Positions 1-64,000 of a DNA stretch of 64,000 bases are shown piece by piece. The DNA is from Clostridia bacterium (GTDB taxonomy: Bacteria > Bacillota > Clostridia > Oscillospirales > Acutalibacteraceae), in assembly GCA_017548045.1 (NCBI GenBank), contig JAFYNR010000022.1, positions 19,765 through 83,764 of the forward strand, written 5' to 3'. How positions within the stretch are numbered: position 1 is the stretch's first letter; every line of letters begins with the position of its first letter. The translations under genes and the position numbers were made by a program. The notes under the pieces are model-generated. The model had not been told where the DNA came from. It worked only from the letters and a program-made list of their open reading frames with translations, and ran no database searches.

Positions 1-293
1 ATGTAAACGGGAAGAACGATACCCGAAAGAAAGCAAACTGTAGAGGTGGGGTATATGGGGATAAAGCTTTTCACGGCGAAAAGCACCATTACCGCACCGA
101 AGAACTGCCACACCTTATCAAGATGAGCAATGTATTCTTCAAGCTCCAGCAGCTTTTGCTGGGTCTGTGCGTACCAGCGCCACAATTCGTCGTACTGAAG
201 CGAAAAAAGAAGCGCTCCCACCGCAAGCCCCAATGTAATCAATATAAGACCGCCGAAAAGCAGGTACTTTTTTTCTTTTTTTGTTTTTTTCAA
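1..293 (-). CDS. TVP38/TMEM64-like membrane protein, N-terminal part
   Basis: Only the first 97 codons are present; the gene runs off the left edge. Reading from a TTG at 293 gives a Lys-rich start (KKTKKEKK), a membrane segment at about residues 10-30, a short soluble stretch, then a second hydrophobic stretch from about residue 62 (VMVLFAVKSFIPIYP, then STVCFLSGIVLP). The F-x-V-K-S-F-I-P-x-x-P...G pattern is typical of the start of the TVP38/TMEM64 (SNARE-associated, DedA-like) core; such proteins are polytopic and in most bacteria of uncertain function. A GGTGA lies four bases before the TTG, and the first in-frame ATG is inside the core, so the TTG start is preferred. The gene is divergent from the sugar locus. 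The family call is inferred from a short fragment. Confidence 0.6.
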   Translation of the reverse strand, partial: MKKTKKEKKYLLFGGLILITLGLAVGALLFSLQYDELWRWYAQTQQKLLELEEYIAHLDKVWQFFGAVMVLFAVKSFIPIYPTSTVCFLSGIVLPVY

Positions 294-327
294 AAGTTCA
301 CCGCTTTCTGACCTTCTTATCCTATTT

Positions 328-356
328 ATTTTATAATATTATCGCCGTGGGGTCAA
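328..356 (-). promoter_or_regulatory. Probable promoter of the TVP38-like gene
   Basis: On the minus strand TTGACC (356-351) is followed after 17 bases by TAAAAT (333-328), about 35 bases before the TTG start. Confidence 0.4.
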
Positions 357-398
357 TAAGAAAACAAAATATTTTGGTATTTTATTTTCCGCAAATTA

Positions 399-407
399 TG
401 CTATAAT
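399..407 (+). promoter_or_regulatory. Extended -10 promoter of the sugar locus
   Basis: TG-C-TATAAT (399-407) is an extended -10 element with a perfect hexamer, 33 bases before the ATG at 441. No good -35 hexamer is seen 17 bases upstream. Confidence 0.5.
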
Positions 408-440
408 ATGAGTAGATAATATTGCTACGGAGGAACCTTT

Positions 441-1388
441 ATGAAAATCACCGTTCTTGACGGCTATACCGAAAACCCCGGCGACCTTTCCTGGGATTGG
501 CTTGAAGGACTTGGCGAATGCACTGTCTATGACCGCACACCGCCCGAGCTTATTGCAGAAAGATGCGAAGGCTGTCAGATTATAATAACCAACAAAACAC
601 CCTTATGCAAAAATCTGCTTGAAACCCTTCCCGACCTTAAATACGTGGGTCTGCTGAGCACAGGCTATAATATCGTTGATTGGGAATACTGCAAGGAGAA
701 AAATATTCCCGTTTGCAACATACCGTCATACAGCACAAATGCGGTTGCACAGCTTGTTTTTGCTCTCATTCTTGAACACACCAATTCCGTTGCTCTTCAC
801 AGCAGTTCCGTTCACGGCGGCGAATGGAGCGCCTGCAAGGATTTCTGTTATTGGAAGGCTCCCCTCTCGGAGCTTTGCGGCAAAACTCTGGGCATTATCG
901 GCTTCGGTAAAATAGGCAAGGCGGTTGCAAAAATCGCCTCAGCCTTCGGAATGAACGTCGTCGCCTCCACAAATCACCCCGCACCCTTTGAAAACGTTCA
1001 ATTCTGTGAAAGGGATGAACTTCTTGCAAAAAGCGATTTCGTCACTCTCCACTGCCCTCTTACACCCCTTACGGAGGGTATGGTAAATGAAGATTTTCTT
1101 TCAAAAATGAAAAAATCAGCCGTTTTAATCAACACTTCAAGAGGTCAGGTCATTAATGAAAAGGCTCTTGCACACGCCCTTGAAAACGGTATAATCGCAG
1201 GTGCGGGTCTTGACGTGCTTGAGGTTGAACCGCCAAAAGAAAGCTGCCCCTTAATCGGCGCAAAAAACTGCTTCATTACACCCCACATTGCCTGGGCCGG
1301 CTTCGAAACCCGTGAAAGACTTATGGGTATATGCCGCAAAAACGTTGAGGCTTTTCTCAGCGGAAGCCCCGTTAATCTCGTATGGTGA
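441..1388 (+). CDS. D-isomer-specific 2-hydroxyacid dehydrogenase (glycerate dehydrogenase-like)
   Basis: A 315-residue NAD(P)-dependent 2-hydroxyacid dehydrogenase of the glycerate/phosphoglycerate dehydrogenase family. The nucleotide-binding fold begins at about residue 147 with LGIIGFGKIGKAVAKIA, which carries the GxGxxG dinucleotide motif. The catalytic Arg is in the INTSRGQ segment (about 233), the Glu in GLDVLEVEPP (about 260) and the His in ITPHIAWA (about 281), all present. Length is usual for the family. GGAGG lies a few bases before the ATG. It is followed after 10 bases by the heptose kinase gene, so the two are co-transcribed; the substrate is unknown, and a role in making or recycling a C3 acid in the sugar pathway is only a guess. 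Confidence 0.85.
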   Translation: MKITVLDGYTENPGDLSWDWLEGLGECTVYDRTPPELIAERCEGCQIIITNKTPLCKNLLETLPDLKYVGLLSTGYNIVDWEYCKEKNIPVCNIPSYSTNAVAQLVFALILEHTNSVALHSSSVHGGEWSACKDFCYWKAPLSELCGKTLGIIGFGKIGKAVAKIASAFGMNVVASTNHPAPFENVQFCERDELLAKSDFVTLHCPLTPLTEGMVNEDFLSKMKKSAVLINTSRGQVINEKALAHALENGIIAGAGLDVLEVEPPKESCPLIGAKNCFITPHIAWAGFETRERLMGICRKNVEAFLSGSPVNLVW

Positions 1389-1398
1389 GGAATAAAAA

Positions 1399-2376
1399 AT
1401 GGTAATATCACAAACACCCATGCGTATGTCCTTTTTCGGCGGCGGAACGGATTTTCCCGAATTTTTCAGAGAACATTCCGGTGCGGTTATTTCAACAACC
1501 TTTGACAAATACTGTCACGTAAACGTCAGGGAGATGCCCGATTTATTCGAATACAAAACCTATCTTTCCTACGCAAAAATAGAAAAAGTCTGCTCTGCCG
1601 ACGAGGTTCAGCATCCTGCCATACGCAATGCAATGAAATGGCTGGGTCTTGAAAAAATCTGCCTCAATTATGATGCCGACGTGCCTGCAAAAACGGGTCT
1701 GGGCACAAGCAGTGCTTTTTCGGTAGGTATGCTGAACGCTTTTTATGCAATGCTGGGCGAAGAAAAAACAAAGCGTCAGCTTGCAGACGGTGCCATATAT
1801 CTTGAACGCACGCTTTGCAATGAAGACGGCGGTATTCAGGATCAGATAGCCTCGGCTTTCGGCGGATTCAACCGCATTGATTTCACCGAAGAAGGCTACA
1901 CCGTAACCCCCATCACCTTCTGCGAAGGCAGAAAGGAGCAGCTTGAAGAAAACCTTATGCTCTTTTTCACGGGACTTTCGCGCTATTCCTTTCAGGTTCA
2001 GAAAACAACAAAAAAATTGCTATCCCGTAACATCGACAGGCTTCTGAAAATGCTGAAAATGGTTGACGAGGCAGAGGATATACTCACAAATCCCGAAAGG
2101 AATCTCAACGATTTCGGCTATCTTCTCAATGAAACCTGGCTTGAAAAAAGGGAAATAAGCTCCGAAATCTCAACGGATTACATAGACGTTGCCTATAAAA
2201 AAGCCGTTGAAGCAGGTGCACTGGGCGGCAAGCTTCTGGGTGCAGGCGGCGGCGGATGTCTGCTTTTTTATGCTGAAAAAGACAGGCAGGAGGATGTAAG
2301 GAAGGCTCTTTCGGGTATGCACGAATTTCCTTTCAGATTCGAAAATGAAGGCACTAAAATCATATGCAAATATTAA
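1399..2376 (+). CDS. hddA: D-glycero-alpha-D-manno-heptose-7-phosphate kinase (GHMP kinase)
   Basis: A 325-residue GHMP-superfamily kinase. Motif 1 is at residues 6-18 (TPMRMSFFGGGTD), the ATP-binding glycine loop at about 96-106 (KTGLGTSSAFS) and motif 3 near the C-terminus (GGKLLGAGGGGC). The FGGGTD opening is the signature of the HddA/fucokinase branch, and the downstream HddC-GmhB gene makes HddA the best assignment: phosphorylation of D-glycero-D-manno-heptose 7-phosphate at C1 in the route to GDP-heptose. It is 10 bases behind the dehydrogenase gene and is followed by a hairpin and a fresh promoter. An L-fucose or other sugar kinase cannot be excluded from sequence alone. Confidence 0.85.
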   Translation: MVISQTPMRMSFFGGGTDFPEFFREHSGAVISTTFDKYCHVNVREMPDLFEYKTYLSYAKIEKVCSADEVQHPAIRNAMKWLGLEKICLNYDADVPAKTGLGTSSAFSVGMLNAFYAMLGEEKTKRQLADGAIYLERTLCNEDGGIQDQIASAFGGFNRIDFTEEGYTVTPITFCEGRKEQLEENLMLFFTGLSRYSFQVQKTTKKLLSRNIDRLLKMLKMVDEAEDILTNPERNLNDFGYLLNETWLEKREISSEISTDYIDVAYKKAVEAGALGGKLLGAGGGGCLLFYAEKDRQEDVRKALSGMHEFPFRFENEGTKIICKY

Positions 2377-2379
2377 AGC

Positions 2380-2412
2380 AAGGAGTCGTTTCCCGTAAGG
2401 AAGCGGCTCCTT
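2380..2412 (+). terminator. Hairpin after hddA, probable terminator
   Basis: A 14-bp stem with two G-U pairs (AAGGAGTCGTTTCC, loop CGTAA, GGAAGCGGCTCCTT) followed by TTGTTCTCTT. It splits the first two genes from the rest of the locus. Confidence 0.55.
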
Positions 2413-2424
2413 GTTCTCTTGACT

Positions 2425-2452
2425 TTTACATTATTATATGTTATCTTATAAT
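2425..2452 (+). promoter_or_regulatory. Promoter of the cupin-heptose-radical SAM operon
   Basis: TTTACA (2425-2430), 16-base spacer, TATAAT (2447-2452). It lies just after the hairpin and 35 bases before the cupin start. Confidence 0.6.
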
Positions 2453-2486
2453 GTGAATTTTTATGCTTATAACCGAGGTCAGAATA

Positions 2487-2849
2487 ATGATTGAAATAAT
2501 AAAACCCGATTTCATTTTCGAGGATGACAGAGGCTCTCTCGTTCAGCTTATTCACGAAGGATACCGCCAGATAAACGTTGTCACGTCAAAGGCAGGCGTT
2601 GAAAGAGGCAACCACTTTCACCGTCTGAACAGAGAAGGCTTTTACGTTGTTGAGGGTGCATTTCTGCTCGAAGTAAGCCTTGACGGCAAAAGCGAAAGCC
2701 ATGAATTCGTAAAGGGCGATATGTTCATCATTAACCCTATGGTTATGCACAGATTCGTTTACCGTGAGGATACTACCCTCGTTGCATTTTATGACAATGG
2801 GGTTGAGCTTCCCGACGGTACGAAAGATATAATTGCGGAGGCGGATTGA
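2487..2849 (+). CDS. Small cupin protein, sugar epimerase/isomerase-like
   Basis: A 120-residue single-domain cupin. Metal-site type motifs are visible: GNHFHRLNREGFYVVEG (about residues 37-53, His-x-His and Glu) and a second cupin box around NPMVMHRFVYRED with a His. The opening (DDRGSLVQLI) resembles the N-terminus of RmlC-like dTDP-sugar epimerases and WxcM/FdtA-type ketoisomerases, so an isomerase or epimerase acting on a nucleotide-linked sugar is likely, although it is shorter than RmlC. The ATG at 2487 is chosen because GAGGT lies seven bases upstream; an upstream ATG at 2463 has no such site. It is the first gene behind the 2425 promoter and ends one base before the HddC-GmhB start. 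Confidence 0.7.
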   Translation: MIEIIKPDFIFEDDRGSLVQLIHEGYRQINVVTSKAGVERGNHFHRLNREGFYVVEGAFLLEVSLDGKSESHEFVKGDMFIINPMVMHRFVYREDTTLVAFYDNGVELPDGTKDIIAEAD

Positions 2850-2850
2850 T

Positions 2851-4104
2851 TTGGAAGCGGTTGTTCTTGCAGGCGGCTTCGGCACACGGCTGAAGGGCTG
2901 CATCGATAATATTCCCAAGCCTCTTGCGCCCGTAGACGGCAAGCCCTTCCTTTGCCTTCTGCTGGATTATCTCTATGCCAACGGCGTTCACCGCGCGGTT
3001 ATTTCCACGGGCTATCTTGCCGAAAAGGTTGAGGAAGCCATCGGCGGCAGATACCGCGGCATGACAATCGAATACAGCGTTGAGGATACTCCCCTCGGCA
3101 CAGGAGGCGGCATAAAAAAAGCTTTGAGAATGTGCAAGGAAAATGACGTTATAGTTTGCAACGGCGACTCATTTTTTGACGTAAACCTCTTTGAAATGAA
3201 GAAGTTTCACGAAGAATCGGGCTGTGACGTAACTCTTGCCGCAAAGTTCATTGAAAATGCTCACCGTTCGGGTCTGCTTGAGTTTTCAAACGGCAGACTT
3301 CAGGGCTTTACCGAAAACGGAGTTGCACCCTCCGGGCACATAAACGGCGGCGTTTATTTTGTAAAGCGTACACTGCTCGAAGGGGTAACGGAAGATAAAT
3401 TCTCATTTGAAAACGATATTCTTGCAAACAAAGCTTACGGTATCGGCGTATACGAAAGCGACGGATATTTTATCGATATCGGTGTACCCGAATCCTATAC
3501 CCTTGCGCAAAAAGAAAAAAGCAGACTCATATCATCACGCAAAAGACGTGCGGTTTTCCTTGACCGTGACGGAACGATAAACAAGGATACCGTTCACACC
3601 CACCGCACGGAGGATTTTGAATTTCTTACCCTTGCGGATAAAGCCGTTGCCGAGCTCAAAGAAAAGGGATATCTCGTTATCATTATCACAAATCAGGCAG
3701 GCATTGCAAAGGGTCTTTACGGAGAAGATGATATGCATATTTTTCACAGCCATATCGATAAGCTTCTTTCCGAAAATTACTCGGTTATTCCCGACGGTTA
3801 TTATTACTGCCCCCACCATCCCGATGCGGCTGCTGAGAAATACCGCCTTGACTGCCTCTGCAGAAAGCCTGCCCCCGGGCTTATACTCAGAGCCGTTGAG
3901 GATTTTGAGAAAACAGGCATACGTATCGATTTGAAAAACAGCTTCACAATCGGCAACAGACTTTCAGATATTCTTGCAGGCAAAAATGCAGGAATTGAAA
4001 ATAACATTCTTATCGGCAACGACGAAAAAGACGAAAACGGCGTTGCATCACAGGCATACGGCAGCCTTTACGAAGCCGTTAACAATATAAAGCAGGTGTT
4101 TTGA
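2851..4104 (+). CDS. hddC-gmhB: Fused heptose-1-phosphate guanylyltransferase / heptose-1,7-bisphosphate 7-phosphatase
   Basis: A 417-residue two-domain protein. Residues 1 to about 228 are a nucleotidyltransferase: VVLAGGFGTRLK (glycine-rich NTP loop), KPLAPVDGKPFL, CNGDSFFD (metal-binding Asp), GHINGGVYF. From about residue 232 there is a HAD phosphatase of the GmhB/histidinol-phosphatase type: FLDRDGTIN (nucleophile and acid/base Asp), ITNQAG, the zinc-binding CPHHPD...CLCRKP and a late IGNRLSDI. In the GDP-heptose pathway GmhB removes the C7 phosphate and HddC then adds GMP; here both activities are on one chain. The TTG at 2851 is preferred because GGAGG ends nine bases upstream and family members begin at this Glu-Ala-Val segment. 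It lies one base past the cupin stop. Confidence 0.87.
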   Translation: MEAVVLAGGFGTRLKGCIDNIPKPLAPVDGKPFLCLLLDYLYANGVHRAVISTGYLAEKVEEAIGGRYRGMTIEYSVEDTPLGTGGGIKKALRMCKENDVIVCNGDSFFDVNLFEMKKFHEESGCDVTLAAKFIENAHRSGLLEFSNGRLQGFTENGVAPSGHINGGVYFVKRTLLEGVTEDKFSFENDILANKAYGIGVYESDGYFIDIGVPESYTLAQKEKSRLISSRKRRAVFLDRDGTINKDTVHTHRTEDFEFLTLADKAVAELKEKGYLVIIITNQAGIAKGLYGEDDMHIFHSHIDKLLSENYSVIPDGYYYCPHHPDAAAEKYRLDCLCRKPAPGLILRAVEDFEKTGIRIDLKNSFTIGNRLSDILAGKNAGIENNILIGNDEKDENGVASQAYGSLYEAVNNIKQVF

Positions 4105-4106
4105 AT

Positions 4107-6014
4107 TTGAAAAACGTTTATTTCATTCAGGTAGGATTTGCATTTGACAAATCGGTTTACCTTCCCTATGCAACAGGCACCATAGTTGCATACTGCAAGG
4201 CACAGCCTGACATAGCGGAAGAATACACATTCCCGGAAATCATTTTCCGCAGGGATGATGTTGAGGCAATAGCCGACGGTATGGATAACCCCTATCTCGT
4301 TGCATTCTCAACCTACGTATGGAACGTTGAATTCAATAAAGTGCTTGCAAAGGCCGTCAAGGAAAAGTATCCCGAATGTATTGTTGTTTTCGGCGGTCAC
4401 AGTGTTTCTGACAGAATGGAGTTCCTTTCAAAGGATTATATTGATATACTTACTCTCGGGGAAGGTGAAGAAGTAACGGCAAATCTTCTCCGTGCCCTTC
4501 GCGACGGCACCGACCTTTCCGAATGTGCAGGCATTGCTTTCAGAGATACCGACGGCTGTAACATTCTTACCCCACCCTACTGCCCCGATAGCCTTGAGGA
4601 CTATCCCTCACCCTATCTCACGGGTGTTTTTGATTCAATCATTGAGAAAAATCCCGACGTGATGTTCGATACGATAATTGAAACCAACCGGGGCTGCCCG
4701 TACAACTGCGCATACTGCGACTGGAGCAACCATAAAAAGCTCCGTCTTTTCCCTATGGAAAAGGTCAAGGGTGAGCTTCGATGGCTTTCGGACCATAACA
4801 TAGAATATTGCTTCTGCGCCGATGCAAACTTCGGTATATTTGAGCGTGACGAAGAAATTGCACAGTACATTGTTGAGCTCAACAAGCAGACGGGCTTTCC
4901 CAAGGTATTCCGCCCCTGCTACGAAAAAAACAGTGCGGAGAGGGTTTTCAGAATTTCAAAGGCTCTGAATTCAAGAGGTCTTGACAAGGGCGCAACCATG
5001 GCTTATCAGACCCTCTGCGATGACGCGCTGAAAATCATCAACCGAAAGAATCTGACAATGGAGCATTTTTCGGGGCTTATGGCAGACTATAACAGAGCCA
5101 ATATCCCCACGTATTCTGAGCTCATTCTCGGCTTACCCGGCGAAACGGCAGAAAGCTTCTGTCAGGGCCTTTGCAAGCTTCTCAGGGCAGGTCAGCACAA
5201 TTCCATAAGCGTATATTACTGCGAATTGCTGCCCAACGCACCCATGTGCAACCCCGACTTTATGAAAGAGCACAAAATTGAGCCTATGAAGGTTCAGTTT
5301 AACCATATTCATTCCGCAAGCGGCAAAAAGGACGGCATACCCGAATATTCATACCTTGTCCGTTCCACAAGCACCCTGCCCCGTGACGGCTGGGTTTACG
5401 CAAATCTTTTTTCTATCTGCCTTCAATGCTTTCACAGCCTGGGCTTACTGCGCTATTTTGCCATTTACGCTTACTACGCGCTGAGCCTTGACTATTACGA
5501 TTTTTATTCCGGTCTTCTTGACTTCTGTCTTGAAAGCGAAGGCAGAATCGGCGGCCTTTTCAGAGAAATCAAGCGCAAGCTTGACGGCTCGCTGGAGGGT
5601 GACTGGAATCACAGTAACCCCGTTTTCGGCAACGTAACCTGGTTTTTTGAAGAAGGTCTTTTCCTTGAGCTTCTTTATGACTCAAAAGAATACGAAAAAA
5701 TTATTGACGGATACGTAAGAAGCCTGGGAATTGACGGAGACGTTTTTGCAGAGCTTTGCAAATTCCAGATAAACGCCGTGAAAAAGCCTTTTGAAAGCGG
5801 TAAGGCTTTTGAATGCGGCTATGATTTTGCTTCATACTTTTCAAACGTATCCGCAGAAAATCCCCTTCCCGAAAAGAAAAAGACCGCCTATATCTTTGAG
5901 GCGGCAAAGGTTTACGATAACTGGCCTGCATTTGCCAAAGAAACCGTATGGTACGGCAGACGCAAGGGCGCAACCCTCTATACAAACAACATCTCCGCCG
6001 TAAAATCGGTATAA
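4107..6014 (+). CDS. B12-binding-type radical SAM protein, paralogue 1
   Basis: A 635-residue protein with a cobalamin-binding-like N-terminal fold (VAFSTYVWN, VVFGGHSV, LTLGEGEEV at about 65-125) but no DxHxxG cobalt-ligand motif. The radical SAM domain has its 4Fe-4S cluster cysteines at C197, C201 and C204 (NRGCPYNCAYCDW). Further blocks shared with its paralogues are CADANFG, MAYQTL, ELILGLPGET and AGQHNS; a long C-terminal domain ends WYGRRKGATLYTN. Class B radical SAM enzymes often methylate or rearrange sugars and other unactivated carbons; the reaction here is unknown. The TTG at 4107 is chosen by AGGTG eight bases upstream and by alignment with the other copies. The upstream gene ends at 4104. 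Confidence 0.85.
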   Translation: MKNVYFIQVGFAFDKSVYLPYATGTIVAYCKAQPDIAEEYTFPEIIFRRDDVEAIADGMDNPYLVAFSTYVWNVEFNKVLAKAVKEKYPECIVVFGGHSVSDRMEFLSKDYIDILTLGEGEEVTANLLRALRDGTDLSECAGIAFRDTDGCNILTPPYCPDSLEDYPSPYLTGVFDSIIEKNPDVMFDTIIETNRGCPYNCAYCDWSNHKKLRLFPMEKVKGELRWLSDHNIEYCFCADANFGIFERDEEIAQYIVELNKQTGFPKVFRPCYEKNSAERVFRISKALNSRGLDKGATMAYQTLCDDALKIINRKNLTMEHFSGLMADYNRANIPTYSELILGLPGETAESFCQGLCKLLRAGQHNSISVYYCELLPNAPMCNPDFMKEHKIEPMKVQFNHIHSASGKKDGIPEYSYLVRSTSTLPRDGWVYANLFSICLQCFHSLGLLRYFAIYAYYALSLDYYDFYSGLLDFCLESEGRIGGLFREIKRKLDGSLEGDWNHSNPVFGNVTWFFEEGLFLELLYDSKEYEKIIDGYVRSLGIDGDVFAELCKFQINAVKKPFESGKAFECGYDFASYFSNVSAENPLPEKKKTAYIFEAAKVYDNWPAFAKETVWYGRRKGATLYTNNISAVKSV

Positions 6015-6036
6015 ACTTCGAAAGGCTCGTGATGAG

Positions 6037-7956
6037 TTGAAACGCAATTTCTACTTTTTCCAGGTTAATTATTCATACGGCAAAGCGGCACATCTGCCTT
6101 ACACCGCAGGTCAGCTTTCCGCATATGCTTTTGCAGACAAGGACGTTGCGGAAAATTATCACCTTGAAAGAATATTTTTTCTTCGCGACTCGGTTGACAG
6201 TGTAATGAGCAAAATCAGCAGCCCTTTCCTCGTTGCTTTTTCAACCTATATCTGGAACTGCAATTTCAACAAGGCGGTTGCAAAAAGAATAAAAGAAAAA
6301 TATCCCGACTGCAAAATCGTTTTCGGCGGTCACCACGTTGCACCCGGAGGCGGTATGCTCGAGGAATGCCCTTATATCGATTACCTTCTTCACGGCGAAG
6401 GCGAGATAACACTGCGCCGTCTTATGCGCTCGCTTATCGGGCTTGACGACGCCGAAAAAATACCCGGCATTTCTCTGAGAACAAAAAACGGTATCATCAC
6501 CAACCCGCAGATGATATCCGAGGAATGTGATTTCCCCTCACCTTACCTTAACGGATATTTTGATAAAATACTTGCAGAAAACCCCGACACGGATTTTATG
6601 GCGCTTATCGAAACCTCCCGAGGCTGCCCCAACTCCTGCGCATACTGCGACTGGAGCAATATGAAATCAAAAATCCGTAAATTCCCCATCGAAAGAGTTT
6701 ATGCGGAAATCGATTGGGTGAGCAGTAACAGAGTCTACGGTCTGGGCTCCGCCGATTCAAACTTCGGAATGTTCAGACGTGACCTTGAAATAACTGACAG
6801 AATAGTCGAGGCTCATAAGGCAACGGGCAGACCCGTAGGCTTTCAGACGTCCTATGCAAAAAACAGCACTAAAACCGTTTTTGACATCGGAATGAAGCTT
6901 GAAAAGAACGGGCTCAACAAAGGCATCACACTCTCATTTCAATCAATGAGCGATGAAGTGCTCAAAAATATAGGTAGAGAAAACATAAGCATCGAATATT
7001 ATTCGGAGCTTATGAGAATGTATAACGAAGCGGGCGTTGCCACGTACACGGAGCTTATTCTGGGGCTTCCCGGTGAAACCTACGAAACCCTTGTTGACGG
7101 AATTGACAGACTTCTTCAGCTCGGTCAGCATAACTCCATTTACATTCACAACTGCGAGTGGCTCCCCTGCTCAATTATGGGGCAGAAGGATTACGTTGAA
7201 AAATACGGCATAAGAACGTCGCATATTCCTCTTAATCAGCCCCACAGAGAGGCTGATGACAAGGATGAAATCCCCGAAGCCTCCGGCATAGTCACCGAAA
7301 CGTACTCTATGTCCCGTAATGACTGGAAAAAAATGAATCTGTTTTCCACTGTTGTTCAGTGTTATCATCATATGGGTATTCTGCAGTTTTTTGCAATTTT
7401 TCTTTACGAGCACGGAATTTGTTCCTACAAGGATTTCTATAATTCTCTGCTTGAATTTGCATTAAGCAAGCCGTCAACCGTAATCGGCAGAGCTTTCGCG
7501 GAAATTCAGCGCAAGCTGGATGACGTAATCAACGAAAAAGATGCACCCAATTGTGTTGATAAACGCTTCGGTAACATAATGTGGACACCCGAAGAATACG
7601 CCTTTCTCTATACCGTTTATGAATCGGAGCTTTTTTATGAAGAAATAAAAGATTTCCTTTCGGAATATTTTGAGGATGCGGAATTTTTCTGTGAGCTGCT
7701 TGAGTTTCAGAAAAAGATGCTCAAGCATCCCTTTGATGAGGATTTTACGTTTGTCTGTAATTATAATTTTGCAGATTATTTCAAGTCAATCATCAACAGC
7801 CGCAGTTCGTCACTGACAGAAGAAAAATGCACGGTTTCCGTAGAAGCAAAGCCCTTCCTCTCGTGGGAAGACTTTGCAAGGAAGGTTGCCTGGTACGGAA
7901 GAAAGGATTCAAGCTGTACTTACATAAACCGTGCAAAACAGGATGCTGTGCTGTAG
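6037..7956 (+). CDS. B12-binding-type radical SAM protein, paralogue 2
   Basis: A 639-residue paralogue of the preceding gene with the same architecture: N-terminus KRNFYFFQVNYSYG, YLPY-like LPYTAGQL, VFGGHHVAPGG, LLHGEGEIT, then cluster cysteines C197, C201 and C204 (SRGCPNSCAYCDW), SADSNFG, LSFQSM, ELILGLPGET and GQHNSI. The C-terminal domain closes with WYGRKDSSCTYIN. It starts at a TTG (6037); the nearby ATG at 6032 runs straight into a stop. The gap to the previous gene is 22 bases, so it belongs to the same transcript. Divergence from copies 1 and 3 is spread along the protein, as expected of an old duplication kept for separate substrates or positions; that reading is inference. Confidence 0.85.
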   Translation: MKRNFYFFQVNYSYGKAAHLPYTAGQLSAYAFADKDVAENYHLERIFFLRDSVDSVMSKISSPFLVAFSTYIWNCNFNKAVAKRIKEKYPDCKIVFGGHHVAPGGGMLEECPYIDYLLHGEGEITLRRLMRSLIGLDDAEKIPGISLRTKNGIITNPQMISEECDFPSPYLNGYFDKILAENPDTDFMALIETSRGCPNSCAYCDWSNMKSKIRKFPIERVYAEIDWVSSNRVYGLGSADSNFGMFRRDLEITDRIVEAHKATGRPVGFQTSYAKNSTKTVFDIGMKLEKNGLNKGITLSFQSMSDEVLKNIGRENISIEYYSELMRMYNEAGVATYTELILGLPGETYETLVDGIDRLLQLGQHNSIYIHNCEWLPCSIMGQKDYVEKYGIRTSHIPLNQPHREADDKDEIPEASGIVTETYSMSRNDWKKMNLFSTVVQCYHHMGILQFFAIFLYEHGICSYKDFYNSLLEFALSKPSTVIGRAFAEIQRKLDDVINEKDAPNCVDKRFGNIMWTPEEYAFLYTVYESELFYEEIKDFLSEYFEDAEFFCELLEFQKKMLKHPFDEDFTFVCNYNFADYFKSIINSRSSSLTEEKCTVSVEAKPFLSWEDFARKVAWYGRKDSSCTYINRAKQDAVL

Positions 7957-7994
7957 TATCAGACTCATTTTTATAACAAATCAGGAGAGAGAAA

Positions 7995-9920
7995 ATGAAA
8001 AACATCTATATGGTGCAGGCATCCAACACCTATTCGGGCCAGAATTTCAAGGCGGCATATCTGCCTTACGCCGTAGGTCTGTTGGTTGCAAATGCATTCA
8101 CAAATGAAACGGTTAAACTGAATTACGAATTCAAGCGGTTTATATTTATCCGCGAAAAAATTGAAAATGCATTGGCAAGCCTTGAAAACCCTGCGGTTGT
8201 GGGCTTTTCAAATTATGTCTGGAACACAAAATATAACCTTACCCTTGCAGAAAAAATCAAAGAAAAATATCCCGACTGCGTAATCGTTTTCGGCGGTCAC
8301 AACGTTGCAGGCGGCGAAAATTCATTTCTCGACAGATATGCTTTCATAGATTATCTTATCAGAGGCGAAGGCGAAGATGCTTTTTGCAGCCTTCTTTGTG
8401 AGCTTTGCAAAGAAAAGCCCGATTTTTCATCGGTGAGCAATCTTTCATACCGCCGTGACGGCAAAGCGATCCATAATCCCGTTGAAACGCTTACCCGCAT
8501 CGACTACCCCTCGCCCTACCTTACGGGTCTTTTCGACAGCATATATGAGGAAAATCCCGATATGCAGCTTGATGCAATACTTGAAACCAGCCGCGGCTGT
8601 CCCAACTCCTGCGCCTACTGCGACTGGGGCTGCAACAATCAGAAAATCAAGCGTTTCCCGATTGAAAGAATTTATGCCGAAATTGATTGGCTTGCAGAGC
8701 ATAAAACAAAATTCATCTGGGGTGCGGATGCAAACTTCGGAGCATTTGAGCGCGACCTTGACATTGTTGATTATTTCGTAGGCGTAAGAGAAAAAACGGG
8801 CTACCCTGAAAGGCTGAGAATCAACTATGCAAAGGCAAATCCTCTCAGAGTTTTTGAAATCAACAAGCAGCTTGAACAGCATAATCTGACCAAGCAAGGC
8901 GCTACGATTTCATTCCAGAGCCTTAACCCCGAAACCCTTGAAAATATCGGCAGAAGGAATATGAATCTGGAATCCTTCAGCGAGCTTCTTTCACTTTACA
9001 GAAAAGAGGGTATCACGGTTTATTCAGAGCTTATTGTGGGTCTTCCCGGCGAAACCTACGAAAGCTTCTGCAACGGTATCGGAAAGCTCCTTGCCGCAGG
9101 TCAGCACAGACTTATCACAACCTATATGTGTGTGCTTCTTCCCAACTCCCCCATGGCAGACCCCGACTATGTGGAAAAGCACGGCATTATTACGGTTGAA
9201 GTGCCGTTCCTTGTGGCTCACACAAATGACGAGGATGACGTTGTTGAAACCACGTCATACATCATCGGCACCGATACGATGAGCCCTGAGGATTGGATAA
9301 AGGCAAATATTTTCACCTGCTTTGAAGAATCCTACCACCATTTCGGAATTCTCAAATTCATTGCAATTTATCTTTTCACAAAGTTTAACATACCCTATGA
9401 AAAATTCTATAACGACGTTATAAATTCCTCACTTGAAAATAAAAATTCGGTTGCGTACTCCGCATACAGAAAACTTTACGATTACTATAAATCCATAACC
9501 GAAAGCGAGCCTATCTCACTTTATCAGAACGATATTTTCGGAGAACTTTCCTGGAGCAACAACCTTCTCGCATTCCTTGATACAATATACAGAATAGACA
9601 CCTTCTATGACGAAATCAGGCCCCTGCTTCAGGGCTACGGTGTTCCCGACAGCATTATTGATGAGCTTATCCGCTATCAGAAAACCGTACTGAAATTGCC
9701 GGGAAGGAACAATTTCAGCGAGGATTTCAGCTGTAACTGGCACCATTATTTCAAGGGTGTTATTGAAGACTGTCCCGTTGAGCTTGAAGAAAAGCCCAAC
9801 ACGGTGAAGGTAATGAATAAATCCGTACCCTATAACTGGAAGGAATGGGCGCTCGAATCCGTATGGTTCAATAAAAACGGAATCACCTTCAATCCCGTGG
9901 TAAAAGTTGAATACAAATAA
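7995..9920 (+). CDS. B12-binding-type radical SAM protein, paralogue 3
   Basis: A 641-residue member of the same family. Cluster cysteines are C202, C206 and C209 (SRGCPNSCAYCDWG); the family blocks YLPYAVG, VFGGHNVAGG, IRGEGED, GADANFG, ISFQSL, ELIVGLPGET and AGQHR are present, and the C-terminus ends WFNKNGITFNP. The GQHNS block of the other copies is GQHRL here, a substitution next to what may be the substrate pocket. It has a clear AGGAGAG site before its ATG and sits 38 bases after copy 2. A strong bidirectional hairpin follows, so this is the last gene of the operon. Confidence 0.85.
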   Translation: MKNIYMVQASNTYSGQNFKAAYLPYAVGLLVANAFTNETVKLNYEFKRFIFIREKIENALASLENPAVVGFSNYVWNTKYNLTLAEKIKEKYPDCVIVFGGHNVAGGENSFLDRYAFIDYLIRGEGEDAFCSLLCELCKEKPDFSSVSNLSYRRDGKAIHNPVETLTRIDYPSPYLTGLFDSIYEENPDMQLDAILETSRGCPNSCAYCDWGCNNQKIKRFPIERIYAEIDWLAEHKTKFIWGADANFGAFERDLDIVDYFVGVREKTGYPERLRINYAKANPLRVFEINKQLEQHNLTKQGATISFQSLNPETLENIGRRNMNLESFSELLSLYRKEGITVYSELIVGLPGETYESFCNGIGKLLAAGQHRLITTYMCVLLPNSPMADPDYVEKHGIITVEVPFLVAHTNDEDDVVETTSYIIGTDTMSPEDWIKANIFTCFEESYHHFGILKFIAIYLFTKFNIPYEKFYNDVINSSLENKNSVAYSAYRKLYDYYKSITESEPISLYQNDIFGELSWSNNLLAFLDTIYRIDTFYDEIRPLLQGYGVPDSIIDELIRYQKTVLKLPGRNNFSEDFSCNWHHYFKGVIEDCPVELEEKPNTVKVMNKSVPYNWKEWALESVWFNKNGITFNPVVKVEYK

Positions 9921-9923
9921 AGA

Positions 9924-9951
9924 AGAGAGCTTTGGTTACCCAAAGCTCTCT
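9924..9951. terminator. Bidirectional terminator
   Basis: An 11-bp GC-containing stem (GAGAGCTTTGG / CCAAAGCTCTC) with loop TTAC, flanked by A-rich and T-rich sequence, between convergent genes. Confidence 0.8.
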
Positions 9952-9957
9952 CTTCGT

Positions 9958-10818
9958 TTATTTCTTAAATTTTGAACAAACGGATTTCAATGCGTTTTCG
10001 CTCAGTTCTTCAAGAAGAAGACCGTTCTGACATATAACAGCAAGCATCATAATCATCGATGCGCCTGCAGGGAAGGCGTAGGAACTGTATATAAACAGAG
10101 GCACAACCGAAAATACCGCCGAAATAATATATCCTGCCGTTTCCGTAACGGGTCTTTTCTTTTTAATCGAAACAACTGCAAGAATTACGAAAACTGCTAT
10201 CGAAAACACAATGGCAACCGAATCCCATAACTCCGTAACAAGAGAATGAACGGTAAACGAATAGCGTCTGTACCAGAAGGTATAAACCGCCGCACCGATT
10301 ATCACCGCTTGCGAAACCGCAACAAGAATTTTCTTCCACAGTGCGGATTTTTTAAGCTCTTCCGAAAGATATATGAGTGAAACACCTGATGCTGCCGAAA
10401 GAAACATAACCGCCGTGCCGCTGTATTCTGCCGCAGCAACCACGCTGAGCACTGCCGAAACAGGCACAAGCACCGCCTTTTGCGAGCATATGAGAATCAA
10501 GGGCATAAAGACCAGCATCCGGATTGTATCGCTGGACAGATTTTGGTGCGATACTATTACGCCAAGCGTCATAAACGTTGCCGCCGTCATAAGTATTCCC
10601 TGTGCCGAAAACAGCTTATTTCCCTTTTCGTTCAGCGTCAGTGCAACAAAAGCTGCAAAAGCAAGCGATGCCGCAATCTGAGTAACAATATCCTTCCCGG
10701 AATCCCACTCTTTACCGATACCCCAAAAAGCAATTTTTGCAAAAACGGTAAAGAATAAAACCAGAAAGGTTTTGATTTTTGTTTTCATATCCCATTGAAC
10801 ATTTTTTATCATTGTCAT
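9958..10818 (-). CDS. Polytopic membrane protein of unknown function
   Basis: A 286-residue protein not recognised. It is almost wholly hydrophobic, with about eight or nine likely membrane spans beginning at residue 15 (TFLVLFFTVFAKIAF) and charged linkers such as SEELKKSALWKK and SIKKKRPVTE that would face the cytoplasm. No catalytic motif is evident. It stands between the radical SAM operon (convergent) and the SDR gene (divergent), so a part in export or assembly of the same glycan is possible but only by position. AGGGAG lies close before the first ATG; a start at the second Met (10812) is equally possible. Confidence 0.65.
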   Translation of the reverse strand: MTMIKNVQWDMKTKIKTFLVLFFTVFAKIAFWGIGKEWDSGKDIVTQIAASLAFAAFVALTLNEKGNKLFSAQGILMTAATFMTLGVIVSHQNLSSDTIRMLVFMPLILICSQKAVLVPVSAVLSVVAAAEYSGTAVMFLSAASGVSLIYLSEELKKSALWKKILVAVSQAVIIGAAVYTFWYRRYSFTVHSLVTELWDSVAIVFSIAVFVILAVVSIKKKRPVTETAGYIISAVFSVVPLFIYSSYAFPAGASMIMMLAVICQNGLLLEELSENALKSVCSKFKK

Positions 10819-10862
10819 CGGGCTCCCTGTTTATAATTTCAATGATTAAAAATCATTTATAT

Positions 10863-10891
10863 TTGACTTAATTGAAAAAGTGTGATAAAGT
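10863..10891 (+). promoter_or_regulatory. Promoter of the SDR gene
   Basis: TTGACT (10863-10868), 17-base spacer, TAAAGT (10886-10891) preceded by TG-A, an extended -10. The gene starts 34 bases downstream. Confidence 0.5.
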
Positions 10892-10925
10892 ATCTGTACT
10901 TTAGAATATACGGAAGTGACTCATT

Positions 10926-11861
10926 ATGCTTAACATTCTCGTTACCGGCGGTGCAGGCTACATAGGCTCCGTGCTGGTCCCCCTGCTCCTCTCAAAAGGC
11001 TGCCGCGTAACCGTACTCGATAACCTTTTTTACAATCAGAATCCTCTGCTTGAATGCTGTGCAAACCCTGATTTCACTATGATTAATGCAGATGCACGCA
11101 ACGAAAATGCAGTTAAAGAAGCTATGAAGGGTAAGGATTATATAATTCCCCTTGCCGCACTTGCAGGCTTCCCTATCTGTGACAAGGAAGCGTGTTCGGC
11201 ATACTCCATAAACTACGACGCAATCAAAATGATTCTTCGTTTGAGAGAAAAGGGTCAGCGCATCATTTTCCCCTGCACAAACAGCGGATACGGTTTGGGT
11301 GAAGGTGAAAAATTCTGCACGGAAAATTCGCCCATAAAGCCCATTTCTATATACGGAAAAAGCAAGGTTGAAGCAGAAGCCGCCGTGCTCAGCGAAAGCG
11401 GTACAACCGCATTCCGCTTTGCCACTCTTTTCGGCGCTTCTCCCAGAATGAGAACCGACCTGCTTGTAAACGATTTTGTATACCGTGCCGTTTTTGACCG
11501 CACACTGGTTGTTTTTGAAGGCAATTTCAAAAGAAATTATCTTCACGTCAGAGATGCGGCAAATGCATTTTGGTTTGCCATTGAAAACTTTGAAAGAATG
11601 GAAGGCGGCACCCATAACTGCGGTCTGTCCGACTCCAATCTGTCAAAAATAGAACTTTGTGAAAAAATCAAGGCGATTATTCCAAAATTCACCTATATAG
11701 AAGCTCCCGTAGGCGAAGACCCCGACAAGCGGAATTACATAGTCTCAAACGAAAAGCTTGAAAGCCTCGGCTGGTCGCCCGTATACTCCCTTGATGACGG
11801 AATTATCGAGCTTACCAAAGCCTATCAGATAATCAAAAACAACCGCTTCTCTAATATATAA
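10926..11861 (+). CDS. NAD-dependent sugar epimerase/dehydratase (extended SDR)
   Basis: A 311-residue extended short-chain dehydrogenase. The NAD site is at residues 3-14 (ILVTGGAGYIGS), the acidic residue after the second strand is in VLDNL, and the active-site Tyr and Lys are in SIYGKSKVEAE (YxxxK, about 141-145). The upstream Ser/Thr is in PCTNSGYG. Such enzymes epimerise, dehydrate or reduce nucleotide-activated sugars. Here the likely substrate is GDP-heptose or a related sugar from the adjoining locus, which is inference from position. It has its own extended -10 promoter and a strong terminator, so it is a single-gene unit; GGAAGTGA precedes the ATG. Confidence 0.85.
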   Translation: MLNILVTGGAGYIGSVLVPLLLSKGCRVTVLDNLFYNQNPLLECCANPDFTMINADARNENAVKEAMKGKDYIIPLAALAGFPICDKEACSAYSINYDAIKMILRLREKGQRIIFPCTNSGYGLGEGEKFCTENSPIKPISIYGKSKVEAEAAVLSESGTTAFRFATLFGASPRMRTDLLVNDFVYRAVFDRTLVVFEGNFKRNYLHVRDAANAFWFAIENFERMEGGTHNCGLSDSNLSKIELCEKIKAIIPKFTYIEAPVGEDPDKRNYIVSNEKLESLGWSPVYSLDDGIIELTKAYQIIKNNRFSNI

Positions 11862-11869
11862 TCTCTGTT

Positions 11870-11901
11870 GAGGATGTGTTCTGAACACATCCTCTTTTTT
11901 T
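11870..11901 (+). terminator. Intrinsic terminator of the SDR gene
   Basis: GAGGATGTG / CACATCCTC stem with a seven-base loop, followed by seven T residues; a textbook rho-independent terminator that touches the stop codon of the convergent gene. Confidence 0.85.
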
Positions 11902-13123
11902 ATGCCGAAAGTCCGTAAGGCTGCATCGTAGCGTACACAATAAAGATTATTGCAAGCAGTACGGTTTTGTCTTTGAAATATGCACCCAACTGCTGTGCCG
12001 TCTTTTTGAAGGGCTCATCCTTCGTAACAACCATAAGCATTGCCATGGCAAACTGAGTTATGATTGCAGACTGGAACCAACGGATAAAGTCCTGTGCAAC
12101 AAGCATTCCCAGAGGAATGGTAAATACAGAAAGCATAAAGCACAGGTAAACAAATCTTCTGACCTTGCTTTCCGTATTCTTCATACACATCACCCATACC
12201 GCCCAGAATGCGGCAATAATTGCTCCGCCGAATATGCTAAGCGATATTGTATGAGTAAGTGAAATATCTGCAAGGTTTACTCCTGCCATCAGCTTCATAC
12301 GCTCCAGAGCAGATGCACCGGCAACCATTTCAGGCGTAACACCCGTGCCTTCGGGAGGAATATCAAGCAGATAGAAGGCTATATTGTCAATACCGAAATC
12401 CGTGTAGGTATATCCGCCTCTGAATCTGAGAGCTTCAACAAGCTGTTCATAAGTCATTGCTGCGGTGCCTGCACCCTTAACGGAAACCCAGAGAGTTGCA
12501 ACAACGGCAACTGCACAGGAAATAATAAACACCAGGGAAGTTGCAATCTTTTTCTCTTTTGTAATTGCAAGATAAAATGCCGCAAGCGCAATAAGCGGAA
12601 AATAGGTTATTGCAAAACCGTTGTGTATGAATACTCCCACCGCGCAAAGCACGGGAACAAGCCACTGAAGATATTTATTGCCAAGGCAAAGCAAGGCAAC
12701 AAACGCAACAACGAACATCCAGATATCAAGAATTCCGAGATAAACCGAAAAATTTGAGAAGGTAAACATTCCCGTAACCGCAAATAAAGCCAGCACAAGG
12801 GTCTGCACCTTTATTTCACTGTCGGAGCATTTTATTACTTTTCCTATACCAACCGCAGATAAAAGCAGTGTAAACCCAAGCACAATCATGCAGAAGCCTG
12901 CAATCCACTCCGGGGTAGGATCGGGATTAAAAAGCTTCACGATTGAGCCCACAAGAAGTCTTGATGTCTTACCCATCGAATAGTCGATAAGGTAATAAAG
13001 CCTTGTATACTCACCTACGCTGAAATCGGGATACAGCTTATATATCGCCTGAACTGCAAGCACAATAAAAATACAAAGCTCGTATTTTATTGAAGAAAAT
13101 ATTTTGGCAGCCTTTGTTTTCAT
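11900..13123 (-). CDS. Polytopic membrane protein of unknown function
   Basis: A 407-residue protein with roughly ten to twelve predicted membrane spans, starting at about residue 12 (LCIFIVLAVQAIY). The first outside loop is polar and Tyr-rich (SVGEYTRLYYLIDYSMGKTSRLL), and a later loop contains RFRGGYTYTDFGID. This arrangement, early polar loop then many spans, recalls GT-C type glycosyltransferases and EpsG-like polymerases, but no diagnostic motif was found. The ATG at 13123 is chosen because AAGGTGG lies eight bases upstream. It begins 24 bases after the ABC ATPase gene, with no terminator between, so it is probably transcribed with the amino-acid transporter and not with the SDR gene it faces. 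Confidence 0.65.
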   Translation of the reverse strand: MKTKAAKIFSSIKYELCIFIVLAVQAIYKLYPDFSVGEYTRLYYLIDYSMGKTSRLLVGSIVKLFNPDPTPEWIAGFCMIVLGFTLLLSAVGIGKVIKCSDSEIKVQTLVLALFAVTGMFTFSNFSVYLGILDIWMFVVAFVALLCLGNKYLQWLVPVLCAVGVFIHNGFAITYFPLIALAAFYLAITKEKKIATSLVFIISCAVAVVATLWVSVKGAGTAAMTYEQLVEALRFRGGYTYTDFGIDNIAFYLLDIPPEGTGVTPEMVAGASALERMKLMAGVNLADISLTHTISLSIFGGAIIAAFWAVWVMCMKNTESKVRRFVYLCFMLSVFTIPLGMLVAQDFIRWFQSAIITQFAMAMLMVVTKDEPFKKTAQQLGAYFKDKTVLLAIIFIVYATMQPYGLSA

Positions 13124-13147
13124 CAGCCAAACCACCTTAACTAAAAA

Positions 13148-13942
13148 TTACATCAGAACCTTTGAAAGAAACTCCTTCAGACGGGCGTTCTGAGGATTGG
13201 TAAAGAATTCCTCAGGGTTGTTTTCTTCCTTGATAATGCCTTCGTCTATGAACACAACCCTTGAGCCCACTTCCTTTGCAAAGCCCATTTCGTGAGTAAC
13301 AACAACCATTGTCATACCCGACTGTGCAAGCTCCTTCATAAGTTCAAGAACCTCGCCTACCATTTCGGGGTCAAGGGCGGAGGTAGGCTCATCAAAAAGG
13401 ATAACGTCGGGATTCATTGCAAGAGAACGGATAATGGCAACTCTCTGCTTCTGACCGCCCGAAAGTGTTGACGGATACGCATCCGCCTTATCCTCAAGAC
13501 CGATTCTCGCAAGAAGCTTGCGTGCGTTTTCTTCCGCATCCTTTTTAATCTGAGCAACACTCTGAACGGGCTGCTTGTTTTTGGAAAAGAAGTTTTTTAT
13601 AACAGCCTTTCTCCTGTCCGACTTAGCGCAGAGAACGGGAGAAAGCATAATGTTCTGAATAACCGTTTTATTATTGAAAAGATTGAAATGCTGGAACACC
13701 ATACCGATACGGCGGCGGTGAATATTGATATCAACCTTGGGGTCCGCAATATCAACACCGTTGAAGATAATGCTTCCGCCGGTAGGGTCTTCCATACAGT
13801 TAAGACAACGCAGGAAAGTTGATTTGCCCGAGCCTGAAGGACCGATAACAACAACAACGTCACCCTTGTTGATTTTAATATCAACACCCTTGAGAACTTC
13901 ATTTTTGTCGAAGCTCTTTCTGAGGTTAATTACGTCTATCAC
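13148..13942 (-). CDS. Polar amino-acid ABC transporter, ATP-binding protein
   Basis: A 264-residue ATPase of the GlnQ/TcyC class. Walker A is GPSGSGKST (about 33-41), the Q-loop MVFQHFNLF, the signature LSGGQKQR, Walker [14 protein letters not shown] and the switch His in VVVTHEMGF. It energises uptake together with the next two genes. Unusual for the class is a basic insert of about 20 residues between the Q-loop and the signature (roughly residues 105-125, from [10 protein letters not shown] to PVQSVAQI), which makes it longer than the usual 240. It starts at a GTG overlapping the permease gene by 17 bases, so translation is probably coupled. Confidence 0.9.
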
Positions 13943-14633
13943 TCTTCTTCAAGCTCCTTTCCATAAATTTGATAAGTACCGTGATAAGGCATACGATAAC
14001 AATATAAATTATCGCCATTGCAAGATACGGAACCATAAATTCATAGCTGTTTGAACCGATATAGTTGAACGCAACATAAAGGTCAGCAGCACCGATAAAT
14101 GAAACGATAGAGGTCTCCTTGATAAGAACAATAAATTCATTGCCCAGAGTGGGAAGAATGTTCTTGACAGCCTGAGGAATAACAATTTTCATCATTGTTG
14201 TTGAAAAACTGAGACCAACAGACCTGCCGCCTTCGGTCTGACCGTAATCGACAGACTGAATACCGCTTCGCATAATTTCGGATATGTATGCACCGCTGTT
14301 AAGCCCGAAAACCGCAATGGCGACGCTGACGGAAGGAAGGTTTATTCCCATAAGAGGCAAGGCAACGTAATAGAAAAGCAGAAGCTGAACAACCATAGGA
14401 GTTCCTCTGAAGAAGCCCACGTAAAATGTGCATACTGAGTTGAGAACTCTGGGAAGACGCTTATACTTGGGTATAACCCTTACGGTTGCAATAAGCGTAC
14501 CGATAACAATACCGATAACAAGACCGAGAATTGCGATTTTAAGCGTATTTTCAAGACCTTCAATAACCTTTACATAGCCTTTGTAGTCAATGAGAATCTC
14601 GATAAATTTATTTATCTTGGCTTCAAAATTCAT
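13926..14633 (-). CDS. Polar amino-acid ABC transporter, permease
   Basis: A 235-residue permease of the HisM/GlnP family with about five membrane spans, the first at residues 29-50 ([20 protein letters not shown]). The EAA-loop that contacts the ATPase is visible as [20 protein letters not shown] near residues 125-145. As only one permease gene is present it should work as a homodimer. The gene lies between the binding protein and ATPase genes and overlaps the latter. Confidence 0.9.
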
Positions 14634-14655
14634 AGCATTTATCCCTTTTGACAGA

Positions 14656-14682
14656 GTAACCTCACCGCGTTGGTGAGGTTAC
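14656..14682 (-). terminator. Hairpin between binding-protein and permease genes
   Basis: A perfect 11-bp stem (GTAACCTCACC / GGTGAGGTTAC, loop GCGTT) without a strong T run. At this position, after the binding-protein gene of an ABC operon, such hairpins commonly give partial termination or protect the upstream mRNA; which applies is not visible. Confidence 0.55.
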
Positions 14683-14718
14683 ATCTTCATTTTAATTTAA
14701 ACGGTTTTACTGCTGAGA

Positions 14719-15588
14719 TTACTGAACAGCGTTGATAGCCTCAGTAATGCAGGCTGCGGGTGCTGAGTCGATGATAACATAGTTGACACCGCCGTTGATA
14801 AGGTCCTGAACTGCAAGTGAACCGTTCTTGTAGCCTACGCAAGTTGCTTCGAAGCCTGCAAAGCCCCATTCTTCGTCGCCTTCTACATAGAACTGACCTG
14901 TTGTACCGTTCTGAACACCGATTTTAACTGATGCATCGTATGTATTGAGAATTGCTTCAACTGATGTTGCATCTGTGCATGCATCGAATGTTGTGTCATC
15001 ACCTTTTACTATGAGTTTCTGTGATGCTTCATAATATGAATCTGTGAAGTTAACATATTCTTCTCTGTCGGGCTTGATCGTAAGACCTGCCATTGCGATA
15101 TCGCACTTCTGCTGACCAACGGAAAGGCATACTGAATCAAAGTCCATGTTGCTGATTACAAGTTCCATACCCAGTTCCTGAGCAAGAAGAGCTGCGATTT
15201 CCATATCAATACCGTAGTAATCTTCGCCTACTGTGTACTCAAAGGGTTCGAATGCAGCGTTTGTTGCAACAACAAGCTGGTCCTTTGTGGAGTCAAGAGC
15301 TGCTGACTTGACTGCTGTGGGTGTGCCGTCACCAAAATACTTGTTGCAGATTTCGTCAAATGTGCCATCGCCCTTAATCTTTGCAATAAATGCGTTAACC
15401 TGTGCAAGAAGTTCGGGCTGGGTCTTATCAACACCGAATGCATACTCTTCCTGAGTAAGCTCAATGTCAATAACCTTTACAGCCTCTGCTGCGGGGTCTT
15501 TGGTTGTGTTGTCGCCGCAGGCAAAAAGTGCAGTTGCAAGCAAAGCAACAACCATCATAACAGAAATAGCTTTAATGAATTTTTTCAT
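14719..15588 (-). CDS. Amino-acid ABC transporter binding lipoprotein, apparently circularly permuted
   Basis: A 289-residue lipoprotein: signal peptide residues 1-23 with lipobox LFAC and C24 as lipid anchor. The SBP_bac_3 domain normally starts with the segment seen here at about residue 98 (LVVATNAAFEPFEY) and normally ends with an aromatic helix. In this protein the normal ending (VIDIELTQEEYAFGV, then ELLAQVNAFIAKIKGDGTFD and NKYFG) is at residues 37-85, before the normal beginning, and the protein stops at DSAPAACITEAINAVQ, just where that ending would be expected. The domain therefore seems complete but permuted. GGAGG eight bases upstream fixes the ATG at 15588. It is the first gene of the transporter operon. 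Confidence 0.85.
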   Translation of the reverse strand: MKKFIKAISVMMVVALLATALFACGDNTTKDPAAEAVKVIDIELTQEEYAFGVDKTQPELLAQVNAFIAKIKGDGTFDEICNKYFGDGTPTAVKSAALDSTKDQLVVATNAAFEPFEYTVGEDYYGIDMEIAALLAQELGMELVISNMDFDSVCLSVGQQKCDIAMAGLTIKPDREEYVNFTDSYYEASQKLIVKGDDTTFDACTDATSVEAILNTYDASVKIGVQNGTTGQFYVEGDEEWGFAGFEATCVGYKNGSLAVQDLINGGVNYVIIDSAPAACITEAINAVQ

Positions 15589-15620
15589 ACGAGTTGCCTC
15601 CATATATTTTTGATAGATAC

Positions 15621-15649
15621 ATTATATCAGCATTTATATTAAATGTAAA
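15621..15649 (-). promoter_or_regulatory. Promoter of the amino-acid transporter operon
   Basis: On the minus strand TTTACA (15649-15644), 17-base spacer, TATAAT (15626-15621), 32 bases before the binding-protein ATG. Confidence 0.65.
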
Positions 15650-15663
15650 GTAAAATTGTATTT

Positions 15664-16542
15664 TTATTCATTTGTTTCGCATTTTCTCAACGCATTTTCA
15701 AAATCTTCGGGGAACGCGGCTTCAAATTTCATACTATCTCCCGTAACGGGATGAATCAGAGTGCAGCTCCGGCAGTGAAGAAGCTGATGCCCTATTTCCG
15801 GCATAAAATCGCCGTACATACCGTCACCTGCGAGAGGATTGCCGCAAAACGCCATATGCACTCTTATCTGATGGGTTCTGCCCGTTTCAAGTCGAAGGCT
15901 CAGCAGAGTTGCGTTGCGGAATTCCCTTTCCGCCCTCCAGTTTGTAACCGCAGGCTCAACGCCCGATTCATATGAGCAGGCACGCAGGGTTTTCATCGGG
16001 TCGGGTCTGTAAATGGGTACGTCAACCCTTCCTTCTCCGCTGAGATTCCCTTTGACAAGAGCATAATATTCTTTCTTCACTCCCCCTGCAAGCTTACTTG
16101 CCGCAAGCGGATTCAGTGCACACACAACAACTCCCGAGGTGCCTTTATCAAGCCTGCCCACAGACCTGAAGGCGGCACTTTTGCCCTTATGGGAAAGATA
16201 AGCGGAAACCGCATTTGCAAGGGTATCGCCCTGGTGATTGTGTGTGGGATGCATTGCCATAAAGGGAGATTTATTCACAACAAGAATATCATCATCCTCG
16301 TAAATGATATCAAGGTCGGCTTCAAGAGCTTCGGGGAGAATATCGTCATCGGGAATAACCACGTTTATTACATCGCCGCACTTTATGCGGTCTATTGTCC
16401 TTGTCTGCACGCCGTTGAGCTTAAGCGAATATTTCACCTTTCGCATAACACGTGCCGAAAAGCCGCAATACCCTCTCAGAAAATGCACTACCTTTCTGCC
16501 CTCATACTCGGCAGGCACGGTGTAATCTATGCTTCTTGACAT
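15664..16542 (-). CDS. RluA-family 23S rRNA pseudouridine synthase
   Basis: A 292-residue pseudouridine synthase. An N-terminal S4-like RNA-binding part (VVHFLRGYCGFSARVMRKVKYS, with LNG and V-x-x-GD-x-I-x-V pieces) precedes the catalytic domain, which shows NKSPFMAMHPT, the active-site Asp in GRLDKGTSGVV and the RLETGRTHQIRVHM motif. It isomerises uridine in structured RNA; RluD-type targets in 23S rRNA are most likely. The ATG at 16542 has GGGAG about eight bases upstream, better than the more upstream Met. The stop lies 75 bases before the transporter gene that follows on the same strand. Confidence 0.88.
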   Translation of the reverse strand: MSRSIDYTVPAEYEGRKVVHFLRGYCGFSARVMRKVKYSLKLNGVQTRTIDRIKCGDVINVVIPDDDILPEALEADLDIIYEDDDILVVNKSPFMAMHPTHNHQGDTLANAVSAYLSHKGKSAAFRSVGRLDKGTSGVVVCALNPLAASKLAGGVKKEYYALVKGNLSGEGRVDVPIYRPDPMKTLRACSYESGVEPAVTNWRAEREFRNATLLSLRLETGRTHQIRVHMAFCGNPLAGDGMYGDFMPEIGHQLLHCRSCTLIHPVTGDSMKFEAAFPEDFENALRKCETNE

Positions 16543-16609
16543 TCTCTCACTCCCTTCTTTCTGTGCCACACGATTATATCACATAACGGCGGCTTTGTAC
16601 ACACAAAAA

Positions 16610-16645
16610 TTACAAAACCGTTACAGAAGATTACAACAATTTACA
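16610..16645 (+). promoter_or_regulatory. Phased TTACA direct-repeat array, PHO-box-like
   Basis: TTACA occurs at 16610, 16621, 16631 and 16641, i.e. with periods of 11, 10 and 10 bp, and a fifth copy (16673) three turns further on lies within the -35 box of the downstream promoter. Direct repeats of TT(A/T)ACA spaced by about one helical turn are how PhoP/PhoB-type response regulators bind in Firmicutes, so phosphate control of the gene at 16731 is a reasonable hypothesis. Confidence 0.5.
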
Positions 16646-16671
16646 GTTTGGTTTCAATTCCGTAATAACTG

Positions 16672-16700
16672 TTTACAGGAAATATTTTCCGTGTTAACAT
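16672..16700 (+). promoter_or_regulatory. Promoter of the secreted protein gene
   Basis: TTTACA (16672-16677), 17-base spacer, TAACAT (16695-16700) preceded by TG-T, an extended -10. It ends 30 bases before the ATG. Confidence 0.55.
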
Positions 16701-16730
16701 TAAATCAAACAAAACGAGGAGGACAAAGCT

Positions 16731-17945
16731 ATGAAAAGAACACTGAAAACATTGCTCGCACTTATGCTTGCAGCGGTAACGGTTATGACCTGCACGGCAG
16801 CCTTTGCGGCAGAAGAAAACGGCAAACTCTTATGGGAATATTATGATTCGGAATACACCTATGACATTGCGGGCGAAATCACAACAGGTGTCAACACTCT
16901 CACCTCTCCCGAGGATTCATACTATTTCTGCTACGAATTCAACGTTGAAGAAAGCGGTTACTACACCATAGGCTTCTCAGATCATAGATTTGACGGATGG
17001 ATAGGTATACCCGAAGAAATCAACGGCTTTACTGCAAAAAACGAGGCTGAGTATCTTTTTTACTCGGGCTACGGCGAGCCGTCAAAATATACCTATAAGC
17101 TTGATGAGGGCAAAACCTACATCTGCTTTGATGCATACACTCAGTTTGAAAACGAGGAATTTGAGATAATTTATCAGGGCGAAACTGTAGAATCAATAGA
17201 ATACGAAGGCAGTCTGCTTCTTAACCGCGACATTTATTTTTATGACGAAACCTGCGATATTTACGCCGATGCTTCGGTAACGTTTTCATCGGGCAACACA
17301 ACAATTTTTTCTTACATCTGTGCAACGGCACCCGATGAATACAAAGAAGGTACAAACACCTTCAGATACTCTTACTTCGGTGAAAGCGTTGATTTTGAAG
17401 CCGATGTGATTTTTATTACGGAAATAATCAAGGACGTTGAAATATCAAACCTTGAGGATTATCTTAACGCAAAAATATATTACGACGGACACGATATGTG
17501 TCTGCCTGTGGGCGAAACCGTAACATTTACCTTCAGTGACGGAAGCAAAGCCGAATCTGTCTACTATGAATACGGTGAAAATTACGTAACTCTTCCCGAC
17601 GGAAGCGAAATTTACTATTACATCTACACCCTGGATGACGGTTACGGCAACATCACTCTTTACGTTGACTCGGCAGGCGAAACCATCAAAGCCTTTGACT
17701 GCGAAGAAACAAAGGCTTCCACGGACGAAAACCTTCTGACCCTTCTGAACAACGAAAAATACAACCTCAGCAAAGTTTCAAAGTATATCAGACAGTCACT
17801 CATCGCTTTGCTGGATTGTGACAGCTTCGAAGAATTGACGGACTACGGCTTCGGTGAATGGGGTTACAATATTCAGATTGCAACCGAATATTTTTTAAGC
17901 CTTTTCGCTGAAATCACAAGTCTCATATACTTTTATGTAAGATAA
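16731..17945 (+). CDS. Secreted acidic, Tyr-rich protein of unknown function
   Basis: A 404-residue protein not recognised. A clear signal peptide (positive KRTLK start, hydrophobic core, cleavage after TAAFA at about residue 26) directs export; there is no acceptable lipobox. The mature part is acidic, rich in Tyr, Glu and Asp, and looks beta-strand-rich, with runs such as GYYTIGFSDH and YTYKLDEGKTYICFDAYT that resemble bacterial pre-peptidase or carbohydrate-binding-like sandwiches; no catalytic motif stands out. AGGAGG lies eight bases before the ATG. It is transcribed alone, divergent from the pseudouridine synthase gene, from an extended -10 promoter preceded by phased TTACA repeats that may bind a PhoP-type regulator. 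Confidence 0.75.
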   Translation: MKRTLKTLLALMLAAVTVMTCTAAFAAEENGKLLWEYYDSEYTYDIAGEITTGVNTLTSPEDSYYFCYEFNVEESGYYTIGFSDHRFDGWIGIPEEINGFTAKNEAEYLFYSGYGEPSKYTYKLDEGKTYICFDAYTQFENEEFEIIYQGETVESIEYEGSLLLNRDIYFYDETCDIYADASVTFSSGNTTIFSYICATAPDEYKEGTNTFRYSYFGESVDFEADVIFITEIIKDVEISNLEDYLNAKIYYDGHDMCLPVGETVTFTFSDGSKAESVYYEYGENYVTLPDGSEIYYYIYTLDDGYGNITLYVDSAGETIKAFDCEETKASTDENLLTLLNNEKYNLSKVSKYIRQSLIALLDCDSFEELTDYGFGEWGYNIQIATEYFLSLFAEITSLIYFYVR

Positions 17946-17976
17946 GCCTATTGAAAAATCTGCACTTTTATGTTAG

Positions 17977-18012
17977 AGTGAACGGTAGAAATACCGTTCA
18001 CTTTATTTTTTT
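17977..18012 (+). terminator. Intrinsic terminator
   Basis: A perfect 11-bp stem (AGTGAACGGTA / TACCGTTCACT) with a GAAA tetraloop, followed by TTATTTTTTT. Confidence 0.9.
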
Positions 18013-18024
18013 GGAGTAGTGTAT

Positions 18025-18918
18025 ATGAAAAAATATTTTGCTTTTGTTCTTGTAATATCCATGGTTTTTCTCTGTGCCTGCACAGGAAATGATACGGGCG
18101 AAACAACCGTAACAACCTCTGCCGTTCAGACAACATTGGAAAGCGAAAAAGTAATTATTTCAGAATGGGACACAGACCTTCTGCCTGCGGATTTTCCCGC
18201 ACCGCCCGAGGGTACCTATAATTTTGAAATCGCAAAAGGAAATCATCTGACAGATGCAAGCGATTATGCTTCCGACTGGGTGAGAATAAGATTCACCTGC
18301 CCTTACGTTAACTTTTTCAATTTCACAAACAGTCTGATTGAAAACGGCTACAAAGGCAGAACCCGTACGGTTGAAGAAACGGATAATATCTATTACAGAA
18401 ACGGCGTTCACGGCTACTGGCAAAACGGAACAAACATCATAAAGGTAAACAGTTCACACCTTGAAGGCGGAGTTCTGACAGTGATAATGGACGTTGTTCC
18501 CTGCACAAAAGGTCTGCCCGAAAAGCTTCTTGAGTTCTTCCCCGATTTTGACGGATACTGTGTGGGACCCGGACTCTATTGCGGTCACGATGCAAGCCTG
18601 GAATCCGTATCGACCACACCCGGCGATAATCTTAACCCCAACTGGCACTGGGAATTTCTCTGCACGGGCAACGCCGGCAATGCTTTTATCGGCGTAACCG
18701 AGGAGCAATTTGACGAATACTGCGATCTTCTGGGTGAAGCGAAATTCAGCGGACCCATCGGCATTTCAACGGTTGACGGCTTTGAGGTCACCACCGTTGA
18801 CACCGTCAAGGATATTGACGGCACAACCTACGGTGCATATATGATTTACAACCCCGACCTTATGATTCTTGAATTCGGCTTTACCAATAATCCGACGCTT
18901 ATAACAAAAGACTATTAA
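18025..18918 (+). CDS. Lipoprotein of unknown function
   Basis: A 297-residue lipoprotein not otherwise recognised. Signal peptide KKYFAFVLVISMVFLCAC with the lipidated Cys at residue 19 (LCAC), then a Thr-rich linker (TGETTVTTSAVQTT) typical of surface lipoproteins in this group. The folded part contains two similar-looking stretches of aromatic and acidic residues (WVRIRFTCPYVNF, WHWEFLCTG) and three or four further Cys, but no known motif. The ATG at 18025 is chosen over the GTG at 18019 because GGAG is nine bases from it. It sits directly behind the terminator of the preceding secreted protein and ends at a bidirectional terminator. Confidence 0.75.
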   Translation: MKKYFAFVLVISMVFLCACTGNDTGETTVTTSAVQTTLESEKVIISEWDTDLLPADFPAPPEGTYNFEIAKGNHLTDASDYASDWVRIRFTCPYVNFFNFTNSLIENGYKGRTRTVEETDNIYYRNGVHGYWQNGTNIIKVNSSHLEGGVLTVIMDVVPCTKGLPEKLLEFFPDFDGYCVGPGLYCGHDASLESVSTTPGDNLNPNWHWEFLCTGNAGNAFIGVTEEQFDEYCDLLGEAKFSGPIGISTVDGFEVTTVDTVKDIDGTTYGAYMIYNPDLMILEFGFTNNPTLITKDY

Positions 18919-18924
18919 AAAATT

Positions 18925-18954
18925 CAGGCTGACTCGCATAAACGAGTCAGCCTG
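18925..18954. terminator. Bidirectional terminator
   Basis: A 12-bp perfect stem (CAGGCTGACTCG / CGAGTCAGCCTG, loop CATAAA) between convergent genes, A-rich on one side and T-rich on the other. Confidence 0.85.
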
Positions 18955-18957
18955 TTG

Positions 18958-20364
18958 TTATTCCGCAACTACCGTTACTATACTTTTTGCAGGGAGATTT
19001 ATTTTTCCCTGCATTTTTTCGGTTGATATTTTCTCGAAGCTGCGCGTTGCATCCGTAACACGGATTTCAGACGGCGAAAGGCATCCGTAAAGCCTTATAT
19101 CCTGCAGATTTTCGTCATTGTTGACAAGCACCAGAACGGTTTTTTCTCCGTCGGTAAACGCAGTCGAGGCAACCTTGCTGTTATACTCAAGGCTGTCCAT
19201 AACGTCAACCCTTACCATGCCCTGCTCTATAAAATTTGCAAAATGCTTGTAGGCATAGTATCTGCTGTAAACAACGAGTTTACCGTCCTTGATTTCCATA
19301 AGGCCGTCACCGTTTACCGCGGTCCAGCTTTGCCAGGAAACCGCATTCATAAGGTTCAGATCCTGAATAATGATGTTTGCCATATAGAGTCCGCTGTCAA
19401 TTATCGTTGAATCGATTGTCAGCGGTAATTCACACCATTCGCTCATTTCCAGCTTTTTATCGGGATACTGAGTTGCGAATTTGTTGCCCACCTCGGTTTT
19501 CAGATTGATATTATTGTCAATCCAATAGCTGTGGCCGCTGTAATATTCGCAGAAGCCGCTGAGAATTTCACTTTCAAAAAACTTATCTATGTATTCATAA
19601 TACCCGGGTGAAAGCTCACCGCTTTCGGGACCGTTGAGCTTGTAGGGAGAATTGCGCTTCTGCATTTCAAGTGCAAAAAGTTCAAGCAATTCAACGGTTT
19701 CCTCCGCCGTGTAGTGGCAGCCCTCCTGACCGACCCAATCACCGCCCCACGACCACTGAGGCTCGTTTATGGGTGAAATTGCGGTTACGGGGTAGCCCTG
19801 CGCCACAAACCAATCCGCTATTGTGAGAACGTAGTCAACAAACGCACCGTAATTCTCTTTCGGAAGATTGGATGCATATTCGGTAAGGCCGCCCGATGCG
19901 TGACCGCTTGCCGTCATCGAAAAATGGGGACTGTTGCAGAAAAGAATAACCTCTTTCGCACCGTATTCCACTGCCATATCAAGCATTCTCCGGGCGTTGG
20001 CATCACGGGTAAAATCGTATTCATAAACTCCCGTTTCTTCGTTCAGAACAAAGAAGCTTTCGGTTCGCCTGTTGGGGTCACCTATGCGACAACGGGAATT
20101 TTCTTTTTCTCCGCCGCCGATGTTGTAGCGGTAAATATCAAGACCGAGGCCCGTTTCATCGTCATAAAGAAGCCTTGCAATTTCTCTTGCGGTTTCTTCG
20201 TTATCAATCGTCTGCGACCACCAGGCGGAGCTTGTGCCGAAGCCTTCAAAGGTCTGATGCTTCACAAACTTATTCACCCCGATCGTCTGATTTTTTTCTG
20301 ATGTAAAAACCGAAAAAGCGAATGCCTGAAGCCAGGCAAGAACAATGCAGATGTATTTTATCAT
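18958..20364 (-). CDS. Secreted glycoside hydrolase family 30 enzyme
   Basis: A 468-residue glycosidase with an N-terminal signal peptide (residues 1 to about 22, YICIVLAWLQAFAFSVF). It opens FEGFGTSSAWWSQ, the pattern of GH30 endo-beta-1,6-galactanases, and continues with RYNIGGGE, FCNSPHFSMTASG and the acid/base Glu in ISPINEPQWSWGG; the nucleophile Glu lies in the LEMSEWCEL segment. A C-terminal beta-sandwich (from about 385) completes the usual GH30 fold. The enzyme should cut beta-linked galactan or a related plant or host glycan outside the cell. GGGGGAGTG precedes the ATG. It is transcribed divergently from a YhcH/NanQ-like gene, suggesting joint sugar use. Substrate is inferred from sequence similarity only. 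Confidence 0.85.
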   Translation of the reverse strand: MIKYICIVLAWLQAFAFSVFTSEKNQTIGVNKFVKHQTFEGFGTSSAWWSQTIDNEETAREIARLLYDDETGLGLDIYRYNIGGGEKENSRCRIGDPNRRTESFFVLNEETGVYEYDFTRDANARRMLDMAVEYGAKEVILFCNSPHFSMTASGHASGGLTEYASNLPKENYGAFVDYVLTIADWFVAQGYPVTAISPINEPQWSWGGDWVGQEGCHYTAEETVELLELFALEMQKRNSPYKLNGPESGELSPGYYEYIDKFFESEILSGFCEYYSGHSYWIDNNINLKTEVGNKFATQYPDKKLEMSEWCELPLTIDSTIIDSGLYMANIIIQDLNLMNAVSWQSWTAVNGDGLMEIKDGKLVVYSRYYAYKHFANFIEQGMVRVDVMDSLEYNSKVASTAFTDGEKTVLVLVNNDENLQDIRLYGCLSPSEIRVTDATRSFEKISTEKMQGKINLPAKSIVTVVAE

Positions 20365-20421
20365 CTCACTCCCCCTTTTGTTTCAGTTTATCATCAATGA
20401 TTTTGCGTGTCAATTAAAATA

Positions 20422-20449
20422 TTGACTTTTCAAAGTAAAGATATATAAT
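20422..20449 (+). promoter_or_regulatory. Promoter of the YhcH-like gene
   Basis: TTGACT (20422-20427), 16-base spacer, TATAAT (20444-20449). The coding start is 29 bases downstream. Confidence 0.7.
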
Positions 20450-20478
20450 TGAATTATCAAATCCGAGGAGATGTATTT

Positions 20479-20919
20479 ATGATTTTTGATACTGCGAAAA
20501 ATCTTGCGCTTTATAACGGTTTCAACCCTGCTTTCGGGAAAATAGCCGAATTCATCGAAAACAACGACCTTAAAGCCCTTGAATGCGGAAGCTATGACGT
20601 TGCCGAGGGAATCAAGGTAAGCATTTCGGAATACGAGCCTGCAAACGGCGGAGATTTTGAAGCGCACAGAGATTTTCACGACCTTCAGCTTGCAATTACG
20701 GGTGAAGAAGCAATCGACGTTCTTCCCATTGAATTTGCAAGAAACTCAACAGGCTACAAGCCCGACATTGAATTCTTCACACAGCAGACCGCGGCCGCAA
20801 CACGGGTTGCACTGACGGAAGGAACTTTTGCATTCCTTGCTCCTGCAGATACTCACAAGCCCTGCATCAGAATGGGTACGGACAAAATCAAAAAAGCCGT
20901 TTTCAAAATCAAAATATAA
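20479..20919 (+). CDS. YhcH/YjgK/YiaL (DUF386) family protein, NanQ-like
   Basis: A 146-residue single-domain protein of the YhcH/YjgK/YiaL family, to which the sialic acid anomerase NanQ and EbgC belong. The conserved metal-site region is visible as EAHRDFHDLQ (about residues 64-73), then Glu in TGEEAIDVLP and a late His in FLAPADTHKP. Members open or mutarotate sugar rings before catabolism. GAGGAG eight bases upstream fixes the ATG at 20479. It faces away from the GH30 gene, which fits a role in processing the sugar released by it; no other sialic acid genes are near, so sialate as substrate is not supported. Confidence 0.85.
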   Translation: MIFDTAKNLALYNGFNPAFGKIAEFIENNDLKALECGSYDVAEGIKVSISEYEPANGGDFEAHRDFHDLQLAITGEEAIDVLPIEFARNSTGYKPDIEFFTQQTAAATRVALTEGTFAFLAPADTHKPCIRMGTDKIKKAVFKIKI

Positions 20920-20925
20920 AGCTGA

Positions 20926-20955
20926 CGTCACCTGCGAAGAAAAAAGCAGGTGACG
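20926..20955. terminator. Bidirectional terminator overlapping a gene end
   Basis: A 10-bp stem (CGTCACCTGC / GCAGGTGACG) around an A-rich loop. It encodes the last codons of the convergent membrane protein gene. Confidence 0.7.
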
Positions 20956-21653
20956 CTTTGTTTGTAGTAGGGAATAACGTAAAATGCCGGCAAAACCAAC
21001 AGACAAAGCAAAAACCAGGGCAGAAAGCTCAGCTTGAAAAGAAAAATCTCCGCCACACAGTCCTTGGTTCTTCTGACGCTTTCTCTTATGGCATCCGCAG
21101 GCGTAAAATCCTTGTAGCAGGCAAGAAAAAACATTGCCTTTGAGTATCGCTGAATAAAAATCAGCCAGAAAACAAGACCTGATATTCCGAGCAGAACAAT
21201 ACCTGCCGTTACGGTGAAAGCCGCATTGACGCTGACATCGGTAATTCTTATCTGAAAAAGCAGCATAAGCCAAAGGCACACGGGAATTGCCTCAAAAAAC
21301 AAAAGCCAGAATGTTCTGACAGCGAAAAGCCTTACGGATAAATCGCAGGCCTTTAGTCCGCCGTCAAAGCCGATTTGCGGCTTCGTGCCGTACCTTGTTC
21401 CTCTTGCAAGAAGAATATGCTTCACCTGAAGCGCAAGACTGATAGGACTCACCACCGCTACGAAAACAGGCAGTGTAACAACCGCAACAGCAGGAAGAAT
21501 ACCGTTGTTTTCAACTGCAAAAAATCTGTTCAGAATTCCGTTACACAGAGAGAAAAACACCAAAGCCGTAAAGCCTGCACAAAACAGCGGAAGTATTTTT
21601 CCGTATGCGCCGCAAATGGCAGACCTTGCGGAAAGCTTTATTCTTGAATTCAT
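20928..21653 (-). CDS. Membrane protein of unknown function
   Basis: A 241-residue protein not firmly recognised, with about five or six membrane spans (for instance residues 19-40, ILPLFCAGFTALVFFSLC, and TAGIVLLGISGLVFWLIFI). A cytoplasmic segment with SKAMFFLACYKDFTPADAIRESVRRTKD recalls the conserved loop of DUF975-like integral membrane proteins, where a short helix with alternating charges precedes the last spans, but the match is loose. The last residues (CFFLRR) are encoded by the arm of the terminator hairpin. It is downstream of the secreted hydrolase gene on the same strand, with a hairpin between. Confidence 0.6.
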   Translation of the reverse strand: MNSRIKLSARSAICGAYGKILPLFCAGFTALVFFSLCNGILNRFFAVENNGILPAVAVVTLPVFVAVVSPISLALQVKHILLARGTRYGTKPQIGFDGGLKACDLSVRLFAVRTFWLLFFEAIPVCLWLMLLFQIRITDVSVNAAFTVTAGIVLLGISGLVFWLIFIQRYSKAMFFLACYKDFTPADAIRESVRRTKDCVAEIFLFKLSFLPWFLLCLLVLPAFYVIPYYKQSVTCFFLRR

Positions 21654-21677
21654 TCAATCACCACAAAAAAAAACAAA

Positions 21678-21703
21678 ATCGGGAAGCATCTGCGCTTCCC
21701 GAT
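21678..21703. terminator. Intrinsic terminator
   Basis: A 10-bp stem (ATCGGGAAGC / GCTTCCCGAT, loop ATCTGC) with T-rich tracts in both directions. It separates the secreted hydrolase gene from the membrane protein gene downstream. Confidence 0.8.
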
Positions 21704-21735
21704 TATTTTTTTGCTTTTTCGATTAATTATGCGCT

Positions 21736-23286
21736 TTACAGACCGATTACTTCTCTGCACTTGTCAAGAACAGCAAAAATTCTGTCGGTTACAGGCATAA
21801 CGTATTTTTCAAATTTATTGTAGAAAGAATCCCCTTCTTCGTATTCGGGTGCAACAGCACCTTCCGCAAAGTTACCCATGGGGAACATTCTGAGGTTGGG
21901 CTTATCATTCTGAAGGAACTGGGTATATGCGGGATTTGACCATACGTCGTAATATTCATCCGCATACATAAACCAATAATACATCTCCATTATACCGTCG
22001 TGAGCGTTTGAATGAAGCATATCCTTGATGAACCAGGTGTGTTCGGGAAGAATACAGGTTGACGCATCAATCACGCCGTCGGGTGAAAGGTGATTATGAC
22101 CGCAATCCGTGCAAGCCTGCACGTAATCTTCACCGAGAGTTTCGTTGAGAGGTGCAACGGTTGCGCCTGCGGATGCGTACTTTGTATCAACGGTTGCGTC
22201 GCTGTTGTTGTTGAGCGATTCAACGAGAGGCGTTCTCTGGATATTGTAGCCTGCAACAATCATAATTCTGACACCGTTATCGATTGCTTCGTTGAGTATC
22301 TCATCTGCTCTGCACTGAATCTGATAATGGTAATAATCAGCCTTTGCAATAAGACCTGCCTGAGTTTCGGGGTCAAGGTTGATTGCCTTTGCGGATTCAT
22401 ATGAGCAGTCGGGAACAAAAGCCCAGAGACCGAGAAGCGTACCGAAAACGGGAGTAAGAAGCTCATCAAAAACTCTTTCCTGCAGGTTTTCGAGAATATC
22501 GTCGGCAAAACCGTAAACAAGGTCTACAAGACCGCTGTAATAAAGCATATTGAAGAGTGCCCAGAGTGCGGTATCGCCTGCTGTAAAGGGAGGATAGCCG
22601 TCGGTTGCATACTCAAGAAGGGCTCTTTCATCAAGGGCCAGCTTTCTGTTGAGCAAATCACCTGCAACATCCGTGCCGAGGAGAGGACAGCTCTGGAAAA
22701 TACAGGCATCAACATCCTTATGACCATATTCATTGAAGTAAGCAAGAGTAACAACGCCACCCATTGAAGATGCACGGAAGTTAACCTTATCGTGACCCGT
22801 AAGGTTTTTTACGTGCTGAACAAAATCGTCAAGCTGACCTGCAACCTCAACGGGGTCAAGTCGCCAGTCATAGTGGAAATAATACTGATAGTCCCTGCCG
22901 TGCTCCGTTTCGGTAGGAAGCTCGATTACAACGTCAACGTTGGGCAGAGAGTTACCGTCGCCGTCAAGCGCCATGGCACCCATAGCATCGTTTACCGCAT
23001 CGATGAGGCTGTCACCGAAGCTGTCGTAATCCTTGAAAAGAATCAAGCCGAAAAGAGAGGGTACAAGCTTGAGCACAAGGGTGATAATCGTATCCGTTGC
23101 AGGTCTGAAAAGAGTTTTTTCATTTTCAGCACCGGGGTTTTCGTAAATATCGGTGTTGCCCAGAGGCCCTACGTAAATCGTGGGAAGCACTCCGCAGTCG
23201 CAGGCTCCGTCAGCCGCAACTGCCGCAGGTGAAACAACCGTTAAAATCATTACAACCGAAAGAATAACCGCAATAAATTTTTTCAT
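21736..23286 (-). CDS. Secreted alpha/beta hydrolase (LCAT/lipase-like)
   Basis: A 516-residue exported protein: signal peptide FIAVILSVVMILTVVSPAAVA with cleavage near residue 24, then a CDCG motif. The region from about residue 120 reads as an alpha/beta hydrolase: YFHYDWRLDP, VKNLTGHDKVNF and a nucleophile elbow ASSMGG (Ser where lipases have GxSxG, with Ala for the first Gly), as in lecithin:cholesterol acyltransferase relatives. A late LSPDGVIDASTC and HSNAHDG may supply Asp and His. Two extra Cys pairs (CTDCGH) suggest a structural site. Likely acts on lipid or ester outside the cell. AAGGA nine bases upstream favours the ATG at 23286. Specific substrate unknown. Confidence 0.7.
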   Translation of the reverse strand: MKKFIAVILSVVMILTVVSPAAVAADGACDCGVLPTIYVGPLGNTDIYENPGAENEKTLFRPATDTIITLVLKLVPSLFGLILFKDYDSFGDSLIDAVNDAMGAMALDGDGNSLPNVDVVIELPTETEHGRDYQYYFHYDWRLDPVEVAGQLDDFVQHVKNLTGHDKVNFRASSMGGVVTLAYFNEYGHKDVDACIFQSCPLLGTDVAGDLLNRKLALDERALLEYATDGYPPFTAGDTALWALFNMLYYSGLVDLVYGFADDILENLQERVFDELLTPVFGTLLGLWAFVPDCSYESAKAINLDPETQAGLIAKADYYHYQIQCRADEILNEAIDNGVRIMIVAGYNIQRTPLVESLNNNSDATVDTKYASAGATVAPLNETLGEDYVQACTDCGHNHLSPDGVIDASTCILPEHTWFIKDMLHSNAHDGIMEMYYWFMYADEYYDVWSNPAYTQFLQNDKPNLRMFPMGNFAEGAVAPEYEEGDSFYNKFEKYVMPVTDRIFAVLDKCREVIGL

Positions 23287-23397
23287 TCCATTCATTCCTT
23301 TTTGTGGCGGTACGCCCTTTTTTATTCAGTTTACCATAAACTTTCTGAATAAACAACCTATAAATTTTCATTATTTCTATATTTTTTAATTATATTA

Positions 23398-23427
23398 TTG
23401 CAAACATATGCAGTTTTGTGGTACAAT
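23398..23427 (+). promoter_or_regulatory. Promoter of the yfcC-trkH operon
   Basis: TTGCAA (23398-23403), 18-base spacer, TACAAT (23422-23427) preceded by TG-G, an extended -10. Coding starts 25 bases later. Confidence 0.55.
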
Positions 23428-23451
23428 ACCCGAAACGAGAGGATGATTTAT

Positions 23452-24894
23452 TTGACAGAAACAGAAAACAAACAGGCAGGTCTGAAAATAAATAAAAAGA
23501 CCGTAATTCTCATTTGTGTTCTGCTTGCGGCAATTATGGCATTTGCAGGCGTGCTTACTCAGGTGCTTCCCAGAGGCGTTTACGAAACCGATGCGGAAGG
23601 CGCAATAATCAACGGCACTTACACACAGATTGAAGATAAGCTCCCCATATGGAAAATCTTCCTTGCACCCATTCTTGTTTTCGGCTCCGAAACGGCACTG
23701 ACGGGTGTGGGAATAATTCTGATTATAACGCTCATAGGCGGAACCTTCCTCATTCTTGACAAATGCGGTGTTCTCAAATACATAATGGCGGCAATAATCG
23801 AAAAATTCGGCAAACGCAAATACCTTCTTCTCAACCTTATGATTCTTGTATGTATGGTGCTCAGCTCAACGGCAGGCATACTTGAAGAATCCGTCACCCT
23901 TGTGCCTATTGCGGTTGCAATATCCCTTGCACTGGGCTGGGACTCGTTTGTGGGGCTTGGTATGAGCCTTATTGCGGTTGCCTTCGGCTTCACTGCCGCA
24001 ACCTTCAACCCCTTCAATGTTGTTACCGTTCAGAAAATGGCAGGTATCCCCGTCTTTTCGGGTACGGGATACAGAATAATCGTTTTCATAGTTGTTTATC
24101 TCGTGCTTGCGGGATTTATGACGCTTTATGCAAAAAAAATCGAAAAAAATCCGCAGAAATCATTGTGCTACGAAACGGACATTGCCCTGCGTGAAAAATA
24201 TAATCTCGACGACAGCATTGCCGTACTCAGTAACCCTCAGATTAAAAAGGCTTCAAAAGCATTTATCTGCTGCCTCGGCGGCGTGCTTGTATGCATAATT
24301 GCAGACTTTGTTCTCGGTGCGGAAGGCGGCATATCGCTGCCCGGTATGGCAATCCTTTTCTTCACGGGCGGAATGCTGGCAGGTAAATTCTCCGGAATGA
24401 ACGGCAAGCAGCTTCTCAAAGAATTCGGAGAGGGCATCAAAACCGTTGCCCCTATCATTCCCATTATCCTCATAATTCTTTCCATCACGTACATTCTTGA
24501 TGAAGGAAACATCATCCCCACTATTCTAAACTACGTTTACAATCTTATCAGCGGCCTTTCACCGTATTGGGCAATGCTGATGCTTTTTGCATTCATAGTA
24601 ATTCTTGAATTCTTCGTAGGCAGCGGCACCGCAAAAGCATTCCTCGTTATGCCTATTGTTCTTCCCCTTGCGGATATGGTAAACGTAACCCGTCAGAGTG
24701 TTACTCTTGCATTCTGCCTGGGCGACGGCTTCACAAATCTGCTTTACCCCACAAGCGGTATAATGATAATCGCAATCGGCCTTGTAAACATTTCATACGG
24801 CAAATGGCTTAAGTTTTCCTGGAAGCTTTTCGCTCTTGAGGGAATTGCCTCCGTTGCGCTTATGCTTACTGCCGTGGCGATTAATTACGCATAA
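23452..24894 (+). CDS. YfcC-family carrier (DcuC/C4-dicarboxylate anion-like)
   Basis: A 480-residue polytopic membrane protein with about twelve spans, first at residues 15-35 (VILICVLLAAIMAFAGVL). The family blocks LTGVGIILIITLIGGTFLIL, STAGILEESVTLVPI, NPFNVVTVQKMAGIP and, near the end, FVGSGTAKAFLVMPI and NLLYPTSGIMIIA are those of the YfcC/DcuC group of anaerobic carboxylate or amino-acid carriers. Substrate not readable. The TTG at 23452 is preferred because GAGAGG lies nine bases upstream, while the ATG at 23443 directly abuts that site. It is the first gene of a five-gene operon with a phosphoesterase, an MFS transporter and the Trk potassium system. Confidence 0.8.
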   Translation: MTETENKQAGLKINKKTVILICVLLAAIMAFAGVLTQVLPRGVYETDAEGAIINGTYTQIEDKLPIWKIFLAPILVFGSETALTGVGIILIITLIGGTFLILDKCGVLKYIMAAIIEKFGKRKYLLLNLMILVCMVLSSTAGILEESVTLVPIAVAISLALGWDSFVGLGMSLIAVAFGFTAATFNPFNVVTVQKMAGIPVFSGTGYRIIVFIVVYLVLAGFMTLYAKKIEKNPQKSLCYETDIALREKYNLDDSIAVLSNPQIKKASKAFICCLGGVLVCIIADFVLGAEGGISLPGMAILFFTGGMLAGKFSGMNGKQLLKEFGEGIKTVAPIIPIILIILSITYILDEGNIIPTILNYVYNLISGLSPYWAMLMLFAFIVILEFFVGSGTAKAFLVMPIVLPLADMVNVTRQSVTLAFCLGDGFTNLLYPTSGIMIIAIGLVNISYGKWLKFSWKLFALEGIASVALMLTAVAINYA

Positions 24895-24907
24895 AAAGGT
24901 GACGCTT

Positions 24908-26041
24908 ATGAAATTTAAGTTCAATTCCGACGGCAAGTTCAGAATTCTTCTTTTCGGAGATATTCACGAACATACCGATTACAAAACCAACCCGAAATTC
25001 AAGGATATGCAGAAGCTTATGAACGCTGCACTGGATGAATTCAAGCCCGATTTGTGCGTTCTTCTCGGCGATAACTGCAACACGGGTATCTATACGGAAG
25101 ACCCTGAAAAATTCAGAGAAATGCTCAAAGATGTGGTTGCACCCATCACAAGCAGAAGCATTCCCGTTGCGGCGGTTCTCGGCAATCATGAGCACGACCA
25201 CGGGCACGAGAACGAAATCGTTGCCGAATACGGTAAGCTGGGTATAATAACAAGAAACGATGCCCCCGACGAGGTTACGGGCAACGCAAACTTCAAGGAG
25301 CTTATCTATTCATCCGACGGAGAAAAGCCCGTTTTCTGCCTTTGGTTCATCGACTCGAACAACTGCCACGAAAACAGAGAAATCTCGCATTATGATTACG
25401 TTCACACGGATCAGATTGAGTGGTTTGAGGCTGAAAGCGAAAAGCTTAAAGAACTGAACGGCGGAGAGCCTATGCCTTCGTTTATTTTTCAGCATACTCC
25501 CGTTCCCGAAGAATATGAGCTTCTGCGAAAGGCTCATTTCTGGGAACTTCCCGTTTCGGTAAGAGGATATAACACCAAAAGAAAAACCTTCTACGTCGGC
25601 AAAAAGGGTACGGCGGATTACGTGGGCGAAGGCCCCTGCTCACCCGACGTAAACAACGGACAGTTTGAAAGCTGGAAAAAGGTCGGCGGAGTTCTCGGCG
25701 CGTTTTTCGGTCACGACCATCTTAACGATTTTTCAGGCTTCGTTGACGGAATATTTATGGCTCAGCATAAAACGGCAGGCTTCCGTGCATACACCGACGG
25801 CTGCAGAAGCTGTGTAAGGCTTGTTACCATTGACGAAAAGAACCCGACAAAATTTGAGCAGCAGCTCAAGCGCTTCAAGCAGTTCGGTCTGAAAAGCGAA
25901 AGCCTGGGCTTCGTTATGAGGCATTTCACGGACAGACAGGTTATTACAATGCACGTGCTGGGATATCTCGCACTTGCAGCAGCAGGCGTAACCGGTATTG
26001 CATTCCTTGTCAAATATCTTATAGAACATTTCGGAGGTTAA
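24908..26041 (+). CDS. Metallophosphoesterase with C-terminal membrane anchor
   Basis: A 377-residue calcineurin-like phosphoesterase. The metal ligands run in order GDIHEH (about 17-22), LLGDNC, VLGNHEHDH, FQHTPVP and GHDHLND, all five blocks present. The C-terminus has one hydrophobic helix (YLALAAAGVTGIAFLVKYLI, about 353-372), unusual for Icc-like enzymes, which would tether the catalytic domain to the membrane; without a signal peptide the domain stays on the cytoplasmic side. AAGGTGA before the ATG fixes the start. The gene lies 13 bases after yfcC and 4 bases before the MFS gene. Substrate (nucleotide, lipid or protein phosphate) is unknown. Confidence 0.82.
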   Translation: MKFKFNSDGKFRILLFGDIHEHTDYKTNPKFKDMQKLMNAALDEFKPDLCVLLGDNCNTGIYTEDPEKFREMLKDVVAPITSRSIPVAAVLGNHEHDHGHENEIVAEYGKLGIITRNDAPDEVTGNANFKELIYSSDGEKPVFCLWFIDSNNCHENREISHYDYVHTDQIEWFEAESEKLKELNGGEPMPSFIFQHTPVPEEYELLRKAHFWELPVSVRGYNTKRKTFYVGKKGTADYVGEGPCSPDVNNGQFESWKKVGGVLGAFFGHDHLNDFSGFVDGIFMAQHKTAGFRAYTDGCRSCVRLVTIDEKNPTKFEQQLKRFKQFGLKSESLGFVMRHFTDRQVITMHVLGYLALAAAGVTGIAFLVKYLIEHFGG

Positions 26042-26045
26042 CACT

Positions 26046-27374
26046 ATGGAAAAAGCAAAAAAACTCAGTCCCTCGCTTATTCTGAACATACTCCTTTTCG
26101 GCTTTATGGGTCAGGTAGCATGGGCAGTTGAAAACAATTTCTTCAACCTTTTTCTTTTCAACGAAGTAGGCGGCACCCCTCAGGATATTTCAAATATGGT
26201 TATGGCAAGCTCGATTGTTGCCGTGCTCACAACCCTCTTTATGGGAAGCCTCAGCGATAAAATCAACAAGCGTAAAATTTTTATCTGTGCAGGCTACATC
26301 GTATGGGGCTTTACCGTTATGGCATTTGCCCTTATTTCTCCCGAAAACGTAGCAAAGGTTATGGGCACTACTCCCGCCGCCGCAGTTTCAACAACAATTA
26401 TCCTCGTAATCGTTATGGACTGCATTATGACCTTTATGGGTTCAACCAGTAATGATGCCGCATTCAATGCCTGGATTACGGATATCACGTCATCCTCAAA
26501 CAGAGCAAAGACCGAATCCATTCTCGCACTGCTTCCCGTTATCGCAATGGTTGCGGTTACTGCCGCATTCGGCTCACTCTCGGGCAAATTCGGTTACCCT
26601 GCCTGCTTTATCGGTCTGGGTGCAATCGTTACAATCTGCGGTATCGTAGGCATATTCTCAATCAAAGAATCAAGAACGGGTGTTGTTACGACGGTTAACT
26701 TCACTCAGGCTCTTACCTACGGCTTCAGACCTTCCGTTATCAAAAATAACAAAAGCCTTTACATTTCGCTTGTATGTATGGGTATATTCGCAGTTGCAAG
26801 CCAGGTATTCTTCCCCTATCTTTTCATCTACGTTGCTCACTACATCGATATGAACACCCTTAAGCTCACAGCACCCGTAATCATTCTTGCGGTTGTTGTG
26901 GTTGTCGGTGCCGTTGCCGCACTTATTTCAATCGTTCTTCTCAGCGACAAAAAAGGTAAGGCTCCCTTCCTTTTCCCCTCTGCGGCATTCTTTGTAATCG
27001 GTCTTATTCTCATATATTTTGCAGACAGAAACATCATTTGGTTTGCACTTGCGGCAATTATAGCGCTGGTAGGCTACGGTCTGCTTATGATTATGCTTAA
27101 TGCCGCCGTACGTGACTTCACACCCGAGGACAAGGCAGGTCAGCTTCAGGGCATCAGAATGATATTCTCGGTTCTTCTGCCTATGACAATCGGCCCCGAA
27201 ATTGCAGTTAAGGTTACGGATATGTACGCAACCGCACAGTATGCAAACGATTACGGCGAAATGGTTAACATTCCCGCACCTCACATCTACCTTGCCGCTG
27301 CGGCAGTCGGTGCGCTTATCGTAATTCCCCTCTTCTTCCTTGCAAAGGAATTCAAGAAGCAGAGGGCACAGTAA
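26046..27374 (+). CDS. Major facilitator superfamily transporter
   Basis: A 442-residue transporter with about twelve membrane spans. The MFS A-motif lies in the second loop (GSLSDKINKRKIF, about 68-80). The opening WAVENNFFNLFLFNEVGG and the STSNDAAFNAWITDIT stretch resemble the SLC45/GPH-like branch that carries sugars or glycosides, so a sugar is the likely cargo. It follows the phosphoesterase by four bases and precedes trkA by 33, with its own AGGTTA-type site; it belongs to the yfcC-trkH operon. Role in potassium homeostasis is not implied by sequence. Confidence 0.82.
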   Translation: MEKAKKLSPSLILNILLFGFMGQVAWAVENNFFNLFLFNEVGGTPQDISNMVMASSIVAVLTTLFMGSLSDKINKRKIFICAGYIVWGFTVMAFALISPENVAKVMGTTPAAAVSTTIILVIVMDCIMTFMGSTSNDAAFNAWITDITSSSNRAKTESILALLPVIAMVAVTAAFGSLSGKFGYPACFIGLGAIVTICGIVGIFSIKESRTGVVTTVNFTQALTYGFRPSVIKNNKSLYISLVCMGIFAVASQVFFPYLFIYVAHYIDMNTLKLTAPVIILAVVVVVGAVAALISIVLLSDKKGKAPFLFPSAAFFVIGLILIYFADRNIIWFALAAIIALVGYGLLMIMLNAAVRDFTPEDKAGQLQGIRMIFSVLLPMTIGPEIAVKVTDMYATAQYANDYGEMVNIPAPHIYLAAAAVGALIVIPLFFLAKEFKKQRAQ

Positions 27375-27407
27375 ACACCTATCCGATTCAAAGAAGGTAA
27401 ATCTGAA

Positions 27408-28763
27408 ATGAATATTATTATTGTCGGTTTGGGCAAGCTCGGTCTTACAATGACAAAGCAGCTTGTCAAGGAAGGTCACAGCATCACCGTTGTTGACACA
27501 AATAACGATAAGCTGACCTCCGCAGTTGATACCTATGACGTTATGGGTGTATGCGGAAACGGTGCTACCTGCGAAGCTCTTGAAACCGCAGGTGCGGCAA
27601 AGGCAAAACTGATTATTGCCGCAACGGCATCCGATGAAATGAACATTCTTTGCTGTCTTATTGCAAACAGAATGGGAACCGAAAACACAATCGCCCGTGT
27701 CCGCAATCCGGATTATGCGGCACAAATGCAGTTTCTGCGTAACGAGCTTGGCATAAGTATGATTGTTAATCCCGAGTTTGAAACCGCAAACGAAATCTCA
27801 AGAATCATACGCTTCCCATCTGCCGCAAATCTGGATTCTTTTGCAAGAGGCAAAATTGAAATCGCAAGCATCAGAATTCATTCCGACAACGCACTTTGCG
27901 ACACTCCCCTTTACGATTTGCGTAAAAAAAGCAAGGCTAAGGTGCTTGTCTGCGCAGTGCAGAGAAACGACGAGGTTTTTATCCCCTCAGGTGATTTTGT
28001 TATCAGATGTGACGATACCATCAGCATAACGGGCACGAGGGCGGAGCTTTCCCTCTTTATGAAGCAGACGGGAGTTTATAAGCAAAGAATCAAAAACGTT
28101 ATGATTATCGGCGGCGGCAGAATAGGCTACTACCTTGCAAAGCTGCTTTCCGATACGGGCAGAAATATAAAGCTTATTGAAAACAACGATAAAAGATGCT
28201 ATAACCTTGCAGATATGCTTGACGACGTTACCGTTGTTCACGGTGACGGAACGGATCAGGATTTGCTTGACGAACAGGGTCTTGAAAGGCAGGACGCCCT
28301 TGTTTCGCTTACGGGTATTGATGAGGAAAATATTATCGTTTCAATGTATGCCGAATCAAAGGGCATTAACAAGGTTATAACCAAGGTTAACCGCCACTCA
28401 TATTCAATCCTCAACGATATCGGTCTTGAAACCGTTGTGTCGCCTCAGATTGTTGCAGGTAACCTTGTTACCCGTTACGTCCGTGCCCTTCACAATTCCG
28501 CAGGCAATTCACAGATGCAGACACTTCACAAGCTGGTTAACGGCAAGGTTGAAGCCGTAGAATTTATTGTTCCCGAGGGTGCAGGCTACCAAAACATTCC
28601 GTTCAAGGACCTTAATCTGCTGCCCAATATTCTTATAGGCTGTATCATCCGCAACGGCAAAACCATTTTCCCCGGCGGTAATGACGTTATGAAAGCAGAC
28701 GACAGCGTTATCGTTGTTACTGCAGGCAGAATAATCGAAGACCTTCACGATATTTTCGTCTGA
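27408..28763 (+). CDS. trkA: Trk system potassium uptake regulatory protein TrkA
   Basis: A 451-residue cytoplasmic protein with the duplicated RCK layout of TrkA. RCK-N domain 1 begins NIIIVGLGKLG (GxGxxG NAD site) and domain 2 about residue 228 begins VMIIGGGRIGYYLAK. Each is followed by a C-terminal TrkA_C subdomain. It forms a ring that gates TrkH in response to NAD(H)/ATP. The next gene, 18 bases downstream, is trkH, as expected. Length matches the double-domain form. Confidence 0.93.
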   Translation: MNIIIVGLGKLGLTMTKQLVKEGHSITVVDTNNDKLTSAVDTYDVMGVCGNGATCEALETAGAAKAKLIIAATASDEMNILCCLIANRMGTENTIARVRNPDYAAQMQFLRNELGISMIVNPEFETANEISRIIRFPSAANLDSFARGKIEIASIRIHSDNALCDTPLYDLRKKSKAKVLVCAVQRNDEVFIPSGDFVIRCDDTISITGTRAELSLFMKQTGVYKQRIKNVMIIGGGRIGYYLAKLLSDTGRNIKLIENNDKRCYNLADMLDDVTVVHGDGTDQDLLDEQGLERQDALVSLTGIDEENIIVSMYAESKGINKVITKVNRHSYSILNDIGLETVVSPQIVAGNLVTRYVRALHNSAGNSQMQTLHKLVNGKVEAVEFIVPEGAGYQNIPFKDLNLLPNILIGCIIRNGKTIFPGGNDVMKADDSVIVVTAGRIIEDLHDIFV

Positions 28764-28781
28764 TTCATCCGGAGGAACAGT

Positions 28782-30233
28782 ATGAATTACAGAATGATAT
28801 CATATTATATCGGCAGGATTCTGCTTATTGAAGCTTTTCTTCTGATTTTTCCTGCCGTCGGTTCACTGGTTTACGGTGACGGAACACTGCTTTCCTTTGC
28901 GGTAACAATCGGCGCACTGACACTCACCGGTATGCTGGCCGTACGCAAAAAGCCCGAAAAGGCTTCGATTTATGCCAAAGAAGGCTACGTTATCGTTGCA
29001 CTCACCTGGATACTTATGTCGCTTTTCGGCGCACTTCCCTTCTATATCAGCGGCCATATTCCCAGCTTTACCGATGCGTTTTTTGAAACCGTTTCAGGCT
29101 TCACCACAACAGGCTCAACCATACTCAGAAGTGTCGAGGCCTTGCCCAAAAGCCTTCTTTTCTGGCGTAGCTTCACTCACTGGATAGGCGGTATGGGTAT
29201 CCTTGTTTTTGTTATTGCGATTATGCCGAAAGCTGAAAGTTCCTCAATGCACGTTATGAGGGCTGAAGTACCGGGCCCCACCGTAGGCAAGCTTGTTTCA
29301 AAGCTGCGTGCATCCGCAAGAATTCTTTACGGAATTTATTGTGTTATGACCGCAATTCAGATTATTATGCTTTTCGCCGGCGGTATGCCTCTTTTTGACA
29401 GTATTGTAAATGCTTTTGCAACCGCAGGTACAGGCGGCTTCGGCGTTCTGAACAACAGCATTGAAGGATATAACAGCGTTTACTCGGAAATGGTAATCGC
29501 AGTGTTTATGCTCCTTTTCGGCGTTAACTTCAATCTTTATTATATGTTCCTTGTAAGGCAAGGAAAACAGGCGATAAAAAGCGAAGAACTCCGCTGGTAT
29601 ATCGGAATTGTTGCAGGCTCAACACTTCTTATTGCCGTAAGTCTGTTCACTTCAACAAGCAATGACGTTGCAGATTCGTTCCGACTTGCATTTTTCCAGG
29701 TTTCTTCAATCATAACCACCACGGGATTTTCCACGGCGAACTTCAATACCTGGCCCGTAATATCAAAATTCACTCTTGTGTTTCTGATGTTTATAGGTGC
29801 CTGTGCAGGTTCAACAGGCGGTGGTATCAAGGTTTCAAGACTTGTTATTCTTGTTAAAAGCGGTCTTCGTGACATAAAAAAAGCAATTAATCCAAGAAGC
29901 ATAGAAACCGTAAAAATCGATAAAAGAACCGTTGAAGAACCTGTTGTGAAAAGCGTTTCTGTTTTCTTTGCAACCTATATGCTTGTTATTGCAGTATCCG
30001 TATTGGCTGTTTCGATTGACGGCTTCAACCTCGAAACAACCACAACTGCCGTTATTGCCTGTATGAGCAATATCGGTCCCGGTATGGGTGCGGTAGGACC
30101 CTACGGCAATTTTGCGGATTTCTCGATTCTCAGCAAGCTTGTGCTCAGCTTTGATATGCTTGCAGGCAGACTTGAGCTTATTCCCATGCTTATGCTTTTC
30201 TCACCCTACGCATGGGCAAAGAAATATTCATAA
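28782..30233 (+). CDS. trkH: Trk potassium transporter membrane subunit TrkH
   Basis: A 483-residue TrkH/KtrB-type channel with eight core membrane helices and four pore loops. Selectivity-filter glycines are seen in SGFTTTGSTIL, ATAGTGGFGVL, TTGFSTANFN and SNIGPGMGAVG. The conserved SFTHWIGGMGILVF segment is present. It conducts potassium inward under TrkA control. GGAGGAAC precedes the ATG. It ends the operon, followed by a hairpin with a T run. Confidence 0.93.
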   Translation: MNYRMISYYIGRILLIEAFLLIFPAVGSLVYGDGTLLSFAVTIGALTLTGMLAVRKKPEKASIYAKEGYVIVALTWILMSLFGALPFYISGHIPSFTDAFFETVSGFTTTGSTILRSVEALPKSLLFWRSFTHWIGGMGILVFVIAIMPKAESSSMHVMRAEVPGPTVGKLVSKLRASARILYGIYCVMTAIQIIMLFAGGMPLFDSIVNAFATAGTGGFGVLNNSIEGYNSVYSEMVIAVFMLLFGVNFNLYYMFLVRQGKQAIKSEELRWYIGIVAGSTLLIAVSLFTSTSNDVADSFRLAFFQVSSIITTTGFSTANFNTWPVISKFTLVFLMFIGACAGSTGGGIKVSRLVILVKSGLRDIKKAINPRSIETVKIDKRTVEEPVVKSVSVFFATYMLVIAVSVLAVSIDGFNLETTTTAVIACMSNIGPGMGAVGPYGNFADFSILSKLVLSFDMLAGRLELIPMLMLFSPYAWAKKYS

Positions 30234-30240
30234 TAACGAT

Positions 30241-30280
30241 AAGCCTTGGATTTCGTCATTGAAACCCAAGGCTTTTTTAT
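30241..30280 (+). terminator. Intrinsic terminator after trkH
   Basis: AAGCCTTGG / CCAAGGCTT stem extended by TTTC / GAAA, followed by a T run. Confidence 0.85.
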
Positions 30281-30290
30281 TTTATATCCG

Positions 30291-30857
30291 TTATTTTATT
30301 TTTATTATTTTATCGCCCTTTACGAGATATGCGTTTTGCGCAAGGTCAATTATGGGTTGATCGTTGAGAGAATCCGTATAGAAATTCTCAATAACCGCAT
30401 CGGGATAGTATTTTTTGAACATTTTTACCTTGTTCTCACGAAAGCAGAAATTTTTAATCGCAAAATTTTCACGGTCTGTTTCGGTGGAAACAATATTCTT
30501 TATTCCCGTTCTTCTTCCCATTTCTTCAAGAACAACGTCAAACCCTGCCGAAAGAATAACGTCATCGTCTTTTCTTATTTCCGCATAAAAAGGCTTGATT
30601 TTACCGATATTCTTATCCCAGAATTTCTTTATATCCCCTTCAAGGTCGGCAACACCGCGGCAATAGCTTTCAACAAGAGTACCGTATTCATTCAGCGCCT
30701 CGTTAATTGTGATTTTACGCGCCTTGTATTTCAGCAAAGCAACAATAACCTTCGGTAAATACAAAAGTAATTTCGGGTCACGCTTCATATAGTAAAGAAA
30801 AAAATCTATTGCGGATTCGCCTTTGTATATCGTGTTGTCAAAATCATAAACGTTCAT
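30291..30857 (-). CDS. HAD-superfamily phosphatase (HAD-IB, SerB-like)
   Basis: A 188-residue HAD hydrolase. Motif I is VYDFDNTIYKGES (nucleophile Asp at residue 5), motif II falls around ILSAGFDVVLEE (Ser), motif III around NKVKMFKKYY (Lys) and motif IV around FYTDSLNDQPII (acidic pair). The helical cap after motif I (FFLYYMKRDPKLLLYLP) is of the subfamily IB type shared with phosphoserine phosphatases. The substrate is not readable. AGGTGATAAT precedes the ATG. It is convergent with the trkH operon and divergent from the MATE gene. Confidence 0.8.
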   Translation of the reverse strand: MNVYDFDNTIYKGESAIDFFLYYMKRDPKLLLYLPKVIVALLKYKARKITINEALNEYGTLVESYCRGVADLEGDIKKFWDKNIGKIKPFYAEIRKDDDVILSAGFDVVLEEMGRRTGIKNIVSTETDRENFAIKNFCFRENKVKMFKKYYPDAVIENFYTDSLNDQPIIDLAQNAYLVKGDKIIKIK

Positions 30858-30906
30858 ATTATCACCTACGTGTATTATACTTGATTATAATCAATTTTTC
30901 AACAAG

Positions 30907-30935
30907 TTGAAATTATTAAAAACAGGTGATATAAT
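30907..30935 (+). promoter_or_regulatory. Promoter of the MATE gene
   Basis: TTGAAA (30907-30912), 17-base spacer, TATAAT (30930-30935) preceded by TG-A (extended -10). Confidence 0.7.
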
Positions 30936-30965
30936 TAGTTCAAATCAATCACGGAGAAAACGAGA

Positions 30966-32321
30966 ATGAAAATCAAAGACAGAGCATTTTACAAAGTATT
31001 TTTCACAATGACACTCACAATGGCGGTGCAGAATCTGATCGTATTCGGTGTTAACCTTGCAGATTCCGTTATGATGGGTGCATACAGCGAAACCGCACTC
31101 AGCGGAGTGGGAATCTGCAACAACATTCAGTTCTTTCTGAATATGGCGGCTTCGGGCATTGCCTCCGGTATGACGGTTATTGCCTCTCAGTATTGGGGTC
31201 AAAAAGAAAAAAAGCCCATTTACAGGGTATCGGCAGTTGCAATGTGGATAAGCATTGTTTTTTCTATGCTGATTTTCGGCTTTGCCGCCCTTGCCCCTGA
31301 AACCCTCATAAGACTCTTCACGGATAAAGAGGCGGTTATTGAGCAGGCTGTGCTTTACCTGGATATTATAAAATATACCTATTTATTATTTGCACTGACA
31401 ACAGTAATGCTTGCAATTCTGCGAAGCGTTGAAACCGTCAGAATAGGATTCTACGTTTCGCTTTCATCCTTTGCAGTCAATATTCTTCTCAATTATATGC
31501 TTATTTACGGCAAATTCGGCGCACCCGAAATGGGAATAAGAGGTGCGGCCCTTGCAACCCTTGTTTCAAGGGCGATTGAACTTGCGGTTGTTGTAATATA
31601 CATATTGTTTGTTGACAAAAAGCTGAAAATGAAGCTTCGCGACCTGTTTATAACAGATGCTCAGATGCTGAAAGATTATTTCAAAACAGGGCTTCCTCTT
31701 ATGATGAGCAGTGTATCCTGGGGCATTGCAATGAGCATTCAGGGAGCAATCATCGGCAGACTTATCGAAAGCGCTATTGCGGCAAACAGCATTGCCACCA
31801 CAATTTTTCAGGTTGCAACGGTTATCTGCTACGCTTCAAGCAATGTAGCCTGCGTGCTTATAGGCAAAACCATAGGCGAAAACAAATCTCTTGATATTAT
31901 CAAACGCCGAAGCAAAATGCTTCAGCTTATCTTCCTGGGTATAGGTATTGTATCAAGCGCAATTCTCCTGCTGACAAAAAATCTTATCATTGATTTTTAC
32001 AATGCAACGCCGCAGACCGTTGACATCACAAATCAGTTTATATGGGTGCTTTGTGTTACGATTATCGGCACGGCTTATGAAGCCCCCAGCCTTTGCGGAA
32101 TTGTTTCGGGCGGCGGCGATACGTCCTTCGTGCTAAAAAATGATATAATCTTTATGTGGCTTATCGTTCTGCCAATGAGCATACTCAGCGCCTTTGTTTT
32201 CAAGTTCCCCGTTGTTGTTACTTTTGCCTGCCTCAAGGCAGATCAGGTGCTGAAATGTGCGGTTGCAGTGGTGAAGGTCAATAAATTCAACTGGATAAAA
32301 AAAGTTACAAAATCAACATAA
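30966..32321 (+). CDS. MATE-family efflux transporter
   Basis: A 451-residue protein with twelve predicted membrane helices in two homologous halves, of the MATE/MOP superfamily. Typical family segments: VNLADSVMMGAYSETALSGVG in the first half and GLPLMMSSVSWGIAMSIQGA opening the second, with a GSGGGDT-like SGGGDTSFVLKNDI near the end. It probably exports a drug or metabolite by cation antiport. GGAGAAAACGAG precedes the ATG. Monocistronic, between its own promoter and a bidirectional terminator. Confidence 0.88.
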   Translation: MKIKDRAFYKVFFTMTLTMAVQNLIVFGVNLADSVMMGAYSETALSGVGICNNIQFFLNMAASGIASGMTVIASQYWGQKEKKPIYRVSAVAMWISIVFSMLIFGFAALAPETLIRLFTDKEAVIEQAVLYLDIIKYTYLLFALTTVMLAILRSVETVRIGFYVSLSSFAVNILLNYMLIYGKFGAPEMGIRGAALATLVSRAIELAVVVIYILFVDKKLKMKLRDLFITDAQMLKDYFKTGLPLMMSSVSWGIAMSIQGAIIGRLIESAIAANSIATTIFQVATVICYASSNVACVLIGKTIGENKSLDIIKRRSKMLQLIFLGIGIVSSAILLLTKNLIIDFYNATPQTVDITNQFIWVLCVTIIGTAYEAPSLCGIVSGGGDTSFVLKNDIIFMWLIVLPMSILSAFVFKFPVVVTFACLKADQVLKCAVAVVKVNKFNWIKKVTKST

Positions 32322-32322
32322 A

Positions 32323-32361
32323 AAACGGCTTGTGCGGAACATTAATCCGTACAAGCCGTTT
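32323..32361. terminator. Bidirectional terminator
   Basis: An 11-bp outer stem (AAACGGCTTGT / ACAAGCCGTTT) plus a five-pair inner stem with one G-U pair, between convergent genes. Confidence 0.85.
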
Positions 32362-32363
32362 CA

Positions 32364-33836
32364 TTATTTAAGGCCGTATTTTTTCAGTATTTTTCTGTGC
32401 ATATTGGAATAATAAAAAACCGTCAAAAACTGCTTTGCAGATACATATGTACCGTAAAAAAAGCCTTTTATTCCGTGCCTGAAAATTCTGTTTATTGCAT
32501 CCCCTGCCATCTTCTTGATGATACCGAAGGAATCATCCTTGACAGAATCCTTGCCTGTGAATGCCTTCCACTGAAAATAATGGTGTATAACCTTAAGATC
32601 CTTATCGGGCACAGCAGAAAGATTCACTATTATCTTATCGGTAGCCCTTTGCTCAACCTTAAGCGCAACATCCTTTATTGTGTCGGGATAACTGAATTTA
32701 CCCTCTGCCCTTGCACGGTCATAAATCTCCGAATTCGGAAGCGGAGTAAGAATATTCATAACAACAAGGCTTGCACCCAATCCGTTGGCAAAGGTTACCG
32801 TTCTTTTTGTTTCTTCAGGTGTTTCGTCTGGAAATCCGATTATGAAAGATGCCTGAACGGTTATGCCTGCCTTTTCGCACCAGCCTATTGTTTCTTTGGC
32901 GGAGGAAAGGTCGATATTCTTCTTTATGCTCTTTATTCTTTCGGGGTCGCCGCTTTCGATACCGAAAAGAATCCAGCGGCAGCCTGCCTTATACATAAGC
33001 TTTATATCATCTTCGTTCAGCACGCCCAAGCGCATCTGACAGCCCCATATGAGCTTGTAATTGCGTTCAATAAGCATTTCACAAAGCTTTGTGCGAAGTT
33101 CTCGTTTAGGCAGAAACAGTTCATCGGAAAAATAAATTCCGTTAACTCCGCAGCCGTAAAGATAATCTATATCGCGGATTATCTGTTCGGGATTTCTGCA
33201 CCTGTTTCTGTTCTGATGAAACTGCTGGTTTGAACAGAAGGTGCACCGTGCAGGGCATCCCTTTGAAGCGTGAAGATACACCATTTTATCACAACCGAAG
33301 AATGATGAAAAATATTTTTCAACCTTCACCATACTCCAATCAATATCGGGAAAAAGCGAAATATCCGCCACATCTCTGGGCGCGGTATATTTAATTTTTC
33401 CGTTTTCGGTATAAGCAAGACCCTGAACAGCAGAAACATCTGAGCCGCACTCAAGCGTATTCACAAGCTCAAGCCAGGTGATTTCACCCTCTCCAAGAGT
33501 TATGAAATCGGGCTTCGCTTCTCTGAGAATAAGTTCGGGCATTGCAGTTGCCGCCTGACCGCCCCATACAACGGTTATCCCCATACCCTTTATTTTTTCG
33601 GTAAGCCTTTTTGCTTCTATGCTGCCAAGAAATGACATTGCGGTAATGCCCACAACATCCGGCTTGAATTCTTTTATGCTTGCCTCAACGTCGTTTGCCT
33701 CTGCAAGACATTCAACAAGCTTCACTTCGTGGCCGTAATGCTTCAGATAGCTTGCAATTGAAAGAAGCCCGAGGGGCAGAGAGGGCACCCTTATAAAAAC
33801 GGGCATCGGAGGATTTATAAGCATTATCTTCAACAT
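32364..33836 (-). CDS. B12-binding domain radical SAM enzyme
   Basis: A 490-residue class B radical SAM protein, of a different branch from the 640-residue paralogues. The N-terminal cobalamin-type domain begins MLINPPMPV and contains GLLSIASYLKHYGHEVKLVE, PDVVGITAMSF, VVWGGQAATAMPE and ITLGEGE. Cluster cysteines are C194, C198 and C201 (SKGCPARCTFCSN), followed by YFSDELF, FGIESGD and GFPDETPEE. The layout matches HpnJ/BchE-like enzymes that modify lipids, sugars or tetrapyrroles. The ATG at 33836 has AGGTG six bases upstream. It is the last gene of a three-gene operon with a GT2 and a 641-residue radical SAM protein, pointing to glycan or glycolipid chemistry. Confidence 0.85.
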   Translation of the reverse strand: MLKIMLINPPMPVFIRVPSLPLGLLSIASYLKHYGHEVKLVECLAEANDVEASIKEFKPDVVGITAMSFLGSIEAKRLTEKIKGMGITVVWGGQAATAMPELILREAKPDFITLGEGEITWLELVNTLECGSDVSAVQGLAYTENGKIKYTAPRDVADISLFPDIDWSMVKVEKYFSSFFGCDKMVYLHASKGCPARCTFCSNQQFHQNRNRCRNPEQIIRDIDYLYGCGVNGIYFSDELFLPKRELRTKLCEMLIERNYKLIWGCQMRLGVLNEDDIKLMYKAGCRWILFGIESGDPERIKSIKKNIDLSSAKETIGWCEKAGITVQASFIIGFPDETPEETKRTVTFANGLGASLVVMNILTPLPNSEIYDRARAEGKFSYPDTIKDVALKVEQRATDKIIVNLSAVPDKDLKVIHHYFQWKAFTGKDSVKDDSFGIIKKMAGDAINRIFRHGIKGFFYGTYVSAKQFLTVFYYSNMHRKILKKYGLK

Positions 33837-33850
33837 CGTCACCACCTTTT

Positions 33851-34579
33851 TTATTTGAGTAAATCCTGCTTTTTCATAAATCTGATATGAAGCGCGGTTG
33901 AAAAATATTTTGCGGTCTGTCTGAATGAATTACTTGATTTGCCCTGCTTTCTGCCGTAGCAGTTTGTGGGTATTTCGACAAATCTGCAGCCAAGCCTCAA
34001 GGGCTTGAGAACAAGCTCAAGCAAAATCGGGAAGCCCATACTCTCCCATTTTATACTGCGGTAAATTTCCGTAGGCACAATCTGATTGGGATTTGTAAAA
34101 TCAGTCATTTTTCTTCCGAACAAAACCGTCAGAAACTTCTGACCCAGATAATTCATAACATAACGTGATCTGCTGTAATTTATGAATCTGCAGCCGGGCA
34201 GCCAGCGGGAGGTTTTAACTATAATATCGCCGTTTTCTTTCGCTTTTTCTATCATCTGCGGAACACATTCAAGGTCAAGGGCGTTATCCGACGCAACGAT
34301 CATACAGTGAGAACCCTTTGCAATATCAAAAAGCTCTACGAGAGCACCGATTCCCCTTTTCTTCTGATTGGCAACAACTATTTTACCCTTTTCATCTTCT
34401 TGTTTGATTCGGTTTACAACCGCTTCACATTCAGAAGTTATATGGGGAGCTTTGAGAATGATTATTTCTTTGATATCATCGGGTTTGCACAGGCGGAGTA
34501 TTTCGCTGACTGCATTTTCGAGAGACTCCGTTTCATCAACGGCACCCATCAGAATTGATACGTTTTTAAACTCTGCCAT
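33851..34579 (-). CDS. Glycosyltransferase family 2
   Basis: A 242-residue GT-A glycosyltransferase resembling the dolichyl-phosphate mannose synthase/undecaprenyl-type branch. It shows VSILMGAVDETESLENAV, IIILKAPHI, the glycine-turn RGIGALVELFDIAKGS and, where a DxD is expected, VASDNALD. A C-terminal basic stretch (RKQGKSSNSFRQTAKYF) can contact lipid phosphate; no membrane span is present. It would transfer a sugar from a nucleotide donor to a lipid or glycan. The start is two bases after the radical SAM stop, with GGAG inside the end of that gene, so translation is coupled. Confidence 0.82.
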   Translation of the reverse strand: MAEFKNVSILMGAVDETESLENAVSEILRLCKPDDIKEIIILKAPHITSECEAVVNRIKQEDEKGKIVVANQKKRGIGALVELFDIAKGSHCMIVASDNALDLECVPQMIEKAKENGDIIVKTSRWLPGCRFINYSRSRYVMNYLGQKFLTVLFGRKMTDFTNPNQIVPTEIYRSIKWESMGFPILLELVLKPLRLGCRFVEIPTNCYGRKQGKSSNSFRQTAKYFSTALHIRFMKKQDLLK

Positions 34580-34581
34580 AA

Positions 34582-36507
34582 TCAGTTCTCCGTATATTCA
34601 AGCGTTATCTTCTCCCTTGGGTTTGTGCAAAGGGTTGCGCTTCTGCGTTTGCCGAACCAGATGATTTCTTTGGCATATTCATCCCAGCAGTCAATCTCTT
34701 TCTCAAGAACAATATTCAATCTGTTTTTCTTCTTTTCAAGAGGCTGACGGTTATTTCCATATACATTCTCAAAATAATTGTAGAAATCATAATCGCTTTC
34801 AACCGTAACGGTTCTCTGACCGGGCAGACGGATTATGCTTTTCTGATAATTGTAAAGATTTTCAAAAATATTTTCTTCTATGCCGAGAGAGAGAAGAAAA
34901 TCATATATTTCATCCCAGAAGGTTTCAAAGTGATAGGCAAGGTCAAGAAAAACGCCTTCCTCAAAATACCAGCCTACGGTGCTGAACAGGTCATTCTGAT
35001 AATACCATTCGGCTTTAACGGTATCATCCTGCTTCTCTCTTATCGACTCAAAAAGAGAATAGATATACTTTGTATCATCCGAGAAGATGTAATCATAAAG
35101 CCTGTTATAAAATTCGTAATAGGGCATATCAAGCTCATACCTTGTATAAACGGCAAAGCAACGAAGCATACCCAGATGATGAAAGCCCTGAAGCACGGCG
35201 GAAAATACGTTTGCCTTGACCCAATCCGCCTTGCTCATGGTTGAGGTTTCGACAATGGCATCGTAATATTCCTGAATTCCCTGAAAATTAGGCGAATAGT
35301 GCAAGCCCAGGAAAGGAACTCTTTCCCACTTTATGCCGAATTTTTCTTTGTATTCGGGCTGTGCAACGGGTGCGTTACAGTAAACCTGGCAGGTATAAAC
35401 CGCCATGGAGTTATGCTGACCCGCATCAAGAAGATAGCAGAGTCCGTTACAGAAACTTTCATAGGTTTCGCATGGCAGACCGAGTATAAATTCCGTGTAG
35501 GTGGGGATTCCCTCTGCGGAATACCTGGAATTGAGCTTTGTATAGTATTCAACGTCAAGATTTTTTCTGCCGATATTTTCAAGCGTTTCAGGGTTAAGGG
35601 ACTGGTAAGCAAGAGTTACTCCCTTATCAATTCCGCTGTTGTTGAGAAGCTTGCCGATTTCAAAAACATTTTCGTCACTGTTTTTTGCATAGCAGGGCTT
35701 GAAAATTCTGGGATAGCCCGTTTTTTTATTTGTATCAACAACATACTGTGCAATTTCAAGATCTCTCTGAGAAATACCGAAATTGGCATCTGCACAGTAA
35801 CAGTAGGGTATTTTATGTGCAGATATCCACTCAATCTCCGCTTTTACCCTTTCCATAGGAATATATCGGAGTTTTTCGGTGTAACACCAGTTACAGAAAG
35901 CACAGGAATAAGGGCAGCCTCTGTTGGTTTCAAGTATTGCGTGAAATTCCACGTTGGGGAATGCCCGGAAAAAGCCGTCAAAATAACCGTTGAGATAAGG
36001 TGACGGCATATCGTCAAGAGGCACGCAGAAGCTTTCCTCCGGAGTTGTGATAATCTCTCCGTTCAGACGAAGAGACGTGTTGGTAAGTGATGAAAAATCA
36101 CCGCTGTCAACCGCTTTGATGAGGTTTGCAAAGCTCTTTTCACCTTCACCGTGAATAAGGGCATCCACATACGGACATTCTTCAAGAACGGAAGTGTTAA
36201 AGGGTATGTTATGACCTCCGAAAACAATGAAGCAATCGGGATATTTTTCCTTTATTTTCTTTGCAAGCACCTTGTTGTATTCCATATTCCACACAAGGCA
36301 GGAAAAGCCGAATATAAAGGGATTTTCAATACGTGCCAAAACGTCTTCGGGCTTTTCGCGCATAAAAAACAGCTCACCCAGACGAAATCTGCTTTTAATT
36401 TCTTCGTCATTCCACGCATATGCGGCAATACAGCCCGCACCGTATGGCAGGTAAGCAAAATCACAGTATGTTACGTTAAATTGGGAAAGATAAATATTCC
36501 GCTTCAT
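34582..36507 (-). CDS. B12-binding-type radical SAM protein, paralogue 4
   Basis: A 641-residue copy of the family found in tandem at 4107-9920. Shared blocks in order: KRNIYLSQFNVTYCDFAYLPYGAG, VFGGHNIPF, IHGEGE, cluster cysteines C198, C202 and C205 (NRGCPYSCAFCNW), CADANFG, LAYQSL, EFILGLPCET, AGQHNSM and the C-terminal WFGKRRSATLCTN. Differences are CNW instead of CDW after the cluster and Cys for Gly in GLPGET. It opens an operon with a GT2 and another radical SAM enzyme, about 25 kb from the other copies and on the other strand. AGGAG lies 13 bases before the ATG, a long spacing. By position it acts in glycan synthesis; the reaction is unknown. Confidence 0.85.
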   Translation of the reverse strand: MKRNIYLSQFNVTYCDFAYLPYGAGCIAAYAWNDEEIKSRFRLGELFFMREKPEDVLARIENPFIFGFSCLVWNMEYNKVLAKKIKEKYPDCFIVFGGHNIPFNTSVLEECPYVDALIHGEGEKSFANLIKAVDSGDFSSLTNTSLRLNGEIITTPEESFCVPLDDMPSPYLNGYFDGFFRAFPNVEFHAILETNRGCPYSCAFCNWCYTEKLRYIPMERVKAEIEWISAHKIPYCYCADANFGISQRDLEIAQYVVDTNKKTGYPRIFKPCYAKNSDENVFEIGKLLNNSGIDKGVTLAYQSLNPETLENIGRKNLDVEYYTKLNSRYSAEGIPTYTEFILGLPCETYESFCNGLCYLLDAGQHNSMAVYTCQVYCNAPVAQPEYKEKFGIKWERVPFLGLHYSPNFQGIQEYYDAIVETSTMSKADWVKANVFSAVLQGFHHLGMLRCFAVYTRYELDMPYYEFYNRLYDYIFSDDTKYIYSLFESIREKQDDTVKAEWYYQNDLFSTVGWYFEEGVFLDLAYHFETFWDEIYDFLLSLGIEENIFENLYNYQKSIIRLPGQRTVTVESDYDFYNYFENVYGNNRQPLEKKKNRLNIVLEKEIDCWDEYAKEIIWFGKRRSATLCTNPREKITLEYTEN

Positions 36508-36551
36508 CGGTTTTGAGGGTCTCCTAAAACGTTATTATATATACATTTTAA

Positions 36552-36580
36552 AGTATATCACCGTTATATTTTTTTGTCAA
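36552..36580 (-). promoter_or_regulatory. Promoter of the radical SAM-GT2 operon
   Basis: On the minus strand TTGACA (36580-36575), 17-base spacer, TATACT (36557-36552) preceded by TG-A. It starts right after the clpX terminator hairpin. Confidence 0.75.
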
Positions 36581-36583
36581 GAA

Positions 36584-36613
36584 AACGGACTGCTCACAAA
36601 TGAACAGTCCGTT
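36584..36613 (-). terminator. Terminator after clpX
   Basis: A 12-bp stem with one mismatch (AACGGACTG / CAGTCCGTT core, six-base loop), followed on the minus strand by TTTTCTTG. Confidence 0.65.
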
Positions 36614-36618
36614 GTAAT

Positions 36619-37905
36619 TTAACTTGCACTTTTAGGATTTGTAACCTTTGGCGGAGGTGCCATTTTAGCCCTTCTGCTGTTGGGATTGCGTTCAATCAAA
36701 GGCTCAGCTTCCTCATTAACGCTTGCCGCAGTTATACACACTCTCTCAACCGTAGGATCGGAGGGAACATCATACATAACCGGCATAAGAACACCCTCTA
36801 TAATTGAGCGAAGTCCTCTTGCACCCGTTTTCTTTTCAAGTGCTTTTTCGGCAATTGCTTCAAGTGCACTCAAATCAAAATCAAGTTCAACGTCATCAAG
36901 CTTAAAAAGCTCCTTATACTGCTTTACAACAGCATTTCTGGGCTTTGTGAGGATTTCAACAAGTGCATCCCTGTCAAGCTCCTGAAGTGTTGTAACAACG
37001 GGAAGTCGTCCTACAAGCTCAGGAATAATGCCGAACTTTACAAGGTCCTGCTGAACAACCTTTGCCATGAGATTTTCTTTTGCCGCCTCGGATTTGCTCT
37101 TTATCTGTGCACCGAAGCCCAACGCCGTACCCTCTGAACGCTTTTCGATTATCTTTTCGATACCGTCAAAAGCACCGCCGCAGATAAACAGAATGTTTGA
37201 GGTGTCAATCTGTATGAACTCCTGCTGAGGATGCTTTCTTCCGCCCTGTGGAGGAACGTTGGCAACCGTTCCTTCAATTATTTTAAGCAATGCCTGCTGA
37301 ACGCCTTCACCGCTTACGTCTCTTGTAATTGAGGGATTTTCGCTCTTTCTGGCAATCTTATCTATTTCATCAACGTAGATAATGCCTCTCTCTGCACGCT
37401 CGATATCGAAATCCGCCGCCTGAATAATTCTGAGCAGAATATTTTCAACGTCTTCGCCTACGTAGCCTGCCTCGGTGAGAGTTGTTGCATCTGCAATGGC
37501 AAAGGGAACGTCAAGAATCCTGGCAAGAGTCTGTGCAAGCATAGTTTTACCTACACCTGTGGGGCCAAGCAGAAGAATGTTACTCTTCTGGATTTCAACA
37601 TCAGTAGCACCTTTGGTGCTGATGCGCTTATAGTGATTATAAACCGCAACACTCAGAGCAATCTTTGCGCTTTCCTGACCGATAACATATTCGTCAAGCT
37701 TTGCCTTGATTTCGTGAGGCTTGGGAAGCGATGCGGAATCAAAATCATCGTGGCTGTGAACAGGCTCAGAGTCAATTATTGAACAACAGAGTTCAACACA
37801 TTCGTTACAGATATATACATTGGGCCCTGCAATAAGCTTATCTACCTGGTCCTGTGTTTTGTGGCAGAATGAGCAGGAAACCTTTCTTTCGTCATCTCTG
37901 GGCAT
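36619..37905 (-). CDS. clpX: ATP-dependent Clp protease ATP-binding subunit ClpX
   Basis: A 428-residue AAA+ unfoldase. The N-terminal zinc-binding domain has four Cys (CSFCHK and CNECVELC). The AAA module shows Walker A GPTGVGKT (about 115), Walker [11 protein letters not shown], sensor [11 protein letters not shown], the IGF-type loop [13 protein letters not shown] with the arginine finger, and the conserved [11 protein letters not shown] at the end. It delivers substrates to ClpP, encoded 20 bases upstream on the same strand. Order tig-clpP-clpX is the standard one. Confidence 0.97.
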
Positions 37906-37925
37906 CTTTTGCCTCCTGTGTCAGT

Positions 37926-38507
37926 TTATCTTTTTGCAATCACCTTATCAACAAGGCCGTATTCCATAGCCTCCTGAGCGGTGAGATAATTATCTCTTTC
38001 GGTATCTCTTGCAATTTCTTCAATTGATCTGCCTGTATTTTCTGCAAGAATTCTGTTAAGTCTTTCTCTTGTTTTGAGGATGTGGTCCGCAACAATCTTG
38101 ATTTCAGTTGCCTGACCTCTTGCTCCGCCAAGAGGCTGATGAATCATAATTTCACTGTTGGGAAGCGCAAATCTTTTGCCCTTTGCACCTGATGAAAGCA
38201 GGAAGGCGCCCATTGAAGCAGCCATGCCCATACAGATGGTTGATACGTCGCATTTGATATACTGCATAGTATCATAAATAGCCATACCTGCGGTTACGGA
38301 ACCGCCGGGGCTGTTGATATAAAGACTGATATCCTTTTCGGGGTCCTGACCTTCAAGGTAAAGAAGCTGTGCAACAACAATGCTTGCGGTTGCATCGTTT
38401 ACCTCATCGGAGAGAACGATAATTCTGTCATTAAGAAGGCGCGAAAAAATATCGTATGAACGCTCGCCTCTGTTAGTCTGTTCAACAACGTACGGTACCA
38501 ATGCCAT
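37926..38507 (-). CDS. clpP: ATP-dependent Clp protease proteolytic subunit ClpP
   Basis: A 193-residue serine protease. The nucleophile Ser is in [11 protein letters not shown] (about 97), the catalytic His in [11 protein letters not shown] (about 122) and the Asp near [11 protein letters not shown]. The N-terminal axial loop region [23 protein letters not shown] is typical. The ATG at 38507 has AAAGGA nine bases upstream. It lies between tig and clpX; the hairpin between tig and clpP may tune the ratio. Confidence 0.97.
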
Positions 38508-38539
38508 AAAAATCAATCCTTTCTCCGCAATTAAGAATA

Positions 38540-38567
38540 GATAAACCGGCTTTTACACCGGTTTATC
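38540..38567 (-). terminator. Hairpin between tig and clpP
   Basis: A perfect 10-bp stem (GATAAACCGG / CCGGTTTATC, loop CTTTTACA) without a clean T run; a partial terminator or processing site. Confidence 0.5.
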
Positions 38568-38608
38568 CTTATATGCTCATATTTAAGTATAGTTAGAATT
38601 TCTGCCGA

Positions 38609-40033
38609 TTATTCAGCTGATTCTTCCTTCTTTTCTGCTGCCTTTTTGGTTGTCTTTTTTGCAGCAGGCTTCTTTGCGGGCTTTGCTTCTTCAGCTTCGC
38701 CTTCCTCTGCGGGAGCAGCTTCCTTCTTCTTTGTTGCTCTCTTTGCAGCAGGCTTCTTTGCCTTTGCAGAATCAATTACAACCTTGAATGCATCCTGCTT
38801 TACAAGCTCTGCTTCAACTGTTGCTGCGGGAACGAGCTCCTTAATCTTTTCAACATCAAGCTGATACATTTCAGCCATCTTTGCATACTCTGCTTCAACA
38901 GCCTCTGCTGATGCGGTAAGACCTTCAAGCTCAATAATCTTTTCAACTGCAAGATCAATCTTAACCTCTGAAACCGCACGTTCCTTCATCTGAGCCTCGA
39001 AGGCTGCCTTATCCATACCCATATACATAAGGTATGTATCAACGTCGATACCCTGCTGAGCAAGTCTCTGAGCAAATGAATCAACATCTTCCTTTGCTCT
39101 GTTGTCATACATACACTCGGGAATTTCGCCTTCAACGTTTGCAACAAGTGCTTCGATTACAGCATCTTCAAATGCATTCTGAGCACTCTCCTGCTTTCTC
39201 TTGAGGATATCTTCCTCAACACCCTTCTTGAGGTCGGCTACTGTTTCGTATTCGCCCATATCCTTTGCGAATTCGTCATCAAGCTCGGGAAGCTCCTTAA
39301 CCTTGATTTCGTGAAGCTTAATCTTGAACACTGCTGCCTTTGATGCAAGCTCGGGAGCATAAGCCTCGGGGAAGGTAACGTTTACGTCGAATTCTTCGCC
39401 GATGCTGTGGCCGATAATCTGCTCCTCAAAGCCGGGGATGAATGAGCCTGAACCGATGGTAAGCTCATACTTTTCAGCCTTGCCGCCTTCAAATGCAGTG
39501 CCGTCAACGAAGCCTTCAAAATCGATAACGGTGATATCGCCGTCTTTAACTGCTCTGTCATCAACATTGATGATTCTTGCGCCTCTTTCGAGCATATGCT
39601 CGATTTCGTGGTCAACTTCTTCCTTTGCAACCTTTGAGTCAGCCTTTTCTGCTGTGAGACCCTTGTAAGCCTTGAGTGTGATTTCGGGCTTAACGGTTAC
39701 GTTGAAGGACATTACAACGCCTTCTTCTTTGCTCATTGTTTTAACGTCAAAATCCTTGGGTGAATCAACGGGAACGATGCCTGCTTCTTCGTAAGCAGCC
39801 TGAACTGCATCGGGGAATACGATATCAAGTGCATCCTCATAGAATACTTCCTTGCCGTAAAGCTTTTCAATCATCTGAAGAGGAGCCTTACCCTTACGGA
39901 AGCCGGGAATCTGAATTGACTTTCTCTGCTTGAGATAAGCCTGCTGAATTGCAGCTCTGAAATCCTCTGCCGCAATAGCGATTTCAACCGAATAAGTGTT
40001 GGTTTCTGTCTTGTTTGCTGATACTAAACTCAT
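38609..40033 (-). CDS. tig: Trigger factor with basic Ala/Lys-rich tail
   Basis: A 474-residue ribosome-bound chaperone. The ribosome-binding signature GFRKGKAP is at about residues 44-51, the FKBP-type PPIase domain at about 150-240 (GDITVIDFEGFVDG, FIPGFEEQIIGH), then the helical C-domain. Past the usual end a low-complexity tail of about 50 residues follows, with KKPAAKK, RATKKKE and KKTTKKAAEKK blocks broken by an acidic EEGEAEE stretch, like histone H1 tails. Typical trigger factors end near residue 430. GGAGGAAT precedes the ATG. It heads the tig-clpP-clpX cluster. Confidence 0.95.
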   Translation of the reverse strand: MSLVSANKTETNTYSVEIAIAAEDFRAAIQQAYLKQRKSIQIPGFRKGKAPLQMIEKLYGKEVFYEDALDIVFPDAVQAAYEEAGIVPVDSPKDFDVKTMSKEEGVVMSFNVTVKPEITLKAYKGLTAEKADSKVAKEEVDHEIEHMLERGARIINVDDRAVKDGDITVIDFEGFVDGTAFEGGKAEKYELTIGSGSFIPGFEEQIIGHSIGEEFDVNVTFPEAYAPELASKAAVFKIKLHEIKVKELPELDDEFAKDMGEYETVADLKKGVEEDILKRKQESAQNAFEDAVIEALVANVEGEIPECMYDNRAKEDVDSFAQRLAQQGIDVDTYLMYMGMDKAAFEAQMKERAVSEVKIDLAVEKIIELEGLTASAEAVEAEYAKMAEMYQLDVEKIKELVPAATVEAELVKQDAFKVVIDSAKAKKPAAKRATKKKEAAPAEEGEAEEAKPAKKPAAKKTTKKAAEKKEESAE

Positions 40034-40067
40034 TTTAGAATTCCTCCAATTCTACTATTACCCGTAG

Positions 40068-40076
40068 ATTATAACA
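40068..40076 (-). promoter_or_regulatory. Extended -10 promoter of tig
   Basis: TG-T-TATAAT on the minus strand, 35 bases before the tig ATG; no good -35 hexamer. Confidence 0.55.
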
Positions 40077-40182
40077 AATAATTCTTTAAATTTCTATACA
40101 ATTTTATTATTATTTGCATTTTCTTATGTTTAGTTAAATTTTCCGTTTTTTTATGCCGTCTTTTGGTTATATTGACATATTA

Positions 40183-40869
40183 TCAGTATACCAAAGCAGG
40201 ACAAAACTGCAAAAAGTCGCTTGAAATAAGCGAAAATCTTATGCCGTCCTTCTCGCCGATGAATGCACCCGTATGGGAATATGAATGAAGATGCCCGTAA
40301 TAACACCTGCTGATTTTTTCTTCAACGAGCACGTTGTATATTTCGTCGCATTTCTGGGTTACGTTAACCGGCGGATAATGAAGAAACACAACGGGTTCAA
40401 GCCCTGTTTCTTTTGCGGCGGCTATTGAAGCGCGAAGCCTTCCCGCTTCACGAAGAACAACCTTTTTATCCGCATCCTTTTCCGCATCAAAAAACCATCC
40501 TCTTGTTCCGCAGATTGCAAAATCCCCTGCCGTGTAAGCATTGTTATGAAGAATATTGAGGGTTGAAAGAGAATGCTTTTCAAAAAATTCGTCAGCCTTC
40601 TTTTTGGTCGCCCACCAGTAATCGTGGTTGCCCTTCAGTATAATCTTTTTTCCGGGCAGAGAATCCAGAAACCTGAAATCCTCAAGACCTTCTTCAAGAT
40701 TCATACACCAGGATATATCGCCTGCAACAACAACCGTATCACCGTCACGCACCAGTCTGCGCCAATTATTTTCGAGCCGCTTTTCATAATCATCCCAGCC
40801 GCCGAAAATATTCATTGACTTGCCCGTAGCAAGAGAAAGATGAGTATCTCCGATTGCAAAAAGTGCCAT
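40183..40869 (-). CDS. Calcineurin-like metallophosphoesterase
   Basis: A 228-residue phosphoesterase with the full set of metal blocks: AIGDTHLS (residues 5-12), VVAGDISWCMN, LKGNHDYWW, FLHYPPVN and YYGHLHSYSH. The GNHDYWW variant marks a small family of cytoplasmic phosphoesterases common in Clostridia, function unknown. No signal peptide or membrane span. The ATG at 40869 is favoured by AAAGGA seven bases upstream over the Met two codons earlier. It is 149 bases downstream of the tig promoter region but on the same strand as tig and so probably transcribed toward it. Confidence 0.85.
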   Translation of the reverse strand: MALFAIGDTHLSLATGKSMNIFGGWDDYEKRLENNWRRLVRDGDTVVVAGDISWCMNLEEGLEDFRFLDSLPGKKIILKGNHDYWWATKKKADEFFEKHSLSTLNILHNNAYTAGDFAICGTRGWFFDAEKDADKKVVLREAGRLRASIAAAKETGLEPVVFLHYPPVNVTQKCDEIYNVLVEEKISRCYYGHLHSYSHTGAFIGEKDGIRFSLISSDFLQFCPALVY

Positions 40870-40960
40870 ACGCATATCCTTTCCAAAAATAATTCAATGC
40901 AAAACCGTCAATAATACTAATGCGGATTTTTCCGTCATCAAACGAAAGGAGAAACAAGAA

Positions 40961-41149
40961 ATGAACAACGAAATCGGCGCAATTACCTGTTTTGCAAAAA
41001 ACTGCGTTTACCACAAGGGCAACACATCCTGCACCGCAGGCACAATTGAGGTTGGCAACTCCTCCGCCTGCAAATGCGGCGAAACACAGTGCTCAACCTT
41101 CAAGCTCAACGAAAATGCCGTTGGCGAAGCAAGAGGCTGCTGCGATTAA
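40961..41149 (+). CDS. DUF1540 small Cys-rich protein
   Basis: A 62-residue protein with six conserved Cys in the DUF1540 pattern: C-x4-C (FAKNCVYH), C near 28 (NTSCTAG), ACKCG, and TQCSTF, plus a terminal CC. The spacing suggests a small metal-binding (probably zinc) or disulfide fold; many Clostridia encode one or two such proteins, some linked to sporulation. AAAGGAG precedes the ATG. The gene is alone on the plus strand and converges with thrC, whose stop overlaps its own stop by four bases. Confidence 0.88.
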   Translation: MNNEIGAITCFAKNCVYHKGNTSCTAGTIEVGNSSACKCGETQCSTFKLNENAVGEARGCCD

Positions 41150-42630
41150 ATTCCCAGCATATCGAACACTACGCCGTCCATTTTATCCTTTGAACAGCAG
41201 CCGTCAAATCTGACAGCCTTGTTGCGGAGATTTGCAAGCTGTTCAGGGCAGGCTTTGCCTGTTACCTCGGCAAGGCGTTCAACCATTTCAAACTCGTCAA
41301 GTCCCTCGGTTCCGCCGGCAACGGCATCAAGCACTGCCGCGCTGAATTTGAAGGGGCTTGCGGTTGAAGCAATTACGGCAGGCGTTGAATCGCCTGTCTT
41401 TTCTTTGTAGTCATAGTATACCTTAACGGCAACCGCAGTATGTGTATCGCAAAGATAGCCCTTTTCGTTGAACACCTTCGCTATGGTTTCTTTTGTTTCG
41501 GTGTCATCACAGCAGCCTGCCGCAAAAACAGCCTTGATTTCATCAAGAGTTGCACCGTCAACCTCATACTTACCGTCTTCGCTAAGCTGCTTCATCCACT
41601 GCTTTACGTTTTCGCTGCCGCTTACGGAGTAAAGAAGTCTTTCGAGGTTGCTTGAAATAAGAATATCCATTGAGGGAGAAATGGTTGTGAAGAAATCACG
41701 ATTTCTGTCATACACACCTGTTGTAAGGAATTCGGTAAGAACCGAGTTGCTGTTTGAAGCGCAGATAAGCTTCTTCAGGGGCAGACCCATTTCTTTTGCA
41801 TAGTATGCGGCAAGGATGTTGCCGAAGTTACCTGTGGGAACAACAATATTGATTTCATCACCTGCTTTTATCTCACCGCTTGCAAGCAGATCGCAGTATG
41901 CCGAAAAATAGTAAACAATCTGAGGACAGAGTCTGCCCCAGTTGATTGAGTTTGCAGATGAAAATGCCATTGAATTTGCGGCAAGCTTTTCACCGATTGC
42001 CTTGTCGGTAAAGATACGCTTGACACCGCTCTGGGCATCGTCAAAGTTACCTTCGATTGCACAGACGGAAACGTTGTTGCCTTCCTGAGTGCACATCTGA
42101 AGCTTCTGCATGGGGCTTACGCCGTCGCTGGGATAGAAAACAAGAATCTGAGTATTTTCAACATTCTTGAAGCCCTCAAGCGCAGCCTTGCCCGTGTCGC
42201 CCGACGTTGCAACAAGGATAACGATTTTCGTACCCTTTGCAGCCTTACCGCTGGAAACAGTAAGGAGTCTGGGAAGTATCTGAAGCGCCATATCCTTGAA
42301 TGCGCAGGTAGGACCCTTGAAGAGTTCAAGAATATGCACACCGTCTTCAATCTTTGCAAGAGGAGCAACCTTTGCATCTGAAAAGCCTGTTTCATAAGCA
42401 CCCTTTACACAGGAATCAACCTCTGCCTCGGTGAAATCGGTAAGAAACAGTGAAAGAATCGATTTTGCTCTGCCGATATAATCAAGCTTCGCAAGCTCCG
42501 AAACGGTATCCATCGAAACCTTGGGAAGATTTTCAGGCACGAAAAGTCCGCCTTCCGCAGAAATGCCCTTTGTAATTGCCTGAGAAGCGGTTACCTTGAT
42601 ACCGGTATCTCTTGTGCTTACATAATTCAT
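41146..42630 (-). CDS. thrC: Threonine synthase
   Basis: A 494-residue PLP enzyme of the long (fungal/E. coli-like) threonine synthase type: converts O-phosphohomoserine to threonine. Seen are YVSTRDTGIKVTASQAITKGI at the start, LFKGPTCAFKDMALQ with the PLP-binding Lys (about 113), ATSGDTGKAALEGF (phosphate cup) and VPTGNFGNILAAYYAKEMGLP. AAAGGATG precedes the ATG. No hom or thrB gene is near. Its promoter is covered by a perfect 22-bp palindrome, so it may be repressor-controlled. Confidence 0.96.
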   Translation of the reverse strand: MNYVSTRDTGIKVTASQAITKGISAEGGLFVPENLPKVSMDTVSELAKLDYIGRAKSILSLFLTDFTEAEVDSCVKGAYETGFSDAKVAPLAKIEDGVHILELFKGPTCAFKDMALQILPRLLTVSSGKAAKGTKIVILVATSGDTGKAALEGFKNVENTQILVFYPSDGVSPMQKLQMCTQEGNNVSVCAIEGNFDDAQSGVKRIFTDKAIGEKLAANSMAFSSANSINWGRLCPQIVYYFSAYCDLLASGEIKAGDEINIVVPTGNFGNILAAYYAKEMGLPLKKLICASNSNSVLTEFLTTGVYDRNRDFFTTISPSMDILISSNLERLLYSVSGSENVKQWMKQLSEDGKYEVDGATLDEIKAVFAAGCCDDTETKETIAKVFNEKGYLCDTHTAVAVKVYYDYKEKTGDSTPAVIASTASPFKFSAAVLDAVAGGTEGLDEFEMVERLAEVTGKACPEQLANLRNKAVRFDGCCSKDKMDGVVFDMLGI

Positions 42631-42669
42631 AATACATCATCCTTTTCGGAAATAGTTTACAATGTTAAA

Positions 42670-42698
42670 ATTATATCATATAAATGCAATTTTGTAAA
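42670..42698 (-). promoter_or_regulatory. Promoter of thrC
   Basis: On the minus strand TTTACA (42698-42693), 17-base spacer, TATAAT (42675-42670). The -35 hexamer is the inner part of one arm of palindrome copy A. Confidence 0.75.
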
Positions 42699-42714
42699 GT
42701 TATTACACTTTACA
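42693..42714. repeat. 22-bp palindrome TGTAAAG-N8-CTTTACA, copy A
   Basis: TGTAAAG, spacer TTATTACA, CTTTACA; here the arms extend to nine bases each. It overlaps the -35 box of the thrC promoter, the position of a repressor operator. Confidence 0.8.
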
Positions 42715-42793
42715 AACTGATGGTTTCAATTAAAAAATCAAACAATATCAACAATTTTCAAAAAACTCACATTTTGAATGCGTGTAAATTTTC

Positions 42794-42815
42794 TGTAAAG
42801 CCTTTTTACTTTACA
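42794..42815. repeat. 22-bp palindrome TGTAAAG-N8-CTTTACA, copy B
   Basis: TGTAAAG, spacer CCTTTTTA, CTTTACA. Centre-to-centre it is 101 bp upstream of copy A with respect to thrC and ends seven bases before the yraN stop; no T run follows on either strand. Apart from copies A and B and the thrC promoter, the 191-base gap 42631-42821 shows nothing. Confidence 0.8.
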
Positions 42816-42821
42816 AATTTA

Positions 42822-43175
42822 TCAGAATGCATTTTCGATATAGTTTATTTTTCTCAGCTTATCATTGCCGTCAACATACACTTCACACACATCAAAGCGC
42901 AGATTTTCTTTGATTTTTGCATATGAAACAAAATTTTTCGCCGCCGCTTCAAGCCTTGCGGTCTTTCCGGTATCAACCGCTTCCATCGGTCTTATTTCGG
43001 TTTTTTCATTTCTTGTTTTAACCTCAACAAAACACACGGTACCGTTCTTTCGTGCGATTATGTCAATTTCACCGAAGCGGCAAGTGTAATTCGTGCCCAG
43101 AATTTCATAGCTACGGTCTCTGAGCCAGCGTGCGGCATAAAGCTCACCCCAGACACCCGTTTTATTTCTTATCAT
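42822..43175 (-). CDS. yraN: YraN/UPF0102 family nuclease-like protein
   Basis: A 117-residue protein of the UPF0102 family with an endonuclease-like core: GELYAARWLRDRSYEILGTNY, FGEIDIIARKNGTVCFVEVKTR (the D-x-n-E-x-K type triad). The function is unproven; it is almost always next to rnhB. Its ATG (43175-43173) overlaps the rnhB TGA as ATGA, giving coupled translation; the longer open frame upstream is not used. Confidence 0.9.
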   Translation of the reverse strand: MIRNKTGVWGELYAARWLRDRSYEILGTNYTCRFGEIDIIARKNGTVCFVEVKTRNEKTEIRPMEAVDTGKTARLEAAAKNFVSYAKIKENLRFDVCEVYVDGNDKLRKINYIENAF

Positions 43176-43777
43176 TTTGACGCACCGATAATTTTGGTAA
43201 GGAACGACCTGCGGTGGCATTCCGCAATTCCGTGTGCTTCAATCAATTCATAATGAAGCTTTGTGCCGTAGCCCTTGTGCTTTTCAAACTGATACTGCGG
43301 ATATTTTTCTGCAATTTCCAGCATAAATCTGTCCCTGCTCACCTTTGCAAGAATAGACGCCGCCGCTATTGAAGGGCTGTTGGCATCACCCTTGATTATG
43401 GTTTCGCCGTCAATGGCAAGAGGCGGCATTCTGTTGCCGTCAATAAGTGCGTAATCCGCAGGAACGTCAAGACCTTCAACGGCTTTTCGCATGGCAAGAT
43501 AGGTTGCCTGAAGAATATTTATTTCATCAATGGTCTTTTCGTCAACGCTTGCCACACACCAGCTTATTGCCTTTTCTTTTATAACATCAAAAAGAGCTTC
43601 GCGCTTTTTTTCGGATATTTTCTTGGAATCGTTAAGTCCTTCTATTTCACAGCCCTCGGGCAGAATGACAGCCGCCGCAAAAACGGGACCGGCAAGAGGC
43701 CCTCTGCCTGCTTCGTCTACACCGCAAACGGATTTATAGCCCTTTTGCGACGCATTTATTTCATACTGAAAATCCAT
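43172..43777 (-). CDS. rnhB: Ribonuclease HII
   Basis: A 201-residue RNase H2. The acidic active-site residues are in VCGVDEAGRGPLAGPV (Asp-Glu, about 19-20), an Asp in YALIDGN (about 114) and an Asp-containing segment near KGDANSPSIAAASILAKVSRD. It removes ribonucleotides and RNA from RNA:DNA hybrids. The gene sits between capA-like and yraN on one strand; GAGTGATA precedes the ATG. Confidence 0.95.
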   Translation of the reverse strand: MDFQYEINASQKGYKSVCGVDEAGRGPLAGPVFAAAVILPEGCEIEGLNDSKKISEKKREALFDVIKEKAISWCVASVDEKTIDEINILQATYLAMRKAVEGLDVPADYALIDGNRMPPLAIDGETIIKGDANSPSIAAASILAKVSRDRFMLEIAEKYPQYQFEKHKGYGTKLHYELIEAHGIAECHRRSFLTKIIGASK

Positions 43778-43791
43778 TTATATCACTCGCT

Positions 43792-44973
43792 TTATTTAAG
43801 AAACTGCTTATCAATAACTTCATTGAGGATATCGTAGAGATACTGAAGGCTGAAATCCGAGGTTTTGCTGAGAACACCGTGCTTTGAAGCAAGCTCCTCG
43901 GTATATGCTTCAAGGGGATAAACTCTTATATTTGAGCATCCGTAGCCGAAATGGGTAACAACACCCGAAAACTTAACGTTTTCAAGGGCAATTTCACCTG
44001 TCGTATTATTCTTCACAACCTCAAAATTCAGCATACCGCCAAGCATTCTGGGTCCTCTGTTCTGTGCGGAAATAAAGTTTCCCAAAGAGTATGCAACCAG
44101 AGTTTTTCTGCCGTCGCGGTTTGTTATATATTCAACAGGCTGAATAACGTGAGGATGAGTGCCTATTATTACGTCGGCGCCCCACATTGCAAGCTTTTCC
44201 GCAAGCTCACGCTGAGCATCCGTAGGCTCGTGTGTATATTCATTGCCCCAGTGGGCACTTACAACTACAACATCCGCAACCTCTTTTGCCTTTATGATGC
44301 GCTGCTGAAGAAGAGATTCATCCGCCGCACGGACAAGGATAACCTCCGAATCCTCGGGAAGCGAAAGACCGTTTGCCGAATCAGTAAATCCGAGATAAGC
44401 AATTCTGACGCCGTTAACCTCATTCATGGGAATGTTGCTCATATCGTCTGAATTGAGATAAGCTCCGCATGTCACGGCATTCTTGCTTTTCCAGAAATTT
44501 ATTGCAGATATAAGCCCTTTTTCACCGCAGTCAAGAGAATGGTTTGTGGCAATATTGAATACGTCAAAGCCTATTTCGAGCATTTCCTCGCCCACTTCAA
44601 CGGGCGAATTGAACATAGGATAGCTTGAAACGTTGTGTTCGGTTGAAATTATTGTTTCCTGATTGAGAATTGCCACATCGGGCTCGGCAATATAATCGGC
44701 AATTCTTTCATATGCGTCGGTAAAATCATAACCGCCGCTGCTTCTTGCCGCCGCCTGCTCATAAACGGTATCGTGAATAAGGTTATCACCCACGGCAACA
44801 AAGCTGACTCTTGAAAACAGCTCCGCCTGCTGAGTTGTTTCACCGTCTGAATTCGGGGCAGCACCCGTGCTTATATCAGGCCGTGAGGAATCCCTTCCGA
44901 GAAAAATAACGCCAAGCGCAATTATATCGATAACAATTATCACGGCAAGGAAAATCGACATTCTTTTTTTCAT
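43792..44973 (-). CDS. CapA-family protein (poly-gamma-glutamate/capsule synthesis-like)
   Basis: A 393-residue protein with an N-terminal membrane anchor (SIFLAVIIVIDIIALGVIFL, about 5-24) and an extracellular CapA/PgsA-type metallophosphoesterase-like domain: FVAVGDNLIHD (about 59-69), ILNQETIIS, NIATNHSLDCGEKG, VVVSAHWGNEY, IIGTHPHVIQPVEYI and SLGNFISAQNRG. Relatives take part in poly-gamma-glutamate or wall polymer synthesis, but no pgsBC genes are present, so this role is not supported here. It interrupts the otherwise standard rbgA-rnhB order. AGAGGTG precedes the ATG. Confidence 0.85.
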   Translation of the reverse strand: MKKRMSIFLAVIIVIDIIALGVIFLGRDSSRPDISTGAAPNSDGETTQQAELFSRVSFVAVGDNLIHDTVYEQAAARSSGGYDFTDAYERIADYIAEPDVAILNQETIISTEHNVSSYPMFNSPVEVGEEMLEIGFDVFNIATNHSLDCGEKGLISAINFWKSKNAVTCGAYLNSDDMSNIPMNEVNGVRIAYLGFTDSANGLSLPEDSEVILVRAADESLLQQRIIKAKEVADVVVVSAHWGNEYTHEPTDAQRELAEKLAMWGADVIIGTHPHVIQPVEYITNRDGRKTLVAYSLGNFISAQNRGPRMLGGMLNFEVVKNNTTGEIALENVKFSGVVTHFGYGCSNIRVYPLEAYTEELASKHGVLSKTSDFSLQYLYDILNEVIDKQFLK

Positions 44974-44992
44974 TTTTTCACCTCTGACAAAA

Positions 44993-45844
44993 TCAGTCGA
45001 GAGTCAATTTGCCCAGTTTTCCGCTTCTGTATTCATCAAGAAGCATAACCGCGGCTCTTTCCGTATCTGTTTCTCCGCCTTTGATGAGCATTCCCCTCTT
45101 TGCTCCGATAAGCTCAAGAAGCTCATAGGGTTCAAGCTCTTCAAAATCGGTAATTTTATATCTTTCTTTAAGTCTGTCGGGATAATTTTTCTGCAAAACA
45201 AGTAAGAGCCTTACGGCAATTTCCTGGCTGTCGAGAATTTCATCCTTGACCGAGCCTATAAAAGCAAGCTTGAAACCTACTTCGGGGTCTTCAAACTTGG
45301 GCCAGAGTACACCCGGAGTATCGAGAAGTTCAATTCCCGAGCCTATTGCAAACCACTGGTTGCTCCTTGTAACGCCGGGTTTATCCGCAACCTTGGCACG
45401 GTTTTTACCTGCCATACGGTTAATGAACGAGGATTTGCCCGTATTGGGAATACCCACAACCATAACTCTGAGGGATTTGCCTGCCATCCCCTTTTCGGTA
45501 TTCGCCTTTATTTTTTCTTTAAGCACTTCTCTGACCGCAGGCTGAAATTTTTCAAGACCCTTTCCGCTTCTGCAGTCAACAGGCAATGCGGTTACGCCTT
45601 TTTCGGCAAGCTCCTTTATTTTGCGGACCGTTGCGTTGGGATCGGCAAGGTCGCATTTATTAAGCAGGACTATTCTGGGCTTTGAGCCTACAATTTCGTC
45701 AAGCTCAGGGTTGCGGCTGCTTTCGGGAATGCGGGCATCAACAAGCTCACAAACCGCATCAACCATGGAAAGGCTTTCTTTTATCAATCTTCGGGTTTTT
45801 GCCATATGGCCGGGAAACCACTGAACCGTCATTTTTTCATTCAT
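44993..45844 (-). CDS. rbgA: Ribosome biogenesis GTPase YlqF/RbgA
   Basis: A 283-residue circularly permuted GTPase: G4 (LLNKCDLAD, about 59) comes before G1 (GIPNTGKSSFINR, about 134) and G3 (DTPGVLWP). It opens QWFPGHMAKT, the hallmark of the family, and has the C-terminal ANTAR-like helical region. It assists late 50S assembly. It lies two bases after lepB copy 2; AGGA precedes the ATG. Confidence 0.95.
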   Translation of the reverse strand: MNEKMTVQWFPGHMAKTRRLIKESLSMVDAVCELVDARIPESSRNPELDEIVGSKPRIVLLNKCDLADPNATVRKIKELAEKGVTALPVDCRSGKGLEKFQPAVREVLKEKIKANTEKGMAGKSLRVMVVGIPNTGKSSFINRMAGKNRAKVADKPGVTRSNQWFAIGSGIELLDTPGVLWPKFEDPEVGFKLAFIGSVKDEILDSQEIAVRLLLVLQKNYPDRLKERYKITDFEELEPYELLELIGAKRGMLIKGGETDTERAAVMLLDEYRSGKLGKLTLD

Positions 45845-45846
45845 AA

Positions 45847-46401
45847 TTATCCTATTTCAAACTGGCCGAAAGGCACAATTCTGAAAAGTGCCTTTCCCAT
45901 AATATATTCTTCCCTTATAAATCCGATTCTGTTATCACGGCTGTCCGTAGAGTGATTTCTGTTATCACCCATAACGAAAACACAGCCTTCGGGCACAACC
46001 ACGGGACCCGTAAAATCTTCCCTGTCCCTTGTGGGGTCCGCAGCGTAAGGTTCATCAAGCTCTTCGCCGTCAATGTAAACTATGCCTTTTTGAAAATCGA
46101 TATCAACCGTCTGACCCTCTGTTGCGATAATTCGCTTTACAAGCACATCGGGAATAGTTTCGGTTCCGTCGGGCTGGCATGTTACAACAATATCACCGTA
46201 AACAGGCTCGGTATAGCCTGCCGTAAGCACGATTCTGTCACCCGTTCTGAGAGTGGGATACATTGAATCGCCCACAACGCCAACGGTTCTGAACAAAATC
46301 AAAAACGACAAGCCCACCAACACAACCGCCGATGCCATAACCGAAACGGTATCGTACACAAGCGAAAGTGCGCTTGATTCTTTTTTTGTTTTATCGGACA
46401 T
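45847..46401 (-). CDS. lepB: Signal peptidase I, second copy
   Basis: A 184-residue type I signal peptidase. An N-terminal anchor (SVMASAVVLVGLSFLILF) is followed by box B VVGDSMYPTL with the nucleophile Ser, box D LVKRIIATEG with the general-base Lys, and box E GDNRNHSTDSRD. It cleaves signal peptides outside the membrane. The ATG at 46401 is chosen for AGAGGTGG close upstream. It is the downstream member of a tandem pair, starting 13 bases after the stop of the first. Confidence 0.93.
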   Translation of the reverse strand: MSDKTKKESSALSLVYDTVSVMASAVVLVGLSFLILFRTVGVVGDSMYPTLRTGDRIVLTAGYTEPVYGDIVVTCQPDGTETIPDVLVKRIIATEGQTVDIDFQKGIVYIDGEELDEPYAADPTRDREDFTGPVVVPEGCVFVMGDNRNHSTDSRDNRIGFIREEYIMGKALFRIVPFGQFEIG

Positions 46402-46414
46402 TGCCGCCACCTCT

Positions 46415-46999
46415 TTATTCATAATCGTCTATCTTCCAATCACCGGTGGGAAAAAGTCTGAGATAAACCTCACCGAGAATGTATCTTTCATCAACAAAAC
46501 CGATATGGCTTGACCTGCTGTCAAGCGAATCGCCGCGGTTATCACCCATAAGGAAAACGTGACCCTCGGGCACCGTCACGGGAAATTTCACGTCGTAGCT
46601 TAACGTGGTAGGTGAGTTGATATAAGGCTCATTCAGGATTTCACCGTTGACGTAAACGTTGCCTGAGGAAAAATCAATATCAACCGTATCGCCGCCTACC
46701 GCAATAACTCTTTTGACAATGGGAACGTTTCTTTCCCACGGCTGAGTGGAGATAACTACGTCTCCCCTGTCAATGCTAAGGCTTAAGCCCGAAACCGCAA
46801 CCCAATCGCCGTTGCGAAGAGTGGGGAGCATGGAATCGCCCTCAACACCGATAACTCTGAACACAAGGCAGAATACAATAAAAGCCGCAATAACCGCACC
46901 CTTGAGCGAATCAACAACGTCATAAAGAAACGTCATACCCGACGGCGCCTTCGGCTCCTGCTGTGTGAATTCAACCGTGAATTCTTCCGTTCTGCGCAT
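46415..46999 (-). CDS. lepB: Signal peptidase I, first copy
   Basis: A 194-residue type I signal peptidase, paralogous to the next gene. Anchor VVDSLKGAVIAAFIVFCLVF, then VEGDSMLPTL (Ser), IVKRVIAVGGD (Lys) and GDNRGDSLDSRSS. AAAGGAG fixes the ATG at 46999. It follows the rplS terminator, so it may be read from weak read-through or its own promoter. Two adjacent copies probably split the substrates; which is not visible. Confidence 0.93.
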   Translation of the reverse strand: MRRTEEFTVEFTQQEPKAPSGMTFLYDVVDSLKGAVIAAFIVFCLVFRVIGVEGDSMLPTLRNGDWVAVSGLSLSIDRGDVVISTQPWERNVPIVKRVIAVGGDTVDIDFSSGNVYVNGEILNEPYINSPTTLSYDVKFPVTVPEGHVFLMGDNRGDSLDSRSSHIGFVDERYILGEVYLRLFPTGDWKIDDYE

Positions 47000-47065
47000 T
47001 ATGTTCTCCTTTCCGCACAAAAGAATGCAAATCTAAAGTAATTAATTAATAGAGATAACATTAAA

Positions 47066-47092
47066 GGTGTAACAACCAAAAATTGTTACACC
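47066..47092 (-). terminator. Terminator after rplS
   Basis: A 10-bp stem (GGTGTAACAA / TTGTTACACC, seven-base loop) followed on the minus strand by TTTAATGTT. Confidence 0.7.
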
Positions 47093-47105
47093 CTCATCAA
47101 GCCGA

Positions 47106-47450
47106 TTATCTGATCTGTTCCTTAACCTTTGCAGCCTTACCAACTCTGTTTCTGAGGTAGTAGAGCTTGCTTCTGCGAACACGACCGTGTCTGATTACTT
47201 CAACCTTAGCAACGTTAGGTGAGTGAACGGGGAATACCCTTTCAACGCCTACGCCGTAAGATACACGGCGAACAGTGAAGGTTGCTGAAACGCCTGAACC
47301 CTTCATAGCGATTACTGTACCTTCAAAAGCCTGAATTCTTTCTTTGTCGCCTTCACGAATCTTAACCGATACCTTTACGGTATCACCGACTTCGATTGCA
47401 GGCACTTCGGATTTGAGTGAATCCTGTGCGATGAGTTTGAGTGCATCCAT
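47106..47450 (-). CDS. rplS: 50S ribosomal protein L19
   Basis: A 114-residue ribosomal protein: [15 protein letters not shown] near the start, [14 protein letters not shown], the [19 protein letters not shown] block and the conserved [19 protein letters not shown] fixes the ATG at 47450. In most Firmicutes it ends a ylxM-ffh-rpsP-rimM-trmD-rplS run; here it stands apart, with its own promoter and an untranslated leader of about 130 bases (47451-47581) that could bind a regulator. Confidence 0.97.
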
Positions 47451-47587
47451 TGTAATTTCCTCCGATTTTTTCAGAAGTTCGTAACTGCCCTTACTCTGCA
47501 GAAAGAGGAACGTCCGCTTTAATGTTATTGGCATTAAACCCCGTCTTTGAATACAAATATTCTAATGACGGCACAAATGCGAGTAAT

Positions 47588-47616
47588 ATGATAACACAAC
47601 ATTTTAAAGATTGCAA
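47588..47616 (-). promoter_or_regulatory. Promoter of rplS
   Basis: On the minus strand TTGCAA (47616-47611), 17-base spacer, TATCAT (47593-47588) preceded by TG-T. The expected start point is near 47581, giving a leader of about 130 bases. Confidence 0.6.
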
Positions 47617-47694
47617 GTGTTTTTTTGCCGTTTTCACATATTTTTTATATTTTGATAAATATGCACCAAAAACACGGTTATAATCCTCTCTGCA

Positions 47695-48357
47695 TCATTC
47701 AAAAATGCTCAAATTCTCCTGCAAAAGCTTCGTTCTGACTATAACGGTGTTCTCTGTTTCTGCACCAAACTGCGACAAAAGCGCACTGAGAAGCAGCTCG
47801 GCGTTGAGATTTACGGTGTTGCCTGCCGCAAGAATCGTTGTAATAAAGACCTCGTTGCCCTTTGCTTCAGCCTCAAATTTACGCACCATCTCACAAAGAT
47901 TAACGGTTTTTATACCTCTTTTGCTTCGCTTTTCAGCGTTAAGCACACCGCCTTCAATCAAAGAAGCGGCACCCAAAGCAAAGCCCTGCGCCTCACCCTC
48001 GTTTGCAAATTCCGCAATAATTTCGTATTCTGCCGCAGCAATGGCATTGGGCTTACACTCAGGCTTTGCAACGTCAATAATTTCAATGCCCTCGGGCATA
48101 ACCGCATTAAGCCTTTTCTTGATTTCTCCGAAGGACATTTCACCTTCAATTCTGATATCAAGAGGCTCTCTCATACCCACCTGTCCCAAAGGCAGAGGCA
48201 TAAGAAACGTCATATACGGATGGGGATTGAAGCCCTCGGTATACCAGAGAGGAATTTCCGCACGTCTTACGGCGCGGGTCATACAGCGGTTCATATCGAG
48301 ATGGGAGATATAAACCGCAAGACCGTCTTTCTTAAACCACAGTCTTACCGATTTCAT
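47695..48357 (-). CDS. DUF2344 (TIGR03936) radical-SAM-linked protein
   Basis: A 220-residue protein of the DUF2344/TIGR03936 family: RLWFKKDGLAVYISHLDMNRCMTRAVRRA, EGFNPHPYMTFLMPLPLG and REPLDIRIEG. In many bacteria it is fused to, or adjoins, the radical SAM protein of the previous gene, and is thought to help an RNA- or protein-modifying reaction; no activity is proven. GGAGGTGTG fixes the ATG at 48357, which lies 26 bases inside the end of the radical SAM gene. Confidence 0.88.
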   Translation of the reverse strand: MKSVRLWFKKDGLAVYISHLDMNRCMTRAVRRAEIPLWYTEGFNPHPYMTFLMPLPLGQVGMREPLDIRIEGEMSFGEIKKRLNAVMPEGIEIIDVAKPECKPNAIAAAEYEIIAEFANEGEAQGFALGAASLIEGGVLNAEKRSKRGIKTVNLCEMVRKFEAEAKGNEVFITTILAAGNTVNLNAELLLSALLSQFGAETENTVIVRTKLLQENLSIFE

Positions 48358-50188
48358 CACACACACCTCCGTTAAGCTTATTCGCACCGCAGCCTGCACA
48401 TTTTTCGCGGCAGCAGGCGGTGGTTTCGCCCTTGTGGGCTTTCTTATTCTCATTTACAAGGAACTTCTTCGTTACGCCGTAATCCATATGGTCCCAGGGC
48501 AGAATCTCGTCATATTCACGGCGTCTTGCAGTATAGAAATACGGGTCAATTCCGTTTTCGGCAAAGCTTTCTTCCCACATATCGGGTTTCAGACATTCAG
48601 CCCAGCCGTCAAACTTACAGCCCTTTCTCCAGGCGGTTTCGATTACGTCGGCAAGGCGTCTGTCACCTCTTGCAAACACGCCCTCAAGGAAACTTGTCCA
48701 GGGTACGTGGCGCGACACGTTGACCTTTCTTGTTTTAACGCAGGAAACGAGATAATTCTGTTTTTCGATAAGCACGTCGGGCTTATCCTGCGGCTCCCAC
48801 TGGAAGGGAGTAAAAGGCTTTGGCACAAGCGAAGCTACGCTTATGCTTACGCTGACACTCTTGCCCTTGGGTTTATCGGGATTTTTGTAATACTCATCAA
48901 CAACCGCCTGCGCAAGATTGGCAATACCCTCAATATCTTCCTCTGTTTCGGTAGGCAGACCGATCATAAAATAAAGCTTCACCGCAGTCCAACCTCCCGA
49001 AAAAGCCTGTGCGGCAGTTGTAAGCACTTCTTTCTCGGTAATATTCTTGTTGATTACATCGCGAAGACGCTGTGTGCCTGCTTCGGGCGCAAAGGTAAGA
49101 CCGCTTCTTCTGACAGCGTTAAGCTTTTCCATAAGCTCCTTGGGGAAGTTATCCGCCCTCAGAGAAGGAAGCGCAATATTTATTTTTTCTTCTATCGTCC
49201 AGGGAAGCATATTGGTTATCAGCTTTTCAAGACCCTTGTAATCGCTGGTGCTCAATGAGCAAAGTGAAATTTCATCGTAACCCGTACTGTCACAGATCGC
49301 CTTACACTGAGCCTCAACAACCTCGGGAGATTTTCTTCTGAGAGGTCTGTTGAGGAAGCCTGCCTGACAGAATCTGCAGCCGCGGATACATCCTCTGAAA
49401 ATTTCAACGGTTGTTCTGTCGTGAACAACTTCAAGGAAGGGAACAACGAATTCGGACGGCGAAAACATTGAATCAAGGTCTGCAACGTTGCGTTTTTCAA
49501 CCTTTTCGGGTGCACCGCAGGTAGGGTTAACCGACTTTACGGTGTTATCTTCATTGTATTCAACCTCATAAAGTGACGGTACATAAACGCCCTTTATCTG
49601 TGCCGCCGCCTGCAGAAACTCCTGCTTTGAGGCGCCCTTAGCCTTGTATTCTTTGAGCAAATCAATAAGCTCGTTTGTTACTTCCTCGCCGTCGCCCGGC
49701 AGGGTTATATCGAAAAATTCAGCCATAGGCTCCGCATTGCAGACACAGGCACCGCCTGCAATAACAACAGGCGTAAGTGAAGTTCTGTCCTTCGACCTGA
49801 GAGGAAGTCCTGCAAGGTCAAGCATATTGAGCACGTTGGTATAGCTCAGCTCATACTGCATCGTAAAACCGAGAATATCAAAGTTGCGGATTTCATCTCC
49901 GCTTTCAAGGCCGTAAAGCAGAATATCGTTCTCTCTCATTACGGCTTCCATATCGGTCCAGGGTGCAAAAACCCTTTCGCACCAGGCATCTTCCCTCGCA
50001 TTGACAAGAGAATAAAGAATCTTCATTCCCAGATGCGACATACCTATTTCGTAGGTATCGGGGAAACAGAATGCATAACGGATATCAACCTTTGATTTAT
50101 CCTTGACAACGCTGTTAAGTTCGCCGCCGGTGTATCTGCCGGGCTTCTGAACCTTGAGCAAAAATTTTTCAAGCTTTTTCGGATACAT
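48332..50188 (-). CDS. TIGR03960-type B12-binding radical SAM protein
   Basis: A 618-residue radical SAM protein of the TIGR03960 family. The N-terminal cobalamin-like domain has YAFCFPDTYEIGMSHLG and VIAGGACVCNAEPMAEFFD, and the cluster cysteines are C267, C271 and C274 (RGCIRGCRFCQAG). Downstream come PSLRADNFPKELM, PEAGTQRLRDVINKNI and GLPTETEED. A Cys-rich C-terminus (CCREKCAGCGANK) could hold a second metal site. It is co-transcribed with the DUF2344 gene as in many Clostridia. Substrate unknown. Confidence 0.88.
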   Translation of the reverse strand: MYPKKLEKFLLKVQKPGRYTGGELNSVVKDKSKVDIRYAFCFPDTYEIGMSHLGMKILYSLVNAREDAWCERVFAPWTDMEAVMRENDILLYGLESGDEIRNFDILGFTMQYELSYTNVLNMLDLAGLPLRSKDRTSLTPVVIAGGACVCNAEPMAEFFDITLPGDGEEVTNELIDLLKEYKAKGASKQEFLQAAAQIKGVYVPSLYEVEYNEDNTVKSVNPTCGAPEKVEKRNVADLDSMFSPSEFVVPFLEVVHDRTTVEIFRGCIRGCRFCQAGFLNRPLRRKSPEVVEAQCKAICDSTGYDEISLCSLSTSDYKGLEKLITNMLPWTIEEKINIALPSLRADNFPKELMEKLNAVRRSGLTFAPEAGTQRLRDVINKNITEKEVLTTAAQAFSGGWTAVKLYFMIGLPTETEEDIEGIANLAQAVVDEYYKNPDKPKGKSVSVSISVASLVPKPFTPFQWEPQDKPDVLIEKQNYLVSCVKTRKVNVSRHVPWTSFLEGVFARGDRRLADVIETAWRKGCKFDGWAECLKPDMWEESFAENGIDPYFYTARRREYDEILPWDHMDYGVTKKFLVNENKKAHKGETTACCREKCAGCGANKLNGGVCDEIGKTVV

Positions 50189-50235
50189 AAGATTTCTCCC
50201 AAATTAAAGTTATCTTATTAATAATATCATAACTT

Positions 50236-50841
50236 TCAAAAAAAATCCATACTTTTCTCTTTTTTATATACGGCCGCCGCAAGGTAACCTGAAACGGCAA
50301 GCAGTGTTACGTTACCTGTTTTCAAAAGCAAAGTAACGCCTGCGGTAACCATAGGCACAATAAAGAGGCAGGAAACACCGAAGCATATCTTTTCGCATAT
50401 TTCGGAATCCGTTATGCGTTCAAGAAAAAATTTCAGAATATTGCCGCCGTCAAGAGGCTGACAGGGCAAAAGATTGAACAGCCCCACACAAAGGCTTATG
50501 ACAGCCGCCGTTTTTATGTCTTCCGTGCCGCCAAAGACAAAAAGCAGGGCCGACAAAGCAAAATTTGCCGTCGGTCCCGAAGCGTAAATTATAATTTCCC
50601 CAATGCTTTTTATTCCCGATGCACCTGATCTTTCAAGCTTTACTCCGTAGAAAGAAAGCTCTATGAGTTTAGGCTTTTCACCGAAAAGAAGCAGAGCAGT
50701 TATATGCCCCAGCTCGTGAATTATACAGCAAAATAACGCCGTTGCACACAAGCCGCTTTCGTCAACAATCAGGGTCAGAGTTACTGCCGTCGCAAAGGAA
50801 ATGTTTATTCTCAGAACGGTTTCGCCGAGCTTAACCCTCAT
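50236..50841 (-). CDS. M50 site-2 protease-like (SpoIVFB-like) metalloprotease
   Basis: A 201-residue polytopic zinc protease: HELGH metal-binding motif at about residues 43-47 within ALFCCIIHELGHITALLLFG, and the third ligand in LLPCQPLDGGNIL (about 125-131). Five or six membrane spans. SpoIVFB, the closest type, cuts pro-sigma-K in sporulating Bacilli, and the adjoining M23 gene fits SpoIVFA. Whether this organism sporulates is not shown. The start overlaps the M23 gene by 11 bases; no strong ribosome site, so coupled translation is likely. Confidence 0.82.
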   Translation of the reverse strand: MRVKLGETVLRINISFATAVTLTLIVDESGLCATALFCCIIHELGHITALLLFGEKPKLIELSFYGVKLERSGASGIKSIGEIIIYASGPTANFALSALLFVFGGTEDIKTAAVISLCVGLFNLLPCQPLDGGNILKFFLERITDSEICEKICFGVSCLFIVPMVTAGVTLLLKTGNVTLLAVSGYLAAAVYKKEKSMDFF

Positions 50842-51724
50842 TGCCGTTATCGGGATAAAGCAGACTTGCGGGATTAACCCTTACTCCGTTTATCCTTACT
50901 TCAAAATGAAGATGAGGACCCGTTGACCAGCCCGTTGACCCCACAAGGCCTACGGTTTCACCCTGCCTTATGACTGCACCTTTGCTTACGTATATCTCGG
51001 AAAGATGGCAGTAATACGTCTGAAAATTCTCGGAATGCTCCATAAGAATGTAATTCCCCCACACGTCGCTGCTGCCCGTTTCGATTATTTTTCCGTAAAA
51101 AGATGCCGCAACGGGTGTGCCCTCGTCGGCGGCAAGGTCAATGCCCGTATGAAAGCCGTATTTGCCCGAAACAGGGTTTGTTCTGTAACCGAATTCGGAG
51201 GTTATTCTCGCATTCTGCACGGGAACAACGGGAGAAACGCTCACGTAATAGGGTGCAAAGGACGTGCCCTTTGCCGCTTCCTTCACCTGAATATCTTCGC
51301 CGCCCGACCCTTCACTGACTATTTCGCCAACCGCAACGGTTTCACCCGTTTCATCACCCGTCACTTCAAAAGACTCAACGGTGTATTCACCCGACGATGC
51401 AGATAATATATCCGCTCCCGAAAAGACATTTCCAGCCGCATTTTTTATATCCTGTGCAAACTCCCCCGCCGTCATATCCCTTAGCATAATTTCGGCGTAA
51501 TCTTCCTTGATTTTTTCAAAAAACGAAGGACTTATTTTTGATGCAATAAAAATTCCGGATACGATAAGTCCGCAGATAAGGCACTGCAGAAGCATAAGCC
51601 TTACAAGGTAATCGGTTTTATTTTTTGGTTTTTTTCTGTTCCATTCCGTATCATCATCAATTCTGAATTTATTTCTGTATTCGTCACGTTCAAGACGTTT
51701 TGAGGTGTATTCGAAATTCTCCAT
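50831..51724 (-). CDS. Membrane-anchored M23 (LytM) peptidase, SpoIVFA-like
   Basis: A 297-residue protein: cytoplasmic N-terminus, one membrane span at about 42-62 (LMLLQCLICGLIVSGIFIA), a linker, and a C-terminal LytM domain with all zinc-site residues, GFHTGIDLA (His, Asp), YYCHLS and GPHLHFEVR. SpoIVFA anchors its M50 partner but usually lacks an intact LytM active site, so this copy may still cut peptidoglycan peptides. GGAGG fixes the ATG at 51724. The 11-base overlap with the M50 gene implies joint synthesis. Confidence 0.82.
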   Translation of the reverse strand: MENFEYTSKRLERDEYRNKFRIDDDTEWNRKKPKNKTDYLVRLMLLQCLICGLIVSGIFIASKISPSFFEKIKEDYAEIMLRDMTAGEFAQDIKNAAGNVFSGADILSASSGEYTVESFEVTGDETGETVAVGEIVSEGSGGEDIQVKEAAKGTSFAPYYVSVSPVVPVQNARITSEFGYRTNPVSGKYGFHTGIDLAADEGTPVAASFYGKIIETGSSDVWGNYILMEHSENFQTYYCHLSEIYVSKGAVIRQGETVGLVGSTGWSTGPHLHFEVRINGVRVNPASLLYPDNGNEG

Positions 51725-51786
51725 AGCAATCCTCCGACTTGTTTTCATCGTTTGATTATATGAATTCCGGAAAAAATATATGACAA

Positions 51787-51808
51787 AACCCCGACCGAAG
51801 CCGGGGTT
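51787..51808 (-). terminator. Intrinsic terminator
   Basis: A 7-bp GC-rich stem (AACCCCG / CGGGGTT) with an eight-base loop, followed on the minus strand by TTGTCATATATTTTTT. Confidence 0.75.
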
Positions 51809-51815
51809 ACCGTAT

Positions 51816-52211
51816 CTATTCTTCAGCTATTATACGCCAATAATCGTAGGAATAAATTTTTGTAAGACGTTTTTCGGTTTCGCTTATACTTTTGAAAAAA
51901 TCCTTATTGAATTCTCCGTCCGGGTCTGCATACATTCCCCAGGCGGAAGCCTCGTTCACGCTCGGATAATACTTATCCCAAAGCAGAGCGCTGCCTTTTT
52001 TATCCTTATTGTAGTTAAGGTATCTTGCATCCTCACGCAAGGAATCTCTCACTTTTTTATAGTCGTGTGAAAGCTCTGCAAGTTCATCCTGCGAAGCCGC
52101 ACCGAGAGAATAATAATCTGCCCTCAATCTGATGCTTTGCAGAGTCGAAATGTATTTTGATATCCGCTTTGCAAGCTGTAAATCGCTGAGCTTTTCAAGA
52201 CGTGTTTCCAT
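51816..52211 (-). CDS. Small alpha-helical protein of unknown function
   Basis: A 131-residue soluble protein not recognised. It is charged, without Cys, and should be mostly alpha-helical: METRLEKLSDLQLAKRISKYI, SQDELAELSHDYKKVRDSLRE, then an aromatic end (YSYDYWRIIAEE). No motif or membrane span. It starts next to the stop of the flavoprotein gene (the TAA at 52213 and the ATG at 52211 are one base apart); a start at 52223, overlapping that gene, is equally possible as neither has a clear ribosome site. It ends the operon before a terminator. Confidence 0.55.
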   Translation of the reverse strand: METRLEKLSDLQLAKRISKYISTLQSIRLRADYYSLGAASQDELAELSHDYKKVRDSLREDARYLNYNKDKKGSALLWDKYYPSVNEASAWGMYADPDGEFNKDFFKSISETEKRLTKIYSYDYWRIIAEE

Positions 52212-52212
52212 A

Positions 52213-53820
52213 TTACCACTCATCACTTTCGTCAATCAGCACTGCGTGGGCACATCTTATTCCGTCAACCGCCGCAGATACTATTCCGCCTGCATAGCCT
52301 GCACCCTCACCGCAGGGATAAAGACCTCTTATATTGGCCTGATAAAGCTCGTCGCGGAGAATTCTTACAGGCGAGGATGAACGGGTTTCGGGAGCCGTCA
52401 GCACACCGTCGGGAAGTGCAAAGCCGTTAAGGCTTCTGTCCATCTTCACAATAGCCTGCGCCATAACATCCGTCACCTTTTCAGGCAACACCTTGCGGAT
52501 ATCGCCGGGAGTTACACCTGTTGCACAGGTAGGCTTTACGTAAGAAAGCTTCTTTGAAGGTGTGTTATTGAGAAAATCGCCTATTTTCTGGCAAGGTGCG
52601 GCATAATCACCGCCGCCAAGCTCAAATGCGGTTTTCTCAATTTTACGCTGAAGCTCAATGCCTGCAAGAGGATGATCGCTGCCGAAATGCTCGGGCTCAA
52701 TTCCCACAAGCAATGCAGCATTGGAGTTTTCTCCGTCACGGGCATATTCACTCATACCGTTGACAACAACGTGGCCTTCCTCGGAAGCGGCGGCAACGAC
52801 CGTACCGCCCGGGCACATACAGAAAGTGTATGCACCTCTGCCGTGATCGGGATGGCAGGCAAGCTTATAGTTTGCGGCACCCAATGCAGGATGCCCTGCG
52901 AATGAGCCGTACTGCGCTTTATCTATCATTTCACGGGGATGCTCAATTCTCACACCAACGGAAAAAGGCTTCTGAATTATCGTTACACCCTTTTTATACA
53001 GCATTTCAACCGTATCTCTTGCGGAATGGCCTATACAGAGAAGAAGCGTATCCGCTTCAATATCTTCAACACTGCCGTCGGGATTTCGGCAGGTTACGCC
53101 TTGAATGACACCGTTTGCAATGATTATATCCGTCAGCTTACATCCGAAACGCACTTCACCGCCGAGGGAAATAATTTCTTCTCTGAAAGCTTTTACAACG
53201 GCACCCAGTCTGTCCGTACCGATATGAGGTGTTGAAGAATATGCTATTTCAGCAGGTGCACCGTGAAGAACAAGCTCATCAACAACCTTTCTGCAAAGTG
53301 GGTCCTTTATGCCTGTTGTCAGCTTACCGTCGGAAAACGTGCCTGCACCGCCTTCGCCGAACTGAACGTTGCTTTCGGTGTTGAGCTTACGGGTAAGCCA
53401 GAACGAATTTACGTCCCCGGTTCTTGTATCAACATCCGCGCCACGCTCAATAACGAGAGGTCTGAAGCCTGCCCTGGCAAGAATAAGCGCCGCAAAAAAT
53501 CCTGCGGGACCGAAGCCTGCAATAACAGGTCTTAAGGTACTTGTTCTTCTGATTTCGGGCATTTCATATTTATATTCAGCCACAGACTCAACCTTCGGAT
53601 TTCTTGCGTGTGCAATAACCGCCGCTTCATCCGAATCAACTTCAACATTCACATTGTACACAAAATGAACATTATCTTTTTTTCTTGAATCCACAGCCTT
53701 TTTGGCAATTTGCAGAGATACAATTTTATTTTCTTTGCATCTGAGCGCTTTTGCCGCAGCTCTGCGAAGCTCACATTCATCACTGCCGAGAGGAAGCTTT
53801 ATTTCGTTAATTCTTATCAT
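52213..53820 (-). CDS. FAD-dependent oxidoreductase (COG2509 type)
   Basis: A 535-residue flavoprotein. An N-terminal domain of about 95 residues is followed by the FAD-binding segment RPVIAGFGPAGFFAALILARAG (GxGxxG, about 97-118), ERGADVDTR, NVQFGEGGAGTFSDGKL and the closing YPCGEGAGYAGGIVSAAVDGIR. The family is widespread, uncharacterised, and lacks visible redox Cys pairs of disulfide reductases. GGAGAAAAAC precedes the ATG. It stands between another flavoprotein and the small unknown gene on one transcript. Confidence 0.85.
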   Translation of the reverse strand: MIRINEIKLPLGSDECELRRAAAKALRCKENKIVSLQIAKKAVDSRKKDNVHFVYNVNVEVDSDEAAVIAHARNPKVESVAEYKYEMPEIRRTSTLRPVIAGFGPAGFFAALILARAGFRPLVIERGADVDTRTGDVNSFWLTRKLNTESNVQFGEGGAGTFSDGKLTTGIKDPLCRKVVDELVLHGAPAEIAYSSTPHIGTDRLGAVVKAFREEIISLGGEVRFGCKLTDIIIANGVIQGVTCRNPDGSVEDIEADTLLLCIGHSARDTVEMLYKKGVTIIQKPFSVGVRIEHPREMIDKAQYGSFAGHPALGAANYKLACHPDHGRGAYTFCMCPGGTVVAAASEEGHVVVNGMSEYARDGENSNAALLVGIEPEHFGSDHPLAGIELQRKIEKTAFELGGGDYAAPCQKIGDFLNNTPSKKLSYVKPTCATGVTPGDIRKVLPEKVTDVMAQAIVKMDRSLNGFALPDGVLTAPETRSSSPVRILRDELYQANIRGLYPCGEGAGYAGGIVSAAVDGIRCAHAVLIDESDEW

Positions 53821-53842
53821 ATGTTTTTCTCCGTTTAAGGTT

Positions 53843-55060
53843 TTATTTCAGCTCGCCTGCCAGCATTCCCGATGCCCAAGCCCATTGCAGATTAAAGCCT
53901 CCGCAGCCGCCGTCAACATCAATTATTTCACCGGCAAGGTAAAGATTTTTGCAGATTTTCGATTCCATTGTTTTCTCATTTATTTCCTCGGTTTTTATAC
54001 CGCCGCTTGTTACCTGAGCGTTCAGAAATCCTCTTGTTCCCGTTATTTCGAGAGAGAAATTCTTAATTTTTTCAGCAACACGGCGCAAATCCTTATCATT
54101 GAGTTCAGAAATAAGCCTCTCCGCACTGTAAAGGTTACAGGCTTTACAAACGGCAATTCCAACGGCTTTCGGAAGAATTCCCGTCAACAGATTGTCAATT
54201 CCGCAGAAACCCTTGATTTTATTGAGGTTTTTAAGATAATCAAGAAGTTCATTATATGACATATCAGGTAAAAAGTCTATCATTGTAAAGGGATTGTACT
54301 TTACGGAATTGATATATTTCTGAGCAGGTGCGGCAAGCTCCATTGCCGCTATACCCGACAGTCCGTACTCCGTAAAAAGGATTTCTCCCTGAGTTTTCGC
54401 AAGGTTTTTTTCACCCTTGAGAGTAAGCACTGCGTTTCTTACTCTCATACCCTTCATCGGCTTTGTGATTTCGGGTTTTGAATTCAACGGAACCAGTGCG
54501 GGCACTGTTTCGGTAACCGTGTGTCCCAGCTTTTTTGCAAGCTCAAAGCCACTTCCGTCCGACCCTTGAGGCGCCGAAGATTTTCCGCCTGCCGCAAGAA
54601 CAAGTTTTTTGCAGAAAATATTACCGTTGATGATAAATCCGCCATCGGATTTTTTTATATCCGTTACGGGCGTATCGCATACCGTATTGATATTGAGCTT
54701 ATCAAGTTCAAACCTCAACGCATCCACAACCGATGCCGCCATATTACTTTCGGGATATACTCTGCCGCAGGAATCCGAATAGGTAAGCAATCCCATCGAA
54801 GCAAAAAACTCAACAATTTTATTCGGATTATACGTGTTTATGGCAAAGGATGCAAAGCCCTTGTTCACGTACCCGTGGTCAAGAGCGTAAAGGTTAGTTA
54901 TGTTGCACTTGCCGTTGCCCGTTGCAAGAAGCTTTTTGCCCGTTCTGGGCAGTTTTTCAATAACAGCAATATCAAGCGACGGATTAAGCCGTTTTGCGTT
55001 TATGGCGGCGGCAAGCCCTGCCGAGCAACCGCCGACAACCGCCAAATCGTATTTTCTCAT
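53843..55060 (-). CDS. BaiN/HI0933-family NAD(P)/FAD-dependent oxidoreductase
   Basis: A 405-residue flavoprotein of the HI0933/BaiN family: LAVVGGCSAGLAAAINA (FAD site, about 5-21), KLLATGNGKCNITN, LAAGGKSSAPQGSDGSGF and the C-terminal CKNLYLAGEIIDVDGGCGGFNLQWAWASG. The typical GAGxAGL site is altered to GGCSAGL. BaiN reduces bile-acid intermediates, but most members have no known substrate. AAAGGA about ten bases upstream favours the ATG at 55060. One copy of the 22-bp palindrome lies inside the gene at 54127-54148. First gene of a three-gene operon. Confidence 0.87.
   Translation of the reverse strand: MRKYDLAVVGGCSAGLAAAINAKRLNPSLDIAVIEKLPRTGKKLLATGNGKCNITNLYALDHGYVNKGFASFAINTYNPNKIVEFFASMGLLTYSDSCGRVYPESNMAASVVDALRFELDKLNINTVCDTPVTDIKKSDGGFIINGNIFCKKLVLAAGGKSSAPQGSDGSGFELAKKLGHTVTETVPALVPLNSKPEITKPMKGMRVRNAVLTLKGEKNLAKTQGEILFTEYGLSGIAAMELAAPAQKYINSVKYNPFTMIDFLPDMSYNELLDYLKNLNKIKGFCGIDNLLTGILPKAVGIAVCKACNLYSAERLISELNDKDLRRVAEKIKNFSLEITGTRGFLNAQVTSGGIKTEEINEKTMESKICKNLYLAGEIIDVDGGCGGFNLQWAWASGMLAGELK
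54127..54148. repeat. 22-bp palindrome TGTAAAG-N8-CTTTACA, copy C (intragenic)
   Basis: TGTAAAG, spacer GTTACAGG, CTTTACA inside the BaiN-like gene, about 910 bases past its start. It encodes the residues CKACNLYS, so coding constraint alone could explain it, but it matches the intergenic copies exactly in arms and spacing. Confidence 0.65.
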
Positions 55061-55101
55061 CTGAACAGCATCCTTTTGTGACACATAAAATTCCATTATG
55101 T

Positions 55102-55130
55102 ATTCTAACAATTTGCGCCTTAATTGTCAA
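55102..55130 (-). promoter_or_regulatory. Promoter of the flavoprotein operon
   Basis: On the minus strand TTGACA (55130-55125), 17-base spacer, TAGAAT (55107-55102) preceded by TG-T. Confidence 0.7.
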
Positions 55131-55140
55131 TGCATATCCG

Positions 55141-55169
55141 TTGACATTTCGTAATTATAATGTTATTAT
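55141..55169 (+). promoter_or_regulatory. Promoter of the FHA-M16-pro operon
   Basis: TTGACA (55141-55146), 17-base spacer, TATTAT (55164-55169) preceded by TG-T. Divergent from the promoter of the flavoprotein operon, with 10 bases between the two -35 boxes. Confidence 0.7.
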
Positions 55170-55199
55170 TATTTATCATTGGTTAAAATGGAGAAGAAT

Positions 55200-55598
55200 A
55201 TGCTTGAATTTGTTCTGAGAATTTCGCACTATTCACTGCCCGTGCTTGCGGTTGCGGTGCTGCTTCTCTGCCTTTCTCCCCTGCTCAAGCGCAAACCGCC
55301 GTCATTGGGCAAGGCGAGGCTTATAAACGCTTCGGGCGGCGACGAATATCCGCTTGTCAGCCGCGAAACCTCAATAGGAAGCCACAAAAACTGCGATATT
55401 ATTTTTGACTCTGCCGACATTTCACGGGTATGTGCGGTTATTATATGCGCAAAAAGCGGCTGGTACATAACAAAGGTGAAATCCGCAACGGAAGTTAAAG
55501 TCAACGGAAAAGTTCTCGAAAAGAAAGAGCTTCTCAAAACAAACGATAAAATATCCTTCGGCAATATAACGCTTATTTTTGATAACAAACAGGGATAA
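55200..55598 (+). CDS. Membrane-anchored FHA-domain protein
   Basis: A 132-residue protein: one N-terminal membrane span (YSLPVLAVAVLLLCLSPLL, about 9-27) and a cytoplasmic forkhead-associated domain with SIGSHKNCDI, the variant SADISRVCAVI (where Ser-x-x-His is usual) and VKVNGKVLEKKELLKTNDKISFG. FHA domains bind phosphothreonine; the missing His of SRxH, replaced by Cys, leaves this doubtful. GGAGAAGAAT fixes the ATG at 55200. It is four bases ahead of the M16 peptidase gene. Confidence 0.78.
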   Translation: MLEFVLRISHYSLPVLAVAVLLLCLSPLLKRKPPSLGKARLINASGGDEYPLVSRETSIGSHKNCDIIFDSADISRVCAVIICAKSGWYITKVKSATEVKVNGKVLEKKELLKTNDKISFGNITLIFDNKQG

Positions 55599-55601
55599 CA
55601 C

Positions 55602-56876
55602 ATGACTGATAAAACAAAAATCATAAAACTCGATAACGGTCTGCGAATCGCAATCTGCAAATCGGAGTACGCAAAAACCTGCTCAATGGGTATATGGGTT
55701 GCAAGCGGCTCCTGCTATGAAACACCCGAAACCGCAGGCACCTCACACTTCATTGAACACATGCTTTTCAGAGGCACAAACAAGCGCTCCGCACTTGACA
55801 TTGCCGTTGAAATGGATGAAATCGGCGGTGTCATCAACGCATACACCGCAAAAGAAATGACCTGCTTTTATGCACACACGCTTACGGAGCATATGCCGAA
55901 GGCTCTCGATATCATTTGCGATATGGTTACCGATCCAAGGCTTTCTCCCGAAGACGTTGAACTTGAAAAAGGGGTAATCAAAGAAGAAATCGCAATGTAT
56001 GAGGACAGCCCCGAGGATTTATGCGCCGACACTTTTTACGAAAACATCTGGTCGGACAGTATGCTGGGAAGCAATATTCTGGGCACTCCCGAAACGGTTG
56101 ATTCCATAACGGCAGAAAAACTGCGTGACCATATGGCACGGTTTTACGTTCCCGAAAGAACGGTCATAAGCTTCAGCGGTAATTTTGATGAAGAAAAAGC
56201 CGTTGAAATATGCAGGAACTATTTTTCGTCTCAGATAAATACGGGCTTTGAAATTACACCTGTTCCCGCTGAATACAAGCCGGGAATAACGGTTGTAAAA
56301 AAAGATTTTATGCAGAATCAGCTTATTCTGGGATTTCCGGGAATATCTCTGACCGATAAAAGGCGCCATACGGTTTCGCTTATATCGTCAATACTCGGTT
56401 CGGCTTCATCATCAAGGCTTTTCCAGCGTATCAGAGAAGAATTAGGGCTTGTGTATTCGGTTGATACCGCCGGTGTATCGCATCTTGATACGGGTGTATT
56501 CATCGTATGTATGGGTCTGAGCAAAAGCTCTGAGAAAAAAGCTATATCAGAAGCACTGAAAATCATTGCAGACTTTCCCGGAAGCGTCACCGAAAAAGAG
56601 CTTGAACGTGCGAAAGAACAAATCGTTGCAAGTTTTGTGATGGGGCTTGAAAGTGTTTCTTCAGTTGCTTCAAGAAACGGCAGAAACGTGCTTCTTTACG
56701 GAAAAATCGTTTCTGAGGATGAGGTTATTAAAAAAATCCGTGCGGTAACTCTTGAGGAGTTAAAAGAAACCGCTTCGGAAATACTTGATATTTCAAAAAT
56801 TTCGCTGTGTGCCGCAGGCAAAACATCAGCAAAAAACACATACAGGCAAATACTGAATTCTTACAAAGGTGAATGA
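55602..56876 (+). CDS. M16-family zinc peptidase
   Basis: A 424-residue insulinase/processing peptidase-type protein. The inverted zinc motif HFIEH (HxxEH) is in GTSHFIEHMLFRGT (about 49-53), and the distal Glu is in VELEKGVIKEEIAMYED. A second, inactive-type M16 half follows from about residue 225 (NQLILGFPGISL), with SRLFQRIREELGLVYSV. It probably digests small peptides as a clam-shell fold. It overlaps nothing but ends one base before proB. Confidence 0.9.
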   Translation: MTDKTKIIKLDNGLRIAICKSEYAKTCSMGIWVASGSCYETPETAGTSHFIEHMLFRGTNKRSALDIAVEMDEIGGVINAYTAKEMTCFYAHTLTEHMPKALDIICDMVTDPRLSPEDVELEKGVIKEEIAMYEDSPEDLCADTFYENIWSDSMLGSNILGTPETVDSITAEKLRDHMARFYVPERTVISFSGNFDEEKAVEICRNYFSSQINTGFEITPVPAEYKPGITVVKKDFMQNQLILGFPGISLTDKRRHTVSLISSILGSASSSRLFQRIREELGLVYSVDTAGVSHLDTGVFIVCMGLSKSSEKKAISEALKIIADFPGSVTEKELERAKEQIVASFVMGLESVSSVASRNGRNVLLYGKIVSEDEVIKKIRAVTLEELKETASEILDISKISLCAAGKTSAKNTYRQILNSYKGE

Positions 56877-56877
56877 T

Positions 56878-57669
56878 ATGCTCAACAAAAAAGACATAAA
56901 AAGAATAGTTGTCAAGGTAGGCACCTCCACTCTTACCTATGACACGGGAAAAATAAACCTCCGCAGAATGTCAAAGCTGGCTCAGGTGCTCAGTGACCTG
57001 AAAAATGCAGGCATCGAAATCGCCCTTGTGACCTCCGGTGCAATCGGAGTAGGTGTAGGTAAGCTGGGTCTTAAAGAAAGACCTCAGGATACCCCCGGCA
57101 GACAGGCGGCGGCAACGGTGGGTCAATGCGAGCTGATGTTTCTTTATGACAAATTCTTCGGTGAATACGGCAATATAACAGGTCAGCTTCTTGTCACAAA
57201 GGATGACTTTGAGGATAAGGAACGCCACCGCAATCTTCACAACTCGTTTATGAAGCTTTTCGAATACGGCGCAATTCCCGTAATCAACGAAAACGACAGT
57301 GTTGCCGTTGATGAAATCGTATTCGGTGATAATGACAGTCTTTCCGCACACGTCGCAAAAATCGTTGATGCGGATACGCTTATCATTCTCACGGATATTG
57401 ACGGTCTGTTCAGTGCCAACCCCCGTGAAGATGAAAATGCCGTGCTTATTCACTGCGTTGACGAAATAACCGACGATATTCTTGCCCTTGCAGGCGGAAG
57501 CGGAACAAGCAGAGGCACAGGCGGAATGATAACCAAGCTTCACGCCGCACAGATTGCAACCGAAGCGGGTATCGACACCGTTGTTATGAACGGATCTGAT
57601 CCCGAAGAAATCTACAAACTTCTTGACGGCAGACAGATCGGCACTCTTTTCAAGGCAAAAGGAGAATAA
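56878..57669 (+). CDS. proB: Glutamate 5-kinase
   Basis: A 263-residue amino-acid kinase making gamma-glutamyl phosphate, the first step of proline synthesis. Seen are RIVVKVGTSTL, VTSGAIGVGVGKL, NENDSVAVDEI, FGDNDSLSAHVA and GTGGMITKLHAA. The C-terminal PUA domain of the E. coli enzyme is absent, as in many Firmicutes. AGGTGA fixes the ATG at 56878. proA starts two bases after the stop. Confidence 0.95.
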   Translation: MLNKKDIKRIVVKVGTSTLTYDTGKINLRRMSKLAQVLSDLKNAGIEIALVTSGAIGVGVGKLGLKERPQDTPGRQAAATVGQCELMFLYDKFFGEYGNITGQLLVTKDDFEDKERHRNLHNSFMKLFEYGAIPVINENDSVAVDEIVFGDNDSLSAHVAKIVDADTLIILTDIDGLFSANPREDENAVLIHCVDEITDDILALAGGSGTSRGTGGMITKLHAAQIATEAGIDTVVMNGSDPEEIYKLLDGRQIGTLFKAKGE

Positions 57670-57671
57670 AA

Positions 57672-58916
57672 ATGAACACAATGACTGATATAGGTGCGCG
57701 CTCAAAAGCGGCACAGAAAATGCTTGCAAAAGCAGGCGGAGCAGTGATCGATAAGGCACTCAATTCGATTGCCGCCGCACTGGAGAAAAACGCACAGTAT
57801 ATTCTTGAAGAAAACGCAAAGGACATCAGAGCCGCCAGAGATGCAGATATTTCGGAGGCTATGATTGACAGACTCACTCTTACTCAGGTAAGAATTTCGG
57901 GTATGGCTGACGGTATGCGTCAGGTTGCCGCAAGCGAAAATCCCGTGGGCAAGGTGCTTTGGGGCGAAACCAGACCCAACGGCCTTAAAATTGAAAAAAT
58001 CTGCGTACCCATAGGTGTTATTGCGGTTATTTTTGAAGCAAGACCCAACGTTACCGCAGACGCCGCCGCCATTTGCCTTAAAGCAGGCAATTCCGTTATC
58101 CTCAAGGGCGGCAAGGAAGCAATAAATTCAAACAAGGCGGTTGCACAGGTTATGCGCAACGCCCTTGCAGAATCGGGTCTGCCCGAGGACTGCATTATCC
58201 TTATTGAGAATATTTCAAGAGAAGCCGCAACAGAGCTTATGCGTCTTAACGGCTACGTTGACCTGCTTATCCCCAGAGGCGGTGCAGGGCTTATCCGCTC
58301 CGTTGTTGAAAATGCAACCGTGCCCGTAATCGAAACAGGCGTAGGCAACTGCCACGTTTACGTTGATGCAGATGCGGATATCGATATGGCGGCTGAAATC
58401 GTTGCAAATGCAAAGGCCTCCCGTGTATCGGTATGCAACGCCTGCGAGGGTCTGCTTATTCACCGTGACATTGCGGAAACCGCACTTATTGCAATCGGAG
58501 ATAAACTCCGAGAAAAGAACGTTGAAATCCGCGGCGATGAGGTGGTTTGCGAAATACTTCCCTATGCGCTTGCCGCAACCAACGAGGATTGGGCAACGGA
58601 ATACCTTGACTATAAAATCAGCGTAAAGGTTGTTGATGATATCGACGAGGCAATATCTCATATTTCACAGTACGGAACAGGGCACAGCGAAGCCATTATC
58701 ACTGACAGCTATGCCGCCGCAGAAAAGTTCAAGGCTGAGGTTGATGCGGCAGCGGTTTATGTGAATGCATCAACAAGATTTACCGACGGCGGTGAATTCG
58801 GCTTCGGTGCGGAGATAGGAATTTCCACTCAGAAGCTTCACGCAAGAGGCCCTCTGGGCATCGCACATATGGTAAGCTCAAAATATGTTATCAGCGGCAA
58901 CGGCCAGGTAAGATAA
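57672..58916 (+). CDS. proA: Gamma-glutamyl phosphate reductase
   Basis: A 414-residue aldehyde dehydrogenase-fold enzyme, the second step to proline. Markers: PIGVIAVIFEARPNVTADAAAICLKAGN, GGKEAINSN, the catalytic Cys in RVSVCNACEGLL (about 254) and the C-terminal FTDGGEFGFGAEIGISTQKLHARGP (split motif). GGAGA precedes the ATG. Directly after proB; proC not seen. Confidence 0.96.
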   Translation: MNTMTDIGARSKAAQKMLAKAGGAVIDKALNSIAAALEKNAQYILEENAKDIRAARDADISEAMIDRLTLTQVRISGMADGMRQVAASENPVGKVLWGETRPNGLKIEKICVPIGVIAVIFEARPNVTADAAAICLKAGNSVILKGGKEAINSNKAVAQVMRNALAESGLPEDCIILIENISREAATELMRLNGYVDLLIPRGGAGLIRSVVENATVPVIETGVGNCHVYVDADADIDMAAEIVANAKASRVSVCNACEGLLIHRDIAETALIAIGDKLREKNVEIRGDEVVCEILPYALAATNEDWATEYLDYKISVKVVDDIDEAISHISQYGTGHSEAIITDSYAAAEKFKAEVDAAAVYVNASTRFTDGGEFGFGAEIGISTQKLHARGPLGIAHMVSSKYVISGNGQVR

Positions 58917-58931
58917 CGGGGAGGTAATTAT

Positions 58932-59837
58932 ATGGCAAAGGCAAAAAAGAATAAACTTGCGTTCCCCGTAGGTATCATTGCGGCTGTTCTTGCGGTTATC
59001 GGTCTTATAACCGTTATCAGATTTTCTGCGGATACCGTAAAAAATCTTGCAGATAATTCAGCCGAAAAAGCAGAATTTGAAAAGCTGCTTACTCCTGTTG
59101 TAATGTTTGACCCCGACCCCTTTGATGACCTTACTCAGGCAGATGTTTCACAGCTTCTCAACAGTGCTGTGTGGGCGCTGCTTATGAGCGATGAGGGTGC
59201 AGATAAATATCCTTACTCCGAGGGTGAAAACATCGGTATTATCGTTCCTCAGGCAGATATTGAAAAATACTTTACGGGGCTTTTCGGCAACGAAATTGAC
59301 ATTGCATCAATGCACTCATCTCTGGATATGAGCGAATACGATATTTCGTATGATGCAGCACTCAAAAGTTATATTCTCCCCATTACGGGTATCGAATCCG
59401 CATATACTCCCAAAGTATATGACATTGAAAAACAAGGCAGCTCTCTTATCCTCAGTGTAGGATATATCGGCAACAAAGCGTGGGTTCAGGTTGCCGACGG
59501 CGAATTTGCCGCACCCGAGCCCGATAAATTTATGAAAATCACTCTTCGCGAAAGAGATGGCGGAAGATATATTTCATCCATTCAGGCTACGGATGTTCAG
59601 GAAGTTATCGGCACAACACAGCGCCGTGAAAATCCCACGGAAATCACAACGCTGCCCGTTGAAACCGAATCAACAACCGCACCTCTCACAACTGCCGTTC
59701 CCGTAACGGATGAGGACGGTGAAGAGGTTACCGACGAAAACGGCGATACGGTTACGGAATACGTTACCGTTGCGGCTGAATCAACAACGGAAACTGACTC
59801 CGCCTCAAGCAGTGAAGAAACAACGGAAGAAGAATAA
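58932..59837 (+). CDS. Membrane-anchored protein with Thr/Glu-rich tail
   Basis: A 301-residue protein not recognised. A single membrane span (GIIAAVLAVIGLITVIRF, about 14-31) leads to an extracellular domain of about 190 residues containing VMFDPDPFDDLTQADVSQLLNSAVW and repeated acidic turns. From about residue 225 the tail is low-complexity, rich in Thr, Glu and Ser (ITTLPVETESTT, TDEDGEEVTDENGDTV). It ends one base before mutS2; GGGGAGG precedes the ATG. It may be a stress or wall-linked protein; no function can be assigned. Confidence 0.65.
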   Translation: MAKAKKNKLAFPVGIIAAVLAVIGLITVIRFSADTVKNLADNSAEKAEFEKLLTPVVMFDPDPFDDLTQADVSQLLNSAVWALLMSDEGADKYPYSEGENIGIIVPQADIEKYFTGLFGNEIDIASMHSSLDMSEYDISYDAALKSYILPITGIESAYTPKVYDIEKQGSSLILSVGYIGNKAWVQVADGEFAAPEPDKFMKITLRERDGGRYISSIQATDVQEVIGTTQRRENPTEITTLPVETESTTAPLTTAVPVTDEDGEEVTDENGDTVTEYVTVAAESTTETDSASSSEETTEEE

Positions 59838-59838
59838 A

Positions 59839-62232
59839 ATGAAGAACTACGATAAACACTCAAAATCCCTTGAATTTGACAAGGTGCTTGAAAGGCTTGC
59901 GGATTTTACAGGCTGTGACGATGCAAGATACGAAGCAACACATCTCAAGCCCGAAAGCAATCTTGAGCTTGCAAGGGCATTGCTTAACCAGACTGTTGAT
60001 GCACATATGCTGCTGGCAAGGTTCGGCGGCCCATCATTCGGCGGATTAAAGAACGTCAACAACGCACTCAGCCGTGCAAACGCAGGCAGTGTTCTCAACA
60101 CAAGAGAACTGCTGGATATCGGTGGTGTGCTGAGGGTTATACGCACACTTTCGCAGTGGAGGGCATCGAATTCGGGAGTGCAGACCGTGCTTGATCCCCT
60201 TTTCAATGCACTTGTACCCAACAAATTTCTTGAATCCGCTATTTTCAATGCAATAATATCCGAAGAAGAAATTTCGGATAATGCATCTCCCACTCTCAAG
60301 GATATCAGACGAAAAATCCGCGTTCAGGAGTCAAAGGTCAGAGAACAGCTTGATAAATTTTCACGTTCTCAGGCAAATTCCAAATTCCTGCAGGAAAATA
60401 TCATTACACAGCGCAACGGCAGATACGTTGTACCCGTCAAGAGCGAACACCGAAACGAGGTTGCTGGTCTTGTGCACGATACTTCATCAAGCGGTGCAAC
60501 CGTATTTATTGAGCCTATGGCGGTTGTTGAGGCAAACAACGAAATCCGTGTGCTGCAGACAAAAGAACGTGAAGAAATCGAAAGAATCCTCAGCGAGCTT
60601 TCTGCAAGCGCAGGCGATTTTTTGCAAAGCATAAAAAACAGCTACGAATGTGCCGTTGAACTTAATCTTATTTTTGCAAAGGCTCAGTATGCATACAAAA
60701 TAAAGGCTGCTCCCCCTGTACTCAACGATAAGGGAATTATCAACCTGAGGTCGGCAAGACATCCGCTGATTGACCCGAAAAAGGTAGTTCCCGTTGACAT
60801 CATGCTGGGTAAGGACTTTGATACACTTGTTATCACAGGCCCCAACACCGGCGGTAAAACCGTTTCGATTAAAACAATCGGTCTGCTTTCAATGATGGCA
60901 ATGTGCGGTCTTATGATACCTGCCGGTGACAGAAGCGAAATATCCGTATTTGATAAAATCCTTTCGGATATAGGCGATGAACAGTCCATCGAGCAGTCAC
61001 TTTCTACCTTCTCCGCACATATGACAAACATCATCAGCATTTTTGAAGATGCTGATGACAGCAGTCTTATCCTTATTGACGAATTGGGCGCAGGCACCGA
61101 CCCTGTTGAAGGTGCGGCACTTGCAATTTCAATTCTTGAAGCCCTTCATTTCAAGGGTGCAAAGATTGCCGCAACAACTCACTATGCCGAGCTTAAAGCG
61201 TATGCTCTTGAAACTCCGAGAGTTGAAAACGGCTGCTGTGAATTTGACGTTGCAACTCTCCGACCCACCTACCGCCTTCTTATCGGTGTGCCCGGCAAAT
61301 CAAACGCTCTCGCCATAAGCGAAAAGCTTGGTCTTGATATTTCCGTAATCAATCGCGCTCAGGACCTTGTTTCAAGCGAAAACAAAGCATTTGAAAACGT
61401 TGTTGACCGTCTTGAGGATACTCGCCGCCGTATGGAGGATGAATACGAGAGGGCAAAACAGCTTTCTGAAAAAGCAGAAAAAGAAAGAGCTGAGGCAGAA
61501 AAAATCAAGGCTGACGCACAGAAGCTCCGCGAAAAAGAAATGGAAAATGCCCGTTCTCAGGCACTGCGTGTTGTTGAGCAGGCAAAGCGTGAGGCTTACA
61601 CTCTGCTTCAGGAGCTTGATAAGCTGAAAAAGGAACAACAAAAAACCAAGGATGCGGCAGAGCTTGCAAGGCGAGCCAAATCGCTCGTCAAAAAAGGCAT
61701 TGAATCCATCGACTCAGCCGCCGACCCCATTATCGGCATTGAGGATGACGATAAGGATTACGTTCTTCCCCGTGCACTCGTTACGGGTGATACCGTTATA
61801 ATCCGTGATATCGGCAAAACGGCAAAGGTGCTTTCCCCTGCGGACAAAAACGGCAACGTTGAAGTGCAGGCAGGTTCAATAAAAACAAGAGTCAAGCTTG
61901 CCAACCTGAAACTTTGCGAAAATGCACCCAAAAAGCAGGAGAAAAAATCAACCGTCAGACTTCAGGGGGAAAGCAGGCTGAATATGGCGGCATCAACAAG
62001 GCTTGATCTTCGCGGTATGACCGTTGACGAATGTCTTATTGAGCTTGACAGATTTATCGATCAGGGGCTTCGCACGGGACTTAACGAATTCACCGTCGTT
62101 CACGGCAAGGGAACGGGTGCATTACGCACCGCCGTTACCCGTTATCTCAAGGCTTCGCCCTACGTAAAAACCAGCAGATTGGGTCTTTACGGCGAAGGTG
62201 AGGACGGCGTCACAATCGTTACTCTGAAATAA
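59839..62232 (+). CDS. mutS2: Endonuclease/recombination suppressor MutS2
   Basis: A 797-residue MutS2. The clamp and lever domains come first, then the MutS ATPase core: Walker A TGPNTGGKTVS at about residues 333-343, LSTFSAHMTNI, Walker B SLILIDELGAGTDP. A coiled-coil arm rich in Glu/Lys (KAEKERAEAEKIKADAQ) and the C-terminal Smr nuclease domain (LDLRGMTVDE at about 722, VVHGKGTGALR) follow. It acts on branched DNA and on collided ribosomes in Bacillus. The ATG at 59839 lies next to the preceding stop; an upstream reading into that gene is not needed. Confidence 0.95.
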   Translation: MKNYDKHSKSLEFDKVLERLADFTGCDDARYEATHLKPESNLELARALLNQTVDAHMLLARFGGPSFGGLKNVNNALSRANAGSVLNTRELLDIGGVLRVIRTLSQWRASNSGVQTVLDPLFNALVPNKFLESAIFNAIISEEEISDNASPTLKDIRRKIRVQESKVREQLDKFSRSQANSKFLQENIITQRNGRYVVPVKSEHRNEVAGLVHDTSSSGATVFIEPMAVVEANNEIRVLQTKEREEIERILSELSASAGDFLQSIKNSYECAVELNLIFAKAQYAYKIKAAPPVLNDKGIINLRSARHPLIDPKKVVPVDIMLGKDFDTLVITGPNTGGKTVSIKTIGLLSMMAMCGLMIPAGDRSEISVFDKILSDIGDEQSIEQSLSTFSAHMTNIISIFEDADDSSLILIDELGAGTDPVEGAALAISILEALHFKGAKIAATTHYAELKAYALETPRVENGCCEFDVATLRPTYRLLIGVPGKSNALAISEKLGLDISVINRAQDLVSSENKAFENVVDRLEDTRRRMEDEYERAKQLSEKAEKERAEAEKIKADAQKLREKEMENARSQALRVVEQAKREAYTLLQELDKLKKEQQKTKDAAELARRAKSLVKKGIESIDSAADPIIGIEDDDKDYVLPRALVTGDTVIIRDIGKTAKVLSPADKNGNVEVQAGSIKTRVKLANLKLCENAPKKQEKKSTVRLQGESRLNMAASTRLDLRGMTVDECLIELDRFIDQGLRTGLNEFTVVHGKGTGALRTAVTRYLKASPYVKTSRLGLYGEGEDGVTIVTLK

Positions 62233-62234
62233 AC

Positions 62235-62256
62235 TGTAAAGGTATCAGCCTTTACA
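62235..62256. repeat. 22-bp palindrome TGTAAAG-N8-CTTTACA, copy D
   Basis: TGTAAAG, spacer GTATCAGC, CTTTACA, two bases after the mutS2 stop; one extra G-C pair extends the stem to eight. An A/T-rich stretch follows, so it might also weakly terminate transcription. Confidence 0.75.
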
Positions 62257-62274
62257 AAAATAATATTTTTCGGC

Positions 62275-62402
62275 GCACAAAAAGTTTTCCACTTTTTATA
62301 TGTGAAAAAGTGGATATATCTTGTGCTTCAAGCCCGATTTTTCCACAATTTATAGTTTTCTCCCCTTGGTTTTGGGGATTTTCGTGAGAAAAAGGTGGAA
62401 AA
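62275..62402. other. Palindrome-rich element with DnaA-box-like motifs
   Basis: Two nested hairpins: GCACAA / TTGTGC enclosing a perfect 10-bp stem (TCCACTTTTT / AAAAAGTGGA, 62288-62314), and TTTTCCAC / GTGGAAAA (62339-62402) enclosing TTTTCTC / GAGAAAA. Five 9-mers at 62285, 62308, 62339, 62394 and 62413 are within one or two mismatches of the DnaA box TTATCCACA. With palindrome copies D and E and the ylxM promoter, this accounts for the 315-base gap between mutS2 and ylxM. Confidence 0.45.
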
Positions 62403-62429
62403 CCCCTGTAAATGTGGTTAAATTTATGC

Positions 62430-62458
62430 TTGACATTCCATTTTATTTTTAGTATAAT
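62430..62458 (+). promoter_or_regulatory. Consensus promoter of ylxM-ffh
   Basis: TTGACA (62430-62435), 17-base spacer, TATAAT (62453-62458): a perfect consensus promoter, so its output may need a repressor or attenuator. Confidence 0.85.
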
Positions 62459-62465
62459 AGCCACC

Positions 62466-62487
62466 TGTAAAGCACAATAACTTTACA
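62466..62487. repeat. 22-bp palindrome TGTAAAG-N8-CTTTACA, copy E
   Basis: TGTAAAG, spacer CACAATAA, CTTTACA. Here arms extend to 13 perfect pairs (62460-62493). It lies on the expected start point of the ylxM-ffh transcript, where a bound protein, or the mRNA hairpin itself, could block expression. Confidence 0.8.
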
Positions 62488-62547
62488 GGTGGCAAGTTTT
62501 CGGCACAAAAATCCGATACACTTAAATCAGAGAAAGGAGAGCTCGGA

Positions 62548-62913
62548 ATGGCAAAGAATTATGAAATGGCAGTGCTGATTGATTTCTACGGCGAAATGCT
62601 GACGGCAAAGCAGCGTGACTTTCTGGAATATTACTATAACGACGACCTCTCTCTCTCCGAAATAGCGGAAAATGAAGGCATAACCCGTCAAGGTGTGCGC
62701 GATGCAATCAAGAGAGCTGAAACTCAGCTTATCGAAATGGAATCACGTCTGGGCGTTGCAAGACGCTTTGAGGATATGCGCCGCAGTGTTGATGAAATCA
62801 TTGAATGTTCAACCCAGATTTCGGAATATAATCTGCGCCACAGCCTTTCAAAAGAAATCAACGATTACAGCGTCAGAATCAAGGTTGCCGCAATGGCACT
62901 TCTTGAAAGCTGA
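62548..62913 (+). CDS. ylxM: YlxM/UPF0122 family DNA-binding protein
   Basis: A 121-residue protein with a sigma-70 region-4-like helix-turn-helix: MLTAKQRDFLEYYYNDDLSLSEIAENEGITRQGVRDAIKRAE (about 19-60, read as two pieces), followed by a helical C-terminus. It is always found just ahead of ffh and is thought to help signal-recognition-particle expression or function. AAAGGAGAG precedes the ATG. Its promoter region bears palindrome copy E. Confidence 0.92.
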   Translation: MAKNYEMAVLIDFYGEMLTAKQRDFLEYYYNDDLSLSEIAENEGITRQGVRDAIKRAETQLIEMESRLGVARRFEDMRRSVDEIIECSTQISEYNLRHSLSKEINDYSVRIKVAAMALLES

Positions 62914-62955
62914 TAAATCCGTTCTGCATACATTAATAATAAAGGAGTGAATCAT

Positions 62956-64000
62956 TTGGCATTTGAAGGACTTTCAGACAGACTTGAATCTGCGTTCAAA
63001 AATCTTCGCAGCAAGGGCAGTCTTACCGAAGCGGACGTAAGAAGCGCAATGCGTGAGGTTCGTATGGCACTGCTTGAAGCTGACGTTAACTATAAAGTTG
63101 CCAAGGATTTCACAAACACTGTAACCGAAAAAGCAATCGGCGAAAAGGTTATGGAAAGCCTTACCCCCTCTCAGATGGTTATCAAAATCGTTAAAGAGGA
63201 GCTTGTAAGCCTTATGGGCGGAACTCAGAGCCGCCTTGCTTATGCAAGCCATCCGCCTACGGTTATTCTTATGTGCGGACTTCAGGGTTCAGGTAAAACA
63301 ACTCACTGTGCAAAGCTTGCACTTATGCTTAAAAAGCAGAATCACAGACCTCTGCTTGTAGCCTGCGATATTTACAGACCCGCCGCAATCAAGCAGCTTC
63401 AGGTTGTGGGTGAGCAGGTGGGCGCTCCCGTTTTTGAAATGGGACAGACCAATCCCGTAAGCATCGCAAAAGAGGCTATCGCTTATTCAAAAGACCACGG
63501 TTACGATTACGTAATCCTTGATACCGCAGGACGTCTTCACGTTGACGAGGAGCTTATGGACGAGCTTAAGGCCGTCAAGGCTGAGGCTAAGCCCCACGAA
63601 ATTCTTCTTGTTGTTGACTCAATGACAGGTCAGGATGCCGTTAACGTAGCAACCGCATTCGACGGTGCACTTGGTATTGACGGTCTTATTCTTACAAAGC
63701 TTGACGGTGATACCCGAGGCGGTGCCGCACTTTCGGCAAGAGCAGTTACGGGCAAGCCCATTAAGTTTGTGGGTACCGGCGAAAAGCTGGAAAATCTTGA
63801 TGTTTTCCATCCTGACAGAATGGCTTCAAGAATTCTCGGTATGGGTGACGTTCTTTCACTTATTGAAAAAGCGGAACAGACCATTGACGAGAAAAAGGCT
63901 GCTGAGCTTGAAAAGAAGCTTATGCAGAATAAATTTGACCTTAACGATTTGCTTGACCAGTTTGAACAAATCCGTAAGATGGGCTCCATTCAGGACCTTC
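62956..64000 (+). CDS. ffh: Signal recognition particle GTPase Ffh, N-terminal part
   Basis: The first 348 codons are present; the gene runs off the right edge and would normally be about 450 residues. N-domain FEGLSDRLESAFKNLRSKG, then the G-domain with G1 GLQGSGKTT (about 112), DIYRPAAIKQLQ, DTAGRLHVDEELM and TKLDGDTRGGAALSA. The start of the methionine-rich M-domain is just reached (KLMQNKFDLNDLLDQFEQIRKMG). Binds SRP RNA and signal sequences of nascent membrane proteins. AAGGAG fixes the TTG at 62956, since no ATG fits the conserved N-terminus. Confidence 0.95.
   Translation, partial: MAFEGLSDRLESAFKNLRSKGSLTEADVRSAMREVRMALLEADVNYKVAKDFTNTVTEKAIGEKVMESLTPSQMVIKIVKEELVSLMGGTQSRLAYASHPPTVILMCGLQGSGKTTHCAKLALMLKKQNHRPLLVACDIYRPAAIKQLQVVGEQVGAPVFEMGQTNPVSIAKEAIAYSKDHGYDYVILDTAGRLHVDEELMDELKAVKAEAKPHEILLVVDSMTGQDAVNVATAFDGALGIDGLILTKLDGDTRGGAALSARAVTGKPIKFVGTGEKLENLDVFHPDRMASRILGMGDVLSLIEKAEQTIDEKKAAELEKKLMQNKFDLNDLLDQFEQIRKMGSIQDL

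Follow-up and report, generated by a model that had tools for sequence, protein, structure and literature searches.

The window, by which we mean the whole 64,000-nucleotide stretch of DNA analysed, carries a forward-strand run of sugar-nucleotide genes headed by a D-2-hydroxyacid dehydrogenase-like gene (441..1388; Pfam 2-Hacid_dh_C, 1.8e-57, with NCBIfam scores below cut-off), whose family has 18 members in the compared loci. The run continues with an HddA-like GHMP kinase of the D-glycero-D-manno-heptose 7-phosphate kinase type (1399..2376; NCBIfam NF049969, E 2.3e-37, 129 bits against a cut-off of 600) and a small cupin (2463..2849; Polysacc_synt_C 1.8e-10, Cupin_2 1.8e-8), which is a possible sugar epimerase or isomerase and has the cupin part of Cap5F as its nearest solved relative (1.1e-5). 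The next gene (2833..4104) fuses a guanylyltransferase, HddC (NF049965, 1.4e-53, 182 bits against a cut-off of 300), to a 7-phosphatase, GmhB (TIGR00213, 3.9e-41, 141 bits against 150), with solved heptose-pathway relatives in 6jq8/5xhw and 3l8e/2gmw. Of the specific families, HddA, HddC and GmhB match best, yet all stay below their NCBIfam curated cut-offs; among the heptose-gene matches only general models such as TIGR01656 exceed theirs. An isomerase at locus L105 (1441-2064) best matches phosphoheptose isomerase at 151 bits against a cut-off of 276, with DiaA at 120. A Cj1427-like short-chain dehydrogenase on the forward strand (10926..11861), a predicted GDP-heptose C4-dehydrogenase, matches PDB 6vo6, presumably Cj1427, at E 6.3e-106 across residues 3-310, with the next best match at 3e-22; its best NCBIfam match is GalE, below cut-off. 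From these nearest families we infer that GDP-heptose is the starting sugar in this genome.

Four paralogous genes, which we call K, encode cobalamin (B12) radical SAM enzymes. Three lie in tandem on the forward strand: the core enzyme K1 of group A (4101 or 4107 to 6014; 637 residues, or 635 from a TTG at 4107, a start that agrees with that of a relative at locus L026), K2 of group B (6037..7956; 639 residues) and K3 of group C (7995..9920; 641 residues). K4 of group D lies apart on the reverse strand (34582..36507; 641 residues). ORF calls thus confirm four intact paralogues, of 635-641 residues, where the initial annotation had placed them, three in tandem (4107-9920) and one distant; its count of four holds for the window, and the genome contains six, the other two being a tandem pair on contig C15 (L009:7534-9462 and 9462-11381). 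Directly after K3, a pattern scan placed a terminator-like hairpin of 12 pairs (9924..9951), one of 24 such sites, where shuffled sequence averaged 16.5. No Rfam family reached its gathering score in the window; one cobalamin riboswitch is located elsewhere in the genome, on contig C60, which carries no K gene.

Two reverse-strand genes for membrane proteins flank the dehydrogenase. The first (9958..10818), with about eight hydrophobic segments by hydropathy and without a Pfam or NCBIfam match, occurs in four loci including the window, either between K1 and the dehydrogenase or beside a K gene. The second, F3x (11900..13135), is a polytopic protein from a family of 36 members and a candidate membrane glycosyltransferase or ligase. 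F3x has no confident Pfam match, with PMT_2 found in 1 of 36 members at 7e-4, DUF6057 in three (best 4e-6) and TgpA_N in three, and a profile search of solved structures returned no relative, only a single chance match at E 0.12. Near K4, also on the reverse strand, are a Dpm1-like GT2 without a membrane segment (33851..34579; Pfam Glycos_transf_2, 1e-10), which matches the dolichol monophosphate mannose synthase 5mlz at 1.9e-5 over residues 7-225 and ArnC at only 0.25-0.33, and R2 (32364..33845; 493 residues, CPARCTFC), a second type of B12-binding radical SAM enzyme (Pfam B12-binding 3.3e-20, Radical_SAM 4.5e-19). The best NCBIfam match of R2 is BchE (8.2e-47, below cut-off), and BchE, HpnJ and PhpK all rank over AprD4. 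A further radical SAM gene of 618 residues (48332-50188) belongs to TIGR03960 and was rejected as a member of the system.

Relationship of the K enzymes to carbon methylases

All four window K enzymes have a Pfam B12-binding domain, which forms the N-terminal cobalamin-binding Rossmann domain, followed by a Radical_SAM domain, with both scores slightly below curated cut-offs in K4. Each contains the CxxxCxxC cluster motif, in the contexts CPYNCAYCDW, CPNSCAYCDW, CPNSCAYCDW and CPYSCAFCNW from K1 to K4, and the other K copies align with K1 end to end at 37-45% identity. A profile built from the six K enzymes scored its own members at 1005-1057 bits and TokK, which was outside the profile, at 485 bits (E 2.1e-144), which argues that the family resemblance is not due to chance; CysS was matched at 3.7e-77. 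In a single-sequence search, K2 matched TokK at E 7.5e-91. By sequence, the C-terminal third of K aligns with that of TokK, and the profile alignment reaches TokK residue 609 of 681. The best NCBIfam family for the four window enzymes is KedN5 (NF033712; E 3.9e-68 to 8.1e-78), with scores of 230-262 bits that place them outside that family, whose curated cut-off is 700.

Cofactor residues are conserved across the 207 distinct full-length K relatives that were fetched. The cluster cysteines are intact in 207/207, which rules out decayed copies. The Trp at the lower axial place under cobalt (W76 in TokK, W75 in CysS), a role described in published work, is likewise kept in all 207, and the Trp two residues past the last cluster Cys is kept in 203. 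TokK and CysS are described as carbon methylases of the class 1 cobalamin-dependent radical SAM type, and the K enzymes belong with them. The class B identity, shared motif and common C-terminal domain proposed in the initial annotation are borne out by these matches. Its open choice among methylation, epimerisation and rearrangement can be narrowed: since TokK and CysS, both carbon methylases, are the nearest characterised enzymes, methylation is favoured, and the other two reactions are less likely.

Association with sugar-nucleotide genes across genomes

K genes are present in 27 of 45 genomes of the genus, with 3 to 8 matches in every K-bearing genome (fragments counted), and F3x is found in exactly the same 27, the absences in these and the following counts coming from draft genomes. 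HddC-GmhB occurs in 22/27 K-bearing genomes (the HddC half alone matched in two of the 22) and in 0/18 others; the Cj1427-like dehydrogenase occurs in the identical 22 and in none of the 18 without K, although these patterns represent fewer independent events than counted because genomes of one genus share ancestry. The genes are also close together: HddC is at most 3 kb from a K gene in 21/22 genomes, F3x at most 10.5 kb in 23/27, and all 16 members of the K1 clade directly follow HddC-GmhB. The K cluster could travel as one block.

The sugar-gene link is therefore stronger than the sequence of the window alone could reveal. Neighbourhoods without such a link, which the initial annotation had named as evidence against its reading, were looked for across genomes, and the link persisted. 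What does not stand is an obligatory partnership with heptose. Five of the 27 K-bearing genomes have no heptose genes, which excludes a link of K with heptose alone; their clusters contain a fucokinase/GDP-fucose pyrophosphorylase (FKP)-type gene instead, as does the K cluster of a genome from another family (G342). Of the 23 K enzymes in these six genomes, 20 group in clades of their own. A tree of 97 K enzymes has only 3 changes of sugar type, compared to 20.7 when shuffled, and 0/500 shuffles were as low. Within group F, three K enzymes from FKP-type genomes sit amid heptose-type ones, so not every K is tied to one sugar type. The FKP-type gene of one genome (G446) is no nearer to the other cluster FKP genes than are the unlinked FKP genes of K-less genomes.

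The K paralogues divide into six groups that are old and nearly single-copy. Among 74 K enzymes from 16 heptose-type genomes, 71 fall in these groups with 3 extra copies, compared to 18.9 when shuffled (0/20000 as low). Recent tandem amplification was rejected, since five of the six copies are 63-93% identical to their three nearest foreign relatives whereas the paralogues share 37-44% with one another. The sixth copy (L009_7534) has one relative at 88%, after which identity drops to 46%.

A candidate route to branched surface sugars

Homology and gene association together suggest that the K substrate is likely a sugar and the reaction likely methylation. Six enzymes of B12-dependent C-methylase type are tied across genomes to genes for making and moving GDP-sugars, which suggests that this bacterium, a relative of gut Clostridia, probably makes a sugar with extra carbon branches. 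We consider it fairly probable that this locus forms the centre of a system for modifying sugars, in which several distinct C-methylations are made on a GDP-sugar-derived residue that is moved by a Dpm1-like enzyme and a membrane transferase. In such a system, C4 would be oxidised by the Cj1427-like enzyme, with the cupin perhaps epimerising the carbons next to it. The K enzymes, which represent different old groups, would add methyl groups to unactivated carbons of the sugar or its glycan using SAM, cobalamin and a 5'-deoxyadenosyl radical. The small GT2 might then transfer the sugar to polyprenyl phosphate, and F3x might pass it on outside the membrane. Methylation and the GDP-heptose origin are suggested more strongly than the order of steps, a shared sugar as substrate of all K, the parts played by GT2 and F3x, and a surface glycan as product. 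More tentatively still, and as a possibility that we do not quite favour, gut Clostridia would derive the surface sugar from GDP-heptose (sister lineages from a sugar resembling GDP-fucose) and branch it with B12 radical SAM methylases that number three to eight per genome and are mostly non-redundant, in a repertoire that depends on species and with R2-type enzymes adding steps, which would constitute an undescribed form of glycan diversification.

Serial action of several K enzymes on one sugar is plausible, and the nearly single-copy groups fit it; they also agree with a longer glycan in which each residue has its own enzyme. In the latter arrangement, each K would methylate a separate residue or acceptor, so that the enzymes act in parallel and a K gene with its GT2 forms a module per residue. 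K and GT2 are often neighbours, and GT2 is the next gene in 8/11 members of the K3 clade, of which the window is not a case; K4, with GT2 and R2, lies 22 kb from the heptose operon of the window, and group F is common to both sugar types. Several loci (L013, L015 and L025) nevertheless have one GT2 and at least four K genes, and we regard modular action as unlikely, if the strongest of the alternatives.

K might instead act on a secreted lipid or small molecule, on a part other than its sugar, with the sugar genes supplying only a glycosyl decoration. TokK and CysS, the nearest characterised relatives, act in antibiotic pathways, on a carbapenam and an aromatic pantetheine-linked substrate. 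In addition, the contig C15 pair adjoins 2-isopropylmalate-synthase-like, AMP-binding, class IV aminotransferase and oxoacid oxidoreductase genes. The same pair weighs against our main reading: the cluster sugar families were absent from the 20 kb read around it, as were sugar-nucleotide genes from the eight neighbours scanned, with four larger ORFs there outside the scan. A non-sugar role is improbable given that the 30 window proteins scanned (441 to 40875) include no polyketide, peptide-synthetase or beta-lactam gene and that K clade goes with the type of sugar supply.

That some or all K enzymes use the same cofactors for epimerisation, dehydration or rearrangement of the sugar is very improbable, because they match methylases across nearly their whole length and always retain the lower-face Trp, even though 4/207 lack the Trp bridging SAM and cobalamin and R2, beside K4, has as its nearest solved relative 6fd2 (apramycin oxidoreductase 4; 5.1e-21). 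We take this apramycin-pathway enzyme to be AprD4, a radical SAM diol-dehydratase in the naming of NCBIfam, and the likeness suggests that other radical chemistry may occur in the cluster.

The proposed sugar methylation system can be compared with several known ones. TokK (PDB 7kdx), the asparenomycin carbapenem C6 methylase, has the same domain order, CxxxCxxC motif, both Trp residues and, by sequence, C-terminal domain as K. In contrast, TokK is a single enzyme that performs three methylations in an antibiotic pathway, whereas K comprises six divergent genes associated with sugar-nucleotide genes. The cystobactamid methylase CysS (PDB 9n1b), related to K by profile, methylates iteratively; the neighbouring pathways of CysS and KedN5 are not known to be related to those of K. 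GenK and GenD1, the cobalamin radical SAM methylases of gentamicin C-6' and C-4'', resemble the proposed K function in methylating sugar carbons with two such enzymes per molecule (PMC12689558). Unlike K, they act on an aminoglycoside, and the likeness is one of described function. Neither enzyme is known to have GDP-sugar, Dpm1-like or membrane transferase partners.

The capsular heptose pathway of Campylobacter jejuni comprises heptose 7-phosphate kinase, phosphatase, guanosyltransferase, Cj1427, Cj1430 and C4-reductases. The window has what is predicted to be the same GDP-heptose supply, with a presumed close relative of Cj1427; the descriptions consulted mention no radical SAM enzyme in the Campylobacter pathway and attribute its diversity to epimerases, dehydratases and reductases. 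Literature searches that covered subscription journals thinly, which makes silence weak evidence of novelty, found nothing tying radical SAM enzymes to heptose, GDP-heptose, capsular polysaccharide, exopolysaccharide or KedN5; combined with sugar and glycosyltransferase they returned the gentamicin work alone, and with rumen gene clusters a B12 review.

Gentamicin is thus a known case of radical C-methylation of sugar carbons. If our proposal is true, sets of three to eight such enzymes, coupled to a membrane protein and to the supply of GDP-sugars, would form a new route to branched-chain sugars in commensals, and a structure made by gut Clostridia would be tied directly to vitamin B12. The K set may furthermore supply catalysts for the C-methylation of carbohydrates, and the exchange between heptose and FKP-type genes offers a natural experiment on the pairing of enzyme and sugar.

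Radical SAM copies of the source genome

The window (bases 19765-83764 of contig C13) belongs to a draft genome of 2.38 Mb in 68 contigs, with a completeness of 85.7%. The initial annotation had proposed four paralogous B12-type radical SAM genes, and our analysis confirmed K1 (4107-6014), K2 (6037-7956), K3 (7995-9920) and K4 (34582-36507) as real and intact. An additional tandem pair on contig C15 brings the source genome to six members of this family, here called K. KedN5 was the best NCBIfam match of all four window copies (E 3.9e-68 to 8.1e-78), but they scored 230-262 bits where the cut-off is 700, and we therefore did not file them in the KedN5 subfamily. Using a profile of the six copies, we found matches to TokK (7kdx) at 2.1e-144, residues 19-609, and to CysS (9n1b) at 3.7e-77. 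Excerpts of PMC12846815 describe three methyl transfers in sequence for TokK and up to three for CysS; those of PMC9692996 describe a tryptophan that fills the lower cobalt face (W76 in TokK, W75 in CysS) and place Trp 215 of TokK in contact with SAM and cobalamin. Among distinct full-length K (600-720 aa, a range that takes in 254 of 300 K stretches; 207 remained once duplicates were dropped), the lower-face tryptophan and all three cluster cysteines are kept in 207 of 207, and the counterpart of Trp 215 in 203.

The closest named relatives of K1 come from metagenome-assembled genomes, the best being 84% identical; these are titled Clostridia, Oscillospiraceae, Ruminococcaceae, Clostridiaceae, Clostridiales or Bacillota, and many names include ruminant hosts. 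The best 80 of 160 relative-encoding stretches were used, which gave 73 loci. One locus carries a fused-looking K pair (L077:6112-9984), a single 1290-aa frame scoring 1541 bits against the K profile. K matches in G004:C30, G440:C78 and G436:C65 each contain one in-frame stop codon, which could reflect decay, assembly error or on-off switching.

Predicted heptose genes and the K neighbourhood

Genes from 441 to 9920 look like one operon, with a terminator-like hairpin (12 pairs, 9924-9951) 3' of K3. As called, the frame of a cupin, whose nearest relative is the cupin part of Cap5F, overlaps that of HddC-GmhB, and K1 starts at 4107, two bases past the HddC-GmhB end. A promoter-like match at 2425-2452, one of 31 such matches (shuffled mean 20.4), could start a second transcript. 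The best specific NCBIfam families of the upstream genes are HddA, HddC and GmhB, all under curated cut-offs, as is a phosphoheptose-isomerase-like gene elsewhere in the genome (locus L105). For the short-chain dehydrogenase at 10926, NCBIfam returned GalE only, under cut-off; its nearest relative is PDB 6vo6 (E 6.3e-106; runner-up 3e-22), which we take to be Cj1427 of Campylobacter jejuni. GT2 (33851-34579) weakly resembles dolichol monophosphate mannose synthase along most of its length. The polytopic membrane protein F3x (11900-13135, minus strand) has weak and scattered family matches; 41 of 46 members are predicted to have 8-11 hydrophobic segments, and the protein may be a membrane glycosyltransferase. 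One F3x frame (1 of 36 alignment members) contains a CotH kinase match at 4.9e-32.

We examined co-occurrence in 45 genomes of the genus, source genome included. K (E up to 1e-60) was found in 27, at 3 to 8 matches each with contig-end fragments counted. F3x (E up to 1e-15) occurred in the same 27 and in none of the 18 K-less genomes (Fisher p 5.8e-13, a figure that ignores shared ancestry), within 10.5 kb of a K in 23. Heptose-nucleotide genes accompany K in 22 of the 27; the other five carry a fucokinase/GDP-fucose pyrophosphorylase-type (FKP-type) gene instead. HddC-GmhB was found in those 22 and in 0 of 18 K-less genomes; the match spans both halves in 20 and the HddC half only in G006 and G014, and four K-less genomes have a 31-32% identical match to the HddC half only. 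HddC-GmhB and a K are at most 3 kb apart in 21 of the 22 and on separate contigs in one. The same 22 genomes also carry a Cj1427-like gene (E up to 1e-60). In a class sample of 391 genomes, with at most three best candidates scored per genome, K occurred in two, the source genome and G342 of another family; an earlier sample had shown none in 15 genomes from other families in the order.

Genes were also called in 104 records, some of them mutual duplicates and eight of them unrelated radical SAM loci, and grouped by similarity. GT2 recurred in 42 of these records, HddC-GmhB in 37, the cupin in 35, F3x in 34, short-chain dehydrogenases of a mixed family in 30 and the HddA-like kinase in 29. A frequent fixed frame runs 2HADH, HddA, cupin, HddC-GmhB, K1, a variable stretch, dehydrogenase, F3x and ABC transporter, and gene order differs in other K loci; the variable stretch holds two further K in the window and none in L012 and L022. 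When the 207 K were cut into 46 clusters, all 16 members of the K1 cluster lay directly 3' of HddC-GmhB, and GT2 came next in 8 of 11 members of the K3 cluster. A DegT/DnrJ-type aminotransferase family (one member scanned) near K in L033, L036, L075 and L083 suggests amino-sugar versions of the cluster. An FAD amine-oxidase-like and a 2Fe-2S/FAD reductase-like gene recur as a pair beside or near K in L014, L067, L074 and L081. The C15 pair is adjoined (L009:12131-19902) by genes for a 2-isopropylmalate-synthase-like protein, a TIM-barrel/AMP-binding fusion, a class IV aminotransferase and a two-subunit oxoacid oxidoreductase.

FKP-type genomes

The K-bearing genomes without heptose genes are G013, G432, G433, G443 and G446, and these, together with G342, encode a long FKP-type gene within the K-F3x cluster. 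Pfam placed a pyrophosphorylase domain and a GHMP kinase in the four such genes scanned (L140, L132, L136, L139). Identity to the L140 gene is 88% in G432 (truncated by a contig end), 81% in G443 and 44% in G433. Unlinked FKP-type genes, found in 1 of 22 heptose-type and 5 of 18 K-less genomes, are 34-37% identical to it in the kinase part; the G446 gene, inside a K cluster, reaches only 37% and is therefore distinguished by place, not sequence.

In trees built by FastTree and by a quick IQ-TREE from 97 K (22 genomes), sugar type requires 3 changes, versus 20.7 after label shuffling, and none of 500 shuffles went as low. This supports recognition of the sugar by K and falls short of proof because kinship of genomes clusters the labels. 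G342 has three K, of which two join FKP-type rows from the genus in well-supported groupings and the other forms a long branch of unsure placement. Three of 23 FKP-type rows fall within a heptose-type clade (group F), which indicates that one kind of K is common to both sugar types.

Six K clades and their likely chemistry

K1 to K4 and the C15 pair each belong to a different clade, six in all, with support of 99-100, and 77 for that of K2. Together these clades hold 71 of 74 K sampled in 16 heptose-type genomes. The other three (G004, G008, G010) sit beside the K2 clade and were excluded from the copy count. Sixty-eight genome-by-clade cells are filled, three doubly, in a table that covers part of the genomes' K and whose zeros are no proof of absence; these 3 extra copies compare with a shuffled mean of 18.9, and 0 of 20000 shuffles were as low. 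From these clades and from the neighbours of the K1 and K3 clusters, we conclude that the copies are old and probably specialised, and do not stem from a recent amplification.

Taken together, the data favour a sugar pathway in which K catalyse several different steps, very likely C-methylations; the methyls may go to one sugar or singly to several residues, and the sequence fits either. C-methylation of sugar carbons by cobalamin radical SAM enzymes is already known from gentamicin, where excerpts of PMC12689558 assign C-4'' to GenD1 and C-6' to GenK. The literature searched, with incomplete coverage, gave no report linking methylases of the radical SAM type to GDP-heptose or to surface glycans.

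K4 is adjoined by R2 (32364-33845), a second B12 radical SAM type, whose nearest solved relative is an apramycin-pathway enzyme, presumably AprD4; in NCBIfam the better-ranked families are BchE, HpnJ and PhpK, none of which reaches its cut-off. R2-family members, mostly near 490 or near 610 aa, often stand with K in the order R2-GT2-R2. The genome yielded a single cobalamin riboswitch (RF00174), at G000:C60:29296-29437, on a contig without K. Separate from K, window positions 48332-50188 encode a 618-aa B12-binding radical SAM protein of TIGR03960 (960 bits, cut-off 462).
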